A DNA stretch of 64,000 bases from Isoetes taiwanensis (lineage: Eukaryota > Streptophyta > Lycopodiopsida > Isoetales > Isoetaceae), in assembly GCA_021234155.1 (NCBI GenBank), contig JAJEKV010000093.1, positions 2,215,712 to 2,279,711 of the forward strand. The letters run 5' to 3'. The position numbers and the translations under genes were made by a program. A model generated the notes under the pieces. The model saw only the letters and a list, made by a program, of their open reading frames with translations. It made no database searches and was not told the DNA's origin. Numbering within the stretch: position 1 is the first letter of the stretch; each line of letters begins with the position of its first letter. Positions 1-64,000 of the stretch are shown piece by piece.

Positions 1-1620
1 TTCCATCAATCACAACAGGCATATATTGCAATGGACGTTCAAGAGCTTTTTTTCTGTGTTTGGCAAGCTTTCTTCTCTCTGGCCGCTTGTTGTTCACGAT
101 GTCCGCAAGGTTACGTTGCACAATATCTGTAGAAGAAATCAGGTCAAAGCATTTTCTTTAAAACAAGTGAGAGATTGGAGAACATGAGCTTACTTCTTTT
201 CGACCTCTGTCTTTGCGGTTTCTCTTTGACTTTTTAATTACGCACACCTTGAGCAAAACAGGACATTCTATGTCTCCGGGAATTTTCACTAAACCGAATT
301 CACTTTTCCACGGGCCCGGTGAAGTGTGAGTAAGAGATGTCTTTGAAAGGCCGAGTGCAAGTCTCTTTGTACTCATTAAAAACATCTTTTTGGTGATGTT
401 ATCGGTTAAATGATACATGTTGTTGTTAGGCGGTTTCTCACATGTTTCTCTAAAATATTTCTCCATCCATGACACAAAGCAAGGGCATGCATGGTTACAA
501 CTCTTCTTGGTCCACAATGATCATCAATTGCTGGATTTTTGTCCGATCTTTTTGTGTATTTTAGACATTCTGGTGGACCCTAAACGGTGGACAACCATAA
601 AGCATTTCTGGCAAACTTCTTGACGGTTAATGTAGTGCAAGAAGGTGTTGCGGTCTGGTCTTACATGATAGGCCAAGTAGGCATTCTGGTCAGCCAATGT
701 CATTGAACTGTAGTTGTCTCTAATTGCTCGTAATTTAGACATGTTAAATTTGTTGATGCAACCCAATGAGCAGCATTTACTTCTTAAAAGTCTTCTCATT
801 TTATGCTCGTCCATAAGGTTTCTTCTTCTTACAGAGGAGCATGCTCTCAAACCATAATCTGGCTAGAGAATGTGTAATCTCGTTGCACTTCGTTGGTGTC
901 TTCATCTTCTGAAGAGAGTTCTACTCTGGGGGTGACCTCCTCTGCCCTTAGTGGTGTGCTTGTAGAGGAGAACAAACCACGTGAAGCTGTACCCGGATAA
1001 GGTGGAGATGCAGTGTTGAATGAAGGAGATGGGCCACTATATGATGTGCCAGTGAAAGTTGTTGTAGCGTCTTCACAGGGAGTTCGTTCAAACATATCTC
1101 TTATAGCAGACTGAAATTCTGCAAACCCATGTGTCACCACGTTTGTGTGAAGAGGAGTAGATGCTGCAGGGTCGTCTTCATTTGTAGTAAAATCGTGATG
1201 GGAGAAGCGATGGAGAATCTCGCAGTCTTCAGAACGTGCTGTATTCCTGGCATGTGTAAGTGAAGATGGAGAAACAACAAACGGCGGAGGTAGTCTGTTC
1301 CAAAAAATTTGCTGAGGTCGAGCCATTGTAGTGTCGGGGGATGGTACGAATGGTGGTGGAAGATTGCTACGTGCAACAGGTGAGGCTTTGAAAGGAGGTG
1401 GCAGCCGGTTTCTTACTGGACTTGGAGAGGGTTGGAAAGGTGGTGGCAGTCTACTAGTTACTGGACTCGGAGTGTCTTCGAGAAGCAACAAAGACCTTGT
1501 CGAGGTAGGTGTTGAAGAAGCATCTCCGTCTTGTGTTCCATCTGAAGTAGAGGTACTTGGGCAAACAAATGGTGGTGGAAGTTTGTTCACGAAGCGGTTA
1601 ACCATGTCAAGCAACTGCAA
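1..1620 (-). pseudogene. Transposase-like gene, 3' end beyond window
   Basis: Unrecognised transposase-like gene. The first segment (1620-847) encodes a Pro/Ser-rich region with five LPPPF repeats and an acidic tail. The next (850-524) encodes a Cys-rich region (CC, then C, then FC/VC-like CQKC) resembling the N-terminal zinc-binding region of large DDE transposases. It continues in the same frame at 517 after two tandem TGA codons (526-521). A GTAAGC donor near 197 and a TTCTACAG acceptor near 131 fit a 67-bp intron. The last visible residues, PVVIDG, resemble the start of a catalytic block (often IDGMDQ in such proteins, from memory). The frame changes near 850, by an unplaced intron or an indel. 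It diverges from the ParB-MTase gene, and palindromes lie between them. Superfamily not determined. Confidence 0.5.
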
Positions 1621-1624
1621 AAAA

Positions 1625-1940
1625 TTGTGGGCTTGTTACTAACTCACAAGTCGATTGGACTAATGATATTCGAGAATACAAATGCTATTCCAGAATAGTA
1701 TTTTGTGTGCAGCATTTGCTGTGTGTGTGCAAAGATGCTATTCCAGAATACACTTGTCCAGAGTGTTTGGACAAGACGTATTCCGCATCACATAGAAAAA
1801 CACAACTGATAGTGGCCTACCTTTAAAAAGAAAAATCGAGCGCCTCAGTTGCGTATTCCGCTTTCAGAGATTTAGTCGCCAGCCCGAGCGCCTTCCGATC
1901 AATATTCATTTGCTGTATTCCGATTTACATAGCGAAAACA
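1625..1940. promoter_or_regulatory. Divergent intergenic region with palindrome sites
   Basis: This is the gap between the minus-strand transposase-like gene and the plus-strand ParB-MTase start. It holds two decayed palindromes (TATTCCAGAATA at 1686-1697 and 1739-1750). Three half-sites (GTATTCCG) lie near 1779, 1853 and 1915. A shared promoter region is inferred only from the divergent layout. Confidence 0.45.
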
Positions 1941-2011
1941 ATGGACAGGTAAGCATGTAAAGTACATAGTACATCTTTCTTATGTTTCCTGATTTGCTTT
2001 TGTAGGCCAAA

Positions 2012-2277
2012 GTGTATTCCGGAATACACTTTGCCCATCTGGCGAAGAGCAAAGTGTATTCCGGAATACACTTTGCTTGTGTTTTTGAGAACACTTGTTT
2101 TTTTGCACTTAAATAACACACTTTTTAGCTGAAACAGACCACTTTTTAGGTTAAAAATAACAGTTTCGAATCCAATTAAGGCACAAGAAATTGACTTAGA
2201 GTGACAATATTTTTGCTTGTTTTCCTGTCTTTTTCTGGCCTTTAGGGCACAAGATTAGTAAATGTTATTCTGGAATA
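2012..2277. repeat. Palindrome sites in intron 1 of copy 1
   Basis: Two perfect GTGTATTCCGGAATACAC dyads lie at 2012-2029 and 2054-2071, 42 bp apart. The flanks extend the symmetry with AAA/TTT and GC. A decayed TATTCTGGAATA site is at 2266-2277. Confidence 0.9.
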
Positions 2278-3727
2278 CAGTTTTCGTTTGAATTTCTGTC
2301 TTAACATGGTTGTTTTAAACGTTTTAGTGGCAGGGAAGAAGGAAGCAAGAGGGCATCAAAGAAATCTCAGAAGCCTAAGCGTCCACACCCTCAAAAGCAC
2401 ACCGCTGACACGGACGAGCCTGCTATTTACGAAAACTATCAAACGCAATGGTTCGTAACCAGGGGTGCAGATGGAAAATACAGCACACTGACGTTTCTGT
2501 ACGTCTGTAAAAGTGCTGGGAACAAAAGGTACGCCGACTCCGAGTTTGTTAACCTTGGGACAATAAAAGATGTCTCCGAGGTTGCCAGACAAGGAGGTCA
2601 GGTGGGGAGGCTATCCTTCAAGACCTCCCAAGGCTTCATTGTTGTGGACATCGCATTCTTTAGAATTGTCAGTGTGCAACCACAGGCACTGTACAAATTT
2701 TTTTCACACTACCGGATAAAACGAACCTTGTGTTCAGTAATTAGACAGGTTTGTTCCAGTACAAGCGAGGACTTTCCTGTCAGTGAGTCCGAGCAATCAG
2801 ATGGAGAAAGGTCACAATCACCACCATCTGCTAGTTCTTCAAGGAGGTCATCAGATGGAGGTTCCCAGGAACAAGACGAGGAAGAGCCCCCTGTGCCGCC
2901 AAAGAAACTTAGCAGGCCAAGGGCAACCATAGCTGCTAAGAACCAAAGAAGCGAAAAGTACAGCAACTTGAAATCACAGAAGTCCCCGAGGAAAGCTCAA
3001 AAAAACAAAAGGGAAAAGGAAAAGCTCCCGGGGTTGCAATAAAGGAAAAGAAGGTTGATAAGACCTCTGAAAGAATGGAGGTTATTAATAGAGAAAAATT
3101 TGTACAAGGGGTGATTTATCTTCCTGTGACTAGCATGAGGCTGCCCCCAAAGAATGAGTCTGGCGAAAGGCCGCTTCAAGTTCGAAAAATTTATGCCGAC
3201 CACTTAAGGAACTTGAAGGACAGAATTAGGAGCAATCCAAATGCTCATGTGGCCCCAATAGTTGTCCTTGTTGACAGGGAGCAATGCAAAACCCCCCAGG
3301 AATATGACAGAGAAAACGCAGAAACATACACTCACTACGTCTTGGGAGGAAATCATAGCTTCAAGGCAAGAAGGCAGCTGTACAAACAAAAGAATAACCC
3401 CAGGTACCTCTCTGTCTTGTGCGCAGTTTACTGTGGTCTCACCGACGAGGAAGCAAAAATCGTTGCCAACACCCATAATGCTGACAACGAGTACAAATTA
3501 AAGATGAGCTTCGTCGACAAGATCCAATTTATGTAATGTGGAGTATATGATTTTAAGGAAAAATATGGAGAAGATTTGAAGAAACCGCATACTCGTTAGA
3601 ATCGAAGGAAGCGTCGTTTGTGGAGTCTTTGCCTTAAGTACAATGAAGCTAATAAACGGCAGTCTCTCATACCGCGTGACAACTGGTTTCAACTAGCCTT
3701 CAGAGATGGCAGGGTAAGTTTCTTTTG

Positions 3728-3739
3728 TATTCTGGAATA
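3728..3739. repeat. Palindrome site in intron 2 of copy 1
   Basis: A single TATTCTGGAATA site sits in a 62-bp intron. It differs from the TATTCCGGAATA consensus by one C-to-T change at the central CpG. Confidence 0.85.
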
Positions 3740-4100
3740 ACCATGCAGAAACTAACCTTGTTTGTTACCGTGCAGATATGGGACCTTCAAAATGAAATTT
3801 TTACCATGTTCGAGCGTGGTGAATTAAAAAGTAAAGGAAAGGTCTCGAGAAAAGAAGAAAGGTTTCGACGTCCGAAGAAGGAAATGGCGATCACGGTGCC
3901 CGAGAGAAATGCGGGGCTTTACATGGACATACTAGAAAGGCTACTGCAGAAGGTCGTTGATAAAGAGTTTACGCTCGAACAGATGTCCAAGGAACTGCAC
4001 AAGTAAGAACGACAGAACTTTCATTTAAATTTTCCTTCCGTAGTTGGTTCAGTCTGCAAGCTGAGATGTCTTTCGAAACACACTTTTGTTTTTCGGGAAG

Positions 4101-4341
4101 CCAAAGTGTATTCCGGAATACACTTTGGCTTAATTAGGGAAGTCAATGTGTATTCGAATACACTTTGGCTTACAAGCCAAGAAGCCAAAGTGTATTCCGG
4201 AATACACTTTTGCTTTGAACGTAAAGCAAAAATGTATTCCGGAATACACTTTTGCTTCGAACGTAAAGCAGAGGTGTATTCCGGAATACACTTTTGCTTT
4301 TGGCTTGTAAGACAAAGGGTATTCCGGAATACACTTTGGCT
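4101..4341. repeat. 42-bp-period palindrome array in intron 3 of copy 1
   Basis: Six dyads around TATTCCGGAATA start at 4106, 4148, 4190, 4232, 4274 and 4318, an exact 42-bp period for five and 44 bp for the last. The second site has lost the central CG. Flanks keep CAAA/TTTG symmetry, and spacers share AACGTAAAGC. The array takes up most of the 404-bp intron. Confidence 0.95.
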
Positions 4342-5138
4342 TCTTCTTGGTGCTTTCGTTTTCCAGAAAACAATACTCACCTTGTTTAATTGTTCTTGAC
4401 TTCCAGCCAGAAAAATGTTATTACGTGCCAAACATGTTTAATGGAGCAATTGAACATGGACAGCTGGGACAGATGTAAAGAGCTCTATCCCATAGCAACT
4501 TCCGACGAGCGTATTATTCAATACGCTCCAAATTTTGAGGGCTGGGTACGTCTTTTTCCTGTTTTTAATGTTTTTCTTTTGTGATGCCTGCCTAACATCA
4601 TTTACTAACAGAGCAAGAAGAAGAACAAGGACCTACCAGAAGGTTTTATGCACCTGGTAAGGACAGCCAGAGAAGAGAGGACTCTAGCGGATAGGTGTAT
4701 TGTTGATGTTGAGCCCTCCGACTACGAGAGGTTTTCCATGTTTGATCAAAATAACTATTATTTTATCGTTCATGGGGACTGCACTAAGTTGGCTGGAAGT
4801 ATAAAGCCACAAGATTTTACTTTGGTCATAGCAGACTTGCCGTATGGGTTTTTGAAGGATAGCCCTTCGACGATCGGTCATTCAAAACTCGAATTTAATG
4901 CTTTTCGCCGATGGAATTAAGCAAGGTTACCACAAAGAAAAAACCGGGCGTCTTGTTGTGTTCCACCCCAAAGATGCAATCCGGACTTGTGGAAGCTACT
5001 TTCAAGAACCACCGGTTCTCTCTGTGCAAGCCGGTTATGAAAATATGGTCTGGTGAGTCTTCAAATCTCGAGTGCAGTTGAAACGTTCTTTCTTTCAAGT
5101 TTTGAGTCATTGTTGCAGTTGTAACTCTCGTCATGTTC

Positions 5139-5171
5139 TATTCTGGAATACGTACTTACTATTCTGGAATA
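5139..5171. repeat. Two palindrome sites in intron 5 of copy 1
   Basis: TATTCTGGAATA occurs at 5139-5150 and 5160-5171, 21 bp apart (half the 42-bp spacing of the intron 3 array). Both carry the same C-to-T change. Confidence 0.85.
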
Positions 5172-5851
5172 CGATCTTGCAGGTACAAAACTAATATTTA
5201 CTACCATGGTGGAGGACCGAGGCTACTGAGCAAGGTTGAGTATCTCCATGTAGCTTACTGGAGTTTCGACGGGAAGCGTACCATGGAGCACTTTAACACA
5301 GCATCCTGCCAAAATTTTTCTAATGTCCTAGAGTTCCCCCAGATATTACGAAGCTCCGGGACCCAAGTGCACAAGGCAAAATTGTGAATCATTACCAGAA
5401 GCCACAGAAGCTAATTAATCATATTCTGGATATGTTTTCACGTCCAGGAGATTGGGTCCTAGATGCTTTCTCTGGCTCTGGTACAACAATAGCATGTGCA
5501 CTTAAAAAGGGACGTAATTGTGTTGCTGTTGACATTGATAAAGAGGCTGTAGACTTTATTAAGATGCGGTTTATACGCTCTACCAACTCTACGGATGAAA
5601 ATCAAGAGTTGGGAGCCAAATCATCATCTGATTTTGCCAAGATGACATCTTCTGAGATACAACCTCCTTTCACAAGCTCTCTGGAAGATGAAGCTACCTT
5701 TGCAGAGCTCAAAGAAGTAGCTCTAGTTACTATTCCTGAAGAGACTGTTGACACCAACAAAGATAAAATAGTGACAAAGGAGCAAACTGTGGAGATAGAA
5801 AAAGGTGAGACGAGCAAACCACACACTGAGGACTTCGATTTAGACCTCTGA

Positions 5852-6160
5852 GTTAGTTTTTGCTATATTATTTACTACTGGCTATAAAATAATGCCATAT
5901 TTGATGTACTGAAAGAAATTAATAAAAAAAAAAAAAAATTTTATTTTTACGTTATTTTGATGTCCTCGAATTCATAGTAATATTCCTGGTGTATTAATGT
6001 CTGGAATTTTGCCATTTTCAAGTGCTCTATTCTACAAATGCAAGATCATCACTTCAAAAGAGCCCAAAATGCACGATAAAATATTTTGTTTCTCTTCAAA
6101 TCCCCAACTTCTTTTGAAAATGATCATTTTTTAAATCCTGGTGTTTTTTTTAAGGGAATC
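5852..6160. other. AT-rich downstream region of copy 1
   Basis: A 3' flank with an A-run at 5924-5938. I see no coding sequence and could not identify an element terminus here. Confidence 0.4.
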
Positions 6161-6167
6161 TTTGAAA

Positions 6168-6195
6168 CGGGAGTGCTGCAACACTCCCGTTTAAT
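6168..6195. repeat. Perfect 11-bp hairpin
   Basis: AAACGGGAGTG and its exact reverse complement CACTCCCGTTT are separated by a 6-nt loop. It lies at the truncated 3' end of the gypsy remnant and may be a small inverted-repeat scar or element terminus. Confidence 0.55.
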
Positions 6196-8573
6196 TTGCA
6201 ATCGTGTTAACCTTGGTTGTATCAAAATGGCAGTTAGAAAGCTTGCCAAACAAGCGGTGCCGTCGTAGCTTTTCCAAGATTTTCCTTGGGTGTGCTACGT
6301 GTTCTTCCAATGACTTGCTATATATGAGGATGTCGTCGAAGAAGATGATGACGAATTCATCCAAATACTTCCTGAAGATGTCGTTCATTAGCCTCATGAA
6401 TGTTGCGAGGGCATTTGATAAGCTGAAAAGCATGTCTATAAATCAATAATGTCCATACCGCATTTTAAAGGCAGTCTTATGAATTTCTTCTTCCTTGATT
6501 CTTATCTGATGATACCTGGATCTCAAGTCTATCTTGGAAATGACTTTCGCCCCTTGGAGTTGATTCATCAAGCTGTCTGCTCTAGGTAAAGCGTTGTTCT
6601 TTACCATCTGCTTGTTGTAGTCTATACACATCCTTAGACTTCCATCTTTTTTCTTTACAAAGAAAATGAGTGTCCCAAAGGGTGAACGCTTGCTCTGATG
6701 AATCCAAGTTCAAGCAATTCTTGTTTCTTGAGCTCCGCTAGCTCTGGGATGTTCATCTTGTAGGGGGCCTTGCTGTTAGGCTTAGCATCTGGTGCTAGTG
6801 TGATTTCACATTCCACGCCTCTGTAAGGCGGCAATTCACGGATCTCATCCGGAAAGACATCATGGAATTCCCTGATTAGCCTTGCAACTGACCTGGGCAA
6901 CTCTTTCAAACTTGGCTCACCTTGCTTTTCTTGACCCAGCTCAATTGCCTCTAGTCTAAGGATATACTCCACTTTGTCCTTCATTAAGCTTTTATGCAAT
7001 TGCTTCAAAGAGATACACTGCATGACTGAAAGGACTTTCTTACCTTTAACTACAAAGCGGTTTTCTTCGGATGCTGTGATCGAGATTTCGTGCCTGTCGC
7101 AGTCAATCATATCTTTAGCTGGCTTCAAGAACTCCATTTCCACTATGAAGTCGTATTTATCAATGCCCATTACCTATGCTCCCATGATCAATTTAGTTCC
7201 ACTGAGGTCTATATCAAAGTTGACTATCTTACCCTTCGTGTGGTGAATTGCACCACTTGCCATACTGACCGGTCTGGGTTTGGACTTAAGGGTCTTGGAC
7301 TTCAATAAAGTGGCCAGTTTGGGAGAGGCAAAGTTGTGAGCTACCTGTATCTATGAGGACTACGTTGGGCTTATTATCAATGATGCCCTCAGCTGAAATG
7401 ATGGTGGACTGATTTTTGGCATCACCTTACTCAATAGATGCACAGATTCTACACTCACCTTTTGTCCTGTGGTTCTTGTTGGTCGTCTTCATCGTCGTCC
7501 ACTTTTGTTGGTGACTCCCAATCAATGAGTTTTGTCAGTGCTGCTTGCATCACGAAGGGGAATTATGTGTGCGATGACCCGGCTGGAAGCATCTGAAACA
7601 TAGCTTCTTCTTTATGCATTCCTCCCTCTTTTCCTTGGGGATACTATCCAAAAAGAATTTCACTGACTTTCCCCTTGGACCCTCCCGGTGCTTCTGCTCC
7701 CCATATGAGCCTTTCCTATCCATCTTTCCCTGAGATTGCTGCCCTGCTAGTGTGGAGGATAGCTGCCTGGGTTGATAAGAGCCTGTTGCTTTCCCCTTGT
7801 AGAATGATTGTTTCTGCCCGGGGGTTGTCGGTGCTTCCTCCAAGCTTAGTGCCTTGTCTTCGGCCTCCCCAATTGTTTTCAACCTCTTAATGTTATTGTT
7901 CAGTCCCTCAATACAGCCATCCACAACCTGCCTCTCTGTGATCCTTGGAACATTTAGCCTTGGTCTCATGAATTCCTCTATATATTTTTCCAATGATAGG
8001 TTCCCTTAATCCAATCTGTAGAACTGCTGAATCTGCCTGCTTGTGTGCGACCTTGGGACGTAGCGCTTGTGGAAAGCCTTACTGAAGACTTTGAATCTGC
8101 AATTGTTCCTTCTCAGCTTGTTTGACTTGGCATATCCTTTCCACCAAATGCGAGCTGGCCCAAACAGGTTTGTTGTTGTCACTTTTCCTATGTCCTTGTC
8201 TTTCATGCCATATGAGTTACCAAATTCTTCCATTTCGTCCAACCAGGCTTCAGCTTCCATTCTTGACCTATCCTTCCGGAGAACTGCCCCAATTTTCGAG
8301 TTTTCCACACGTTACTCATGGCACCATCGACCTTTTTCTGGTAGTCCCCTGTTCTATGGTTCCTGTCCCTACCTTGTGAGGTGTCTGACTCACTTTCGGA
8401 AATGCTTCGAGATCCGTTTTCTGTATTGTCTGACTGGCTGGAGCTAGAAGGAGTTGGGCTCCTACTTTTTTTCCTCTTTCTGTTCTTCTCAAGCACATGG
8501 ACTTCTTCCTACTCTGGTTGAGGAGCTTCAGTGGTGGAGGCGGCATTGGTCCATATTCCTGTGCATACATCAA
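6191..8573 (-). pseudogene. Ty3/gypsy gag-RT remnant, truncated
   Basis: A degraded retrotransposon read right to left. The gag region (about 8573-7550) includes the typical YVP-type capsid motif and a zinc knuckle CFRCFQPGHRTH whose last Cys is now Ser. A protease/linker and RT start are at 7170-6655 (HDVFPDEIRELPPYRGVECE). RT palm pieces are at 6631-6443 ([24 protein letters not shown]) and 6433-6191 (FFDDILIYSKS, the YVDD-box region). Frames change several times. RNase H, integrase and both LTRs are absent, so it is truncated at the hairpin near 6190. Confidence 0.85.
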
Positions 8574-8749
8574 AGGCGTGGCCCACTCACTGTATTAGTT
8601 GCTACATCTGGTTACACATTCGGACTAGCTTTCCGTTGATAGTTTCAGTCGTCGTATCTTGTTCCTCGTCATGTTCTCTGCCGAAAAAGTCCCTAGGTTG
8701 CCACTGGTGCTGTCTGGCCTGACCTTGGGATTCTGAGCCGGTATTCCTG

Positions 8750-9750
8750 GCTGCAAGTATTTGTCACCATGTTTGTTATTCAAAATTATTCATCATGATG
8801 TCATTTATATGCTAATTCTTATTAGCCCTAAAAAAAATCAAATTGGAACTCGACTTGTAAGTTAACAATAAATTATATTAATTGATAACATCGTCATACA
8901 ATTTGAAGCTTGAATATTATATAATCTTAGTACACTTTTAATGCATAGGAAGGGAGAAAAAGGTTTAGCGTTTGGAGCCCTTCATGGACTTGAAGAAGTC
9001 CTTCGCGTCAATCGAAGACCCTTGCGACATTGCGGAAAATATTTTTGACTCCACCTCACATCACTCCTCACCATTCACCAACAAATGTTGACGCATAAAC
9101 CCTAAACCCTCTTATTTGTTTTTGGTAATTTTCCTATATTTATTTGTTTTCTATTTATCCAAAGCTTGCTTAGATTATTGCAGAGACAACTTAGATAGCG
9201 GGTAACCATTCCTGCATATAATTCTTGCATCTTGAGTCAACTGTTCTCCCATGCAAAAACGGTGACCCGATGACTACATTGATAATCAGTCCACCATTCT
9301 GACCTGTCCATCCCGCCCACACCAAGATACAATGGTCCATTGAGCGGGTCAATCAACAAGCTAAATTTGCACCCTGATTTTCTTTTTCATTAAATATATA
9401 CTCCGCAGGCAAACTACAAAACGGGTTTGCAAATCTAGATCAGTCTTGAGGAACCAGAATTATAACTCGTGTGGCATTTCTTTACAAATGACCATTTAAA
9501 TAATTGGTCTAACCCAACACATGTTGGACATTTGCAGTGCCTCACAAGTCAGTAAAATCATTTAAAGTCATTGTAGATAGAAGCCCTCCAATTTTTGCTG
9601 CTACTCCAAACTAGAGATACAACCCTTTTGCTGTCTCATATGATAAGAGCAGTTTGTCCCCTGGGTAAGGGAAATCCGTTGACTTGCTGATTCACCATCA
9701 TGTTGCATCAATCAAATGAAGAATAACCACACTGTGATATATGTGAAGCC
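8750..9750. other. No gene seen; 3' flank of helicase gene
   Basis: AT-rich noncoding sequence without recognisable coding, RNA or repeat features. The part nearest 9750 should include the helicase 3' UTR. Confidence 0.5.
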
Positions 9751-9752
9751 TT

Positions 9753-12700
9753 CTAAAACCTTTTAGACTTCTTGGCCTGTTTCTTGCTGGTCAATCCAAG
9801 TGCTACATCATCATCGTCTTCAATCCGATGCCTTCTCCCTTTCTTCGAGCCCTCTTTGTCTCGCAAATGCTGCAAACGAGAATCAACCATTAAGAGTTAA
9901 AGGCACAACTCGTCAAAAAAAAATCAGTTCCACATAATGCCCATGTAATGGCCCCAAGCAAGAAAATTCTAGCACCCACCATCGTCACCATCCTTTGTGC
10001 TTCACTAACACGTTCAGCAAGAAGCTGCACCTCGTCTTCTTCAACTACATATGTTGGCAGTTGTTTTCCTGCAAATTTCTAAACATAAGCAAGAGAACCA
10101 TAGAAATAAATTATACAAGACAACAGAGGCAAACCTATTAGCTGCTCAATTCTTTGGAACAACTCAACATCATACTGTGTCACAATTGAAATTGCACGTC
10201 CTGATCTTCCAGCACGAGCAGTTCTGCCCACCCTATGTATGTAATCCTGACATTATAAGATAAGAGAATACAAAACTGTTTATAGATTGTATGAAAGTAA
10301 ACGAGAATACTGACATTTATGAAAGAGTTTAACATACCCACTTTCCTATTTCATGGCAACAACATTATCCACATGAATTTAATGGCTTAAGAAAAAACAT
10401 AGAGAATGTAATTATTTAAGAAACCTTAGAATTTGTAGGTATGTCATAATTAATGACAACGTCAACAGAAGCAATATCCAGTCCTCTACTCGCAACATCT
10501 GTGCATATCAGGATACTTCTCTCCCCAGCCTTAAACTTGTTTAATGCTCCAAGTCTTTTAGGCTGCACCAGAGAAAAATGGATCAAATAACTCTAAAAGT
10601 AAGGAACGTAAACATTGAAATAATAATGCACCTGGCTCATCTGACCACTTATGGGGATAGCCCCTAAGCCCAAATTGCGTAACAGCAATGCTATCCTTCG
10701 TGTCGCATCACATGTTCTTGTAAACACCATTGATGTACTTCCAGACATTTCGTTTAATAAGAAGACGAGATAGCAGTCCTACATAAGTAATAGTAAAATT
10801 CAAATTAATACAATATGACTTAAATATTAAAAAGCAGCTGGCGTATGCCCAAATGCTAGAGTAGGGGAAATCAAGCCCATAAAACCCACAAGCAGACTTG
10901 TTTCTTCAAGTCTATAAGTCAGGACAAAAAATGTGGTGAAAATGAGTAAGCACTAAAGGTGTGCCTTTTGACATATGGCATAATGTTGCTTAGATCCGTC
11001 AATCTATCATGCTTTGACTTGACTAATTATCCAGCATGCATAAATAATTCTTTAAAATTTCTTTGTTGTGCAAAGATGCCAATTCTTCTACATTCAGCTG
11101 CACAGACATGTTATGCATTCACTAAATAACATCATTTACATGTGCCAAGGCTTGTTCACCTTAAGCTTTGCTGGTATAAACAGGTATTCTTGCTTCAGAG
11201 TATCCACTGTGGTATATTTTGAATCTACTTCAACCTGCAACATTATTTACTAAAATCTTAGACAGTACATGTCCAGGCATCGCTCTCTTTCTACAGAAAC
11301 AGGGATGAGAAAGTGCATTGATAAGAGAAATAACTGACCCTTGAAGGATGTTTTAAGCAGGCTCGTTGAAGCTTTGCAACCTACATTAGAACCAAACCAT
11401 GCACTGTAAAGAGGAGAAGACTTCATCGGATATGGACAACTTGTATGCAAAATCTACCTTATTTGTCATTGTAGCAGAGAACAGGTATGTCTTTCTTTCT
11501 TTTGGTATGACCTTAAGTATCTCATCAATCTCCTTCTCAAAATCCAAGTTCAGAAGCCGATCAGCTTCATCCAAAACCTTGCATTCAAAATTGTAGATAG
11601 AACTCTCAAAAAATTGCCGGGAACATGAATAAACTAAAAGAGAGACTTGATTCGTACAAGATACTTCAAAGTCCTTAAACTGAAACCTTTCGTATTCGTT
11701 AAATGATCAACTAGCCTTCCAGGAGTGCCTACCTGCCAAGTAAACATGGTAAGTTTTTTAAGTATAATAACATATAGAAACAAAGAAATCATGGATGTAG
11801 ATGCAATCTATGTCTAACATATGTTATTTAATTACAAAAGTTTGTCAACTGCCTCAAATTCTAGTCCACATACCACAACATGTGGTCTTTTTGCAAGTGC
11901 AATTGCTTGTGCCATCATGTCTATACCACCAACCACCTGTAAAACCATAAGCAATTAAATCAAGAAGAAAACATAAAAAATATTACAAAGTTGCAAAAAG
12001 CAGGTAAGTTTGCTTACTGCAGCACATTTTAACCCAATCCCTGAACCTAATGCTTCAAATTGCTCTGCTATCTGGATAGCTAGCTCCCTGTATATCACGG
12101 TAATCCAAATCTTTGTTAAGCTACAAAAGAAGCTCAAAAATACATTAAGTTTGTGGACATAATGATACAAATTCATAAAATGCGCATCTGGAAGAGGCCT
12201 GAGTATAACTGCTTCCTCTCTGGTGTTAAATTGTAGAATTATCTTGGATGTGCCAAAGTGTCATTGGCCAAACTTTACCTCATAATCAATTAACATTGAC
12301 AGAACTCGAGAAAAGTTGGTGACCCTTGAAGAGGGGGAGTTCATTAAACATGACAATATGACGTCATCAATTCTTACCAGGTCTGCTAAATCACACTTTC
12401 ATCTTGTTCTGCAATGCATGCCAGTCCTTGCACTTGAACCACATGAATTCAAAAGAAGGGCCATTACAGCCGAAATACCTATACATCCTTTTATTTTTTT
12501 TATCCGAGTGTTATTGGAGAAATGAGGGCACTTGAACCACATGAATTCAAAAGAAGAGCCATTACAGCCCAAATACCTATACAGCCTTGTATTTTTTTAT
12601 CCGAGTGTTATTTGAAGCAATGAGGGCATTAGCGTGTTTCATGCGAATGAATATATGTGCAAAATTCTTTGTGGAGCATATCCAAGCTGCCATCTTGTAC

Positions 12701-13460
12701 AGTACCTTAACGCTCATGATATGTCACTTCCATCACTACAAGCTGCAGTTTATTGCAAGGTGACCAGATATTAACAGTTACTAGTTGCATTACTCCAATT
12801 TAAAAATCACAGCTCTGAGTAAAGACAAAAAGAAGATGGCATTCAGCCATGAGGGTTGATCAGTGCCCCTACCCTCTTTATATTTGGCAAGTGCCTATAC
12901 TGTTTTCCAAGTCTTATACCAACTTTGACTACTGTGGGGCTTAAACTGGAACAGACCTGTTGCATTTTCTTAAAATAGATTCCTGCATGAAATTCTAGTC
13001 CTTTTTTCCCACATTGGACCCATCAAACTTGAGAATTTGCCTTGTTATGTATTCCACAGTTCATAGGGGGTAGTAACATTAGTATCTTTGTTATTTCACG
13101 TTGTCTATGACAATAAGAGGAAGAAGCTTGCGGACCTGGTAGGGGATAGAATGCATGCAAAGAGGGGTTGTGGCTTTTCAAGCAACGCCTGTATTATAGG
13201 CAACGCAAAAGCTCCAGTCTTTCCAGATCCAGTCTGGGCAAGTGCAATAAGATCTTTACCTGATATTGAAGGAAAACAGTGTTAATGATCTACTTATTCC
13301 TCCAACCAATTGTAAAGTTCTAACCTTCTAAAGCCAGGGGAATGGCTTCAACTTGAATTGGAGTAGGCAATTTCCAACCCAGCTCATTACAGGCATCTGC
13401 TAGCTGATCACAGATGCCTAGTTCCCTAAAGGTAGGTAAGGCGGGGCGGTCCTCCGACAT
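9753..13460 (-). CDS. RH10: DEAD-box RNA helicase, DDX47/Rrp3 type
   Basis: ATP-dependent RNA helicase expected in the nucleolus for small-subunit rRNA processing, by family (yeast Rrp3, human DDX47, plant RH10). About thirteen exons with GT-AG introns are readable. The start is ATG at 13458-13460 ([15 protein letters not shown]). All motifs are present: GW..PTPIQ (Q motif), AQTGSGKT (I), PTREL across an intron (Ia), GTPGRL (Ib), DEADR (II), SAT (III), TSMVFTRT (IV), TDVASRGLD (V) and [11 protein letters not shown] (VI). The Lys-rich C-terminus ([10 protein letters not shown]) ends with TAG at 9753-9755. Exon 1 is 13325-13460, exon 2 13136-13259, exon 3 12018-12087. No disabling change was seen. 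A roughly 1-kb intron separates exons 2 and 3. Confidence 0.92.
12431..12628. repeat. 98-bp tandem duplication in helicase intron 2
   Basis: The block beginning CACTTGAACCACATGAATTC at 12431 repeats at 12529 with a few substitutions and small indels. It lies inside the large second intron and does not touch exons. Confidence 0.85.
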
Positions 13461-13547
13461 GGCCGCTGTATCAGGGTTTAAGGCTTTTTGAAATGAATCA
13501 CAGCAAGAGACAACAAAAAAACACTCTTTCGCCTTTGCTATTTAGGG

Positions 13548-13630
13548 TTTTCTTTTCTTCCACTAGACTTTGTTGGCTGCCCTTTTTAACCTGAGCAACC
13601 ACGGGATTTTGACAAGGTAGTGGGATTGTA
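13548..13630. repeat. Left copy of a duplicated flank
   Basis: The segment with CCACTAGACTTTGTTGGCTG up to GGGATTGTA matches 26640-26720, just beyond the other end of the pogo-like element. The transposon probably inserted into the first unit of a tandem duplication. The matching sequence after the unit (TTAACAT..TTGGGA..GGTTAAACCGC) follows both copies. Confidence 0.7.
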
Positions 13631-16600
13631 GGGTATGGTCGCCTCCTATCGCGAGTGTCCCTCGGAGCACCCTAAAACCCCCCGTCTCGACGCGACATCG
13701 CCCTATGGCATGCCATCTTGGCCCTTTGGCATGCCACCTTGACCCGTGGACGTTATGTGCACGTCCTGAATCCGTTATGGCCTGGACGTTACAGCCATGT
13801 GTCGATAATGTGCATATGGTACCCCGAATCGGACAAAGCTTACGCGATGCGCGTCCACAGATTGCGGTTACCCGTCGTGGCGTGTTGACCATCGGCGTGC
13901 AATAGAGCTCCGCTAAGCGTGAAGCCCTGCTTCCCGGTGTCGTGTAATTGTTGTCCACAATTGTGGAACAGTTCTGCCCACTCGTGGCTGTGTTAGGCTA
14001 AGAGTCATATCGATTCGAAATTAGAATTCAATGCGACCTTGCTCGATTCGGAATTAGAATTCGCCCATTCCATAGCACTCGATTAAAACCCAATTTGAAA
14101 ATCAAGCTCCCGCTATGGTCGCTAAACGTAATAAAAGCGTCAATTTCATCTTCCAAATTTCAAGCTTATCGATATCGTGTCTTGAGGAGGACGATAGTAG
14201 ACATAGTTTCCACAAGAGGTCGGAGAGGAAACGATCTTTGAAGCTAGTAAATGAGTACCTACATCAAGGAAAAGAGTTCCGCTCCAAGGAGGAAGCTGCC
14301 GGACACCACAGGTCGATCTTTGCGATCTCCCACAATGCCAAGGAGGCCAAGCAAACGAGGGCAGTGGACTGAAGAACAAATGGCAGATATCTTGGATGAG
14401 GTGAGTGAGTATGGTATATCTGTTAGAGAGGCATCTAGAAGGTCGGGAATCCCAGAATCAACAATAAGGGATCGGGGGTCAGATGGTCAGATAACTCACA
14501 AACAGACCGGTAATCCACAAATCCCGGCGACTCTACAAGAGGAAGAGTTAGTCAATTGGGCACTCTCCGTATTCGAAAGGTGGAATGGGGTTACACTCTC
14601 ACCGTCAAGGAAAGGGCAAAGATGATGGCTATGGAGGGGGCAGCTCAGAAATTCCCCGGGTTCCCGGGAGTAAATGGTGGAAGCTGTTCAAACAGAGGCA
14701 TCCAGAGGTTACACTAAGAAGTGCAGAGACACTAGATGTGTCTCGGGCGCGTGCTATGACACAAGAGAATCTGGATAACTTCTATGCTAGTCTGAGACAA
14801 ATCTATGGCGAAGTTCAATTTCCGGCCTCTAGGATCCGGAATGCCGATGAGCCCGGCATCCAAGGCTAGTAAGGTGAAGGGCATGAAGATCATAGGAAGG
14901 AAAGGGGAGCATAGGGTCAATGAGGTGGTCATGAACAATAGGGAGTGGGTGACCATTCTGGTATGTGTAAATGCTGAAGGGTTTAGGATACCTAATTTGT
15001 ATATATTCAAGGGTACACGGATGAGGCAAGATAACATTGCCAGATGTGAGGAAGGGGCAATTCAAGTTGTGCAGCCCTCGGCTTGGATGACTACAGAATT
15101 GTTCAAGTCTTGGTTGTCACATTTTGTTGCTAGGGTTCCTGGTGGAGTATCTCCAACAAGGCCACATCTGATAATATTGGATGGCCATGGCAGCCATGTG
15201 GAGCTGGAAGTGATTTTGGCAGCTAAGGAAATGGGCATACATTTTGCCCTACTTCCAGCCCACACATTGCATAGGTTACAACCTTTGGATGTTGCATGCT
15301 TTGCACCATTCAAGGCAGCTTTCAAGAGATTGAGATCTTCTTACATGGTTAGCAAAGGGAGGACTGAACCGAAGAGGGAGGACATTGCAGAGCTCATTTC
15401 ACAGGCAGTTGAATCAGGGCTGACACCTAGCAACATCAAGGCAGGGTTTAGAGCTACTGGGATTTGGCCATTTAACTCGGACAAAGTTAAGCCAGGCCAG
15501 GAAAGTGGCAGGTTTGGAAGAGTGCCCATGGAGCAGATTATCAAAAGTGTGGGCCAGGAAAATGCAGCCAACTTGGAGGAGGAGGAATTGGAGCAATTCA
15601 ACATGGCTGACTTGCATGCCTTATGGGAGGCACCACGCCCTGCTGGTGAGCATGGTGGCCAAGAGCCTACTGGAGTGCATCAACATGTAGTTGACAATGT
15701 GGACATTGAAAGACATGATGTGCATCCATCTCACCAAGAAGATGCACCAGATGGGGAACATCAGGCCATTGAGCAGACCTTACAACCTTCACAGCAACAT
15801 GTGGTTCCACCTGCTGACATGGGAACAGCACATGCTTCCCTACAGAAGTGAGGACATCACAGGCCTGCATGCAACAATCTCAATCCTCGAGGGCAAGGAA
15901 TCGAGGTGTAGTCCCAGACCTAAGTGGGAGGGTGCATATCTCTAGTGATGGCTTCTGTGAGGCCTTGGCTGCTGAGAGGTCTAGGAGAGCTGAGGCAGCA
16001 AGACTAAATAATGAGCAAGTTGCAGCCAGGAAACTCGAAACTGCTAGAAGGAAATTGAAAAAAGAGGAGAGGGCCGGGAGAGTTCACAGTAATAGGGAAG
16101 AGAGGGAAAATAGGAAGAAGGCTGATGCAGAATTTGAAGCCTCTACTGCTAGACTTAGGGCACTAATGTACCCCAGAGGCATCTCAAGAGTTGCAGCAGT
16201 CTTCAACTTTCAGAGACCAATGAGTGATGAGGTGAGGAGCAAAAGGTTAGAGGTTAGAAACAGAATGAGGACAAGGCAAGGGTTGAGTCCAATCAGGGAT
16301 CCAATTTTGAGAACATCATTCAACATAGATCCTGGACTTCAGCAAGTTAGTGGATTGACCACACCAGTTACTAGTGATCATGCAGGTGACCAGGATAGTG
16401 AAGATGAAGTGAATGTTATGTGTAGCCTGGAGGATACTCACCTGTGCTCGGGAGATGTTGGTGGTGTGCAGGATGTTAGCATAGAAGGATTCCCGCCTGC
16501 AGTGGGACTGGCCCCAAACTCAATTAGTACAATCAGGTCACCATTGAAGACCTGGGACTTGGTCAACAGGGAGGGAGAGTCACAGCAAGATGCAGGTATT

Positions 16601-17229
16601 GGCCCTGGGAATTCCATGAGGTTGGATACACAAGGTTGGGTGAGTTATGCAACAGCACATTCTGGACCCCAGCATGACGGGGATAAGGCCATAGACAAAG
16701 CTAGGATCATTCGAGAAATGGTCGAAATAGGCGTGGAAAAGGACATAATCTCTCGGGCCAAAGGAATGGATGTGGAGTTTGCAAAAACCTGGAGGGCAAA
16801 TATGTCTGAAGGGTCAGTACCAACACCAAGATTCGAAGAGGGAAACACTTTCACTAACCAGGTGTTTTTTTTTTTTTGAGAGAGAATGAAGTTTTTTCCA
16901 TTAATTATAGAAGAAAAGTACAATGAAGTTCATTGTCAATGTGGGAACAAGACAATAGAACTGTAGGTAAAAGCAGTAATTACAATAAATATAAAATAGA
17001 TGCAGATTGATGATCCACAAAGAGTCTGCTGGAGCAACAGTGAGTGCAATAGTGATATGAAGGTATAACATGATAAAATCTGCCAAGATACCTGCAAGAC
17101 CTGCAATAGACCTGCTGATAGCTGAGATCCAGTGGATTTCAACTTTAGACAGGATACTTAGATAGTAAATTATGGAACCAAAAGGTAGTCAAAAGGAAAG
17201 TGGTAAAAGATAGGATTGGGAAGGCTAAG

Positions 17230-17742
17230 TTAAAAATGGTAAATGTCAAGGTAGTTGAACTGAGCTGGATATTCTGGCTTAATGATGAGGATTCGATTGT
17301 TCCCCCAGTTAAGTAACTGAATCAGAGTATCAGAGTTAATAGTGGCCCTCTGAAGGATGAGAGAACCATATGCATCTGCCATTCCTCTATGATAATAGTA
17401 GCATCCCCTGTAGAAATCAAACTGCTGCTCTGTCATGTTGCTGCTAAATCTATCTAAGAACCACCATAGCTCATGCATTAGATAAGTGCCTCTGCAGAAT
17501 TCAATGGTCCAATCAAGCTCACTATCAGGAATATCAAGGATGTCCACATCAGTTCTGCCCCTAACTAGACCTGTCCAAAGGCCCTCTGTGTATTCAATAT
17601 CATTGTCCCTCAGCTGTTCAACATAAATCTGATATTCATGTTCTAGATCCCTCCTGAGACTGATCATGTAATCTGATAGATAAAATATCACTGTTAGCAA
17701 ATTCATCATGACAATGTAATCTAAACAAATTAAAGTGCCCAT
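17230..17742 (-). CDS. LINE third ORF, 170 aa, unknown
   Basis: ATG-started frame overlapping the end of ORF2 by 107 nt in another frame and ending shortly before the LINE tail. The sequence is acidic and rich in aromatic residues (WWFLDRF, FDFYRGCYYYHRGMADAYG). It does not look like RNase H or a gag domain, and I do not recognise it. It could be expressed by frameshift or reinitiation, or be a 3' transduced or captured fragment. Confidence 0.5.
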   Translation of the reverse strand: MGTLICLDYIVMMNLLTVIFYLSDYMISLRRDLEHEYQIYVEQLRDNDIEYTEGLWTGLVRGRTDVDILDIPDSELDWTIEFCRGTYLMHELWWFLDRFSSNMTEQQFDFYRGCYYYHRGMADAYGSLILQRATINSDTLIQLLNWGNNRILIIKPEYPAQFNYLDIYHF

Positions 17743-20700
17743 TGAAGACTCCCAAATGATTCCATCTCTCCTCGAAGTGTGTTTCCCTTTTGTTACAAGT
17801 AGCTGACAGCTCTAGATCATAAATAAAATGCAATTTGATCCAGGTACATGAAACTGAATGCTTGCCATGTAAGCACCTATTTCTATGTTTCCAAATGTTC
17901 CATAATGCTGTAAAATTTAAAGAGTTAATAAAAGCATCATCATTTATAAGGAAATTTAGAAGACAATTGGGCTTGGGAATTGCAAATTTCTGCTGAAACC
18001 AGTGCCAAAAGGAATTTAACTTGGGACATAAGAAAATATGATTCAAATCTTCAATTTCATTACATTGCAAGGGACAATGAGAATCAATAGGAGCTGCATT
18101 TCTAGATTGATGTCTAGCAAGAGATTGTAGATTTGGAACACTACCATTTGCAATGAGCCAAATAAAGTATTTGACCTTTGGAGATAAGAAGGATTTCCAA
18201 ACACTTTGAAACAATTTATGCTCGATGTCAGTGGAGATATTCCAGAAGTTTTTTGCTTTGGAGGCTGACTCAGGTTTACTCAGAAATTTGTATATCAGGG
18301 AAACTTTGTATGTATGCTTGTTGTTCAGGGTCCAATCATGAGAGGAAATGGAATTAGAGTCTAAATTCAGACCATTAATTTTCTGAAAGATATGCTTGAA
18401 AAGATTCCTATCAGAAATTGTTCCCCTAATTTTTTGCTTGAAGGCAGTCCAAGTGATCCATTTGTTGTTGACTCTCAGATCCCCTAAAGTGAGGAAATTG
18501 AGTTCACTCCATTTCTTGTAAATTCTAGGATGAATTATAGCCAGAGGGGATGAGATATCATTGGATAAAGCAGGATTCCAGAAAATAGAGGATCTAAGAT
18601 GGCAAGCTTGAAGGTCAACATGTTTGAATGCTCTATGAGATAGATTCCAGGCTAGAATAATGTTTCTCATCAGAGGAGATGTGTTGGAGCCAGACTGAAG
18701 ATTAAAGAAAGCAGATGAAGGCAACTGATGAGACACAGAGGGATGCCCTTTTATAAAAGTACAAGATAGCCAGTGTTTAATAAATATTGAAGCAGGGTTG
18801 TTTGATTGAAACAAGGATCTCCATACATACTTTCCTGCTAAAGCATAACCTTGGAGAAGAAGATTTTTGCAACCAAGCCCCCCATGAATTTTACTTTTAG
18901 AAACTGATTTCCAATTTACCATATGATGTTTGCCCCAGATAAAATTCCTGATAATCCTTTCAAGTTGTTGATAGATAGATTTTGGGGCAAGGAGGGCAGA
19001 TGAAAAATAGATGTGGGAGCTGGCAATGACTGAGTTGGCAATGATAGTTCTGCCTGCTAAGGAAAGACAAGAACCATAATTTGATAACTTCTTCTTGATC
19101 CGAGAAATAATTGGGGACCAGAGACCTTTAATAGATGGATTGGAGGAGAGGGGCATGCCAAGAAGTTTGGTTGAGTCATTTGAGTGAATGCACTTAATTC
19201 CAGAGATGCTGTCCACAGAAATATTCCCAATTATGACACATTTGTCCCTGTTTAAATAAACCCCTGAAGCAGCACTGAAAGAGTCAATGATCCTGAAGAA
19301 AGAATCAATGTTAATTGGATCATTTTTCAGAAAAGTGAAGGTATCATCTGCATATTGAGATATAGTGAGAGTTGAATTGTCAGGAAGAGTGAGACCATGC
19401 AGATTGCATGCATTCTGGTAATAATGAATGGCACAGGTAAGCATTTCAGCTACTGCAATAAATAAATAGGGAGCTAATGGGCACCCCTGCCTGACACCTC
19501 TGGCCAAAGGGAAGAATTTAGAGGGAGATCCATTTATTAAGATGGCAGATTGAGATCTTTGATTGAGACCAATAATGAGCTTAATAATCTTCTCAGAGAA
19601 GCCAAGCTTTATTAAGGCAAATTCTAGGAAGTCCCACCTGACAGTATCGAATGCTTTGGAGAAATCCAGCTTTAACAAAATGCAGTTCTGTTTAGTCAAG
19701 GAGTTCCAGTGAAGACCCTCCATAGCTGCAATATAGTTATCAAGAATAAATCTATTAGGTAGGAAAGCTGATTGGCATGAGCTGATAACATTTTGAAGAT
19801 GACCTTTAATCCTGTTGGCAACTATTTTAGCACAGATCTTATAGGAAGAATTAGTTAATGAAATAGGCCTCCAGTCAATAAATTTGGAAGGGTTGTCAAC
19901 TTTTGGGATCATGGTGATAAATCCAGAGCAGATAGAGGGATGTAAGTGATTGAGATTCCAAAAACCATGAATCATGTGCAACAGGTCATATTTAATGATA
20001 TCCCAAAATTTAATGTAAAATTCAATAGGCAGACCATCAGGCCCAGGGCTTTTGTTTTTCCCAAGAGATTGAATAGTGGCTAGAATTTCAGCTTCAGAGG
20101 GAAGATTCTCAATGTCAGGAAAAGTGGAAATAGAATATGTGCTTGGCAGATTGCTCAGAAAATCTTTGAAATTAGTTCCCTGGATAGATTGAGCAATATT
20201 ATCAGATGGCTTAGCAAAGATATCCTTATATTTGTCCTGGAAGAAATTGGAGATATCAAAATGATCTGAGATTGAGGATCCATCATCCTTGACAATATGA
20301 GATAACTGGGTTTTCAGGATCCTATTTTTGGCCACCTTGTAGAAAAATTTTGAGTTACTGTTGTCCATACAAGAATGGTATTTAAGTTTACTCCTGATTG
20401 CAGCACCTTTGGCATCATGTTCTTCTATTGCTCTAATGGACATTTCAAGATTTTCCTCTAGCCTATGAAGATTAGAGTTCAAAGGATCATTTTGAAGATT
20501 TAATCTGACTTCTTTCATTCTCTGGAGATAATTGTTCTTCTCAGCAATTTTGGAGTCATGAAGATTCTTGGACCAGGTTTTTATCCAAGATTTAGAGAGC
20601 TTGATATTAGAATAAAAGGATTTCATGGAGTTTTCAGCCCTCACTCTTGGCAAGGAATTGTAGAATGATGAAAATTCAGCAATGAATTTGTCAGAGTCAA

Positions 20701-21466
20701 GGAGAGAACAATTTAGCTTGAAGGGGATATTTCCAGACCTTTTCATGATAATATTATGCTTGGTAGACAAGAATTGAGGTTGGTGGTCAGATATAGATGT
20801 GGATTCATCACTGAATACTACACAATTGTCCCAGAAGGAATTAGAAATATTATTTATATAGAATCTGTCAAGGGTGCAGAATACTCTAGCATTTCCAGTT
20901 TGCTTATTGGACCAGGTAAACCTTGCAGTAGATGAGGGGATATAATTAAAAAGATGTTGATCCAGAAAAAAGTCCCAGTTGGTCCTCTCAGAAACAGACA
21001 TGTTAAGATTCTTGCCACATTTAAGATCCCAAGTAGGGGTGTTGTTGAAATCACCACCTAAGATCCATGTTTGACATGTTTGAGAGAGAAGCCATGTATT
21101 GAGTTCCAGCCAAGTTTTTTCTCGAACTCTAGAATCAGTGGAGGCATAGATATTGATAATACCAAAGGAGAGATCTCCATGCTTAAGAATGACAGACTGC
21201 CAAGTTCTGCAAGGACTATTGTATACATTTTCATGAATGAAATTTCTCCAAATAATACAAATACCTCCAGATGTGCCAGAGGCCTCAATCCAAATTGAGG
21301 AATAGCCTGGACCAATCCAATCACCAAGATTGGAGCACTCAAAGTTTGGGAGTCTGAGCTCCTGAAGAAGAATGATATCAGACTTGTAGGATCTGATTTG
21401 AGAAATTGCCCTTCTCCTTTTAAGAGGGCCTTTTATTCCCCTGAGATTCCAAGAGAGAATCTTCAT
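17636..21466 (-). CDS. LINE ORF2, endonuclease-reverse transcriptase, 1276 aa
   Basis: Intact single frame starting MKILSWNLRGI, the classic start of plant L1 ORF2. Domains in order: AP-like endonuclease (LQELRLP; GGDFNNTP; SDHQP) at about residues 1-230; reverse transcriptase (SPGPDGLPIEFY; RPISLTNSSYK; SQYADDTF, the YADD active site) at about 440-760; then a zf-RVT region (FIWLIANGSVPNLQSLARH..CPLQC..DLNHIFLCP) near 1130-1200. It nicks the target and primes reverse transcription. No stop or frameshift was seen. Confidence 0.93.
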   Translation of the reverse strand: MKILSWNLRGIKGPLKRRRAISQIRSYKSDIILLQELRLPNFECSNLGDWIGPGYSSIWIEASGTSGGICIIWRNFIHENVYNSPCRTWQSVILKHGDLSFGIINIYASTDSRVREKTWLELNTWLLSQTCQTWILGGDFNNTPTWDLKCGKNLNMSVSERTNWDFFLDQHLFNYIPSSTARFTWSNKQTGNARVFCTLDRFYINNISNSFWDNCVVFSDESTSISDHQPQFLSTKHNIIMKRSGNIPFKLNCSLLDSDKFIAEFSSFYNSLPRVRAENSMKSFYSNIKLSKSWIKTWSKNLHDSKIAEKNNYLQRMKEVRLNLQNDPLNSNLHRLEENLEMSIRAIEEHDAKGAAIRSKLKYHSCMDNSNSKFFYKVAKNRILKTQLSHIVKDDGSSISDHFDISNFFQDKYKDIFAKPSDNIAQSIQGTNFKDFLSNLPSTYSISTFPDIENLPSEAEILATIQSLGKNKSPGPDGLPIEFYIKFWDIIKYDLLHMIHGFWNLNHLHPSICSGFITMIPKVDNPSKFIDWRPISLTNSSYKICAKIVANRIKGHLQNVISSCQSAFLPNRFILDNYIAAMEGLHWNSLTKQNCILLKLDFSKAFDTVRWDFLEFALIKLGFSEKIIKLIIGLNQRSQSAILINGSPSKFFPLARGVRQGCPLAPYLFIAVAEMLTCAIHYYQNACNLHGLTLPDNSTLTISQYADDTFTFLKNDPINIDSFFRIIDSFSAASGVYLNRDKCVIIGNISVDSISGIKCIHSNDSTKLLGMPLSSNPSIKGLWSPIISRIKKKLSNYGSCLSLAGRTIIANSVIASSHIYFSSALLAPKSIYQQLERIIRNFIWGKHHMVNWKSVSKSKIHGGLGCKNLLLQGYALAGKYVWRSLFQSNNPASIFIKHWLSCTFIKGHPSVSHQLPSSAFFNLQSGSNTSPLMRNIILAWNLSHRAFKHVDLQACHLRSSIFWNPALSNDISSPLAIIHPRIYKKWSELNFLTLGDLRVNNKWITWTAFKQKIRGTISDRNLFKHIFQKINGLNLDSNSISSHDWTLNNKHTYKVSLIYKFLSKPESASKAKNFWNISTDIEHKLFQSVWKSFLSPKVKYFIWLIANGSVPNLQSLARHQSRNAAPIDSHCPLQCNEIEDLNHIFLCPKLNSFWHWFQQKFAIPKPNCLLNFLINDDAFINSLNFTALWNIWKHRNRCLHGKHSVSCTWIKLHFIYDLELSATCNKRETHFEERWNHLGVFNGHFNLFRLHCHDEFANSDILSIRLHDQSQEGSRT

Positions 21467-21524
21467 TGAGGAAAATAGGGAGATAGAGTCGAGGATGACA
21501 GATCCAAAGACAAGTTAAGAGCAG

Positions 21525-24311
21525 TTAAGAGCAGTGGCTCCTAGTGATCCTTCTCAAGCTATTTCTTGTATTAGCAGCTGGAGTACTTGAGAGATATGAG
21601 GTCCCTTTGGGCTTGCCTGATTTCAATTTCTTTTTCCTTTTGTTATGTCTTCTTTGAGAAATAGAAGTAGAAGTAGAAGTGATGAGATTACCTTTAACAG
21701 GGTTATCCAGAGTTGTCTGAATAGAATTATTGATTAAATAAGAGTCATCATCCCAAGAATCAGTAGATATGTTACCTTGAGGGCATAGATTTTCTTTTTC
21801 CAGATCAGAGTCAGATTCAGTATTAGGAGCATGAGGACAAGTCCAAAATTTAGAGTTACAGCAAGCTTTAGGATCAGAAGAAACCATATTAGGATTTAAC
21901 TCAGAATTATCACAAGAATTATTAGCATTAAACTTGCTTTTATCTTGATAATGAAAGGAATTAAAGTCTATAGAGGAAAGATCTTGCATGGAACAAAGTT
22001 GAGTCTGCATATTCTGATGTTGAATCCTTGAGGCAGAATCTTTCTGTATCTGAGTGTCCATAAGTAACTCCTGGCTTTTGTGATTGTCACATGCTAAATC
22101 TGAGACCTTAGCTGGTTCTTTGTCCAAAAAACTTATCAAATTTTCCATTTCTGTTTGATATGCCTGATCTGCTGAGATTGTAATCTCATATCCAACTGAT
22201 GGCACAATTAACTCTTTTAACAAAGATTCAGTATATGGAGAAATAATCTCATCCTGTTTATGACAAGGAAGGATATTTGGTTCAGTGGAAAAAGAGGGAG
22301 AAAGGTCAATAAGGTCAACTTGAGGTAAATGAGCAATTAAAGGTTCAGGAAGATCAATTTTTTTGGAAATAATATGAGAAGGTTCAGGAGAAGGGGCAGG
22401 AGGGTGCACAGTCTTATTGGGGAACAAATTTGGATCCAAGTTTGATTCCAAATTACTATCCAAGTAGTCTTCATTTAGGTCTGCAAGAACACTGAAGTTG
22501 TTGGAGCAAATAATATCATGATCCTCCTCAGAAGACATTGACAAAACTTCTGTTACAGCTGTATTTGCTTTTGCCTCATTAACTGTGTTTTTGGTTTGGC
22601 TATCCAGCTTGATAGTGTAATTACCTTGCTTTTCAGTAGAAATATTGGTATTTCCTTCCATAATTAATGGAACTTCATAATCTGTATCTGAAGTTGTACC
22701 TGTAGAATGTCTTGAAACAAAGTTTTTCTTGCCATTTCTGTAAGTGCCAGTATTTCCAGAGTTGTTGATATTTCTGTTTGAATTGGAATGACTGAGAATG
22801 TTCTTTAAGGTACCGTGAAGATCAAAATTGTTTGTAGACCAAGGCATCTTTCCTTTCAGTAATCTAGAATTCAGAGAATCTGATGTTTTAGATAAGGAAT
22901 TTTTGCTTGTGTCAGAACCACCTGTGTTGTTTTGTGGAGCTGCAGAATTTTCTTTTATAAGAATGCCTTTGTTGAGAATCTTGACCTTTGACTGACTATC
23001 AAGAGCATATGAGAAATTTTGAGGTAGAGCAGCATCAAAACACCTGAGAGAAACTTCCCTGGCTTTTAGATCTCTTTGCTTAGAGATTCTCTTCTGACTC
23101 CCATTAATTTTTTTCCAAGGAGTGGATTGTCTATTTTCTTGATTCCCTGAGATTGATTTGACTTGAGGAAAACCTGTCTGATTGGTAATATTCTCCTTCA
23201 TACTTGAGTAATCAACCAGGTTGTCACATTGTTCGAGATGATTATGTCTATGGTTACATTTTTAGCAAATACTTGGTAAACCAACCCAATGAAGCTGCAA
23301 GTTAATTTGTTTCCCAAAGAAATCAGTGATAGGTATGGAAGTTGGGACAGTTTTGGATATATCAATTTGAGCAAAGCATTTTGGAGGTCTGTAAGGTGAG
23401 AATTCAGTTGTCAAGTATGTGCCAATTGAGTTGAAAATTTTTGAAAAGCAGTCTTCATTCCAGTAGATGGGATTGAGATCACTCATGGTAACAGAGGCAA
23501 CATGATATTTGCTGAATTCATTCAAAGGCAAAGTGGGATACCATTTAAGAAATGTAAGCTGATAGGTGTCACAGGTAGATTTGCCAAGCTTAAGAAAATA
23601 ATTGGAGGTTCTCTCACAGCCACATTCAGCTAGAAGATAAGGATAGTTGAGCCAAAAGATAGAGTTAATGGTGATCCCTTTGTGAAGCCTAAGCAAATGA
23701 TCCCAAAGCTTTTCAACCCTTAATCCCACTGAATCAACCTTAATGATAACAGCACATTTTGAAAGACAATCAATTCTGGAGGAAATCAGAGGGGAATTTA
23801 GTTCAATACCTCTGAATGGTTGGGTGTTAACTGGAGACCTCGATTGCTGGAAGGCGAATTCTTCAGCAAGATCCTGATCAGAGATTAATGGAGCAGCAGA
23901 AGGCCTCGGGATCATTTGTAAGGGAGCTCCATTAGCATCCAATGGAGGATCATTAGAAGGATTGTCCCAACGAGGAGGAGAGGTGCTGAAATGATGCATA
24001 TCTTTGGCAGAGTAAACCAAGTCAGAGAAATCTCCAAATTTCCAAACTTTGGAGGGATCAGAGTTAAAAGAACTTAACTGTGTGAGGAGCTCGGATCTCT
24101 GATCAGCAGGAAGGTGCATGCATTTGTGAAGAAGAGCCAAAGATTGCAAGTTTAGGGTTGCCGAGGTGTTTAAAGGAGAAATTTGAATTTTTTGGGGAAT
24201 TTTAGCCATTAATGCAATGAAAAGATAAAGGTGAAACTGAGAAACACTGGGAAAGAAAGGGGAGAAAAAGCAGAGCAAATGACAGAAAGGCAGATGATGG
24301 AAATTAAGCAA
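21525..24311 (-). CDS. LINE ORF1, gag-like, with one in-frame stop
   Basis: RNA-binding protein of the LINE. The likely start is the MAKIPQ methionine at 24209; an upstream ATG is at 24311. The first half looks like the DUF4283-type domain of plant L1 ORF1. At 23262-23264 a single TAA splits a cysteine/histidine cluster (IC-stop-KCNHRHNHLEQC) that would be the zinc knuckle. The same frame stays open afterwards down to 21525. The second half is Ser/Asn/Lys-rich with an RRHNKRKKKLKSGKPK basic patch near the C-terminus. Either one nonsense mutation or a read-through codon; the former is more likely. Confidence 0.75.
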
Positions 24312-25044
24312 GAATCAAGAAATGAAGGAAAGAGATTAACCTGAAGCTAGAAGGATTAACTTACCAAATGAATGCCAAAAGTAACCTTCCAAAGGAAACA
24401 CAATCCTTTCATTCTGAGTAGATCTTGACAGAAATTTTACAATCTGACCAGTTGCAGAACACATAAAAATGAGCTGTAGGGGTGATATTTCTTTTTCCAA
24501 TGAATTCAAGAGTCCAAGCTTCAATAATTTCTTCTGCAAATTCTTCAGAGTCCGGGACAAAGGAGAATTCTGCTTGAAATAGATGATCAGGAAAGGTTTG
24601 TTTGCAGATAAAATGAAACCAAAGTTCAGAGAAAGATCCCTGCAAGAAACCACAAGTGATTCTTTTATCCTGCTTCAAGATTGCGAAAAATTTTGTATCC
24701 ATAGAACGAGCAGAGCAGGGAGAATTGAATGAAGACCGGCCCTCTACAAGGCCGGGAGGGAATTGAGCAGAAGAAGGGATCGATCAAGCAGGGAATTGAG
24801 GTTCAAGCTCGAAATTGTGCCAAGAACGTTCAAAAATGAATAGGACAAGAAATTCAAGAAAAATGGCGCTCATTTTTAAGGCGCTCCCTTAACTTGCCAT
24901 AAAGCAAAATAACCAGGTGTGTTAAGTCTACAACAGGAGCTTAATAGAACTAGCATTTCTGATACAATTCTAACATCTAACATTTGCACATGGCAGGAAG
25001 CTGAAGACAGTGACGAGACCATAGATGAGACCTTAGACAACTAA

Positions 25045-26602
25045 GGTAGCAACACTTGTAGCAGCAACACAACATTAAATATGAAAGCAAATATTATTTG
25101 CATTGTATATTTAAGTTTGATAAATTGGTCTAACATTAAAATCAGTTCTCATGACATGTAATACAGCAAACATTGGTCTTCAAATGGAGGGGATCATCAG
25201 CCCAATTTGGAAAGTTCTGTTGCATTTGTAAATGAAAACTGTGTTAAGACAATAACTCAAGGGAATCATCATATTCATTTCAAAGAAGCCCGAGGGCTGA
25301 TGCAAAAGTTGGCACTAAGGCCCATCACAAAAATGCTTGATCCGCAGGCCACATTATACATCAAAAGGGCAGGCAGGTGAGGGAAGCTTATCAGCCAATA
25401 AAGAGGAGGTGAAGAAATGAGGTCATCCAGTGGAGCCATTGCAGACAAGGCTGGAAGCAATCAATGATCAACAGGGCTCTGAAAAAGAACGCAGTCATCC
25501 TCACTAACCACTGGCAGCGGTGGATGAGGTCGGTCTCACAGTAGCGCCCTTTCAACCACAGGTTGCAATCGGGGAGATACCTCAACATGCGGGGTTGATG
25601 CTACAACCGGGTAACCTCCCGGCGAGTGTGACGAGGCAATTCACAATTGTAAAGAAAATCGGAGTTGTTGAAGTCGTGCTTTCGAACTTGGGATTTGGGA
25701 ACATTACTCTGCGGTGGCGGGGGCGTTTTGGGGAGATGGGTCCCCTCTCTGCCGGACCTAGCGGTGTCCCGTGCCGGGCGCATCCCGAAAGCTTGTGCGA
25801 CGTGCTTGATCCATGTTCTTCGCTGCCAATGCAAGAAAAACATGTTTAAATTAAACCAGAAACATCCAAAACATCTTTGAAGAGGTAGCGCGGAAGCCGG
25901 TGCTTACTTTGTCTTTGGTTCGATGGAGCTAATGAAGAATACACAGAATGTCATTTGCGCGAAAACGAACTTCGGGAATTTAAGAACGATTGGAATGATG
26001 GTTACATTGCACTGATCAAGCCGGATATCCAAAAGCTTACGCTTTAATGGCGAATTCCTAATCACTAGCCGAGCAAGCGAGTCGGTTAAGGGCAATTTAG
26101 GAGCGAATCGATACGAGAATTAGGAAGGGTTGAGGCTGGAAATCGACGAAGGTGGGCCGGTTTGGGGACGATATCCGTAACCCTAGGGCGCGATAGCTGG
26201 CAACCGTGAGGGCGTAGGGGGCCTCGGGTATGGCGATAAGGGTGTAATCGTAAGGCACTCATTATTGCACCGCCCCCGTTAGCGGGAGACTGGACCACGT
26301 ACGTAATGTTAATTGCCATGTTAGTTGGCACACTCGGCGTCATAGCGGGTCCGTAGGTCTGGCGACGGCAGGCTCCGAAAGGACGCGAATGAGGCCATCG
26401 AATTAACGACGGGGAGCCTAGACCCCCCCATCGAAGATGCCATAACTTCTCAATCTTTGCGATTTTAGGAAAAATTTGTTCCACAAAGTTGTAGTCCAGG
26501 TCATTAGGTACTCAAAACACCCGGCAGACGACAAAGCGCGCAATTGTATCTCGATCTACAAGTGTTTGCCTCTTAAGTGCGCGAAACATGGCGACCATAC
26601 TC
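25045..26602. other. Noncoding 3' part of the pogo-like element
   Basis: Comprises an AT-rich stretch (25045-25480) followed by a GC-richer block (25500-26600). Only short open frames on both strands, with no recognisable protein. It ends in the right inverted repeat. Confidence 0.5.
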
Positions 26603-26639
26603 TATTAAGTTAACATTTTTGGGAACGGTTAAACCGCTT

Positions 26640-26720
26640 TTCTTTTCATCCACTAGACTTTGTTGGCTGCCCTTTTTAACCTGAGCAACATGATTTTGAC
26701 AAGGTAATCCGTGGGATTGT
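26640..26720. repeat. Right copy of the duplicated flank
   Basis: Partner of the segment at 13548-13630, differing by a few indels. See that entry for the interpretation. Confidence 0.7.
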
Positions 26721-26729
26721 AATAGGGTA

Positions 26730-26845
26730 ACATTGTTGGGACAAAATTCCCTCTTTATCCGGTTAAACCGCGACCGGGGCAGTTTAACTGAATAAAGGGG
26801 GATTTTGGACCAAAATTGTCACCCTAACAATATAATAGATGGGGA
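26730..26845. repeat. Small foldback element
   Basis: Imperfect inverted repeat: ATTGTTGGGACAAAATTCCC at the left, and GTCACCCTAACAAT with GGGGGATTTTGG at the right, around a GGTTAAAC / GTTTAAC centre. About 115 bp, consistent with a MITE. No clear target duplication. Confidence 0.55.
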
Positions 26846-26864
26846 AAAAATTTCGTTCATTTTC

Positions 26865-27106
26865 CTATTTCCTTGTTGCGTTTTCACTCTGGCGCAAGCA
26901 TTCTCGGCAGCTATAGCACGTCGCAAACTTCTTCGGTGGCTTGATTTCCATCGTCCAAAGGCAAGCTCTTCTCCAAAAACAGGTCATAGAGGTACAAATC
27001 CGGCATCTGAGGCTAATGGTAATCGATTGATGCAAGGTGTTGTAATGGAAAGCAAGAAGCCTGGTCCTGACGACGTTTCCAAGCAAGAAGGTTCTGCATT
27101 TTTCTA
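26865..27106 (+). CDS. Hypothetical short ORF or exon
   Basis: An open stretch with a basic first part (AARRKLLRWLDFHRPKAS is close to what is read) and an ending of PGPDDVSKQEGSAFF. A GT donor could follow the SKQEG codons. It has no recognisable domain. It could be a first exon of a decayed host gene, even the cyclophilin downstream, or chance. Confidence 0.2.
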
Positions 27107-27109
27107 GAA

Positions 27110-29600
27110 CATAAATTTTTCATGTTTTGTAACGAGCCTGGCCCGTTAGCATGCATGTAATTTACCTTTACCTACTAATGCTTATTGAGATTATTTCAAA
27201 TGGTCATTGCATACTATATATGAGAAGTTTATACAAAGTTCATGTGATACAAGAAAAGAGCATCAGTTTCTATGAGGATTTGTAGAAGGATATGGAAGGA
27301 GCAATTTTTGGGCAGTTTTGCTGGTTGGGATTTAAAGCGTCATATCTCAGTGACCCGAGATCAAATTCAGATAATCTTTAGTTTGCTAGAAAGATTTTCA
27401 AGTCAGCTTTCTGGATTAGGTCTGATCAAGCTAAAATTCATTTGTATGGCAGAGTTATGGCAAAAATAGTTACAATGGATCAGAAGTGACTGCACATGTA
27501 TCTTCTTCTACAGATTGGTTCTTGGAGCGAGAAGCTGGACTTTTTAAGGCACAAGTATCTGCAAGGAGTCCATACTTCAAAGAATTACCTGGTGGGTGGT
27601 TTACATCTTACACCAGGGATATCTTGAATTGTGAATAAATGAAAAGAGATTGTTGAATTCAGAGATCTAAGAGTTGGGTTGGTAATGAAATTAATAAGGA
27701 TAAAATTGATTCCTTCTTATGAATAGAACGAACTTCAATGCAAAAATAGATTTATAGTGATTGAGTCTGTTAGCAAAGTTATAATCTGTGCACGATTAAG
27801 AATTAAACCGTGAGGTCATGGTGAGAGATACAGAAGAAGGAACATGATTAAATTATAATGCTAGAAGCCTTTAGAATAGCTTATGGGGCTTTTCGGTATG
27901 ACCACAGCATGGAACCCAACGGGTTAAACATAAGTTAAGAAAATATGTAGCACAATAACAGGGGTTCAGAGGGATTTGATATAGATGTGAAAATAACTCC
28001 TCCTAAAACCATAGATCATATCCCTAAAAAGATTGAATTGATTGTTACAAAAAAAAAACATAAATTTAAGATAAAAAATAATTACGTTAGCTCACTGGTT
28101 ATAGTGGTCAAAGTAGTTTTATTAAGACTTATTTTAGTAGAGGTTCGAGCCCTCATACTTCATATTCTAAAAGCTTAAACGAAGTCATAGAAATTCCATA
28201 TTCCATCAAAACCTTAGGCGAACTCATATTTTATATTTCAAAATCATAGGTGCCTCCAATCATAAATGACCATAAGCGAAACAAGAGGTGCCATATATGG
28301 CCCCAAATACGGTCTGGGCCATAGGATCGACAGATCCGACGTCTAGGGTGCACCTTGTTTAAAATATATAGCATAATAACAGGGAATTACATGGAATGTT
28401 AATATAGCTAAGGGAATAAATGATAAAGAAAGATAAGGTGTTATGCTTCTCCATGGAGGAGAAGATCTTGGGAAGCTTATGGGAGCTTCTGGACATAAGT
28501 CTGATATGGGACACTTGCGGGGCTGATGAGATGCATGAAGCATGCTCTGGATGAAGTATTTAGTAATAGATCTAGTAGACTTAATTGACAAGTCGTGATC
28601 TCATTGAAGCACAATTTCATTAAAATAAGAAATTTCGTGATTCCAATTAGGGACGAAAATATTTTTTAGTCCATTTTATGACGATTTTTTGAGCAATTAT
28701 GGCGCCATTTAGCAAAAATATGTATCTAAAGTGACATTTATTGGCGCCATTAAAAATACTAATAGTGCATATAATGAAGCTAAAGAAACATAAGATCACA
28801 AAATCAGTAAAAATTTCTATATTCATAGATTTGCATATCCAATATCTGGCATTATAACAGGGGTTTTTTTTTGTGAGTTTATATGTTTTTTGGCATGGTT
28901 TTCATATGATTTCATGGGCATATTGCACGAGGCATACTAATCAGTACATCTAGAGTGCATCAAGTTTTTGCATGCAATTTGTGTCTTTGTTTCATCCTCC
29001 TCAATGGTTAAAATCGGAGGGCTTACAAAGAAAGCCCTCTTTAAATTCAAAAAGATCCAAGGGCTTATAACGAAAGCCCTTTTCTCATGAAAAAACAAAA
29101 GATGAACCATTTCTAGGATTTCGGAAAGGCGTCGGTGGAGCCAAGGCAAGGGCGGCAAGACCATTGTTACCTCAATCTCGCGTCCTTTGCCCAAGGAGAA
29201 ATCTCCATGTTTGAACTCTTAAGCATATTTCCCTGATAGTCTGGTGGGTTCTCCATGTTTCGAAATGGGGCTTATTGAAGAAAGCAGGAGCTTTAACGAC
29301 AATTGGACTAGGCGGATGGGCTTTGCTTGAGGATGGAGACAGAAGACGCCGATTCAAGCTTTTATGGGTTATCCCTACCCGTCTTGCTAGGGACGTTTTT
29401 ACTGCCACCGCCAATCTCTTCGGAGTGTGCGAATGGAGGATAGTAAGAATTGGATACAAGGAAGTTGGATGTGATCTGCTCCCTTTTTTTCACAATGGGA
29501 TTAAAGAATCAACCGATGCATACTCTTTCACCAATGCACACTCCGGCTACTATGAGATTGGATTGGAGACCTAGCTTCACAGCACCATGCATGACGACAG
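27110..29600. other. Gene-poor region with dispersed repeats
   Basis: Mostly AT-rich noncoding. The motif AATAACAGGG after ATATGTAGCA-like sequence occurs at about 27944, 28362 and 28852. The stretch at 28850-28965 matches 53950-54075. An open frame at 29275-29574 (+) contains LLWVIPTRLARDVFTAT, faintly like part of an ABC1-type kinase, but too short to call. Confidence 0.4.
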
Positions 29601-30030
29601 AACCTGCATTGGGAGGTACTATCACCTCAGACACAATCACAATTGGGAACTGTTTCCACTGTGCATTCAAGATATTCATTATCCAGGGTTGCCATGTAGC
29701 CATGAGCGTCATCCTCTGATTCCTCATCAGTAGACGCCTCCTCTGCTATATATGCTCTAGATTTCCTTTTATTATTTTGCCATCGTTTCTTCTGATGAGG
29801 TCTAGAAGATCTGCGAGATTCTTGAGGCTGTCGTTTGGACTCCTCATCTGATCTAGAATCTTCATTGCAATGTCGGGCCGAGTGGCCCAATTTGTTACAA
29901 TTCTGGCACTTGACAGACCCCCTGGAGTGATTATCAGAGCCCTTGTTGTGGCTGTTACTTCCTGCTTGGCTACAAGAGCACCATTAGGTTCAGCTTCAAG
30001 TGAATCTTTCATAGTGCTAGAATTCAAGAT
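29600..30030 (-). pseudogene. Copia-type gag fragment with zinc knuckle
   Basis: On the minus strand a CCHC knuckle reads CQNCNKLGHSARHC, followed by a Ser/Arg/Glu-rich segment (SDEESKRQPQESRRSSR) as in copia gag-protease junctions. Two frames are used, so it is decayed. No protease, RT or LTR was found beside it. Confidence 0.6.
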
Positions 30031-30311
30031 TGCCTATGGAAGGCTCGCAAATTTGCCACCGCTCCTTGGACTCTGTAAGTATGCTTGTGCAAGAATGCAT
30101 GTTTAATAGAATTTTTAAAATCGTTTAATCTATAACCACAGCTGCTGGTTTTGTCTGCTGGTTTGAACATTGGAAATTTTCTGATGTCTTATTTGGGTAG
30201 AGTAGATTTAATGTTGTGCAAATTCTAATGGGCATGGAAATTACCGTAAGAACCTTGTGGTTTTAACAAAGCAGTGGACGACATAAAATGATTTGAGAAT
30301 TGTGTTTGCAG

Positions 30312-31224
30312 GAAGTGGTGGAGAAAGCATATATGGAGGAAAGTTCAAAGGTATGCTTCTATGGTCTGCATTACTTTCAATCGTTGCAGATGAAAACTTC
30401 ATTCACAGTCATAATGATCTCGACGTCTTATCTATGGCTAATGCTGGGCCCAATACGAATGGCTCCCAGTTCTTTATTACGTTTGCTCCAGCAAAACATC
30501 TTGATGGGTATGAGCTCTCTGCTATCATGCTGAGATGCTGGCCATGCTAACTGTTGTAAAACCTGTTTAATTTTCTGATACTGCCTAGTGTTGCTATTGT
30601 CATTTTTACAGAATGTAACAAGCAAACCCCTTATAGTTGCAAGGTAACTGTAGTAATTTATTTTTATTGATGACAGTTGACCTTGTTATGGTCTGTTATT
30701 GAGTGAATCTATTAAGTGATGAATCCATGTACAGCCAATTGATTCTGTTATATAAGGTGTTACCAATACTAGCACTTCATGTAGAAGAAGCTGTTGGTTT
30801 CTTACACCCTGTTTTAGTGATAGTGTTTTGATGTTTGGAATGTTCTGTCCTTAGCTGAGTTATTTTGATATACTTTCTGCTTAAAAGCTCACATTATTGG
30901 ATCTCTTTGGCATTTAAAACACTGGCATTTAACTTCAGTAGAGGATGTGCAAATGCCTGACATTGATATCCATTTTATATTTGACAATGATGGTGGTTCG
31001 TTATTAAAATTTTCTATTTTCTTAGTCCTAATGATTAATGGTTAATATGCAGGAAGCATGTCGTTTTTGGAAAAGTTGTGGAGGGCATGGATGTTTTGAA
31101 GAAGATTGAACAGGAGCCTACCAGTAGCCCTAAGTTTAGACCCAAGAGGACTATTAAGGAAGTGCTTCAGACTTATAATGGAATGCCAATGCCAAATTGT
31201 GAACAACTTTATCGGTTGAACTGA
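30312..31224 (+). pseudogene. Cyclophilin-type PPIase gene, N-terminal exons missing
   Basis: Peptidyl-prolyl isomerase fragment. Exons at 30312-30350 ([12 protein letters not shown]), 30390-30507 ([34 protein letters not shown]) and 31053-31224 (HVVFGKVVEGMDVLKKIEQ, then PKRTIKEVLQTYNGMPMPN) with consistent splice phases. [10 protein letters not shown] and the VVFGKVVEGMDV stretch are diagnostic. The 39-nt intron between the first two is very short and keeps the frame open if retained. An acceptor (TTTGCAG) precedes 30312, but no exon coding for the first half of the fold (FHRII..MIQGGDFT) is visible in the preceding 3 kb. It may be truncated, or the exons may lie beyond the 17-kb of transposons to the left. 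Confidence 0.75.
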
Positions 31225-31717
31225 GCATCTTTTGGCATATGGGACAGCCGTGGTGATTCTGGTCCAGATCATTCCATATTTGTTGGATATCTTGCACTAG
31301 ATGTTACAGATTATGTGCTTGCATTGATACCAGCACATGTTATCATATGCACTAGCATATGCATGACAATGTGCAGCTTACAATATTAGGGGGTATTTTA
31401 AACTATTTTGACAGTTGATTCTCTTGAGCTAATGGTACTGGCTTTATATTGGGCGCCATGGCCCCTTTCAGTAAACCTTATGATGTTATTATTGTGTGTT
31501 TGCGTATATTTGGGCTGCTCTTGGTATGCAATAGAAATAATTTGTTTGTCTTGATGTTATTGTGCTTTTTAGTAATTAATGTCTAGACCCATAAAATTTA
31601 CCTATATTTGCTTTAGTTAGGGCCCGAAGGGCCCAATTTTTTTTTTAATATAATAATCAACACACAACTACCATTAACATTATTAATATAAATCTAAGCT
31701 TGCATTCAAAAATGTAG

Positions 31718-34054
31718 GTGGCGACTCATGTTGGCGATGGCGGATCTGAGGCGGCGACTCCAGGCCGTATGAGCGGATCGGATGGAAGGAGTTCTGGAGG
31801 TATGGCAGACGATCGGATTGGCAAGAGGGGGCCTCAGGGGATGCAATCGGCTCCTCCAAAGCGGATTCCGAAGCTGGCGCGGGCGGCCCAGCAGAATCGA
31901 TTGGGTGGGGTAGGTTCTTCAACCCAAAAACTTGATCTGTCTTCAGCAGACCTTCTTGCGGCAGAAAGGGGGGCTGCAGGGATCGAGTCGGCACTATCGG
32001 GTCTACAGGGACGACCTGCTGAGCAGGAGCTATCGCCAAATTTTATTGCAGGTGAGACGGTTGGTGTAGGGAGGAATTCGGCAGCTTTAGGGCCTCAGGG
32101 CCGGCCGGCTGGGCTAGGGTTTGGGTTGCCCTCAGATCCGGTTGCCCCAGTGCCGGTCTTGATCTGTTCGTCACCTGCAGCAGTAGTGGAGGGTGGTAGC
32201 GGGCCTCTTCAAAGTGGTGCCCATCGGACTCAGTTGTGCAGGGCTTTGGAGAGCGAAGGGGTAGGGCAGACAGCCTTAAACCCTCTGCTGGGTTGTGCAC
32301 AGCAGCCATGATTGGGGCAAGGCCCCATGGAGATTGAAGACAAGGAGGGAGCGGGCTGCCCTCCTCTGGGTTTTGTGCAGCAGGCAGGGTCTGGGCGGGG
32401 CTCTATGGAAGTCGGTGAGAGGGTTCATCCCCCCCACAGGTCAGGAAGCTCCCTCAGTACTTTGCCCGCAGGTCGGCGTTCAGGCGGGAAGTCCTCGGGC
32501 TGTGGATGCACGAGTTACAGGGAAAGCAGACTTTGATGTTCCGAGCAGCATGCCGCCACTTGAGACAGCAACTCCGCTTGCCAGTCCAAGCTCGCATGCC
32601 TCTACGTTGCCGGAGGATCCTTTTGCAGTGGCAAAGCCGGTGTGCAGTTTGCCTTCAGGCAAGGAGTGTGGTGGTGTGCCACAGCAGCTACATAAGCCGT
32701 CAGGTCGAGACAACCCAAGTCTGGGGAGGCATGCGGGTGTGGGGCATGGAGTCAGTGCGGCGGGACCTGCATGGCGGACGAACGATACGGTGAGCCGGCT
32801 CTCACGTCCCCGGTTCACAGAGTGGATCCGGCACACCGTGGCACCGGCCGACACTTACCGGATGGAGGAGGCTTTGGCTTTTTTGAATCAGCACAACAGG
32901 AGGGAGTTGCAGGTGGACCCCATTGGCCTTCCGGAGGCCATAGTCGAGCTAGATCATCAGCAGCACCTCAAGTCTATTTCCAACCTTGTCTCATGCGCAG
33001 TGCTGGTGTACTATACTGGTGTGCTGGACACCAGGAGAGTTGGCGGGTGGCTGCAAGCTCACTTCAAGCGGTTGGGAATCTCGCCGTTTCAGTCCTTGAA
33101 GTTTTTGGAGAACAATTTCTTCCTCCTTATGTTCGATGCCCCCCGGTAGTGGAGAGGGTAGTGGCGAGAGGGGTTGACCTCATGTGGGGGAATTACCTGA
33201 TTTATCAGCATTACACCCCTGGGGTAAGTGCTCGGTCCTTGTCGGCCCTGAAGATCCCGGGTTGGTTTCAGGTCATGGATCTCCCTGCGGACATGTTGTT
33301 GCCAGAGTTCATGATCGCGATGGCTTATGGGCTCGGCGGCCATATTGCTTACTCCATAGTCCGTGAGCCTAAGATTTGTATGGCTTTACCTGCGGATAGT
33401 CCATTGCCTCCCTCCGTGACTGTTAGGAGTGGAGACTGGTACTTTCGGTTCCCCCTCAGACTGTTAAATTGGGCAGAGATCCAGAGAATGTTTCCTGCCC
33501 TCCAGGTCTTCGCAGGCTCGCTTCCAGAGTTCAGGCCTGTGGCAGTACCGGGGGCTCCACAAGGGGCAAGGAAGGAGGTTCCGCGGGGCGGGGACCAGGG
33601 TCTGTGCCAAACTCGGCCAGTGGAGGAGGCCCCTCCAGTCAGGACCCAGCCGGATAGACCACCTCGGTCCATCACGAATAATGGGCCGGCGACCGTGCCA
33701 GGAGGGCAGGGAGCGGTATCTTCACAGACGGTGGCCCAGAAGCTGCTTCACATCCAGCGGCTGCAGGAATGGGCAGAGCAGCGGCAATCCCTGCTGATAG
33801 GCCCGGGACTGGTTGAGGAGCGGCTGGTGCAGCCATTGGACTCTGATGCAGTATCCACCCAAGCCTCCTCGGAGGGGATGGAACTGGATAAGGTGGCTCG
33901 GGTACGCTCGTGGGCGAATGAGGCGGATTTGGATGCTGAGGTTGCACTCACAGATAACCCGCTCGCTCTTGTTCCATATGACTCAGATCAGGGGCCTGCT
34001 TCACCGGCAAGGCGGGGGCGAAAAAAGAAGCATCGTAAAAATCCTTCTTCTTAG
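31718..34054 (+). pseudogene. LINE ORF1, gag-like, frameshifted
   Basis: Read in three overlapping frames: 31718-32311, 32295-33149 and 32771-34054. The middle carries a DUF4283-like region (LQAHFKRLGISPFQSLKFL; WFQVMDLPADMLLPEFM). The end is basic (RRGRKKKHRKN). No CCHC knuckle was seen. ORF2 starts nine bases after its stop. Confidence 0.65.
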
Positions 34055-34062
34055 TAGTAGGT

Positions 34063-37000
34063 ATGGACAAGAAGATTGTGAGCTGGAATGTTCGTGGGGT
34101 CCGCTCGTCACCCGCGAAAAGAACGAGAGTGGCGTTGGCCGTTCGCAGGTTGGATCCGGATATCTTGTGCCTTCAGGAACATAAGTGTCACAGGGGGACG
34201 CTCGGGCACTGTTGGATATGTTTGGGCTGCAATATGTTACTGCGGTTGCCACCTCTGGGGCCTCTAAGGGGGGGACTGTCATCGCATGGAAGATGCATGT
34301 GCAGGTGACGTTCACCATGGCTGACTGTTGGGGCCAGTGGGTCATCATCAAGTGGCGGGAGGGTTCGCACGAGTGGGGGATTGTGAATGTCTATGCCCAC
34401 AACAGCGCGCGGCAGAGAGGGGCGTTGTGGGCGTCGTTAAGGCATAAGGTCGCATCCTTGGGGGCGGATGTGGCTTGGCTGCTGTTGGGCGACTTCAACA
34501 TGGTCGAGTCCATTCATGACAGGTGTGGCCGAGGTGCAGAAGTTGTGCAAGGTTTTGAGTGGCAGCAATGGGTATTGTTGTTGGACTCCTTGCATCTGGC
34601 AGAGGAGGCGGGCGATGCCACATTTACGTGGTGTAATCAGTGGACGGGGGCCGGTAGGGCGTATGCTCGACATGACAGATGCTATGCTAATACCTTGGCA
34701 GCAGACCACGCGCCTCAGCTCAAGCGGACGAACATTTTGTCTACCGCAGTCTATGACCATTATCCTCAGCTAATCTCCCAGGGAGTGGCTGCAGCCAGGC
34801 CGAGCCGCACCGTGTTCAGGTTAAATACTGCCTACCTGAAGGATGCTGATTTCTCTTGGGGATGCCAGCAGATTTGGTTTCGTACCTTCCGGGATAATCG
34901 CGGGATGGCGGGAATGGTGCAGGCTTTAGCTGAGGTCAAGGCATTCGCTAAGTCGTGGGGAAGTCGGAGAGCACGGCATGAAAGGGAGGTGTTAGAGACG
35001 TTGTATCGCGAATTGGAGTCCCTTAGGTCTCGGCCGACTGATGGGGTGCGGGAGAATGAGATTTTGCGCCACATTGCGGCAGACAAATCCAGGAGGGCTG
35101 CTCAGGCAAGGGTGAAAGCAGGGGTCACCTGGCTGCGGGAAGGGGACACTAACTCTCAAATGTTCTTCAGGGCTGCGCGACAGAAGAAGTATGCGGCCTC
35201 AATGTCGTCACTAGTAGTGGCTGATGGTCGTATTCTGAATTCGCCGGTGGACATCAAACAGGCTACTTTTCAGCACTTCTCCCAGTTTTTTCAGGAAAAG
35301 AGATACCCTTACACAGACGTGATGGAGGAGATTGTGCTGAGTAAAGTGTCATGCAAGGTGCCGGCGGATAGGAGGCAGGTGTTGCAGCGCCCGCTCACGA
35401 AGCAGGAGCTTGAGGAGGCTTGCCGTGCCTTGGCTCCCCATAAGTGCCCTGGTCTGGACGGCATTCCAGTCGAGTTCTTCCAAGAATATTGGGATTGGGT
35501 GGGGGACTCGGTGTTGCAGACCTATCAAGATCTGCTGCAGGCAGAAGCGTTGGACTATAGGCTCAACACGGGCTGCATCTCGTTGATACTGAAGGTGAAG
35601 GAGCCAGTTGCCATTTCTGATTGGTGCCCCATCACGCTTCTATCAGCAGTATACAAAATCATTGCGAAGGCGCTGTCGCTTAGACTCCAGGTGGTCTTGA
35701 AGGAGTCTATTAGTCCCATGCAGTCTGGCTTCATTCCAGGCAGGCAGATTCTTAGCAATGTAGCAGCGGCATTCAAGGGCATTCACTGGGCGCGCAGAAC
35801 AGGCCAGCAGATTGTGTACTTGAAGATGGACTTCGGGAAGGCCTATGATAGTGTTCGGTGGACGTTTTTGAAAAGGATGATGTTAGCCTTTGGATGTGGG
35901 GAGAGCTTTGTAGCAGTGGTTATGAAGCTCTTAATATCCGCCAGAGCCACCCTCCTATGTCACGGCGAGTCATCTCCGATCTTTAGTGTGGGGTGTGGAG
36001 TTCGCCAGGGATGCCCGTTGGCGCCCTTCCTCTTTACCATCATAGCGGAGGCCCTCTCGCAGTTGTTGACTTCCGCAGTGGAGGCGGGTGTTGTGGAGGG
36101 GCTGAGGATGGCAGACAGGTCGCAACAGATTGGGAGTCAGTACGCTGATGATTCGTTCCTCTGTTAAACACGAAGGAGCTGTTGGATACATTCTCCCTTG
36201 CTTCTGGCTGCCTCATGAATTGGACGAAGTGCTCGGCATTGTGGCCGGCAGCTGACCCCATGCCTGCGGTCGTGTCCCAATTCCCTTGGCGAACGCAGCC
36301 GCAGGGCACGTGCTCTAGGCTTTTGGGTATCCCGTTCGGCATTGACATCTCAGCATCAGCGGTATGACATTCTGGTGGGACTGCGTCGGCACCTTAATTG
36401 GTGGAAGGGAGGGAAGCTGTCCATGGCAGGCAGGGTCACAGTGGCAAAATCCGTCCTATGTTCGACTCATATTTATATGGCCTCTATCATCCTGGCGCCA
36501 GAAAGCAAGGTGCGGGAAATATCCTCTATGGTTCATAACTTCGTATGGGGAGGCAATGAGGAAGGGGCGGGTTGTTAAGGTGGCCTGGTGGAAGTGCGTG
36601 CGCCCCAAGGCTGCGGGTGGACTCGGCTTCTTCGACCTCTCACTGCATGGCAAGGTCCTCTTGTCAAAGTTTGTCTTTGCCATTCTTGAGAATGCGCTCG
36701 ACTCCCCGGGCATGGTCTTGCTTCATCAGTCGCTGTCTCACTCGATAGTTTTCCACAAGTCGTCTGTGCCTGCGCGACTACCATGGGCGCTGTTTGTGGA
36801 TATCAGGCCGTATGCTCATGCCTCTTCGTTTCTAAAGGGGCTCTTGCGAGCCTGGGAGCAGGTCCGCCCGCTGTTTGCAATTGATGCCAGGTGCATTGGG
36901 TTGAGGCATCGCCTTGGTGGGTCCCGGGCGGACCACGACACCTTTAGTTCGGCAGCCTCCGTCGATCCCCGAAGTTAAACCACAGATGGGAGCAGTGTGG

Positions 37001-37801
37001 GGGTATTGACGCGATTGAAAGTGGTATATCGACCCAAGTGGCACCCTGGCGCTTTTCGCCAAGCAGATTCGGCCGGAATTTGGGGATTGTGCTATCCGGG
37101 CTGGTGGCTAATGCGCCGCCGCCCGAACCCCCCGCAGCATCGGGGCGGGTGTGGAAGTGTCACCCGAAAGTAGATCCCTCAAATTTTGTGAAATCCTGTT
37201 ATGGGCTGTTGGCAATTTAGGATGAGCTGCCTCCTTCGGACGGTTGGAGTCTTCAGGTGCCGGGAGATGATTGGGTCTACATCTGGAGATGGGTGTGGAA
37301 CCCAATCTCACCCCCCAAGATTCGGGTATTGCTGTGGCAGATCGTGCACCGCGCCCCTCGAGGGTGAACACTTGGGTCCACGGGATCAACCAGCGCATCG
37401 GCAAACATGTGTCCTATGTGTGGTGCCATGTGGGAGACCACCGAATATCTTGCATGTTTCTTTGCTCAGAGATTCAGCCGGCATGGCAATGGGTCCAGCG
37501 CCTCCTGCATTCCTCGCTCTCTAATCAAGGGGTTCTTTTGGGGGTGTACCCTAACAGGTGGTCCCAGCTTCAGAGTTTGGTTTTTCATTTGTGTAAAGCC
37601 TGGTTGTTGTGGCTCATTTGGAAGCGACGACGCATGAAGGTGTTCAGGAATGCGGAGATGCAGCCTGAGGCTTTGGTTCCTCAGTTGAGATACAAACTAT
37701 ATCTGTCTTATTTGGTGTCCCCTCGGAAAGAGCAATTCAAAGCAGCGGTCTGGGAAAGAACCCTCCACATTGTAGACAGTCTGGGCAGATTTGTGGCATG
37801 A
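34063..37801 (+). pseudogene. LINE ORF2, endonuclease-RT, broken
   Basis: Starts MDKKIVSWNVRGVRSSPAKR. The frame shifts near 34190, where 34185-36167 continues the endonuclease (LLLGDFNMV; VYDHYPQL) and RT (CPGLDGIPVEFFQEYW; GCGVRQGCPLAPFLF; SQYADDSF). A TAA at 36165 follows YADDSFLC. Later pieces at 36364-36978 and 37271-37801 hold the thumb and zf-RVT-like C-terminal part (VWCHVGDHR; WLLWLIWKRRRMKVF). No longer able to encode a working protein. Confidence 0.85.
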
Positions 37802-38434
37802 GTCATATATAGGCACATGTGTTTCGTGGGTACTCACTCTAGTGTGGGCAGGAGTACCCTAATATCGCTCATCTTGTATTTATTCTGGATTAATATTAGT
37901 TAATTAAATCTTTCAAAAAAAAAACCATTATTAACATAAACCATTGCATTTAACACATTTAAATTAAAATCCCCCTTAAACCCCCTTTGGTTTGGGTGCA
38001 TATTCACACGGGGGGGTTACGTAGGGCAGCGAGAGCCCCAAAAATATATTTACAATACATGTACAAAATTAACACCTTTAAGTACATTCTCTCAAATCTT
38101 ATAGTATTTTGCAAACCTTAATACACAGTACACAAAAACTTGTACATGCATACCCCACAAACGAGGATCGCTATGTACGGTCCAGATCTTGGAATAAAGG
38201 GCAAATATGCCCATCCGACAGCTCTCGTTGCCCGGAGTAACCCCCGTGTGAATATGCACCCAAAGGGGGTTTAAGGGGGATTTTAATTTAAATGTGTTAA
38301 ATGCAATGGTTTATGTTAATAATGTTAATGGTAGTTGTGTGTTGATTATTATATTAAAAAATAAATTGAAAGAGATAGTCTGTTTACAAAAGTATTATTG
38401 TACAATTGACATTATATTTTGGAGAGAATTCAGG

Positions 38435-41193
38435 CTATTCAGCAGGATCAGGTTCCCCAGCGCCAGTGCCATGGCTAGAAGAAGCACCCATAGGATCTCC
38501 TTGAAAGGTCTCGAACCCTGTGGCAATGAAATTGGGATCATCAAGAATGTCCAGATTGAATTCTGTATTCTTGATCACATCATAGTCAACATCGGGCTCA
38601 TCTTCAGGTATCACTGGACTTGATGGATCTACAGCTTCTTCAACAACAGCACCTTGTCTCTCTTTCACAGGAACTGCTAAGATGATAGGATTCAGGAGGC
38701 GGTCAAGCCTACGAAGAATGCCCTATAGGCACTGCCGCTTAATCGGGTCACTTTCGAACACAATACAAAATCTCTTATGGATCAATGCAGCTCGGCCAAA
38801 CGAACCACAAGAGAAGTAATCAAACACTCATGTTCTTGGCAGTACCATTTTTTGCACGAGATAAGAGCATGTGGCAGGCCCCAGCTAGTTTCCCATGATT
38901 AAGTCCCCTGGCAAGCCTTGCTACCAGACTGAATCTGTTTGTTGAGCGACCACGGGCCATAGCCTCGCTCTCCCCCGGTCGCCTCTTCTTCATTACGGTC
39001 TGAAACGGGTGGCTCTCTTGAGGATGGTGGCAAAAAAAGCGAATCTGAGGTCAATGTCATCGACAGGAGCACCAGCAGCGGCCTGAATTTTTGTGGCGTA
39101 CACTAGTGCATGTGGCTTCTGAATTCCTGTGGCAGACGGATTCTTGTATTCGTCTTCATATATGCCAATAAAAACTCTGGATCTGGAATCCAGGTTATCC
39201 AACACAGATGAAATCAAAACATTATGCTCTGGCCTTGCAAAGCATACTATCCAGAAAGAATCAGCTGTGGTGTTCTTTACGGTATAGATAAAAAGTTAGA
39301 TAGTGTGGTTGTGTCCACATTGAACTTATGCATCTAGTGTCGGGACTATCAAGGATACCGGGTGGGAGTGCAAACAACTTGCCCCCCTGGCCATACCGTT
39401 AGTTCAACCGCGAAACGGAAGTCTTAGATTATCATCTAAGACAAAGATTACGTGCGTATAAATCTTGCCAAGGCAGGTGACACGTTACCGAAAACTCCTT
39501 CCTTGTTCACTTCTTGTTCAATCCACTTACTATGCAAGGTGGCCATGGAAATCAAGTCGGCATTGTCGAAGCCCGCCACGGTAGTACTGAAATCATTGAA
39601 GGATGTGAACTTCTTCGGAAAATTATCCTTCACATATTCCAAAATCTCCTTCTTCAAGAACGATATAGATCGTAGTGTCTTTGCCCTTGTCTTGAAGAAT
39701 TGCTTACCCGTATAATCACTGGTGACCTTCACGTAAGTCTTCCCATCTAGCACTTCCTGGAACAAAACATGACAGTCTTCATAGTCGAGACCCCTCATGC
39801 ACCTCAGGTAGGTCTGACTGAAGTAGTCACACTCTTTTGCTTGATTCACGGTAATAGTTTGTCCCTTGTTATCTTTTAGCTTGCAAGATTTCCACAAGTT
39901 CCATAGGGACATGAATAGCTGAAAAATATCTTCAGGCATGAAGACCCACTGGTTGAAATCTTTTGGTGCCTTGTGATGCATGGTAACTTCAGCCAAAGCC
40001 AAATAGCGCTGGAAGCAACAAGAAGTTAGTCTTGAATGCAAATGATTATCAAATGGCACCGTTTGGTGAAGAAATGGCGCCGGGCGTTTCATTTGGTGAG
40101 ATGAGGAAATGTTCCTCACCAAATGGCGCCACGGCGCCATTTCTTCACCAAATGGTGCCACGACGCCATTTTGTAAATAGCCAACAATTAAAACACTATG
40201 TACCTTGTAGGGTTCTGAGCGTGATTGCCCGCGTCCCGATGGATCAGGCTTCCCGCAAAGAGCATATTGGTGCCGCAGGTGGGTTATTTTATCAATGAAG
40301 GGCTCCTTGAAGATAGTCTTGGCAGCGATATCATTGACTTCACAACCAAGCTGCAGGTATTCTTGCTCGTTGACCGTGCCAGATAAGACTCGGCAATTCC
40401 GATACTCATAAATCTTGGACATTTGTTCTTGGGACTTTGTTGTGCCGAGTCTTCTACATACAAGCTGAGCAGCCATAACTGAGTGATTGCCATTCACTAT
40501 ATAATAGTGCGCCTTGTTGAGGTCATCCTCGGTTTTCCAAGGGACTAGTTTCTTTGTGATGGGATTGAATGGAATCACATCAGCAGAAGTGAACACTGAA
40601 TGTGGGTCTCTTTGAAAGGATTCCCCTAACGTTTTGACGTGCTCCATATTCCTTGGCCTAGATGTCAGATTCGGTGGCCCTTGTTATAGGCTGAACACGT
40701 TTATCCGTTTTATGAATGTGATGCCCAGAGGAAAAAGATGCCGGTGGTCAAAGATTTTCTGTAACGTTGTCTCTGCCATCTTTTCCTCTTCTGACCTTTC
40801 CATCTTAAGATTTGCAGGCACCTCGAGCAAGTGCTGAGCTATTCTTAATGTAAGCTTGCGCTCTTGGGCTTCTCAGTAGTGACCCTTTTGGCCGGTGTGC
40901 CTACAGAATCCTTTGTATGTGATGGGCTTGCAGGAATGTCACCACCACTTCTGGCCTCCTGCGCGTCGTTCCTCTCCATCCGGCTTGGACTTGCATCAGG
41001 ACTAGGAGTCTGAGTCTGTCTCCTTTGTTTTTTAGGTGTCCTCTCCTTCTCAGAGGTCTCTAACATGTGCTTCTTCTTCTTCTTCTTTTTCCCTTCGATG
41101 TCCTCTGTCTTCTCTTCCCTTCCCTCCTTTTCCTGTCCTGCCTTTCCTTCCTTCTGCTCTTTCCCATCCTTCCTGTCCTTGTCTTTTTTTCTT
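38435..41193 (-). pseudogene. ParB-MTase gene copy 2, 3' half (decayed)
   Basis: Continuation of the gene whose 5' half is at 58151-58865. In order: Lys-rich linker (41193-40866); a ParB-like domain with VNGNHSVMAAQL and a VNEQEYLQLGCEVND stretch; donor at 40203; intron 40009-40203 with GGCGCC palindromes; then a linker exon to about 39448. The MTase follows: FWIVCFARPEHNVLISSVL at about 39250-39190 and motif I VFDYFSCGSFGRAAL near 38830. The acidic tail ends at TAG 38435-38437. The DPPY exon is not readable. Breaks: frameshift near 40866, TAA at 40684-40686, a frame change near 38840 and TAG after KRQCL. The similarity to copy 1 is in architecture and motif order; sequence identity looks low. 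Confidence 0.75.
40045..40175. repeat. GGCGCC palindrome cluster in an intron of copy 2
   Basis: Tandem AAATGGCGCCATTT-type dyads, intact and decayed (GGTGCC, GACGCC, GGCGCCGGGCG), separated by GGTGAAG/GGTGAGG spacers. They fill most of the 195-bp intron 40009-40203. Confidence 0.85.
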
Positions 41194-41209
41194 TTAGGGT
41201 CCATTCGTA

Positions 41210-41400
41210 CCCATCGTTAAGTTAGGTTTAGTTAGGGTTTTTAACTTCCATCATCTTCACACCAATAGTTAAGTTAGTATTACGTAGTTAAGGGCTGTTA
41301 ACTTTTTGCTAACTGAAATCACTAACTAAATGGTCTCTTCACACCCAAAATGATAGTTAACATATTATTAACTGAATTTTAACCGGAAGTGGAAAATAGC
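41210..41400. repeat. Subterminal repeats, left end of PIF-like element
   Basis: Multiple TTAAGTTA/TTAACT motifs, and TTCACACC near 41260 and 41338. Such arrays are usual transposase-binding zones in TIR elements; function here is inferred. Confidence 0.55.
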
Positions 41401-41538
41401 CTAAAACTTAAAGTGACCTCAACGAGGTCACAATAGTCGCAGTTAGCGATCGCGATGCGTGGACGGACGAATATAGAGCTGAGACGCTGTGGATGCAGCC
41501 GTGGATGGCGAGGGCGAGGGCATGGAAATGAAGATGCA

Positions 41539-42132
41539 TGTTAGTCCTGTGCCTCCTGGTACAGGACTATTCATGCATTCCACGGACCAAGTCAAGGCCA
41601 AGGATCCACAACCAGGCGTGGGTCAGTCGTCAAAGGCTCAGCAGAAGACCAAGCAGCAGACCACGCAGTCAAAACCTGCGTCCGTCAACAAGAGGCGGCG
41701 CTCAGACAAGTGAGCGCTCGTCACCGACCGCGTCAGCGTCAGCGTGATTCTAGGCACTTCAAGAGGCACCGCCAGCATTCCTGCAAATCAGGCCTCCTTC
41801 CAGGAGTCGGCACCGAGATCAGTCAGAGTGTCTATATTGGGCCAAAGGCCATTGTACTATATATATGAGTAGAGCTAGCACATGAGTTTTAGATGAGTTT
41901 TGAGTCTTGTCTCTTTTCAGTCTTCTCTCGATTGCGAGAGCTCATGTATGTTCATCATTGATATCAAGGAAGCTTATCATTTTCCTCTCATTGTTCTCTT
42001 CTGTTCTGTTTTCTTCTTCTTCTTCTCTTCTTGCAAATCCCGCGTGACATAGTCCCCCGGATTCTCCTGTTAGATCCACGGGTCCTCACAGAGGGCTGTC
42101 TTGCAGGAGTTCCCGAACCCAGACCCCAAACA
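41539..42132 (+). repeat. 5' LTR of Ty3/gypsy element
   Basis: 594-bp LTR starting TGTTAG and ending AAACA. It is preceded by target duplication ATGCA (41534-41538), repeated at 52635-52639. A TATATATA stretch near 41862 may be the TATA box. Confidence 0.9.
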
Positions 42133-42133
42133 C

Positions 42134-42150
42134 TGTCGCCGCTGCCGGGT
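42134..42150 (+). promoter_or_regulatory. Primer binding site, tRNA-Asp type
   Basis: TGTCGCCGCTGCCGGG, two bases after the LTR, matches the TGGCGCCGTTGCCGGG complementary to plant tRNA-Asp 3' ends with two mismatches. Confidence 0.6.
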
Positions 42151-42179
42151 CTGATTCGACTTTCCTCTCGTCTGTCGCC

Positions 42180-43620
42180 ATGTCTGCCCGAAACTTCACG
42201 CCAGAAGAACTTCTTTCCCAGACGGCGTCTCGCTTGGAGCGTCATCAGCGACGGGAAGTTGTTCGCGATATGTATGGATCTGCTTATGACATTGAGGGAG
42301 GCCACATTCGGTCTAGGGTTCAGTCGGCGCCACCCACCCCTCGTGTCATGTCTCGTCCAAATTCCCCGCCTCAAGCGTGCAAACATTGCTCACAGCCTCA
42401 GTCACCTCATCACTATCAGGAGCCCTATCAGGCTCAACCTTCTCAGCCTTACTTTCATACCCCCGAACATGCCTACATCCATCACTCTTCAGGCCATACG
42501 CCTCTGCCTTCACAACCATCATCTCCCCCGGGTGGGCAGGGATATCCACATGTCTCTTTTGCGCCTCCCCAGGAATTTCCCTTCCCTACATTTCCCACCG
42601 CTCTTCCTGTTTACAACCTTACCGACCTCAAAACCAATGCTCAGGCACCTTCAGTATCTCCTCCACAGTCACCCCTTCATCAGGGTCCTTCAGGCACCAT
42701 GCCACCACCAACTCCACCTCAATATAATCCCTATCCAGTTCCTGTCCAGCCAAGCACTTTCACCTCTACCTTTCAGACGCTTAAGCTGACCTATCCAACC
42801 TTTGGCAACACGAAAGGCAAACCTTTAGACCAAAGTGCTCAGGCCCACATGGAAGAATTTGAGGCTCTGGCTGTCCTAAATGGTCATGCACAACCTCAAC
42901 TGAAATTCCATATCTTTTCCACCACACCAAGGCGTGGCTCTCTCCTCATCAATGGCTCATGTCCAACAAAAGCCACTTGGAAACAAGATTGGTCGAGGAA
43001 ATGAGAACTTTTCTTTCTCACTATGGGACCACGGATGATGATCAACTTCATCTCAAGCAACTCAATGACCTTCAACAAGAGCCCACGGAGTCCGCCCGGG
43101 ATTTTGCAGATCGTCTTCACATTCTGCTCAGCAAACTCAAGGAGTACCCCACACAGAGCCAGATTTTGGTCTGGTTTCTCCAAGGACTTCCTCCAGCTAT
43201 CCGACTCATGACTGAATACCTACGAAGACTTTGGAGCAGGCTATCGACCTTGTCAATCTTTCGGTCAATGTTTCCTCCGTGGCGTGGCTCTTCCGGGAGC
43301 TCCCTTTCATTCCTCCCTTCATGGTTCCACAGACTGCTGTCCAACCTCAACACGCCAATCCCCGGTGCGCAGTCAGATCTGGTGCCATATCTGCAAATAT
43401 CAAGGCCACTTGGCGAATGAGTGCAACTCCACCAATGGCCCGCCTCATTGTAAAAGATGCAACATGTGCAATCATGCCACGGAAGAGTGCACTCGCACTC
43501 ATCCTACACCTTTCCGCAACAAACTGGTTTATCAAGTGCAAACAACACCTCAGCAACAATCGCAATATCAGCAGCCACCACTGCAGGCGCAACCCAATCA
43601 ACTCTATCAAGAAGCGAAGC
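42180..43620 (+). pseudogene. gypsy gag
   Basis: Starts at ATG 42180 with a Pro/Gln/His-rich N-terminal part. The capsid region spans a frame change near 42960 (THLKQLNDLQQ-like stretch QLHLKQLNDLQQ; ESARDFADRLHILLSKL). A zinc knuckle (CHICKYQGHLANECNS, with CKRCNMCNHATEEC after it) lies at about 43410-43500. Several frameshifts. Confidence 0.8.
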
Positions 43621-44459
43621 AACAACGTAGGGACCCAACACCACGCCCCCTTTTGATCCTTCTAAAGCTCGGTGTTATCGCGTCAAGAATGGGGTCATAC
43701 CACCACGGCGTGTCCTCAACTTCCACAAGTTCAGGTGCAGCTTCCTGGCACCAATCAGACCACATCGGTCCGCCTCACGGCTTACCAACTCTGGATTGCC
43801 AACGGCAAACAAGGCCCGCGTCCTGTTCTTCGGAAGCCACCTCGCGCGCCTCAGCAATCACGCTATCAACCAGCTCCTGCCAATCAACCTCAGATGGATC
43901 AACAAGCACAGGAAGAAATTTTTCAGGCTCTTAATCCTCCGATCCGGCCCGTCAAATTGGGTTGGTTTGGTTTCCGCGCCCGGACCAGCGTCCGCCCCCT
44001 TAACCATTATTCCTAATGGCACGCAGAACCTGCCTTTGCGATCGACACCATTCCTCATGAAGAGGAAAAAAGGTTCACTTTGCACCCGACTTGGAGAAAC
44101 TCATGCCGCATGTCATGCCTAAAGTTCGCCAAAGCATTCGAACCTCATGCAAAAAGTCTTTGAAGGCCATACGTTGGCTAATGTTCATGCCACCACTAGA
44201 GCTCAACAAAGACAAGAAGCACCGTCCACATCTCAACCTCCACGCTCTCAGACATATCCGAATATTGCTGCCGAGGTTGACCTACTCAAAGAAGTTGCTT
44301 CGCTTCATTACCACGCACTCCAAAGACTGTGGATCCGGTGATCCTTTTTTTCTCATGTGCCTCGGAACTCCAAGAGGAGCTGGCAAAAATCAAAATTCCT
44401 TTAAGTCGGCAACAATTTTGAAACTCGTCTCCGCTCTCAAGGACCAGTTACCACTCCTC

Positions 44460-47400
44460 GAATCGTTTTGGTTGGGGTACATTTGTTTATACCTCTACCC
44501 CCACGGTCCATGCCACGGTGGGCAATCAACAAGTCAACCATGTTCAAATTGGCGGAGGTAGCGCTAGTTAATCTCATCACGGATAAACTCGCAGAAACAA
44601 ATGGGCATCAAACAACTCTATCAGGCCCCCATATGACATCAAATTGGCTAATGGCCATATCCACGAGACCTCAAAGCGCCCGCCTCTTCTTCACATCAAC
44701 ATTGGTGATCTCGATTCCCCTTGGAATTTGGTGTTTGGAAATTTGGAGAAGATCCGGTGATTACGAAATGTTGGTCGGCCGATCTTTTCTTAGCCCGGGC
44801 CAAGAGTATCCATTCTTGGGCCCGCGGATCGGTTAGTCATCACGGATGGTCACCTCAATGCCACCATGGACTTGGAACCGGTAAGATCATTTCGGTTGAC
44901 CATGCGAGAACCCTCTCCAGAATCGATTCGAGGAAGCCCGGAATATCTATCAAGTACGGGCTCCACTGCGCGAAGTGCGCCTCGTCATCCTACCACGAAT
45001 ATTTCGATCCTTGGGGAGAAATGACTCTTGATCAGGACCAGGCTGTGGCAGCTTTGCTTGACCCTTACCTGGCTCCTTGCAATCGAATCCAATGTGTTGA
45101 TCACTTTTCAGATGCTGAACCTCCTGCAGCTCCTGTAGATGTACACGCTCTCATGAAGCAACCTGCGCTTGATGAAACTCAAAGAACCTCTCTTCTTCAC
45201 CCGCAGAAGTGCCACGATCTGTCATGTTACAACCTCCTGCTCATATTGTCCAAGACACGGAAGTTATCCCACATATTCAGACTCCTGAAGTTGAGATTGT
45301 GGACGTCGGCAATAATCAGCCGGTCCGCCTTGCTGCCAATCTTCCGACACCCTATCGTAACAGGGCCGTCACGCTCTTCAAAAAGTTCAAACACATTTTC
45401 GCCTGGAGTTACAGAGACCTTCGGGGGATCAACAAAACCTTGGGGGAACTCACCATTCCTACCAAGTCCGATGCACGTCCCGTATAGCAACGACAGTACC
45501 GGCTCAACCCCAATTACCGTGATCGCGTCAAGGCAGAGATTGACAAACTCCTTGCTGCAGGTTTGATCTATGAGGTCAAACATTCTGAATGGGTGAGCCC
45601 CATTGTCATTGCACTCAAACACAATGGAAAGATCCGTGTTTGCGTCGACTACCGGAAACTCAATCAGGCCACGGAGCGTGATCATTTTCCACTTCCCTTC
45701 ACAGACCAGGTTCTGGAAGAGGTCGCTGGACATGAGATGTACTCCTTCATGGATGGTTTTTCTGGCTACAATCAGATCTCAATCAAAGAATCTGATCAAC
45801 TCAAGACTACTTTCACCACCCCCGGTAAAATTTTTTGCCTACAAGGTGGTTCCTTTTGGATTATCAAACTCTCCATCAACGTTTCAACGCATCATGCTCT
45901 CAGTTTTTCATGATTTTATGAAGGAAAATCCCTTTTTGCAAATTTTTCAAGATGACTTCTCTGCCTACAGTTCCATGGCTGACCATTTGGATAAATTAGA
46001 ACTCGTCTTTCAGAAATGTGATGAGTCCGGCATTAGTCTCAATCCTGAGAAATGCACCTTTTGTGTCACCGTGTGTTACGTTAGGGACACGTTGTCGAAA
46101 GCAGCGGTATCACCACACGGATCCTGCCAAAATCAGTTGTGTGGTCAAAGCTCAAGCACCAGCCAATATCAAGGAGACACGCTCTTTCCTGGGTAAGGTA
46201 AATTATTACTCCACCTTCATTCCGGGACTTGCAGCCATTGCAGATCCCATTCATAAACTCACGGGTGATGAATCCACCTGGGCTTGGAATTCCCAGGCGG
46301 ATGCTGCTTTCCAACAGTTGAAGCTTTTACTTACTCAGGCCCCGGTTCTTGTTCCTCCTCAATGGGACAAGCCCTTTCACGTCCATGTAGATGTCTCGGC
46401 GTTCGCTATTGGAGCTGTTCTTTCTCAGGAATATGATGCGCACACTGACAAACCAATCCGATATGCCAGCAGAAAACTCAATTCGGCTGGCGCAACTACT
46501 ACCCGCCACGCAGGCGTGAAGCCTTGGGTTTAATTTTCTGTGTCCAACGCTTCCGTCACTATCTTTTAGGCAGTCAGATCAAATTCTTTGTTGACCACCA
46601 AGCACTCCTTTATTTGATCAACAAATCCACCCCCACGGGCGCATTGCTCGGCGGGTCCTTCTTACGCAGAATTTGCACCTTTTGAAATTGTTCACAAGGC
46701 AGGTAAATCTCATGTTGTCCGGATTATCTTTCGCATCCATCCGCGGATGATCCCTCCACGGGAGTCTCGGTCGCCTTTCACGGCGCTCAACTCTTTACGG
46801 TCGCGGCAACGCCACATTGGTTCCACAACTTTCGCCAGTATCTCCTCACGAGCCCTTCCACCGGAGGGCGCCACGCTCTCTCGATAGCGTCAATCCGGTC
46901 GACACCAATTTCTCGAGAGGTCCGTGACTACACCATGTTTGCGAGGCCATCTTTACAAAAAGAGGCAAGGATCGTCGCCGGACGCTGTGTTCTCCCTCAT
47001 GAGGTCCCAGATATTGTCCGAGAAGCCCATGAAGGGCTTGGTGGTGGTCATTTTCATGGTGACACCACGGCACGCAAAATCCTTCTTGCGGGTTATTTTT
47101 GGCCCACGCTCTTCAAAGACGCTCACGCCCACGCCTGCACGTGTGATGCTTGTCAGCGTGTGGGAAGGCCCACGGCCCGTGACGCTCTTCCATTGACGCC
47201 GGTCGCCACGCCACTTCCTTTCAGCAAATGGGTGATGGATTTTGTGGGACCCATCGATCCTCCTGCGCGGCACACCCGTGCCCGCTACATTCTGGTTCTC
47301 ACGGACTACGCTACCAAGTGGGCGGAAGCTTGCGCACTTCCAGACAACACTGCGGCAAGCACGGCCAAGGTCCTCTATCAGCAAATTATCACGCGTTTCG

Positions 47401-47900
47401 GCTGCCCCCACAGAGCTGGTCAGTGATCGAGGTGTCCATTTTATCAATCATACCCTAAAAGAGCTAACGGATTATCTACTGATCCATCATCACAAGAGCA
47501 CACCTTACTATCCTCAAGGGAACAGTTTGGCTGAAAGCACCAACAAAACTCTGGTCACAATTCTCAAGAAAATTTTGTGGCTTCAGACCGATTGGCAAGA
47601 CAAGCTTCCTACTGTTCTTTGGGCTTACAATACTTGTTTCAAAATAGCTATTGGTCACACTCCTTTCAAATTGGTTTATTAAAAAGCTCTCATGCCTTTT
47701 GAGTACATCCTTCCAACTCTCCGTTTTCAACTGGCTACAGCCCATAATCTGCCTGCTGCACTCAAAGAAAGGGTTTATCAATTGGAACAGTTGGATGAAC
47801 TTAGGCGTGATGCTTATATTCGTGTTCTTCATGGCCAACAGTTGCAAAAATCTTTACATGACAAACGTATTAAGACAAAAACATTCCAAGAAGGTGATTT
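44460..47900 (+). pseudogene. gypsy pol: protease, RT, RNase H, integrase
   Basis: A protease-like stretch near 44530 reads VNHVQIGGGSA where D(S/T/G)G is expected, so the catalytic Asp appears lost. RT spans about 45480-46080: HSEWVSPIVIA; RVCVDYRKLNQ; FMDGFSGYNQI; FQDDFSAYSS at the YxDD box. RNase H: HVDVSAFAIGAVLSQE near 46380. The integrase HHCC zinc region (HEGLGGGHFHGD..CDACQR) is at 46990-47160, and its core has D (VMDFVGPI), D (VSDRGVHF) and E (PQGNSLAES). The frames are broken in at least six places. Confidence 0.88.
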
Positions 47901-48319
47901 CGTTCTCCTTTATGATTCGATTATAAAAATTTTCGGGCAAGTTAAAGTTTATTTGGCTTGGCCCTTATCAAATTGTTCGGTGGTGGTGCTACCCGTTTTC
48001 AAAAGCTGGCTGAATTAGACGGAACTCCATTACCTACACTAGTTAATGGCTTTCGCCTCAAACCATTTCATACAACAGAAAGTGACAATCATACAACAAT
48101 TTGCTGTCCGGAACCATGACACGCAACGGATAGTGACTTCTGGCGGCATATTTATATTATATAGGTGGAATTTTTACAAAATGTGGCGAGAGCCCATCTA
48201 TTTCTGCTATGGGCAGCGCCCTATTTACAAAAACGGGCTCAGAGCCCTATCCACTAAGTCCTAAGGAGAAAACTCCTCTAGGGTTGGGAGCAGAGGGTAT
48301 CAGCGGGATGTGGTAGTAA

Positions 48320-48718
48320 TTACGCTTTCGGGGTCCCAGCAGCAGTCTTGGGAATCACCTCCATCCCGTTGGTATGGGGATCGGCATGCTCAGCCATGCC
48401 AGCACACCACCCGTCCATAGCAATGCCACGATTGTGGCACCACCAGAGGTCCATGCAGTCCATTTTACAAGTGATCCACTCTAGACAGTTAGAAGGCATC
48501 GTGCACTTGTCGTGCAAACTAGCGGCGGGCATATCTGCGAAGCCATCGGGTGTCTCAAAAGCCGCTCCACGTTTCGTCTTATATAGCCAACCCGAGGGGA
48601 CCTCCACGGCCGGCGTGGACCAATCAGAAAATTCGCCAGCGTGGTTTGCAATGCAAAATTTGTTACTAAATGAGGAATCTTTTCTCCGCCGCATATCTAG
48701 CCATGGTACCTTCGACAC
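48320..48718 (-). CDS. Antisense ORF in gypsy 3' region, Cys/Trp-rich, 132 aa
   Basis: Open minus-strand frame whose composition looks coding (CLEWITCKMDCMDLWWCHNR; MDGWCAGMAEHADPHTNGME). It lies between integrase and the 3' LTR, antisense to the retroelement. Antisense ORFs in this place are known in some plant Tat-lineage elements. Function unknown, and no family recognised. A chance frame or a captured fragment remains possible. Confidence 0.4.
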   Translation of the reverse strand: MSKVPWLDMRRRKDSSFSNKFCIANHAGEFSDWSTPAVEVPSGWLYKTKRGAAFETPDGFADMPAASLHDKCTMPSNCLEWITCKMDCMDLWWCHNRGIAMDGWCAGMAEHADPHTNGMEVIPKTAAGTPKA

Positions 48719-49949
48719 TTTCGTTTTAATGATATCCCCGCCGAGTTACCCGGCATTAAATGACATTCCTTCTTTTCACGCCCGTCGAACATTAATGTGT
48801 GTCCTTTTGCCACCTGTCACATCCGATCATTCCCTTACGTCTCATCGCCACCGATCATTGCTTCTCCCTTTACCATTTGGGGACTTAGCAAAATTTTGCC
48901 CTTCAATCGCCAACTTTGCATCTGTCGCCACCTGGCATCATCAACGGTTGAAGGTTCGCCCTCATCATGCCCCTTCACCTACACTTGCGCGCCCTAAAAC
49001 CTTTTCGTCTATCTGCGCCTTCGTCTTACGTTCTCGCTCTCCGCCTTCTCCAAAGCGGTTCCTTACGTTCCGACGCTCTTTGCCATGGTTTGCCCCAAAC
49101 TTCCTACACTTGGGGCTACGCTCCAAAGGGATGCAACTGTTTTTTCGTATCTTTCTCGGCCCACCTTTTCGTGAAGCCCTTCTTGGTCCAAGTCGGAAGT
49201 GGCGGGCATACAACCCGGCCCCAATCCGGGAGCAATTACAGCGGTTCATCGGCTCACATCGTCCAGCGGCCGCGGAAGGATTTGCTTTCACGATTGGTCG
49301 ATGGCACCACCATTTTACTTTTCGGCATTTGCTTTACGAGGTATTCCGTATTCCTTTGCAAAAACCTTACGTCTCTTGGGCTGCTTCTACGGGACATGGG
49401 CGTCACACTCGATTCGGTGCTCTGCTTATCAAGCTAACCGGCATCGCCTCACAAATATTGCAAAGTCACATGACACTTTTGTGAAGTTTCGTGGGCAAAT
49501 TGCTGGGTATTCCATCAAGAACACCCATATTAATAAGCCGTTCTATAATATGGTCATCAGCGCCATCCACTCAATACGCATGTTGATTGGCCACATTTAT
49601 TGTTCTCTTGCCTTCTTCAAAGTAGACCGCGATGGGGCTACCCCCTCCTCTGTCTCACGAAGTTTGATTGGGTGGCCATCTTGGGCACTCATCAGTCATT
49701 ATCTTCTTCTTGAGAGCCCTTCCACTTCCCATACCTCCACTCGGCCGGTCTCTGCATTCCCGTCGTCAAACTCAACAAAATTTGTACCTTCCGCATGGAC
49801 TTCCCCTCGATCACTGTTCACCACCGGACCACACATGTTTGTCTCCTCTTCCTCCTCGAAGCCCGCCTTCCAATTCCGTCATGCTTCTCAACAATCTCGG
49901 ATAAGGCAACAGCGAGGATTTTGCACCTCCACATCCTCGGCTTGACTCT

Positions 49950-52000
49950 GTACAAATTCGGCCGGGATGTTCAAGGCTGCTGCCATGCGGTTACAAGCAT
50001 CGGGAGGCTCTCATGAGCGGTGTTGAGGCATCCTGGAAGGCTTCCGTGCGGTTCAAAGACCTCAAGCTGCTGGCGCACAAGTTCAAACTTTGGAGGCCCA
50101 ACTTCAAAAAAAAGCAGCGGCTCTATTACGAGGCCCGTGTAGATCTCAAAAAGTGCTCGGGATCGAGACCAGCCTACTTGCGGATCGGCCGGGGCTCAGC
50201 TCCAAACTACAATTCAGGACTTATTGGAACAGAACAAGTCCAAAGATACCCTCCTGGGTGACAAGGAGAAAGATATTGCTAAGCTAGACACCTTGTACTC
50301 AGAGCTTTGTGACAATTACCGCACTCAAGTTCATAACCTTACCGAGCGTGAGGCTAGACTCACCTCTCTAGAAGCTCAGCTTTCCACGGCCTGACAAATC
50401 AGCTAACGTCCATCCAGGATCAGCTTTGGGGCTCGGAAACAAAAGGTCATAGATGGCCGAGATTGCCACGCCGACTCCAAACTCGGGGCAATCTTCTTCA
50501 CATGCCACGCTTCCTATTAAGCGGGTCCGTGATCGGGTCCCGTCTTCTCTTAGAAAAGGAGAACAAGATCCGTGACCTGGAACATCAGCTCCAGCAAGCA
50601 GTTCAATCTGCTGAAGAAGCCCAAAACAAACAGGAGGGCTATATTGAAATTGCTACCAACATTCCTGTGGACTTCTCTACTCCTTCCAGCTATCTTGACT
50701 ATGTGGTGGCCCGACGGCACCTTTTCTTTTTAAAGTGGTACGCGGCCAATGGCAATGTTCATCAACAGCCACTCAAAAGTGTGGACTTCCTTCGGATCTG
50801 GCCGGATCTTTCTATAGAAGACAAGGGTTTATTTTGTGCACTCTTAGTCTTTGATCAGCTCACTTCTGAAGATCCCGAATTGGTCATTTTCCGTGTTGTT
50901 CAGCCCATGGCTTATGTTTTTCATGACTTCTACCTGGCAGATCTCCTTGATAAATTCCGGGATGAGGCCCATTGTGTTTTTCGTGGCAACTCCAATGCTG
51001 CTTGGTTGTTATCGGCAACCAACCAATATTTCAAGGATCCCTTTCGGTCGGACTTTTGAACAGAGTACATGCGAACTTGCTCAACACTTACCACCTCGTG
51101 GCGGGGCTGAAACATTGGTACCGAGTAAACAAAAATTTGGCGCATCCCGATGATCTTGAGTTAGCCCAAATTTATATCGAAGACTTGGGAGGCTACAATC
51201 AAGCTGTGGCCTTACGGAAAGCAAGACCATCCCAGCGGGTTGGGTAAATCCTCTGTCTATCAATTACTCTCTACTTCAGAATGGGACCATTGGTGTCGTG
51301 CTCTTGATCAAGATCTCGTTCGAGCATTCAGGGACATGGCTCTGCAACCCACGCACACAGGCCTGCTTCCCTCTCCATATGCTTCCTTAGGAGTCCCACC
51401 ACGCCCACGGTTCCTCTCTTCTGACTGGCGTCTTCCCTTTTGGGCCAGAAGGTCTGGATGGCCTACGGGTCGACTCGCCTCGGATCTCGGCCGGATCTCC
51501 GGTGGGATCGATTTGTCGGGCAGCTCCAATTGGGAGGATAATGCCACCTTGGACACTACTGAGAATTGGATTTATATTGGTAATGGCGTGGTTGGCAAAG
51601 GCTGCGATGCTTTGCATGGTCTTGATACCTTCTTGCGAGAATGCGCCACCTCACGGACCCGCCGATCCACCGTCAAAAGCTGGTTTTTACGTCTGCTGCT
51701 CTCAAATGCATCCTTTCGGCTCTTTAAATCGGCGGCGTCAATCTTTCCTTTACCAATCCGAATGCCGGCGTCGGTGCCCGGTCTCGGACCTGCTTTCTCA
51801 TGGAGTGCCGGTTTGTTCGCCCGGACGCCCATCTTTGCCACGGAAGACATGGTGGCTCTCACTTCCTCATTGATGCCGATCACGCCCTTGGGCTCCAGCA
51901 CTCGGCGCCCTTCAAACCGCGGGACCTCATTGCTCATTACCATAATGGCACCCGACCTCATTCCGTGAGGATCACTTTCAGACTGCTGGTTTCCCGCCCT
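49950..52000 (+). pseudogene. Extra 3' ORF region of the gypsy element
   Basis: Sense-strand frames at 50463-51059, 50972-51247 and 51240-51968 appear to be one frameshifted protein. It has a coiled-coil segment (KENKIRDLEHQLQQAVQ) and a hydrophobic/aromatic region (YLDYVVARRHLFFLKWYAA), then WYRVNKNLAHPDDLELAQIY. It is not clearly an envelope protein: I see no signal peptide or membrane anchor. Function unknown. Confidence 0.5.
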
Positions 52001-52047
52001 CGGGGCTTACTTCCTCCATTTCTTGGTGAGTGTCATTTGGTGGGGAG

Positions 52048-52634
52048 TGTTAGTCTGTGCCTCTGATGCGGGACTATTCATGCATTCCACCGGACCAAGT
52101 CAAGGCCAAGGATCCACAACCAGGCGTGGGTGATCGTCAAAGGCTGTGAGAAGACCAAGCGGCAGACCACCTGCAGTCAAACTGCGTCCCCGTCAACAAG
52201 AGGCTTCGGACAAATGGCGCCCGTCCGGCCGCGTCGGCGTCCGGCGTGATTCTAGGCACTTCAAGAGGCTTTGCCAGCATTCCTGCAAATCAGGCCTCCT
52301 TCCAGGAGTCGGCACCGAGATCAGTCAGAGTGTCTATATTGGGCCAAAGACCATTGTACTATATATATGAGTAGAGCTAGCACATGAGTTTTAGATAAGT
52401 TTTGAGTCTTGTCTCATTTCAGTCTTCTCTCGATTGCGAGAGCTCATGTATGTTCATCATTGATATCAAGGAAGCTTATCATTTTTCTCTCATTGTTCTC
52501 TTTTGTTCTGTTTTCTTCTTCTTGTTCTCTTCTTGCAAATCCCGCGTGACATAATCCCCCGGATTCTCCTGTTAGATCCACGGGTCCTCACAGAGGGCTG
52601 TCTTGCAGGAGTTCCCGAACCCAGACCCCAAACA
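52048..52634 (+). repeat. 3' LTR of Ty3/gypsy element
   Basis: 587 bp, TGTTAG to AAACA, preceded by a purine-rich TGGTGGGGAG tract. Pairs with 41539-42132. Confidence 0.9.
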
Positions 52635-52639
52635 ATGCA

Positions 52640-53950
52640 GAAGATTACCAGGTAGAAATTTTTGTGTTCTTGTGTTTTTTCTTCCTCCCCGTTCTGTGTT
52701 TAGCATATTTTTGATGAATTTGGATCTGAACCTGGTACCAAATTTCGTCCCTCTCTCAGCATCCCATGCCATCTTTTGACTTTCCAGCTTTCTACATAGA
52801 CCTTTCTTTATGTGTTTGGCTTCAAGCACCTAAGCAAACAAACACTTGAGCTACAGCTTTCAAAGCCATTTCTAGTTGATGATGTTTTTAGTTCAGTATT
52901 AAAATCAATTGGCAATAAGCTTGTTCTTTTTGCAAGTTTGGAATTAACTGTCTTGGCCATTAATCATCTCTTATGTAAGAAAATGTAGTTCCTTATATGT
53001 GACGTCGTCAATTTTGAATTGCAGGCTGTGGCACAAATTAAACAGCCAGATTGGGCTCATCCAGATTCTGCTTGAAAATTGCACTTGGTTGAATGCTTCA
53101 CCTGGCTCTATCAGATATACACAAAAGGAATAAAGACCTGGCCTATTCTTGACCATAACTGATTGCAAAGCACGTGGTCTGAAGACCCATTTAGCAGAAT
53201 CCAGTCCATTTTATTTCTGAACAACCATTTTGTTCTATGATTTCCAAACCCCCAATTGCTTTCTAAACGTCCTTCCATGTAGGGTTTTTGTTTATGTATT
53301 CAAAAGTTCTAAGGACAATGCAGTGTTAAGCTAGGAAGGGACAGCAATAGGGGAAGCAAGACTTCAAAAACATACCAAAAATCTAGCATGACTTTTGGAG
53401 ATGACCACTGTTCATGACTTGCAGATTATAGAGACAGATCAAAAGAGAAGGGCAGACCGTTCTCATATTTCCTTGACTCCCGATGTTATCATTTATATAA
53501 TGTGCCTTGCTTTCATATGTCATTGTAACGGAGCGTTCTGCTGATTACAAAACACAGAAGATGCACGATACATGCAACTAAAGGCATATGAGAAATAAGA
53601 GGTACAAATTGTTGTAAGCCCAATTTGAACTATTTATTAGTCCAGCGCCATGTTGCACAATGTAAGATGAGTCTGCCATAGTTTGTCTATAAAATATTTT
53701 CTGCTGAGAACTCTCTGCAGGTTCTTGTTTATTTTTATTTTCTCACTTTATCATTTTAGCAGGTCCCCTCTTGTTTGATCAAGTTAACAATCCTCAGATG
53801 ATATTTTCTACTGGATCCAAACTTTATATGTTCAATGAACCAATCAATCTGCCAGCAAAGGCATCGAATCATTTGATTTTTATAGTTAGAATCATGTGTC
53901 TTACTGTTGTCTAAATATGCATTTGACTTGTGTTTTTCTTAGGAGATAAG
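52640..53950. other. Sequence inside PIF-like element with exon-like pieces
   Basis: The gypsy insertion interrupts ATGGAAATGAAGATGCA / GAAGATTACCAG, which is followed by a GT donor at about 52652. A TTGCAG acceptor lies near 53023, then a short open stretch (LWHKLNSQIGLIQILLEN). It could be a captured first exon pair or chance. The rest is noncoding. Confidence 0.25.
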
Positions 53951-54075
53951 AATATGTAGCAAAATAACAGGGGGTTTTTTTTGTATTTTTGTACGGGTTT
54001 TGCTATGGTTTTTATATGATTTGATGGGGGTATTCTGCGAGGCATACTAATCAGTACTTCTAGAGTGCGCCCCGT
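53950..54075. repeat. Dispersed repeat shared with 28850-28965
   Basis: AATAACAGGGG, a T-run, TATATGATTT, GAGGCATACTAATCAGTAC and TCTAGAGTGC occur in the same order at both places, about 115 bp long. Confidence 0.7.
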
Positions 54076-54639
54076 ATTTTTTTCTTGAAATCCATATCTT
54101 CAATGGTTTACCCCCTTTTTAGCAGGGTTTTATTTTTATTTCCATGGTTTATTTAAAATTTATCCCCATTGTTTTGTATTTCTATGATTTATTTAGAAGT
54201 GGTGTGCATGCAGGGCTCGAGCCGTGCTACTTTAGGGTTAGCTGAAGCCATTTAGGTATTTCCTGATTCTGCAGGCATAAGGCAAAGCAGCAGCGATGCT
54301 GCCAAAATTCGAGTATGCAGCAAGGAATTTCTTCCTCGGTTCGTGAAGACTTGGAGCAACCTCTCAACTATGCAAGGAATTATTTGGCAGACATTCTTGA
54401 GCCTTGCATTCAACGGGTATCAGGCAAACAAAAGCGGAAGCTGGGAGTGCAAGTTGGTTGTGGAAAACATAATTTCTGAAAGCATACAGAAGTCTTATAC
54501 CTGCGATATGGCAGAAGGATATGGCCAGGATTTTTGCTCTTTGGTTGTGCTGGATGGTTGCGTAATGCTGTTGTCGAACCAGGATAAGGCTCTACTTAGT
54601 TCCCTCACAGATTACCAACATGCAAAGTACCAGTAGCTT

Positions 54640-54942
54640 GCTTTCAAATTAGACAACTATGGCACAATCTACTTCGATTTTTTCCCTCCTCAGCCCCTCC
54701 CCCCTTTCTGCTTCTTCCTCTCGGGTTCCAAAATCAGGTAAGATACTATTTCTTTCTTTTCTTTTATTTATTGACATAATCTGACATAAAATGATCATTT
54801 TGTTCATCCCTTGCCACAGCCTCAAAACTATTGGAATAGTTGCTGCTGGGGTTTTTCTGCTCATAGCAGCATGCATAATTTTACTTCATTTGGACTTGGT
54901 TGTGCTAAATGTGTTGGGAGATTTATACAGATCTAAATCTTA
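54640..54942 (+). CDS. Two-exon membrane-segment fragment, unknown gene
   Basis: The first piece reads YGTIYFDFFPPQPLPPFCFF and ends at the donor after TCAG (about 54737). The acceptor near 54819 (CCACAG) gives, in phase, SLKTIGIVAAGVFLLIAACI then ILLHLDLVVLNVLGDLYRSKS and TAG at about 54942. The second exon is a convincing hydrophobic membrane segment. Upstream coding at about 54340-54636 may belong to it. Probably a host gene fragment carried by the PIF-like element. I do not recognise the protein. Confidence 0.35.
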
Positions 54943-54944
54943 GT

Positions 54945-55975
54945 GCAATGTCAGCCTGGTGCAATACTGTGAGAATAGAAATAACAATGCAGGTAAGAGA
55001 TAATATGAAGAATAAAGAGTGCTTTAGAGCCTTTCAGACATTTTAAAGGAAGGCATAAAGAGGGGCAACTATTGAACACTTTTGGTTATGTACACCCGCT
55101 TCTCTTTCAAAAGCACAATAGATGGAAGGCTTGCAAATGTCCTAAGCCATATTTGTTCTTTTTTTACCAGGTTTGAAGCACGTATTTTATTCAGCGTACA
55201 TCTATTATCTACTATGATAAACACAGCTAATTACGTCCTACAAGGCCATGGCACAAAGGTCTTTAATGAATTGCAGATCAATGGCTTAATGCCACTGACA
55301 CATGCATGATTTAGGATGACGAAAAAATTGCCCCAAGCTCACTTTGTCACTGAGATTTCAGTAATGTGTTGAGTTGCCAACATCTTCGTAGATGCCACAC
55401 ATCAGATTGTTATTAGATTGTTAAAGAAGACCTAATAGCTGCAGATTGGTTTCACTTATGAATCATAAGCTTCCTTGGGTCTTATCTTTTTTGGCCATTT
55501 CAGTTGGTGCATCTATTCTTTGGTTTCTGTTCTGGGCATATCTTCAGCCATGAAGGTTTTTGATCTATATCCATTACAATCCATTTCATTTGGATATGTT
55601 TCGAGAATTTAGCACGCAATTTGTATGCATGCCATTTGTATGCATACCTATAGCCTATTTCTGGACATGTTTCTTCAACTAAGATTTTCCTACATATTTA
55701 TTATGTGTATTATCTGTTAGCTTGGTCTACATCCTTTTTGCAAAATTTGACTTCTTAATGCAAGCCTTGTATTAGTTGTGCGTATGGTTGAGGCATGTTT
55801 TTATTCCCTTTCAAAATATTTAGGTTTCACATGATTTGTTTGCTCTTCAGGTTGGAAACCACTCTTTTTAGAGATATAGTGCGTAGGAGCACACCGTCTT
55901 AGGCACAAGAACCTATAGCGATGTACACAACAATCATAGACAATTTTCAATGCCAGGAAGAAAAAAAATTTTAAC
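54945..55975. other. No clear gene
   Basis: AT-rich. A weak open stretch at 55170-55309 after a TTACCAG acceptor-like site is the only exon-like piece; nothing else supported. Confidence 0.3.
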
Positions 55976-55976
55976 C

Positions 55977-56372
55977 TATAACACAAACCATTACATTACA
56001 CGCATTAAAATTAAATTCCCCCTTAAACCCCCTTTTGTTTGGGTGCATATTCACACGGGGGTGACGTGAGAGGCGAGAGAGCCCTTTTAATTATGTATTG
56101 CATGTACAAAATCAACACCATATAGTATATTGCCTGAAATCTTATAGTATTTTGCAAATCTTGTTATACAGTATCATAATTTCTATACATCCATACCCCA
56201 CAAACGAGGAATTTTGTGTACGGTGTAGATTAAGGAATAAGGTGTGAATATGCCTATCCAACAGCTCTCGTTGCCCGGAGTCACCCCCCGTGTGAATATG
56301 CACCCAAACAAAAGGGGGTTTAAGGGGGAATTTAATTTTAATGCGTGTAATGTAATGGTTTGTGTTATGCGA
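55977..56372. mobile_element. Inverted-repeat MITE, copy B, intact
   Basis: About 395 bp with long inverted repeats from AACACAAACCATTACATTAC to its mirror GTAATGGTTTGTGTT, containing CCCCCTTAAACCCCC and GGGTGCATATTCACACGGGGG. The interior matches copy A (CTTATAGTATTTTGCAAA; CATACCCCACAAACGAGGA; CAGCTCTCGTTGCCCGGAGT). Confidence 0.88.
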
Positions 56373-57800
56373 GCATTATATTTGCCAACTCCTGTTGTTA
56401 AGGAACACTTAAAGGAGGATTTGAGTGTAAAACTTGCAATGATTGCTGATAACAAATATTTCTAATTTTTCCATGCGGTAAAAATGGTGATACTGTTGGT
56501 GCATTAGGTATTACCTGGATAGAAAACGGGCAATGGAAATCTTTAACAGCATTGGACTCATTAACATGTTAAGGTAATTATATAAGCTGGACTAGTGAAA
56601 GAAGCCTGTTAACATGTTAAGGTAATTATATAAGCTGAGCTATAGAATTATCATACATATGAACCGGTCTTCTGCACAATATTTCGTTGAGCTAGTTCTG
56701 TAAGTTCTGGTCAGGTTGATCGATACCGGGCCCTGTGATATGCCAGTCCTGGCTCTATGTTTCCTTCTGTCTTCAATCCATAGTTCTAACCTCCGGTAGA
56801 ATACAAAAATTTGGGCAACCTAATCTGTCGTTTGCAGCGAAGAATTTGAATTAACACTCCAACCTGCAGAATGCTAACATGCAGCTTTAAACGAAGATGG
56901 GATTCGTACAATTTTGCATAAGGATGTATCATCAATTCGATGCAGACAGAAGTTTACATCTTTTGTTTTATGACAGGAACGGTCGATTTTGCTTAGTCTT
57001 GTCCAAAACTCTATAACCTTAGCAAGCTCGAATTACAGGCTATCATGACAGCAGTAGTTAGAACCCTAGGTAAACAAAAGCTTCTTCAAGATTTAAAAAT
57101 AAAGAGACTACTTATAAACAGTTTTTATTCTCTCTGTATTCTTCTTATAGGGATATGGATTGACCGAATATTAGCTGCGTGACTCTGTCACATTTGTGGT
57201 CCAGGACACATACTCCTTTGAAATATCCTATATGTCAAAGTATGTATGGAAACGTACTCATAGCTTAGCAAGCATGGCCAACATCAATATATTTCCGCTG
57301 TAGTCCGGTGAATTCTTTCTAATAGATTCTCTCATTGACAAATCAGAGCAGACAAAGAAACCTTGCCATAGAACAAATGCCAATTGTATGCAATTTGATC
57401 AAGCCCAGTAACTTCAACAGAGTCTCTTTTCCATTGTCAATCTGGAAACTCTCCAGGAAGAGGCCGACCATAGTATTCTGAGTTGTCCAATAGGTCAGTA
57501 AGGCCTTTGATAGAGAGGTTCTACCTTTGTTTTATAAATCTTTTAAGCAGAGTCTTTAAATATTTCTAAATATGGCTTTAAAAATGGATTTAAATATTTT
57601 CAAATATGGCTTTAAAGATGGCTGTAATTATCTGCCACATTGTAGACTTTTTTATCTGTAATATCCTTTCGAGCACACAAAGCTCATATAATGATCATTT
57701 TATGCTAGATTGTAGTTTTATGATTAAAGTGTTTGTCTTTTTTTTTTATGTGGTATACAGGACTAGATTCTATGGTTTTTATGGCTTAAGGGGAAAGGTC
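56373..57800. other. No gene seen
   Basis: AT-rich noncoding sequence inside the PIF-like element. It includes a local duplication of GTTAACATGTTAAGGTAATTATATAAGCTG-type sequence at about 56562 and 56608. Confidence 0.45.
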
Positions 57801-58130
57801 CTTGGAGTAGGTAGTTAAGTTGGAAATAAATAGATAACTTAACTGAAAAAATATTTGATTTAAGTTAATAACAATAAACTTAATTAGATTGGTGTGAATG
57901 TAATTTGGTTAAGTTAAAATTGTAACTTAACTAAAAGCATGTCTGAAGGGATTTTGGTTAACCACTATCTTAACAAGACAATGTCTGAACTACACGTAGT
58001 TAGGTTAGATTTTTTTCATTTAACTATGTTTGGTGTGAAGAAATTTAACTTCTAGTTAAGTTACGTATTTAATGGAAACATAACTATTTCTAGTGTAAAT
58101 GCAGTGGTTCTAGTTAAGTTTAACTAACGG
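57800..58130. repeat. Subterminal repeats, right end of PIF-like element
   Basis: Many TTAAGTTA/TAACTTAA motifs and GGTGTGAA (about 57891 and 58032), matching those at the other end in inverted orientation. Confidence 0.55.
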
Positions 58131-58150
58131 CGGGTGCGAATAGACCCTTA

Positions 58151-58865
58151 TCTTTCTTTTCTTTCTTTTCCTTCTCAGGATCTTTGTGATCCTTTCTCTT
58201 ACCTTTACCCTTGCCCGCCGATTTTCCTTCCTCCGTTTCCTGGCCAACATCTTCAGTAGCAGAGGAGGAGTCTTTTTCGGCTGCAGTAGCCTCCTTAGTT
58301 TGTCTTGTCTTCTTCCTGGTAACTGTCCGAAGCCAGGCCGTGTCCACATTGCCGGGTAGTTTCTGAGAGGCTAATGCCTTGACAACAAATGAAGGCGAGT
58401 TTTTCGACTCGTTCATACGATTGCGAAGAATATGATAGCCCCTCAAGATTTCTTGTGGACCTTGGATATCAGCTTCTTCAAAGTTGTTGTAAGATGGCAG
58501 CGCCCAGCCTTGCTTCTTCGCCGAACCAGATACATTTGCAATACTAGCAGACATCATAGTGGGATCATAAAACTTCCAGTCCACATAGTAGATAATTATT
58601 CTCTGCTCAATAGTGTCCTCAAGGACCACCCGGAGCCAATCATCGTGACCGCTCTTGGTAATCTTCTTCATGTTCACCACGATACCCGGCTGGTATATTC
58701 CTTCTGACTCTCCGGACATCTCCCTTATAAGCAAGCAGAGCTCTCTTCTGCAGTCTCCTTTCGAGCCTGTAGGAGCAGACATGCTCACCCGCATTACTTC
58801 CATGCACCAGCTCCTGTCTGTCAGCATGATTGTCTGCTCGGATTGAAGTTCCACGCGTAACGCAG
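58151..58865 (-). pseudogene. ParB-MTase gene copy 2, 5' half (interrupted)
   Basis: Long exon after an acceptor TTTCAG (58868-58866). It encodes a globular N-terminal domain (LTDRSWCMEVMRVSMSAP; DDWLRVVLEDTIEQRIIIYY; DWKFYDPTMMSASIANVSG) followed by an increasingly Lys/Glu-rich linker (KGKGKRKDHKDPEKEKKEKK). At 58150 it runs into the PIF-like element. With that removed, GAT-AAA-AGA joins this exon to 41193 in frame. The same layout (N domain, charged linker, ParB, MTase) is seen in copy 1. The exon itself is open throughout. First exon not identified; a candidate is ATGGCTAAGCGCCATGCCG before a GT at about 60476, weakly supported. Confidence 0.75.
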
Positions 58866-58919
58866 CTGAAACAAAGAGGCATCATTAATGGCACCAAATG
58901 AACAAGCCGGCAAACCAAA

Positions 58920-59905
58920 CGAGAAGTAGGCAAATGGCGCCATTTGCATCTAAGTCCAATGCATAAACACTCATGGAAGCATTCGCATATACATTAGCTC
59001 TATTGACAGGAATAGAGAACGCTACACAATAAGAAGCAATCTACCAAGCAAATGGTGCGATGATGGCACCATTTGCTTATGAATTGCTTATTATTGGGTT
59101 TTTGTTCACCATATGTTTTTGTTCAAACCAGACGAGAAGTCGGCAAATGGTGCCATGAGTCCAATGCATTAACACTCATGGAAGCATTCGCATATGCATT
59201 GACAGGAATAGAGAAAGCAACACAATAAGAAGCAATCTACCAAGCAAATGGCGCCATCGCGCCATTTGCTTATGAATTGCTTATTATTGGGTTTTTGTTC
59301 ACCATGGGTTTTTGTTCAAATCAGACGAGAAGTAGGCAATATGCCTAATCCCAATAAGCAATCTACCAAGCAAATGGCGCCATGGCGCCATTTGCCCAAG
59401 AGTTGCTCGATTTGTCCTAATTAGCAAATGGCTTGACCATAGTCGCACCAGTTCACAATCGAATAGCGCCATGGCGCGATTTGCTTGGTAGAATGCTTCA
59501 TAGATGGGTCTTAATACGCCCAATGTACATGCAAATGGCGTCGTGGTGCCATTTGCTTGGTGAGACGCGACTTACTGGGCTTCTAGTTATCCATGGGTGT
59601 CAATAAGCTTGTTAGGCTTAGTCTTATTGACACCTATGGATAACCTGGAGCCCAGTAGGATATGTTCATTGGGCTTATTGACACCCATCTATGAAGCATT
59701 CTAAACAAATGGCGCCATGGCGCCATGGCGCCATTTGCATATGAACTGGTTATGATGGCGACTATGGTTAAACCATTTGCCATTAGGACAAATCAAGCAA
59801 AACTTAGGCAAATGACGCCATTTGCCAATGGCGCCATTTGCCAACAACAAAACTCCCTAAAGTAAGCTAACAGGCATCCAAATGGCGCAGTGGCGCCATT
59901 TGGAA
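58920..59905. repeat. GGCGCC palindrome array in 5' intron of copy 2
   Basis: About eleven clusters of the dyad GCAAATGGCGCCATTTGC, some doubled or tripled (GGCGCCATGGCGCC near 59370 and 59705), at about 58933, 59045, 59142, 59245, 59370, 59462, 59530, 59705, 59812, 59827 and 59880. Decayed forms read GGTGCC, GGCACC, GGCGTC and GACGCC. Some sites lie in larger repeat units of about 190-215 bp that start at about 58921, 59136 and 59330. A foldback at 59580-59655 (GTTATCC..TCAATAAG) lies among them. Confidence 0.93.
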
Positions 59906-59937
59906 CAAACAAACAAGAAATCATGCAAGTAGACGAC

Positions 59938-60450
59938 CAGTGTGGGAAATTCAACTTATTTATTGTATTTCTTATGACACGCTTTTTAAAATTGAATGTG
60001 TCAATTGACACACTTCCAAATTTTTTGTGTCTCATTTGACGCGTTGTGAACACCATTGACACACTTTTTTTTATATTTATCAAATGAAGAAAATAATTTG
60101 AAATTCTACAATGAAAAGATTACAATATGAATTTCGCTATGAAAGATAAGTTTATATAAATATAAGGAAAATGAAAAATTCTATTTAATATTAATTCTTC
60201 TTGCATTGATAAGTATACACATACAGTAAGCCTTGTACAGACAACTCTTGTGTATTTGGGGCTCTAATTATTTTTGACACACTTAATATTCTTAAGTGTG
60301 TCAAATGACACATTTAAAAATTTTTAAATCTCTTTTGACGCATTTTATCAAACTATATATTCTCTTTTGACACATTTTCTCTACGAAAAATGTCTCTTTA
60401 ACACATTTTTTTGCTTTTGACACCCTCTGGGGTATCAAATTCCCACACCT
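59938..60450. mobile_element. hAT-like MITE
   Basis: 513 bp bounded by CAGTGTGGGAA and TTCCCACACCT. The 8-bp target duplication is TAGACGAC (59930-59937) and AAGACGAC (60451-60458), with one mismatch. The interior is AT-rich with many TTTGACACA/TGTGTCAAA motifs, including GTGTCAATTGACAC. No ORF. Confidence 0.8.
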
Positions 60451-60589
60451 AAGACGACATACGTACTTCGTGCACGTACTACCGGCATGGCGCTTAGCCA
60501 TTTGTCTCCACGCCGGTCTCGGGAGCTCAGATTTGTCGATTTTTCATTTCGAAATTTTGATTTTTGCCAGGAAACTGGTGTCCTGCTCG

Positions 60590-60725
60590 AAGAGGTAAGG
60601 CGCTGAAGTCTAGAGATTAGGCGCCAGAAAACACTGAAAAAAGAGGCCAAAAATGGGTTGCACGAGGCGCTAGACGCTAGGCGCTGGGCGCTGGCAGCTA
60701 GGTTCGAGGCGCTGAGGGCTGGAAT
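60590..60725. repeat. AGGCGCT motif cluster 1
   Basis: AGGCGCT, AGGCGCC and GGGCGCT occur about seven times in 135 bp, upstream of the copy 2 array. See findings. Confidence 0.7.
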
Positions 60726-60954
60726 AAATTGCGACAAAAGCAAATGAGGTCCTCCAGAAACAATGAGACGTAACTAACTAACTAAGAAAGTGATACTTTG
60801 GGATCTGAAATTTTACTGGGGTACCACATACTACTGCTGACCAACTAGGGGCCGTGGCGGTCCGAGGCACCCATGCCCCAGACCGCCCATGTACTGCCAT
60901 GCCGTGGTGATCAGCGCCCATGCCATATGCGTACTGGCGGTCCAGCGCCATGCC

Positions 60955-61145
60955 CGCCCAAATTTGAATTTTCAAATTCAAATATTTCCATATCCAATCC
61001 GCCCAAATTTGAACATAAAATTTAAAAATCCCGCCCGTAATTTGAAACTTCAACTTGCCGCCTGTGCAAATTTTAACATAAAATTCAAAATTCCCGCCCG
61101 TAATTTGAAATTTGACTGCCACCTGTGCAAATTTGAATCGTCCGC
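60955..61145. repeat. 62-bp tandem repeat
   Basis: Two and a half units carrying CAAATTTGAACATAAAATT and CCCGCCCGTAATTTGAAA, then GCCNCCTGTGC. Noncoding. Confidence 0.75.
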
Positions 61146-61247
61146 TTATTTTAAAATTGTACTTTGCATTTAAAGCTTTGTCTTTGTCGCCGATCACCCT
61201 CTTAAGGCGACCATAGTACGAGGCAGACGTTTTCGTGCACGGTCCAG

Positions 61248-61450
61248 GCGCTTTCGAATCCGCCTGCTCGTTTCAGCTGCCGCTCTCATAAGGCGCGTGG
61301 CTTTTCTCAGGCGCCTAGGCAGAAACTTTGCAAGGCGCATGCGTGCTGTCAGGCGCTTTCTTCTTGGCGCTCACAAAAATCCCAGGTGATCCATCCTCCA
61401 GCTATAGGCGATTTCAGTTCTCAGCGACTCCCAGTTATTCAAGGCGCAGT
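61248..61450. repeat. AGGCGC motif cluster 2
   Basis: CAGGCGCTTTC, AAGGCGCGT, CAGGCGCCTAGGC, AAGGCGCATG, CAGGCGCTTTC, TTGGCGCTC and AAGGCGCAG in 200 bp. Confidence 0.7.
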
Positions 61451-61499
61451 GTGAATTCATATCTGCTGAGATCAGCTTGTTGTTCTAGTTCCATCTACT

Positions 61500-63640
61500 G
61501 CTCCAGTACAACATAGCACTACAGTTCCAATAGAATCATAGCCTCCTTTAATCATGAAAACACAACAAGGAGCAAGAAACCTGGTTACCTGCAGTGAAAC
61601 CAGAGGATAGTTAGCCAAAAAAAGGTAAGAGCCTAAGTCACTAGCAGGTAAGCTTTAGATTTCTTGAACTTTTTGCGCTTCACCTCATTTGTTCTCAGAA
61701 ACACAGTAGAAATATGTACAATAGCTGCAAATTTTATGTACAGCTCACAACACTTCAATCATTAGCAAAAAGCGGATAAAGATCGTATAGTTGATCCAAT
61801 AAAGAGCATATGCTTAAGCACAAGGACGACCTAAATGATGATGTACTAAAGTCTACCATGCAGATCAGAGCTAGAAAGATCCCCCAATATTGTCATTTAT
61901 CAACATAAACATGCAGATTGCATATAGATATGCTGATCCAAAAACTCATCAACACACAGATAATCTTGTGCATATGTGCAGCTTAAAAAACTAGGACCAT
62001 AGATATTCATAGAGCATAGACTGAGCCTTTTAATAGACAATAATGAATCGCTACAATCATAAATTTGTTTCTCTGTTGTTCCAAATGTGGAAGCCGCAGT
62101 ATTTAATCCCCTAGCTTGAGAAGCATTCAAAAGACAACTTACTATTATCTAACTTCACTTCTTAATTCAAGAGCAAGTGCCTTACAAGCAAATAGCTTAG
62201 TTTAACAACCACATGCTAGCAAGTAACTGCAAAGACATGCACATTGATTGCCCAATTATTTACTATTCTGGAGCACATCTATCCAATAAATAGAGAGACA
62301 AACAATACGCTAACATATAATATAAATGCTACTGCAGATAAACAAGGCACATGGCCAATATAATTGCAGATATATGCACCCTTATTTATTGTGAAGAAAA
62401 TAGCAGGCAAAAATAACTTAAGCAGACCTAAGTGAAGCCTTTGTGTCTGTTTTAATGTCATCAGTATTGCACATTCATTTGAGAGGAAGTCAATTGCCCA
62501 TAGTTACATCTTTGTCTTGTAAATCCAAGTGCCAGCCACATGCTCAAGACTACTGCATTTCTCAATACCAGTGCACTCTTTAGCCTTCTGGATTATTAAC
62601 AGCATCTAATATTGTATCATCTGCAACTTTATCTTGCTAGTTTCCTTGAACTAAATCCTGTCAATGTTCAGGTTCAAATTCCTTAGCATAAGAGGAAGCT
62701 ATCAATCAGCCATACAGGCCACATGCTCAAAATCTAAATGCCCTAATCAGGGTTCTACAATATCTATTAATTAGGTCAGAAAGCTTGATCGATATTCACA
62801 TCACAATAACCTCATAGACTCTGCTCTACATCTTCCTGACTTGGCATTGCAAAGTAGCATGCATATTCAGAGATCTATCATTCATGTGTTACTGCATATT
62901 ACATAATGCAAACAGCAAAATGGAAGTAAAGACATATATAAGTTCTATAGAATGACCAACATGATGCATCATGAGTCAATTAAAGTTGGCTTGCATTCTA
63001 CAAGAGGTATATCCCACTATTTGAGACCATCTGTAGTAGTTATCCGTCCAGATCTGTATGCAGCTTACTTATTGGCTTTAAAAGCACGAAATAATGCCTC
63101 TTATCAATGAACCAATTCCAGAAATACCATATTAATGCCATGCATCCACTATCAGAGATTATTAAGCAAGCGTATTCTACATGGCAGCATGTAATTCTAG
63201 AATACCACCCATTTAGACAACAATCTACAAATATATGCTAGATTTCATAAATAGCAATAGAAGTACATAATAGAATAAACCAGACCTGAGATGAGTTTCT
63301 TGTGCCAACAAAGTTGCCTTCAATTTTGCTGATATGCATGTGCCAGAAGCATCATCGATGTCTTGTTTAATCACTGATATAGCATTTGATTATCCCAAAA
63401 CATTGCACCTTTCATTGTCATAAATTCCATCAGTATCATGAATCCAAGAGGCAGGCATCAAAGACCCCTACTTACATCATTATTTTTGCAGTTCTTAAGC
63501 ACTAGCCACAGATTTATAGAACTAAACGATCTCCCTTCTTGCTATGCAGGGTAGAAACATGGAAGGGTTGGCAAAAGAAGTGCCAGTATTTTACATTTAC
63601 AAATTCAAAATGTAAGGAAATCCCCTCCCCCCCTCCCCAA
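61500..63640. other. No gene seen
   Basis: AT-rich noncoding sequence. Only short chance frames on both strands; no repeat, RNA gene or transposon was recognised. Confidence 0.45.
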
Positions 63641-63835
63641 GAAATTATTATTCTTGGAAGGAATTATTAATGTTTCAGGGAAAGAAAATAGGGGAAATAA
63701 TTTTGAACTCTCCTCCCGCTCTGTTCAACCTCCCTCCCGCTCGAACCTCCATAGTCGAAAGCTTGGCATCCATAATCGAACCTCCATAGCCAAAAGCTTG
63801 CATTTTCAAAGAGCTGAAGCACCAGGGAAGAGATC

Positions 63836-63991
63836 ATGACGAAGCAGCTTGGAACAAAGACATCTCCAAGGAAATCTCCTCGCAACAAACCTGTAAAGCC
63901 CATATCAAGGTCTCCCACTAGAACTGCCGCCCGAAAACTTAAGAGTGAGTCTTCTTCAGATCGGGAGGTCTTGCCGCCCGAGTTTGACAAG
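63836..63991 (+). CDS. First exon of a basic SPRK-rich protein, gene continues beyond window
   Basis: ATG at 63836 opens 52 codons and ends at a strong donor (GACAAG/GTAAGC, GT at 63992). The product is basic and Ser/Pro-rich: MTKQLGTKTSPRKSPRNK, then SRSPTRTAARKLKS and DREVLPPEFDK. SPRK-type repeats suggest a DNA-binding nuclear protein. It diverges from ParB-MTase copy 2, as the transposase-like gene does from copy 1, but about 3.4 kb away. No family recognised. Confidence 0.5.
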
Positions 63992-64000
63992 GTAAGCATC

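Follow-up and report, generated by a model that had tools for sequence, protein, structure and literature searches.

The window, a 64,000-nucleotide stretch of Isoetes taiwanensis DNA, holds two diverged genes, named A and B here, each accompanied by a palindrome of its own (dyad A and dyad B). Gene A lies in a transposon that extends beyond the left edge of the window.

1..6208, + strand: right part of transposon A; the whole element is 8,153 bp (G000:C1104:2213767-2221919), with 1,945 bp left of the window
158..1635, - strand: N-terminal exons of the divergent gene, a putative transposase; a downstream exon (L035:6368-6664) matches DUF7869 (PF25273), E 1.3e-20
1738..1751: dyad A, 2 mismatches, upstream of gene A
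1941..5851, + strand: gene A, ParB-like plus N4/N6 methyltransferase, intron-containing; frameshifts and a stop disrupt this copy
2014..2069: pair of exact dyads A in intron 1 of gene A, spaced 42 bp
2265..2278: dyad A in the same intron, 2 mismatches
2940..3536, + strand: exon of gene A; its motif GGNHS is taken as ParB-like (weak profile scores)
3727..3740: dyad A, 2 mismatches, intron following the ParB-like exon
4108..4332: five exact dyads A, an array in one gene A intron, spacing 84, 42, 42 and 43 bp
4609..4920, + strand: exon of gene A; methyltransferase motif IV reads DLPY (VIADLPYGF), as it does in L016, L019, L028 and L033
5138..5172: pair of dyads A with 2 mismatches each, spaced 21 bp, in the intron preceding the methyltransferase exons
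5324..5851, + strand: last exon of gene A, N6_N4_Mtase with FSGSGTT (PF01555, E 5.8e-17)

Transposon A is a complete element with terminal inverted repeats (AACAAGATTGCG.../...), a 4-bp target duplication and a divergent DUF7869 gene, and it carries gene A as an accessory gene on the opposite strand. The TSD AACC flanks it on both sides, with the ends computed on locus L035 and the window. All four elements with both ends located have 4-bp TSDs (AACC, TTTA, ATAC and ATTA), and transposons of the Sola superfamily make TSDs of this length. Pfam gives DUF7869 no assigned function; in transposon A the divergent DUF7869 gene is probably the transposase.

By sequence, the ParB assignment of the gene product is weak. 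The ParB-like exon of gene A matches DUF6551 with an E value of 0.0019, below the cut-off of that profile, and PHROG 723 (ParB-like) only weakly (E 0.2). A comparison of the protein with the PDB gave no match, and its AlphaFold2 model from a single sequence has a pLDDT of 37. The GNHS motif was read by eye, and we take it to be ParB-like.

Gene B and its interrupted copy

Gene B occupies the right part of the window, where an insertion splits it. Like the window copy of gene A, this copy is broken by frameshifts or stops.

28607..28760, - strand: fragment similar to 3'-flanking DNA of a gene-B-type element; in it, sites of dyad B near 28697 and 28743
38435..40035, - strand: C-terminal exons of gene B, frameshifted, with no recognisable methyltransferase
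40121..40171: two dyads B, intron after the ParB-like exon
40203..41196, - strand: exon(s) of gene B; ParB-like motif NGNHS
41197..58147: 16.95-kb insertion splitting gene B; inverted ends GGGTC[CT]ATTCG[TC]ACCC, 3-bp TSD TTA (coordinates hand-counted, ends and TSD read by eye)
41742-42041 / 52244-52543: repeat pair within the insertion
58148..58881, - strand: N-terminal exon of gene B, truncated by the insertion; 45% identity to L036 over 163 aa
58932..59901: upstream array of gene B, with dyad B in GCAAATGGCGCCATTTGC and AAATGGCG-N6-CGCCATTT forms

The earlier note had taken both genes for ParB-methyltransferases. The methyltransferase part stands for gene A, with its PF01555 match and with DLPY kept in five of six readable copies (FSGSGTT in several), but not for gene B. 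No DPPY-type motif was found in any of four copies of the gene B lineage, nor any Pfam match; neither a (D/N/S)PP(Y/F/W)-type motif IV nor an FxGxG motif I is recognisable in the gene B copies read. The site aligned by eye to the DLPY of gene A reads DTRC, DARQ, DTRG and DTRR in the four copies, in an alignment that is itself weak (hhalign probability 0.6%). No divergent DUF7869 partner of gene B was recognised in the DNA read, and the 400 bp past the window gave no recognised match of any kind.

Private pairing of genes and palindromes

Dyad A (GTATTCCGGAATAC) has 12 sites in the window at up to 2 mismatches, all within 1738-5172 and all upstream of gene A or in its introns. Dinucleotide shuffles gave a mean of 0.14 sites and a maximum of 1. 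The 22-bp dyad B (AAATGGCG-N6-CGCCATTT) has nine sites at up to 3 mismatches, all in 40121-40171 or 59246-59901 (shuffles: mean 0.29, maximum 2), and its 14-bp form has 11 at up to 2 mismatches (shuffles: mean 0.50, maximum 3). Ten of these 11 lie in noncoding parts of gene B; the eleventh, at 28697, adjoins a stretch resembling the 3' end of a gene-B-type element. At stricter cut-offs the cross-count is clean: the gene A span holds seven A, no B and no C dyads, the gene B spans hold none, 11 and none, and the other 53 kb of the window holds no site of any kind. The observation of two diverged genes, each with an unrelated dyad in its own noncoding parts, is borne out. Exact sites genome-wide number 3,720 for dyad A and 98 for an 18-bp dyad of gene B.

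A third gene, C, about 50% identical to A, occurs at a locus chosen on other grounds, together with a third palindrome, GGTATAAATTTATACC, which has 7,218 exact sites in the genome. A further gene-C exon among the matches listed (C16:319225) has dyad-C sites about 1.4-1.8 kb off on both sides. With three dyads set against three gene types, the cross-count is diagonal.

Copies chosen by protein match alone carry the pairing beyond the window. The cognate dyad lies in the expected intron in all four such copies of gene B (93, 89, 60 and 56% identical) and in both of gene A, and no foreign dyad was found in these six. L036, a gene-B copy of 59% identity from the protein list, has the cognate dyad in two slots. 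These gene-first samples are small: two for A, four plus L036 for B, and one for C besides the discovery locus. Each of the three genes has at least 150 matches listed in the genome. Among the sites and exons listed, 12 of 50 exact dyad-B sites lie within 20 kb of one of 150 gene-B exons, against a chance of 0.36% per site; for dyad A it is 0 of the 50 sites listed. The A counts in 19 other loci are not independent, since these loci were chosen by dyad A; one B-type match is present among them. Private pairing of three related genes with three sequence-unrelated palindromes is strongly supported, as is its persistence in copies merely 56-60% identical to gene B.

A fourth palindrome array, at locus L023, has 1,727 exact sites, and no recognised ParB exon adjoins it. 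Such arrays may therefore outnumber ParB genes, and this array weakens the claim that palindrome arrays are specific to ParB genes. Together with the regular unit length of the arrays, it also speaks for palindromic minisatellites that expand passively in transposon introns with nothing binding them. We consider this improbable. The linkers hold next to no information, 0-0.1 bits at positions 20-24, whereas the core, in sites preselected at up to 2 mismatches, is near invariant except for its CpG. Between copies the cores vary less than the linkers also when the dyads are defined in the window copy alone. Copies of about 60% identity hold the dyad in the same intron, and exons are free of it: recognised exons overlap none of 173 A dyads, despite exon matches spanning 51.6 of 200 kb.

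The sites are all palindromes, many are intronic and neighbours are mutually complementary, so RNA hairpins or DNA cruciforms could also be thought of, as a source of small RNA or in the control of splicing or transcription. The within-dyad covariation test was negative and this reading, to which we give very little credence, was rejected: the arms of a dyad match each other no better than they match those of neighbouring dyads, with complementarity of 0.592 against 0.611 in within-array shuffles (4,956 of 5,000 shuffles reach 0.592). Single CpG changes break the centre of about half of the A dyads with no matching change.

Binding, methylation and the likely reader of the dyads

The dyads could instead be sites of the DUF7869 transposase or of host transcription factors, with the ParB-like protein unrelated to them. 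They occupy the shared promoter region of two divergent genes, DUF7869 genes accompany A loci in most cases, and the A and C genes both have DUF7869-like neighbours, so that the DUF7869 protein is a candidate binder. Binding to internal repeats occurs in transposases of other families. Against this, the dyads are concentrated in the introns of the ParB gene, with none observed within the DUF7869 genes of L028 and L035; the three palindromes follow the three ParB gene types; and for gene B no DUF7869 gene was identified within the DNA read. We regard this explanation as unlikely, though less so than the other alternatives.

The earlier note named methylation of the dyad as an alternative to binding. 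As a function shared by the genes it is unsupported, because the gene B lineage keeps its dyads with no recognisable methyltransferase in four of four copies. The same observation counts against the narrower reading that the encoded methyltransferase (N4C or N6A) acts on the dyad and serves to mark it by methylation, a reading favoured by the methyltransferase motifs of gene A. The central CpG of the A dyad is now CA or TG in 87 of 178 sites; its cytosine has therefore probably been methylated in some form. This also speaks for the substrate reading, but loss of CpG is what host 5mC usually leaves behind, and gene A exons show it too (89 of 512 CpG-majority cells). We hold the substrate reading to be improbable.

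Our preferred reading, to which we assign a probability of roughly 60%, is that every family of these transposons has a ParB-like accessory protein for the palindrome of that family. We infer both that the encoded protein binds its cognate dyad and what this binding is for. The palindromes form arrays in introns, in the promoter region and elsewhere in noncoding DNA. Three full-length, TSD-flanked derivatives of A keep 9, 12 and 9 dyads, with no match to ParB-MTase or DUF7869 pieces. As the palindromes persist in such gene-less derivatives, one protein could mark all copies of a family in trans. The A dyads are mostly 41-42 bp apart; exact A pairs at 28-58 bp number 1,098 genome-wide, and 46 of the 50 pairs listed are at 40-42 bp. 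Spacing near 21 and 42 bp in A arrays and near 31 and 63 bp in C arrays would place neighbouring sites on the same helix face, as expected of cooperative binding. In family A the methyltransferase domain, and in family C a putative one, may add a mark; it appears to have been lost in family B, so binding, not methylation, would be the common core. The likeliest pay-off would be private self-recognition against host silencing, or control of the element's own expression, in the manner of VANC proteins on VANDAL elements. Among the functions proposed in the earlier note, the best fit is self-marking or escape from silencing, from which the present evidence does not separate copy-number control or transposition.

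Precedents and meaning

Several known systems resemble parts of this arrangement. Bacterial ParB binds palindromic parS sites near its own gene, and a putative ParB-like protein with palindromic sites near its gene is found here too; the sites here, however, form arrays within transposon-gene introns, and the ParB profile matches are weak. En/Spm TnpA is a transposon-encoded DNA-binding protein with subterminal repeat arrays of short sites. In both cases a transposon carries arrays of short sites and encodes a DNA-binding protein, a putative one here; the present dyads differ in being palindromes that are found mostly in the introns of an accessory gene and in the divergent promoter region.

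VANC/VANDAL is the closest precedent. VANC proteins of Arabidopsis VANDAL transposons are anti-silencing factors, and their targets within their own family lie in intronic, intergenic and terminal noncoding DNA; the motifs form tandem repeats, and the related VANC21 and VANC6 use different motifs (PMC5735166). Both systems have family-specific motif arrays in noncoding parts of their own elements, and in both related proteins pair with different motifs. The putative binders here differ from VANC in being ParB-like, some with a methyltransferase domain and some with no recognisable one, and their presumed target motifs are long palindromes at helical spacing.

In the literature searched on ParB and transposons, the sole relevant paper was PMC12477816; most subscription papers lie outside the coverage of this search, so finding nothing further in it is weak evidence. 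As far as the parts drawn on go, it describes a gene of Ectocarpus Sola1-1 that is ParB-like plus MTase and opposite in strand to the transposase, and its authors suggest that the ParB-MTase binds and epigenetically modifies its own transposon sequence (PMC12477816). Gene A likewise has an MTase domain, next to a putative ParB-like part, and is opposite in strand to the transposase candidate. Those parts of the paper say nothing of motifs private to a family, of their spacing, of copies lacking the genes or of an MTase-less lineage, and "palindrom" has no occurrence in the main text (PMC12477816).

More tentatively, and with somewhat less than even confidence, the system may be a parS-like self-addressing in eukaryotic transposons, in which ParB-type proteins and phased palindromes co-evolve per family, mark autonomous and gene-less copies, and survive the loss of the MTase. 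At least three addresses, perhaps four or more, would then exist in one genome. Fast divergence of the ParB-type proteins and helical phasing of the private arrays belong to this reading and are held just as tentatively.

The private pairing suggests an address tag by which every family marks its own copies. For the question of how transposons distinguish themselves from the rest of the genome, one plant case has been worked out well, VANC. The presence in one genome of three related genes, each with an unrelated palindrome, is a natural experiment on the co-evolution of protein and site, and in the gene-B lineage binding can be told apart from methylation. If the preferred reading is true, these proteins would add new modules for sequence-specific DNA binding whose targets are long palindromes.

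Dyads A and B in the window

The window lies at C1104:2215712-2279711 of assembly G000 (1.66 Gb in 1,110 contigs) and contains many retroelements and transposons. A long LINE-like reading frame (endonuclease, reverse transcriptase, zf-RVT) runs on the minus strand at 17636-23201, with a 558-aa frame upstream. The features of interest are as follows.

1941..5851, plus strand: gene A, a ParB-like and N4/N6 methyltransferase (MTase) gene
38435..58881, minus strand: gene B, a related gene
41197-58147: insertion that interrupts gene B

Dyad A (GTATTCCGGAATAC) is found at 12 sites with up to two mismatches, every one at 1738-5172, against a mean of 0.14 sites in the shuffled window. The 22-bp form of dyad B is found at nine sites and the 14-bp form at 11, located at 40051-40171 or 58932-59901 with one exception (28697), which adjoins sequence resembling the 3' flank of a gene-B-type copy. 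A fragment like this flank, at 28607-28760, carries dyad-B sites. In a stricter cross-count of dyads A, B and C (C is described below), the gene A span gives A7/B0/C0 and the gene B spans A0/B11/C0, and none of the three is present in the remaining 53 kb. The earlier note had described two diverged genes with two unrelated dyads and proposed that each ParB-MTase recognises its own private palindrome. The assignment of one dyad to each gene is borne out by these counts.

Upstream of gene B, AT-rich DNA at 60000-60420 holds several short TTGACACA/TGTGTCAA-type repeats, and 61004-61380 contains repeats and an AGGCGC-rich stretch. An array of CAGGCGCTTC-like units is likewise found upstream of the gene in another gene-B-type locus (L036:300-420).

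Gene A is contained in an 8,153-bp transposon (element A) that has inverted ends and is bounded on either side by the duplication AACC. This element also encodes a DUF7869 gene (E 1.3e-20), transcribed away from gene A. The end of gene A is an N6_N4_Mtase domain (E 5.8e-17) with MboIIA and CcrM as relatives. Its ParB-like part has no match in the PDB; gene A matches DUF6551 at E 0.0019, under that profile's cut-off, and PHROG 723, 'ParB-like partition protein', at E 0.2. Judged from sequence, the ParB identity is tentative. Profile alignment of the ParB-like exons of genes B and A gives, in one comparison, a probability of 61% and E 8e-5. The 16.95-kb insertion in gene B has inverted ends GGGTC[CT]ATTCG and the target-site duplication (TSD) TTA, the ends being read from the sequence, and by the TSD rule we take it to be PIF/Harbinger-like. 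It contains a repeat pair (41742-42041 and 52244-52543, 10.5 kb apart, 97% identical) which may represent long terminal repeats.

Gene-first samples and further palindromes

Protein searches retained the best 150 of 3,056 candidates for gene A, of 4,057 for gene B (identity 100% to 56%) and of 2,725 for gene C; the resulting copy numbers are therefore minimum values. From these lists alone, four gene-B copies were chosen (93, 89, 60 and 56% identical). In the 161 bp past the ParB-like exon, AAATGGCG-N6-CGCCATTT is present in all four and an A half-site in none. L036, a 59% copy from the same list, has the dyad after the ParB-like exon and near the gene start. Both gene-first A copies (97 and 93%; 210 bp each read) contain dyad A and no B half-site. 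Among the matches listed, 12 of 50 dyad-B sites are no more than 20 kb from a gene-B exon, versus 0 of 50 dyad-A sites. Exact sites in the genome number 3,720 for dyad A, 98 for the dyad B 18-mer, 7,218 for dyad C and 1,727 for the 26-mer of a fourth palindrome; the reversed control pattern gives 0 for each.

A third family was found in L020, a locus picked because of dyad A. Its minus-strand gene C (1-2110) shares about 50% identity with gene A and carries GGTATAAATTTATACC (dyad C) in introns and upstream, with 26 sites at up to two mismatches. Bases 1-4000 hold 23 dyad-C sites at up to one mismatch and no A or B dyad, and the A dyads fall in the adjoining A-type part (5000-10000, A5/B0/C0). 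No dyad C was found in the window or in any of the 30 other loci read. Dyad-C sites also occur on either side of a second gene-C exon (C16:319225). Since dyad C was met in a locus fetched for dyad A, this third case was unsought; its gene-first sample is a single copy.

The fourth palindrome forms an array of eight near-identical 26-bp sites (CTTTCTCGACTCGCGAGTCGAGAAAG), often about 49 bp apart, at L023:5590-6090. On one side of it are A-type promoter dyads and on the other, some way off, a gene-A-like exon at 9602; no ParB-like exon is recognised within the 10-kb locus. The array thereby counts against such palindromes being specific to ParB genes. Its cores, with up to one mismatch, also occur in L016 at 8072, 9346 and 9659. 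Among 400 shuffled loci, palindromic 12-mer cores never occur more than twice.

Architecture of the arrays and gene-less derivatives

Across L016-L035 (19 loci were picked via dyad A; some loci overlap), 0 of 173 A dyads overlap a recognised ParB-MTase or DUF7869 exon; exon matches cover 51.6 of 200 kb. Among gaps below 200 bp between adjacent A sites, 70 of 113 measure 40-43 bp and 11 of 113 measure 19-22 bp, overlapping loci being counted twice. Genome-wide, 1,098 exact A pairs have a spacing of 28-58 bp. Among 50 listed pairs, the spacing is 40-42 bp in 46, 31-32 bp in three and 49 bp in one. Dyad-C gaps cluster at 28-35, 59-65 and 95-97 bp. The A and C spacings approximate multiples of the helical repeat, and tandem duplication could contribute to this regularity.

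Information content is close to 2 bits in the core, a value inflated because sites were selected by core match, and drops to roughly 0-0.1 at positions 20-24, counted from the centre. Cores alter less than linkers even with dyads defined in the window only: changed positions are, for example, 0/60 in cores versus 43/141 aligned in linkers for L026, 2/60 versus 48/139 for L028 and, with a weaker contrast, 8/60 versus 57/142 for L016. Pairing of the arms as RNA or cruciform is disfavoured, as a dyad's own arms are no more complementary (0.592) than those of neighbours (0.611); nor do the same values favour co-variation between half-sites.

Three elements, L017 (4,284 bp, TSD TTTA), L021 (3,778 bp, ATAC) and L031 (3,176 bp, ATTA), have ends in common with element A and no internal match to ParB-MTase or DUF7869 pieces. 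They contain nine, 12 and nine dyads at up to two mismatches (12 in element A). Because dyad A led to all three, any derivatives lacking dyads would have escaped notice.

Methylation and the proposed recognition

DLPY is kept in five of six readable gene A copies (window, L016, L019, L028, L033); the sixth, L026, is frameshifted. At the equivalent place, aligned by eye, four gene-B-type copies (window, L036, L038, L039) have DTRC, DARQ, DTRG and DTRR, with no Pfam match. The C-terminal profile comparison of genes A and B gives a probability of 0.6%. The gene-B C-terminus may be either a decayed MTase or a different domain, with no recognisable MTase either way.

The centre of 178 TATTC-NN-GAATA sites reads CG in 74, CA in 45, TG in 42 and otherwise in 17; in A-type loci the central CpG has thus become CA or TG in 87 of 178. 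This is a CpG-decay pattern, such as CpG methylation leaves behind. The exons of gene A show TG or CA in 89 of 512 CpG-majority cells (17%), with non-CpG transitions at 8-9%. The dyad CpG has probably undergone germ-line methylation, for which host 5mC is the simplest source; the decay does not prove that the encoded enzyme marks the dyad.

The most economical reading is that of a private address: in each family, the ParB-like protein would recognise that family's palindrome wherever present. Here, binding, anti-silencing and co-evolution are inferred. Part of the idea is already published: PMC12477816 describes a similar layout in Ectocarpus, a ParB-like and MTase gene opposite in strand to a Sola1 transposase, and its authors propose self-binding and self-modification. 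According to PMC5735166, the VANC21 protein of VANDAL elements is located in noncoding regions, where its motifs are arranged as tandem repeats, and the motifs of VANC6 are different ones, so such a system is known in plants. The families described here would represent a variant in which the protein is a different one and the sites are palindromic and phased.
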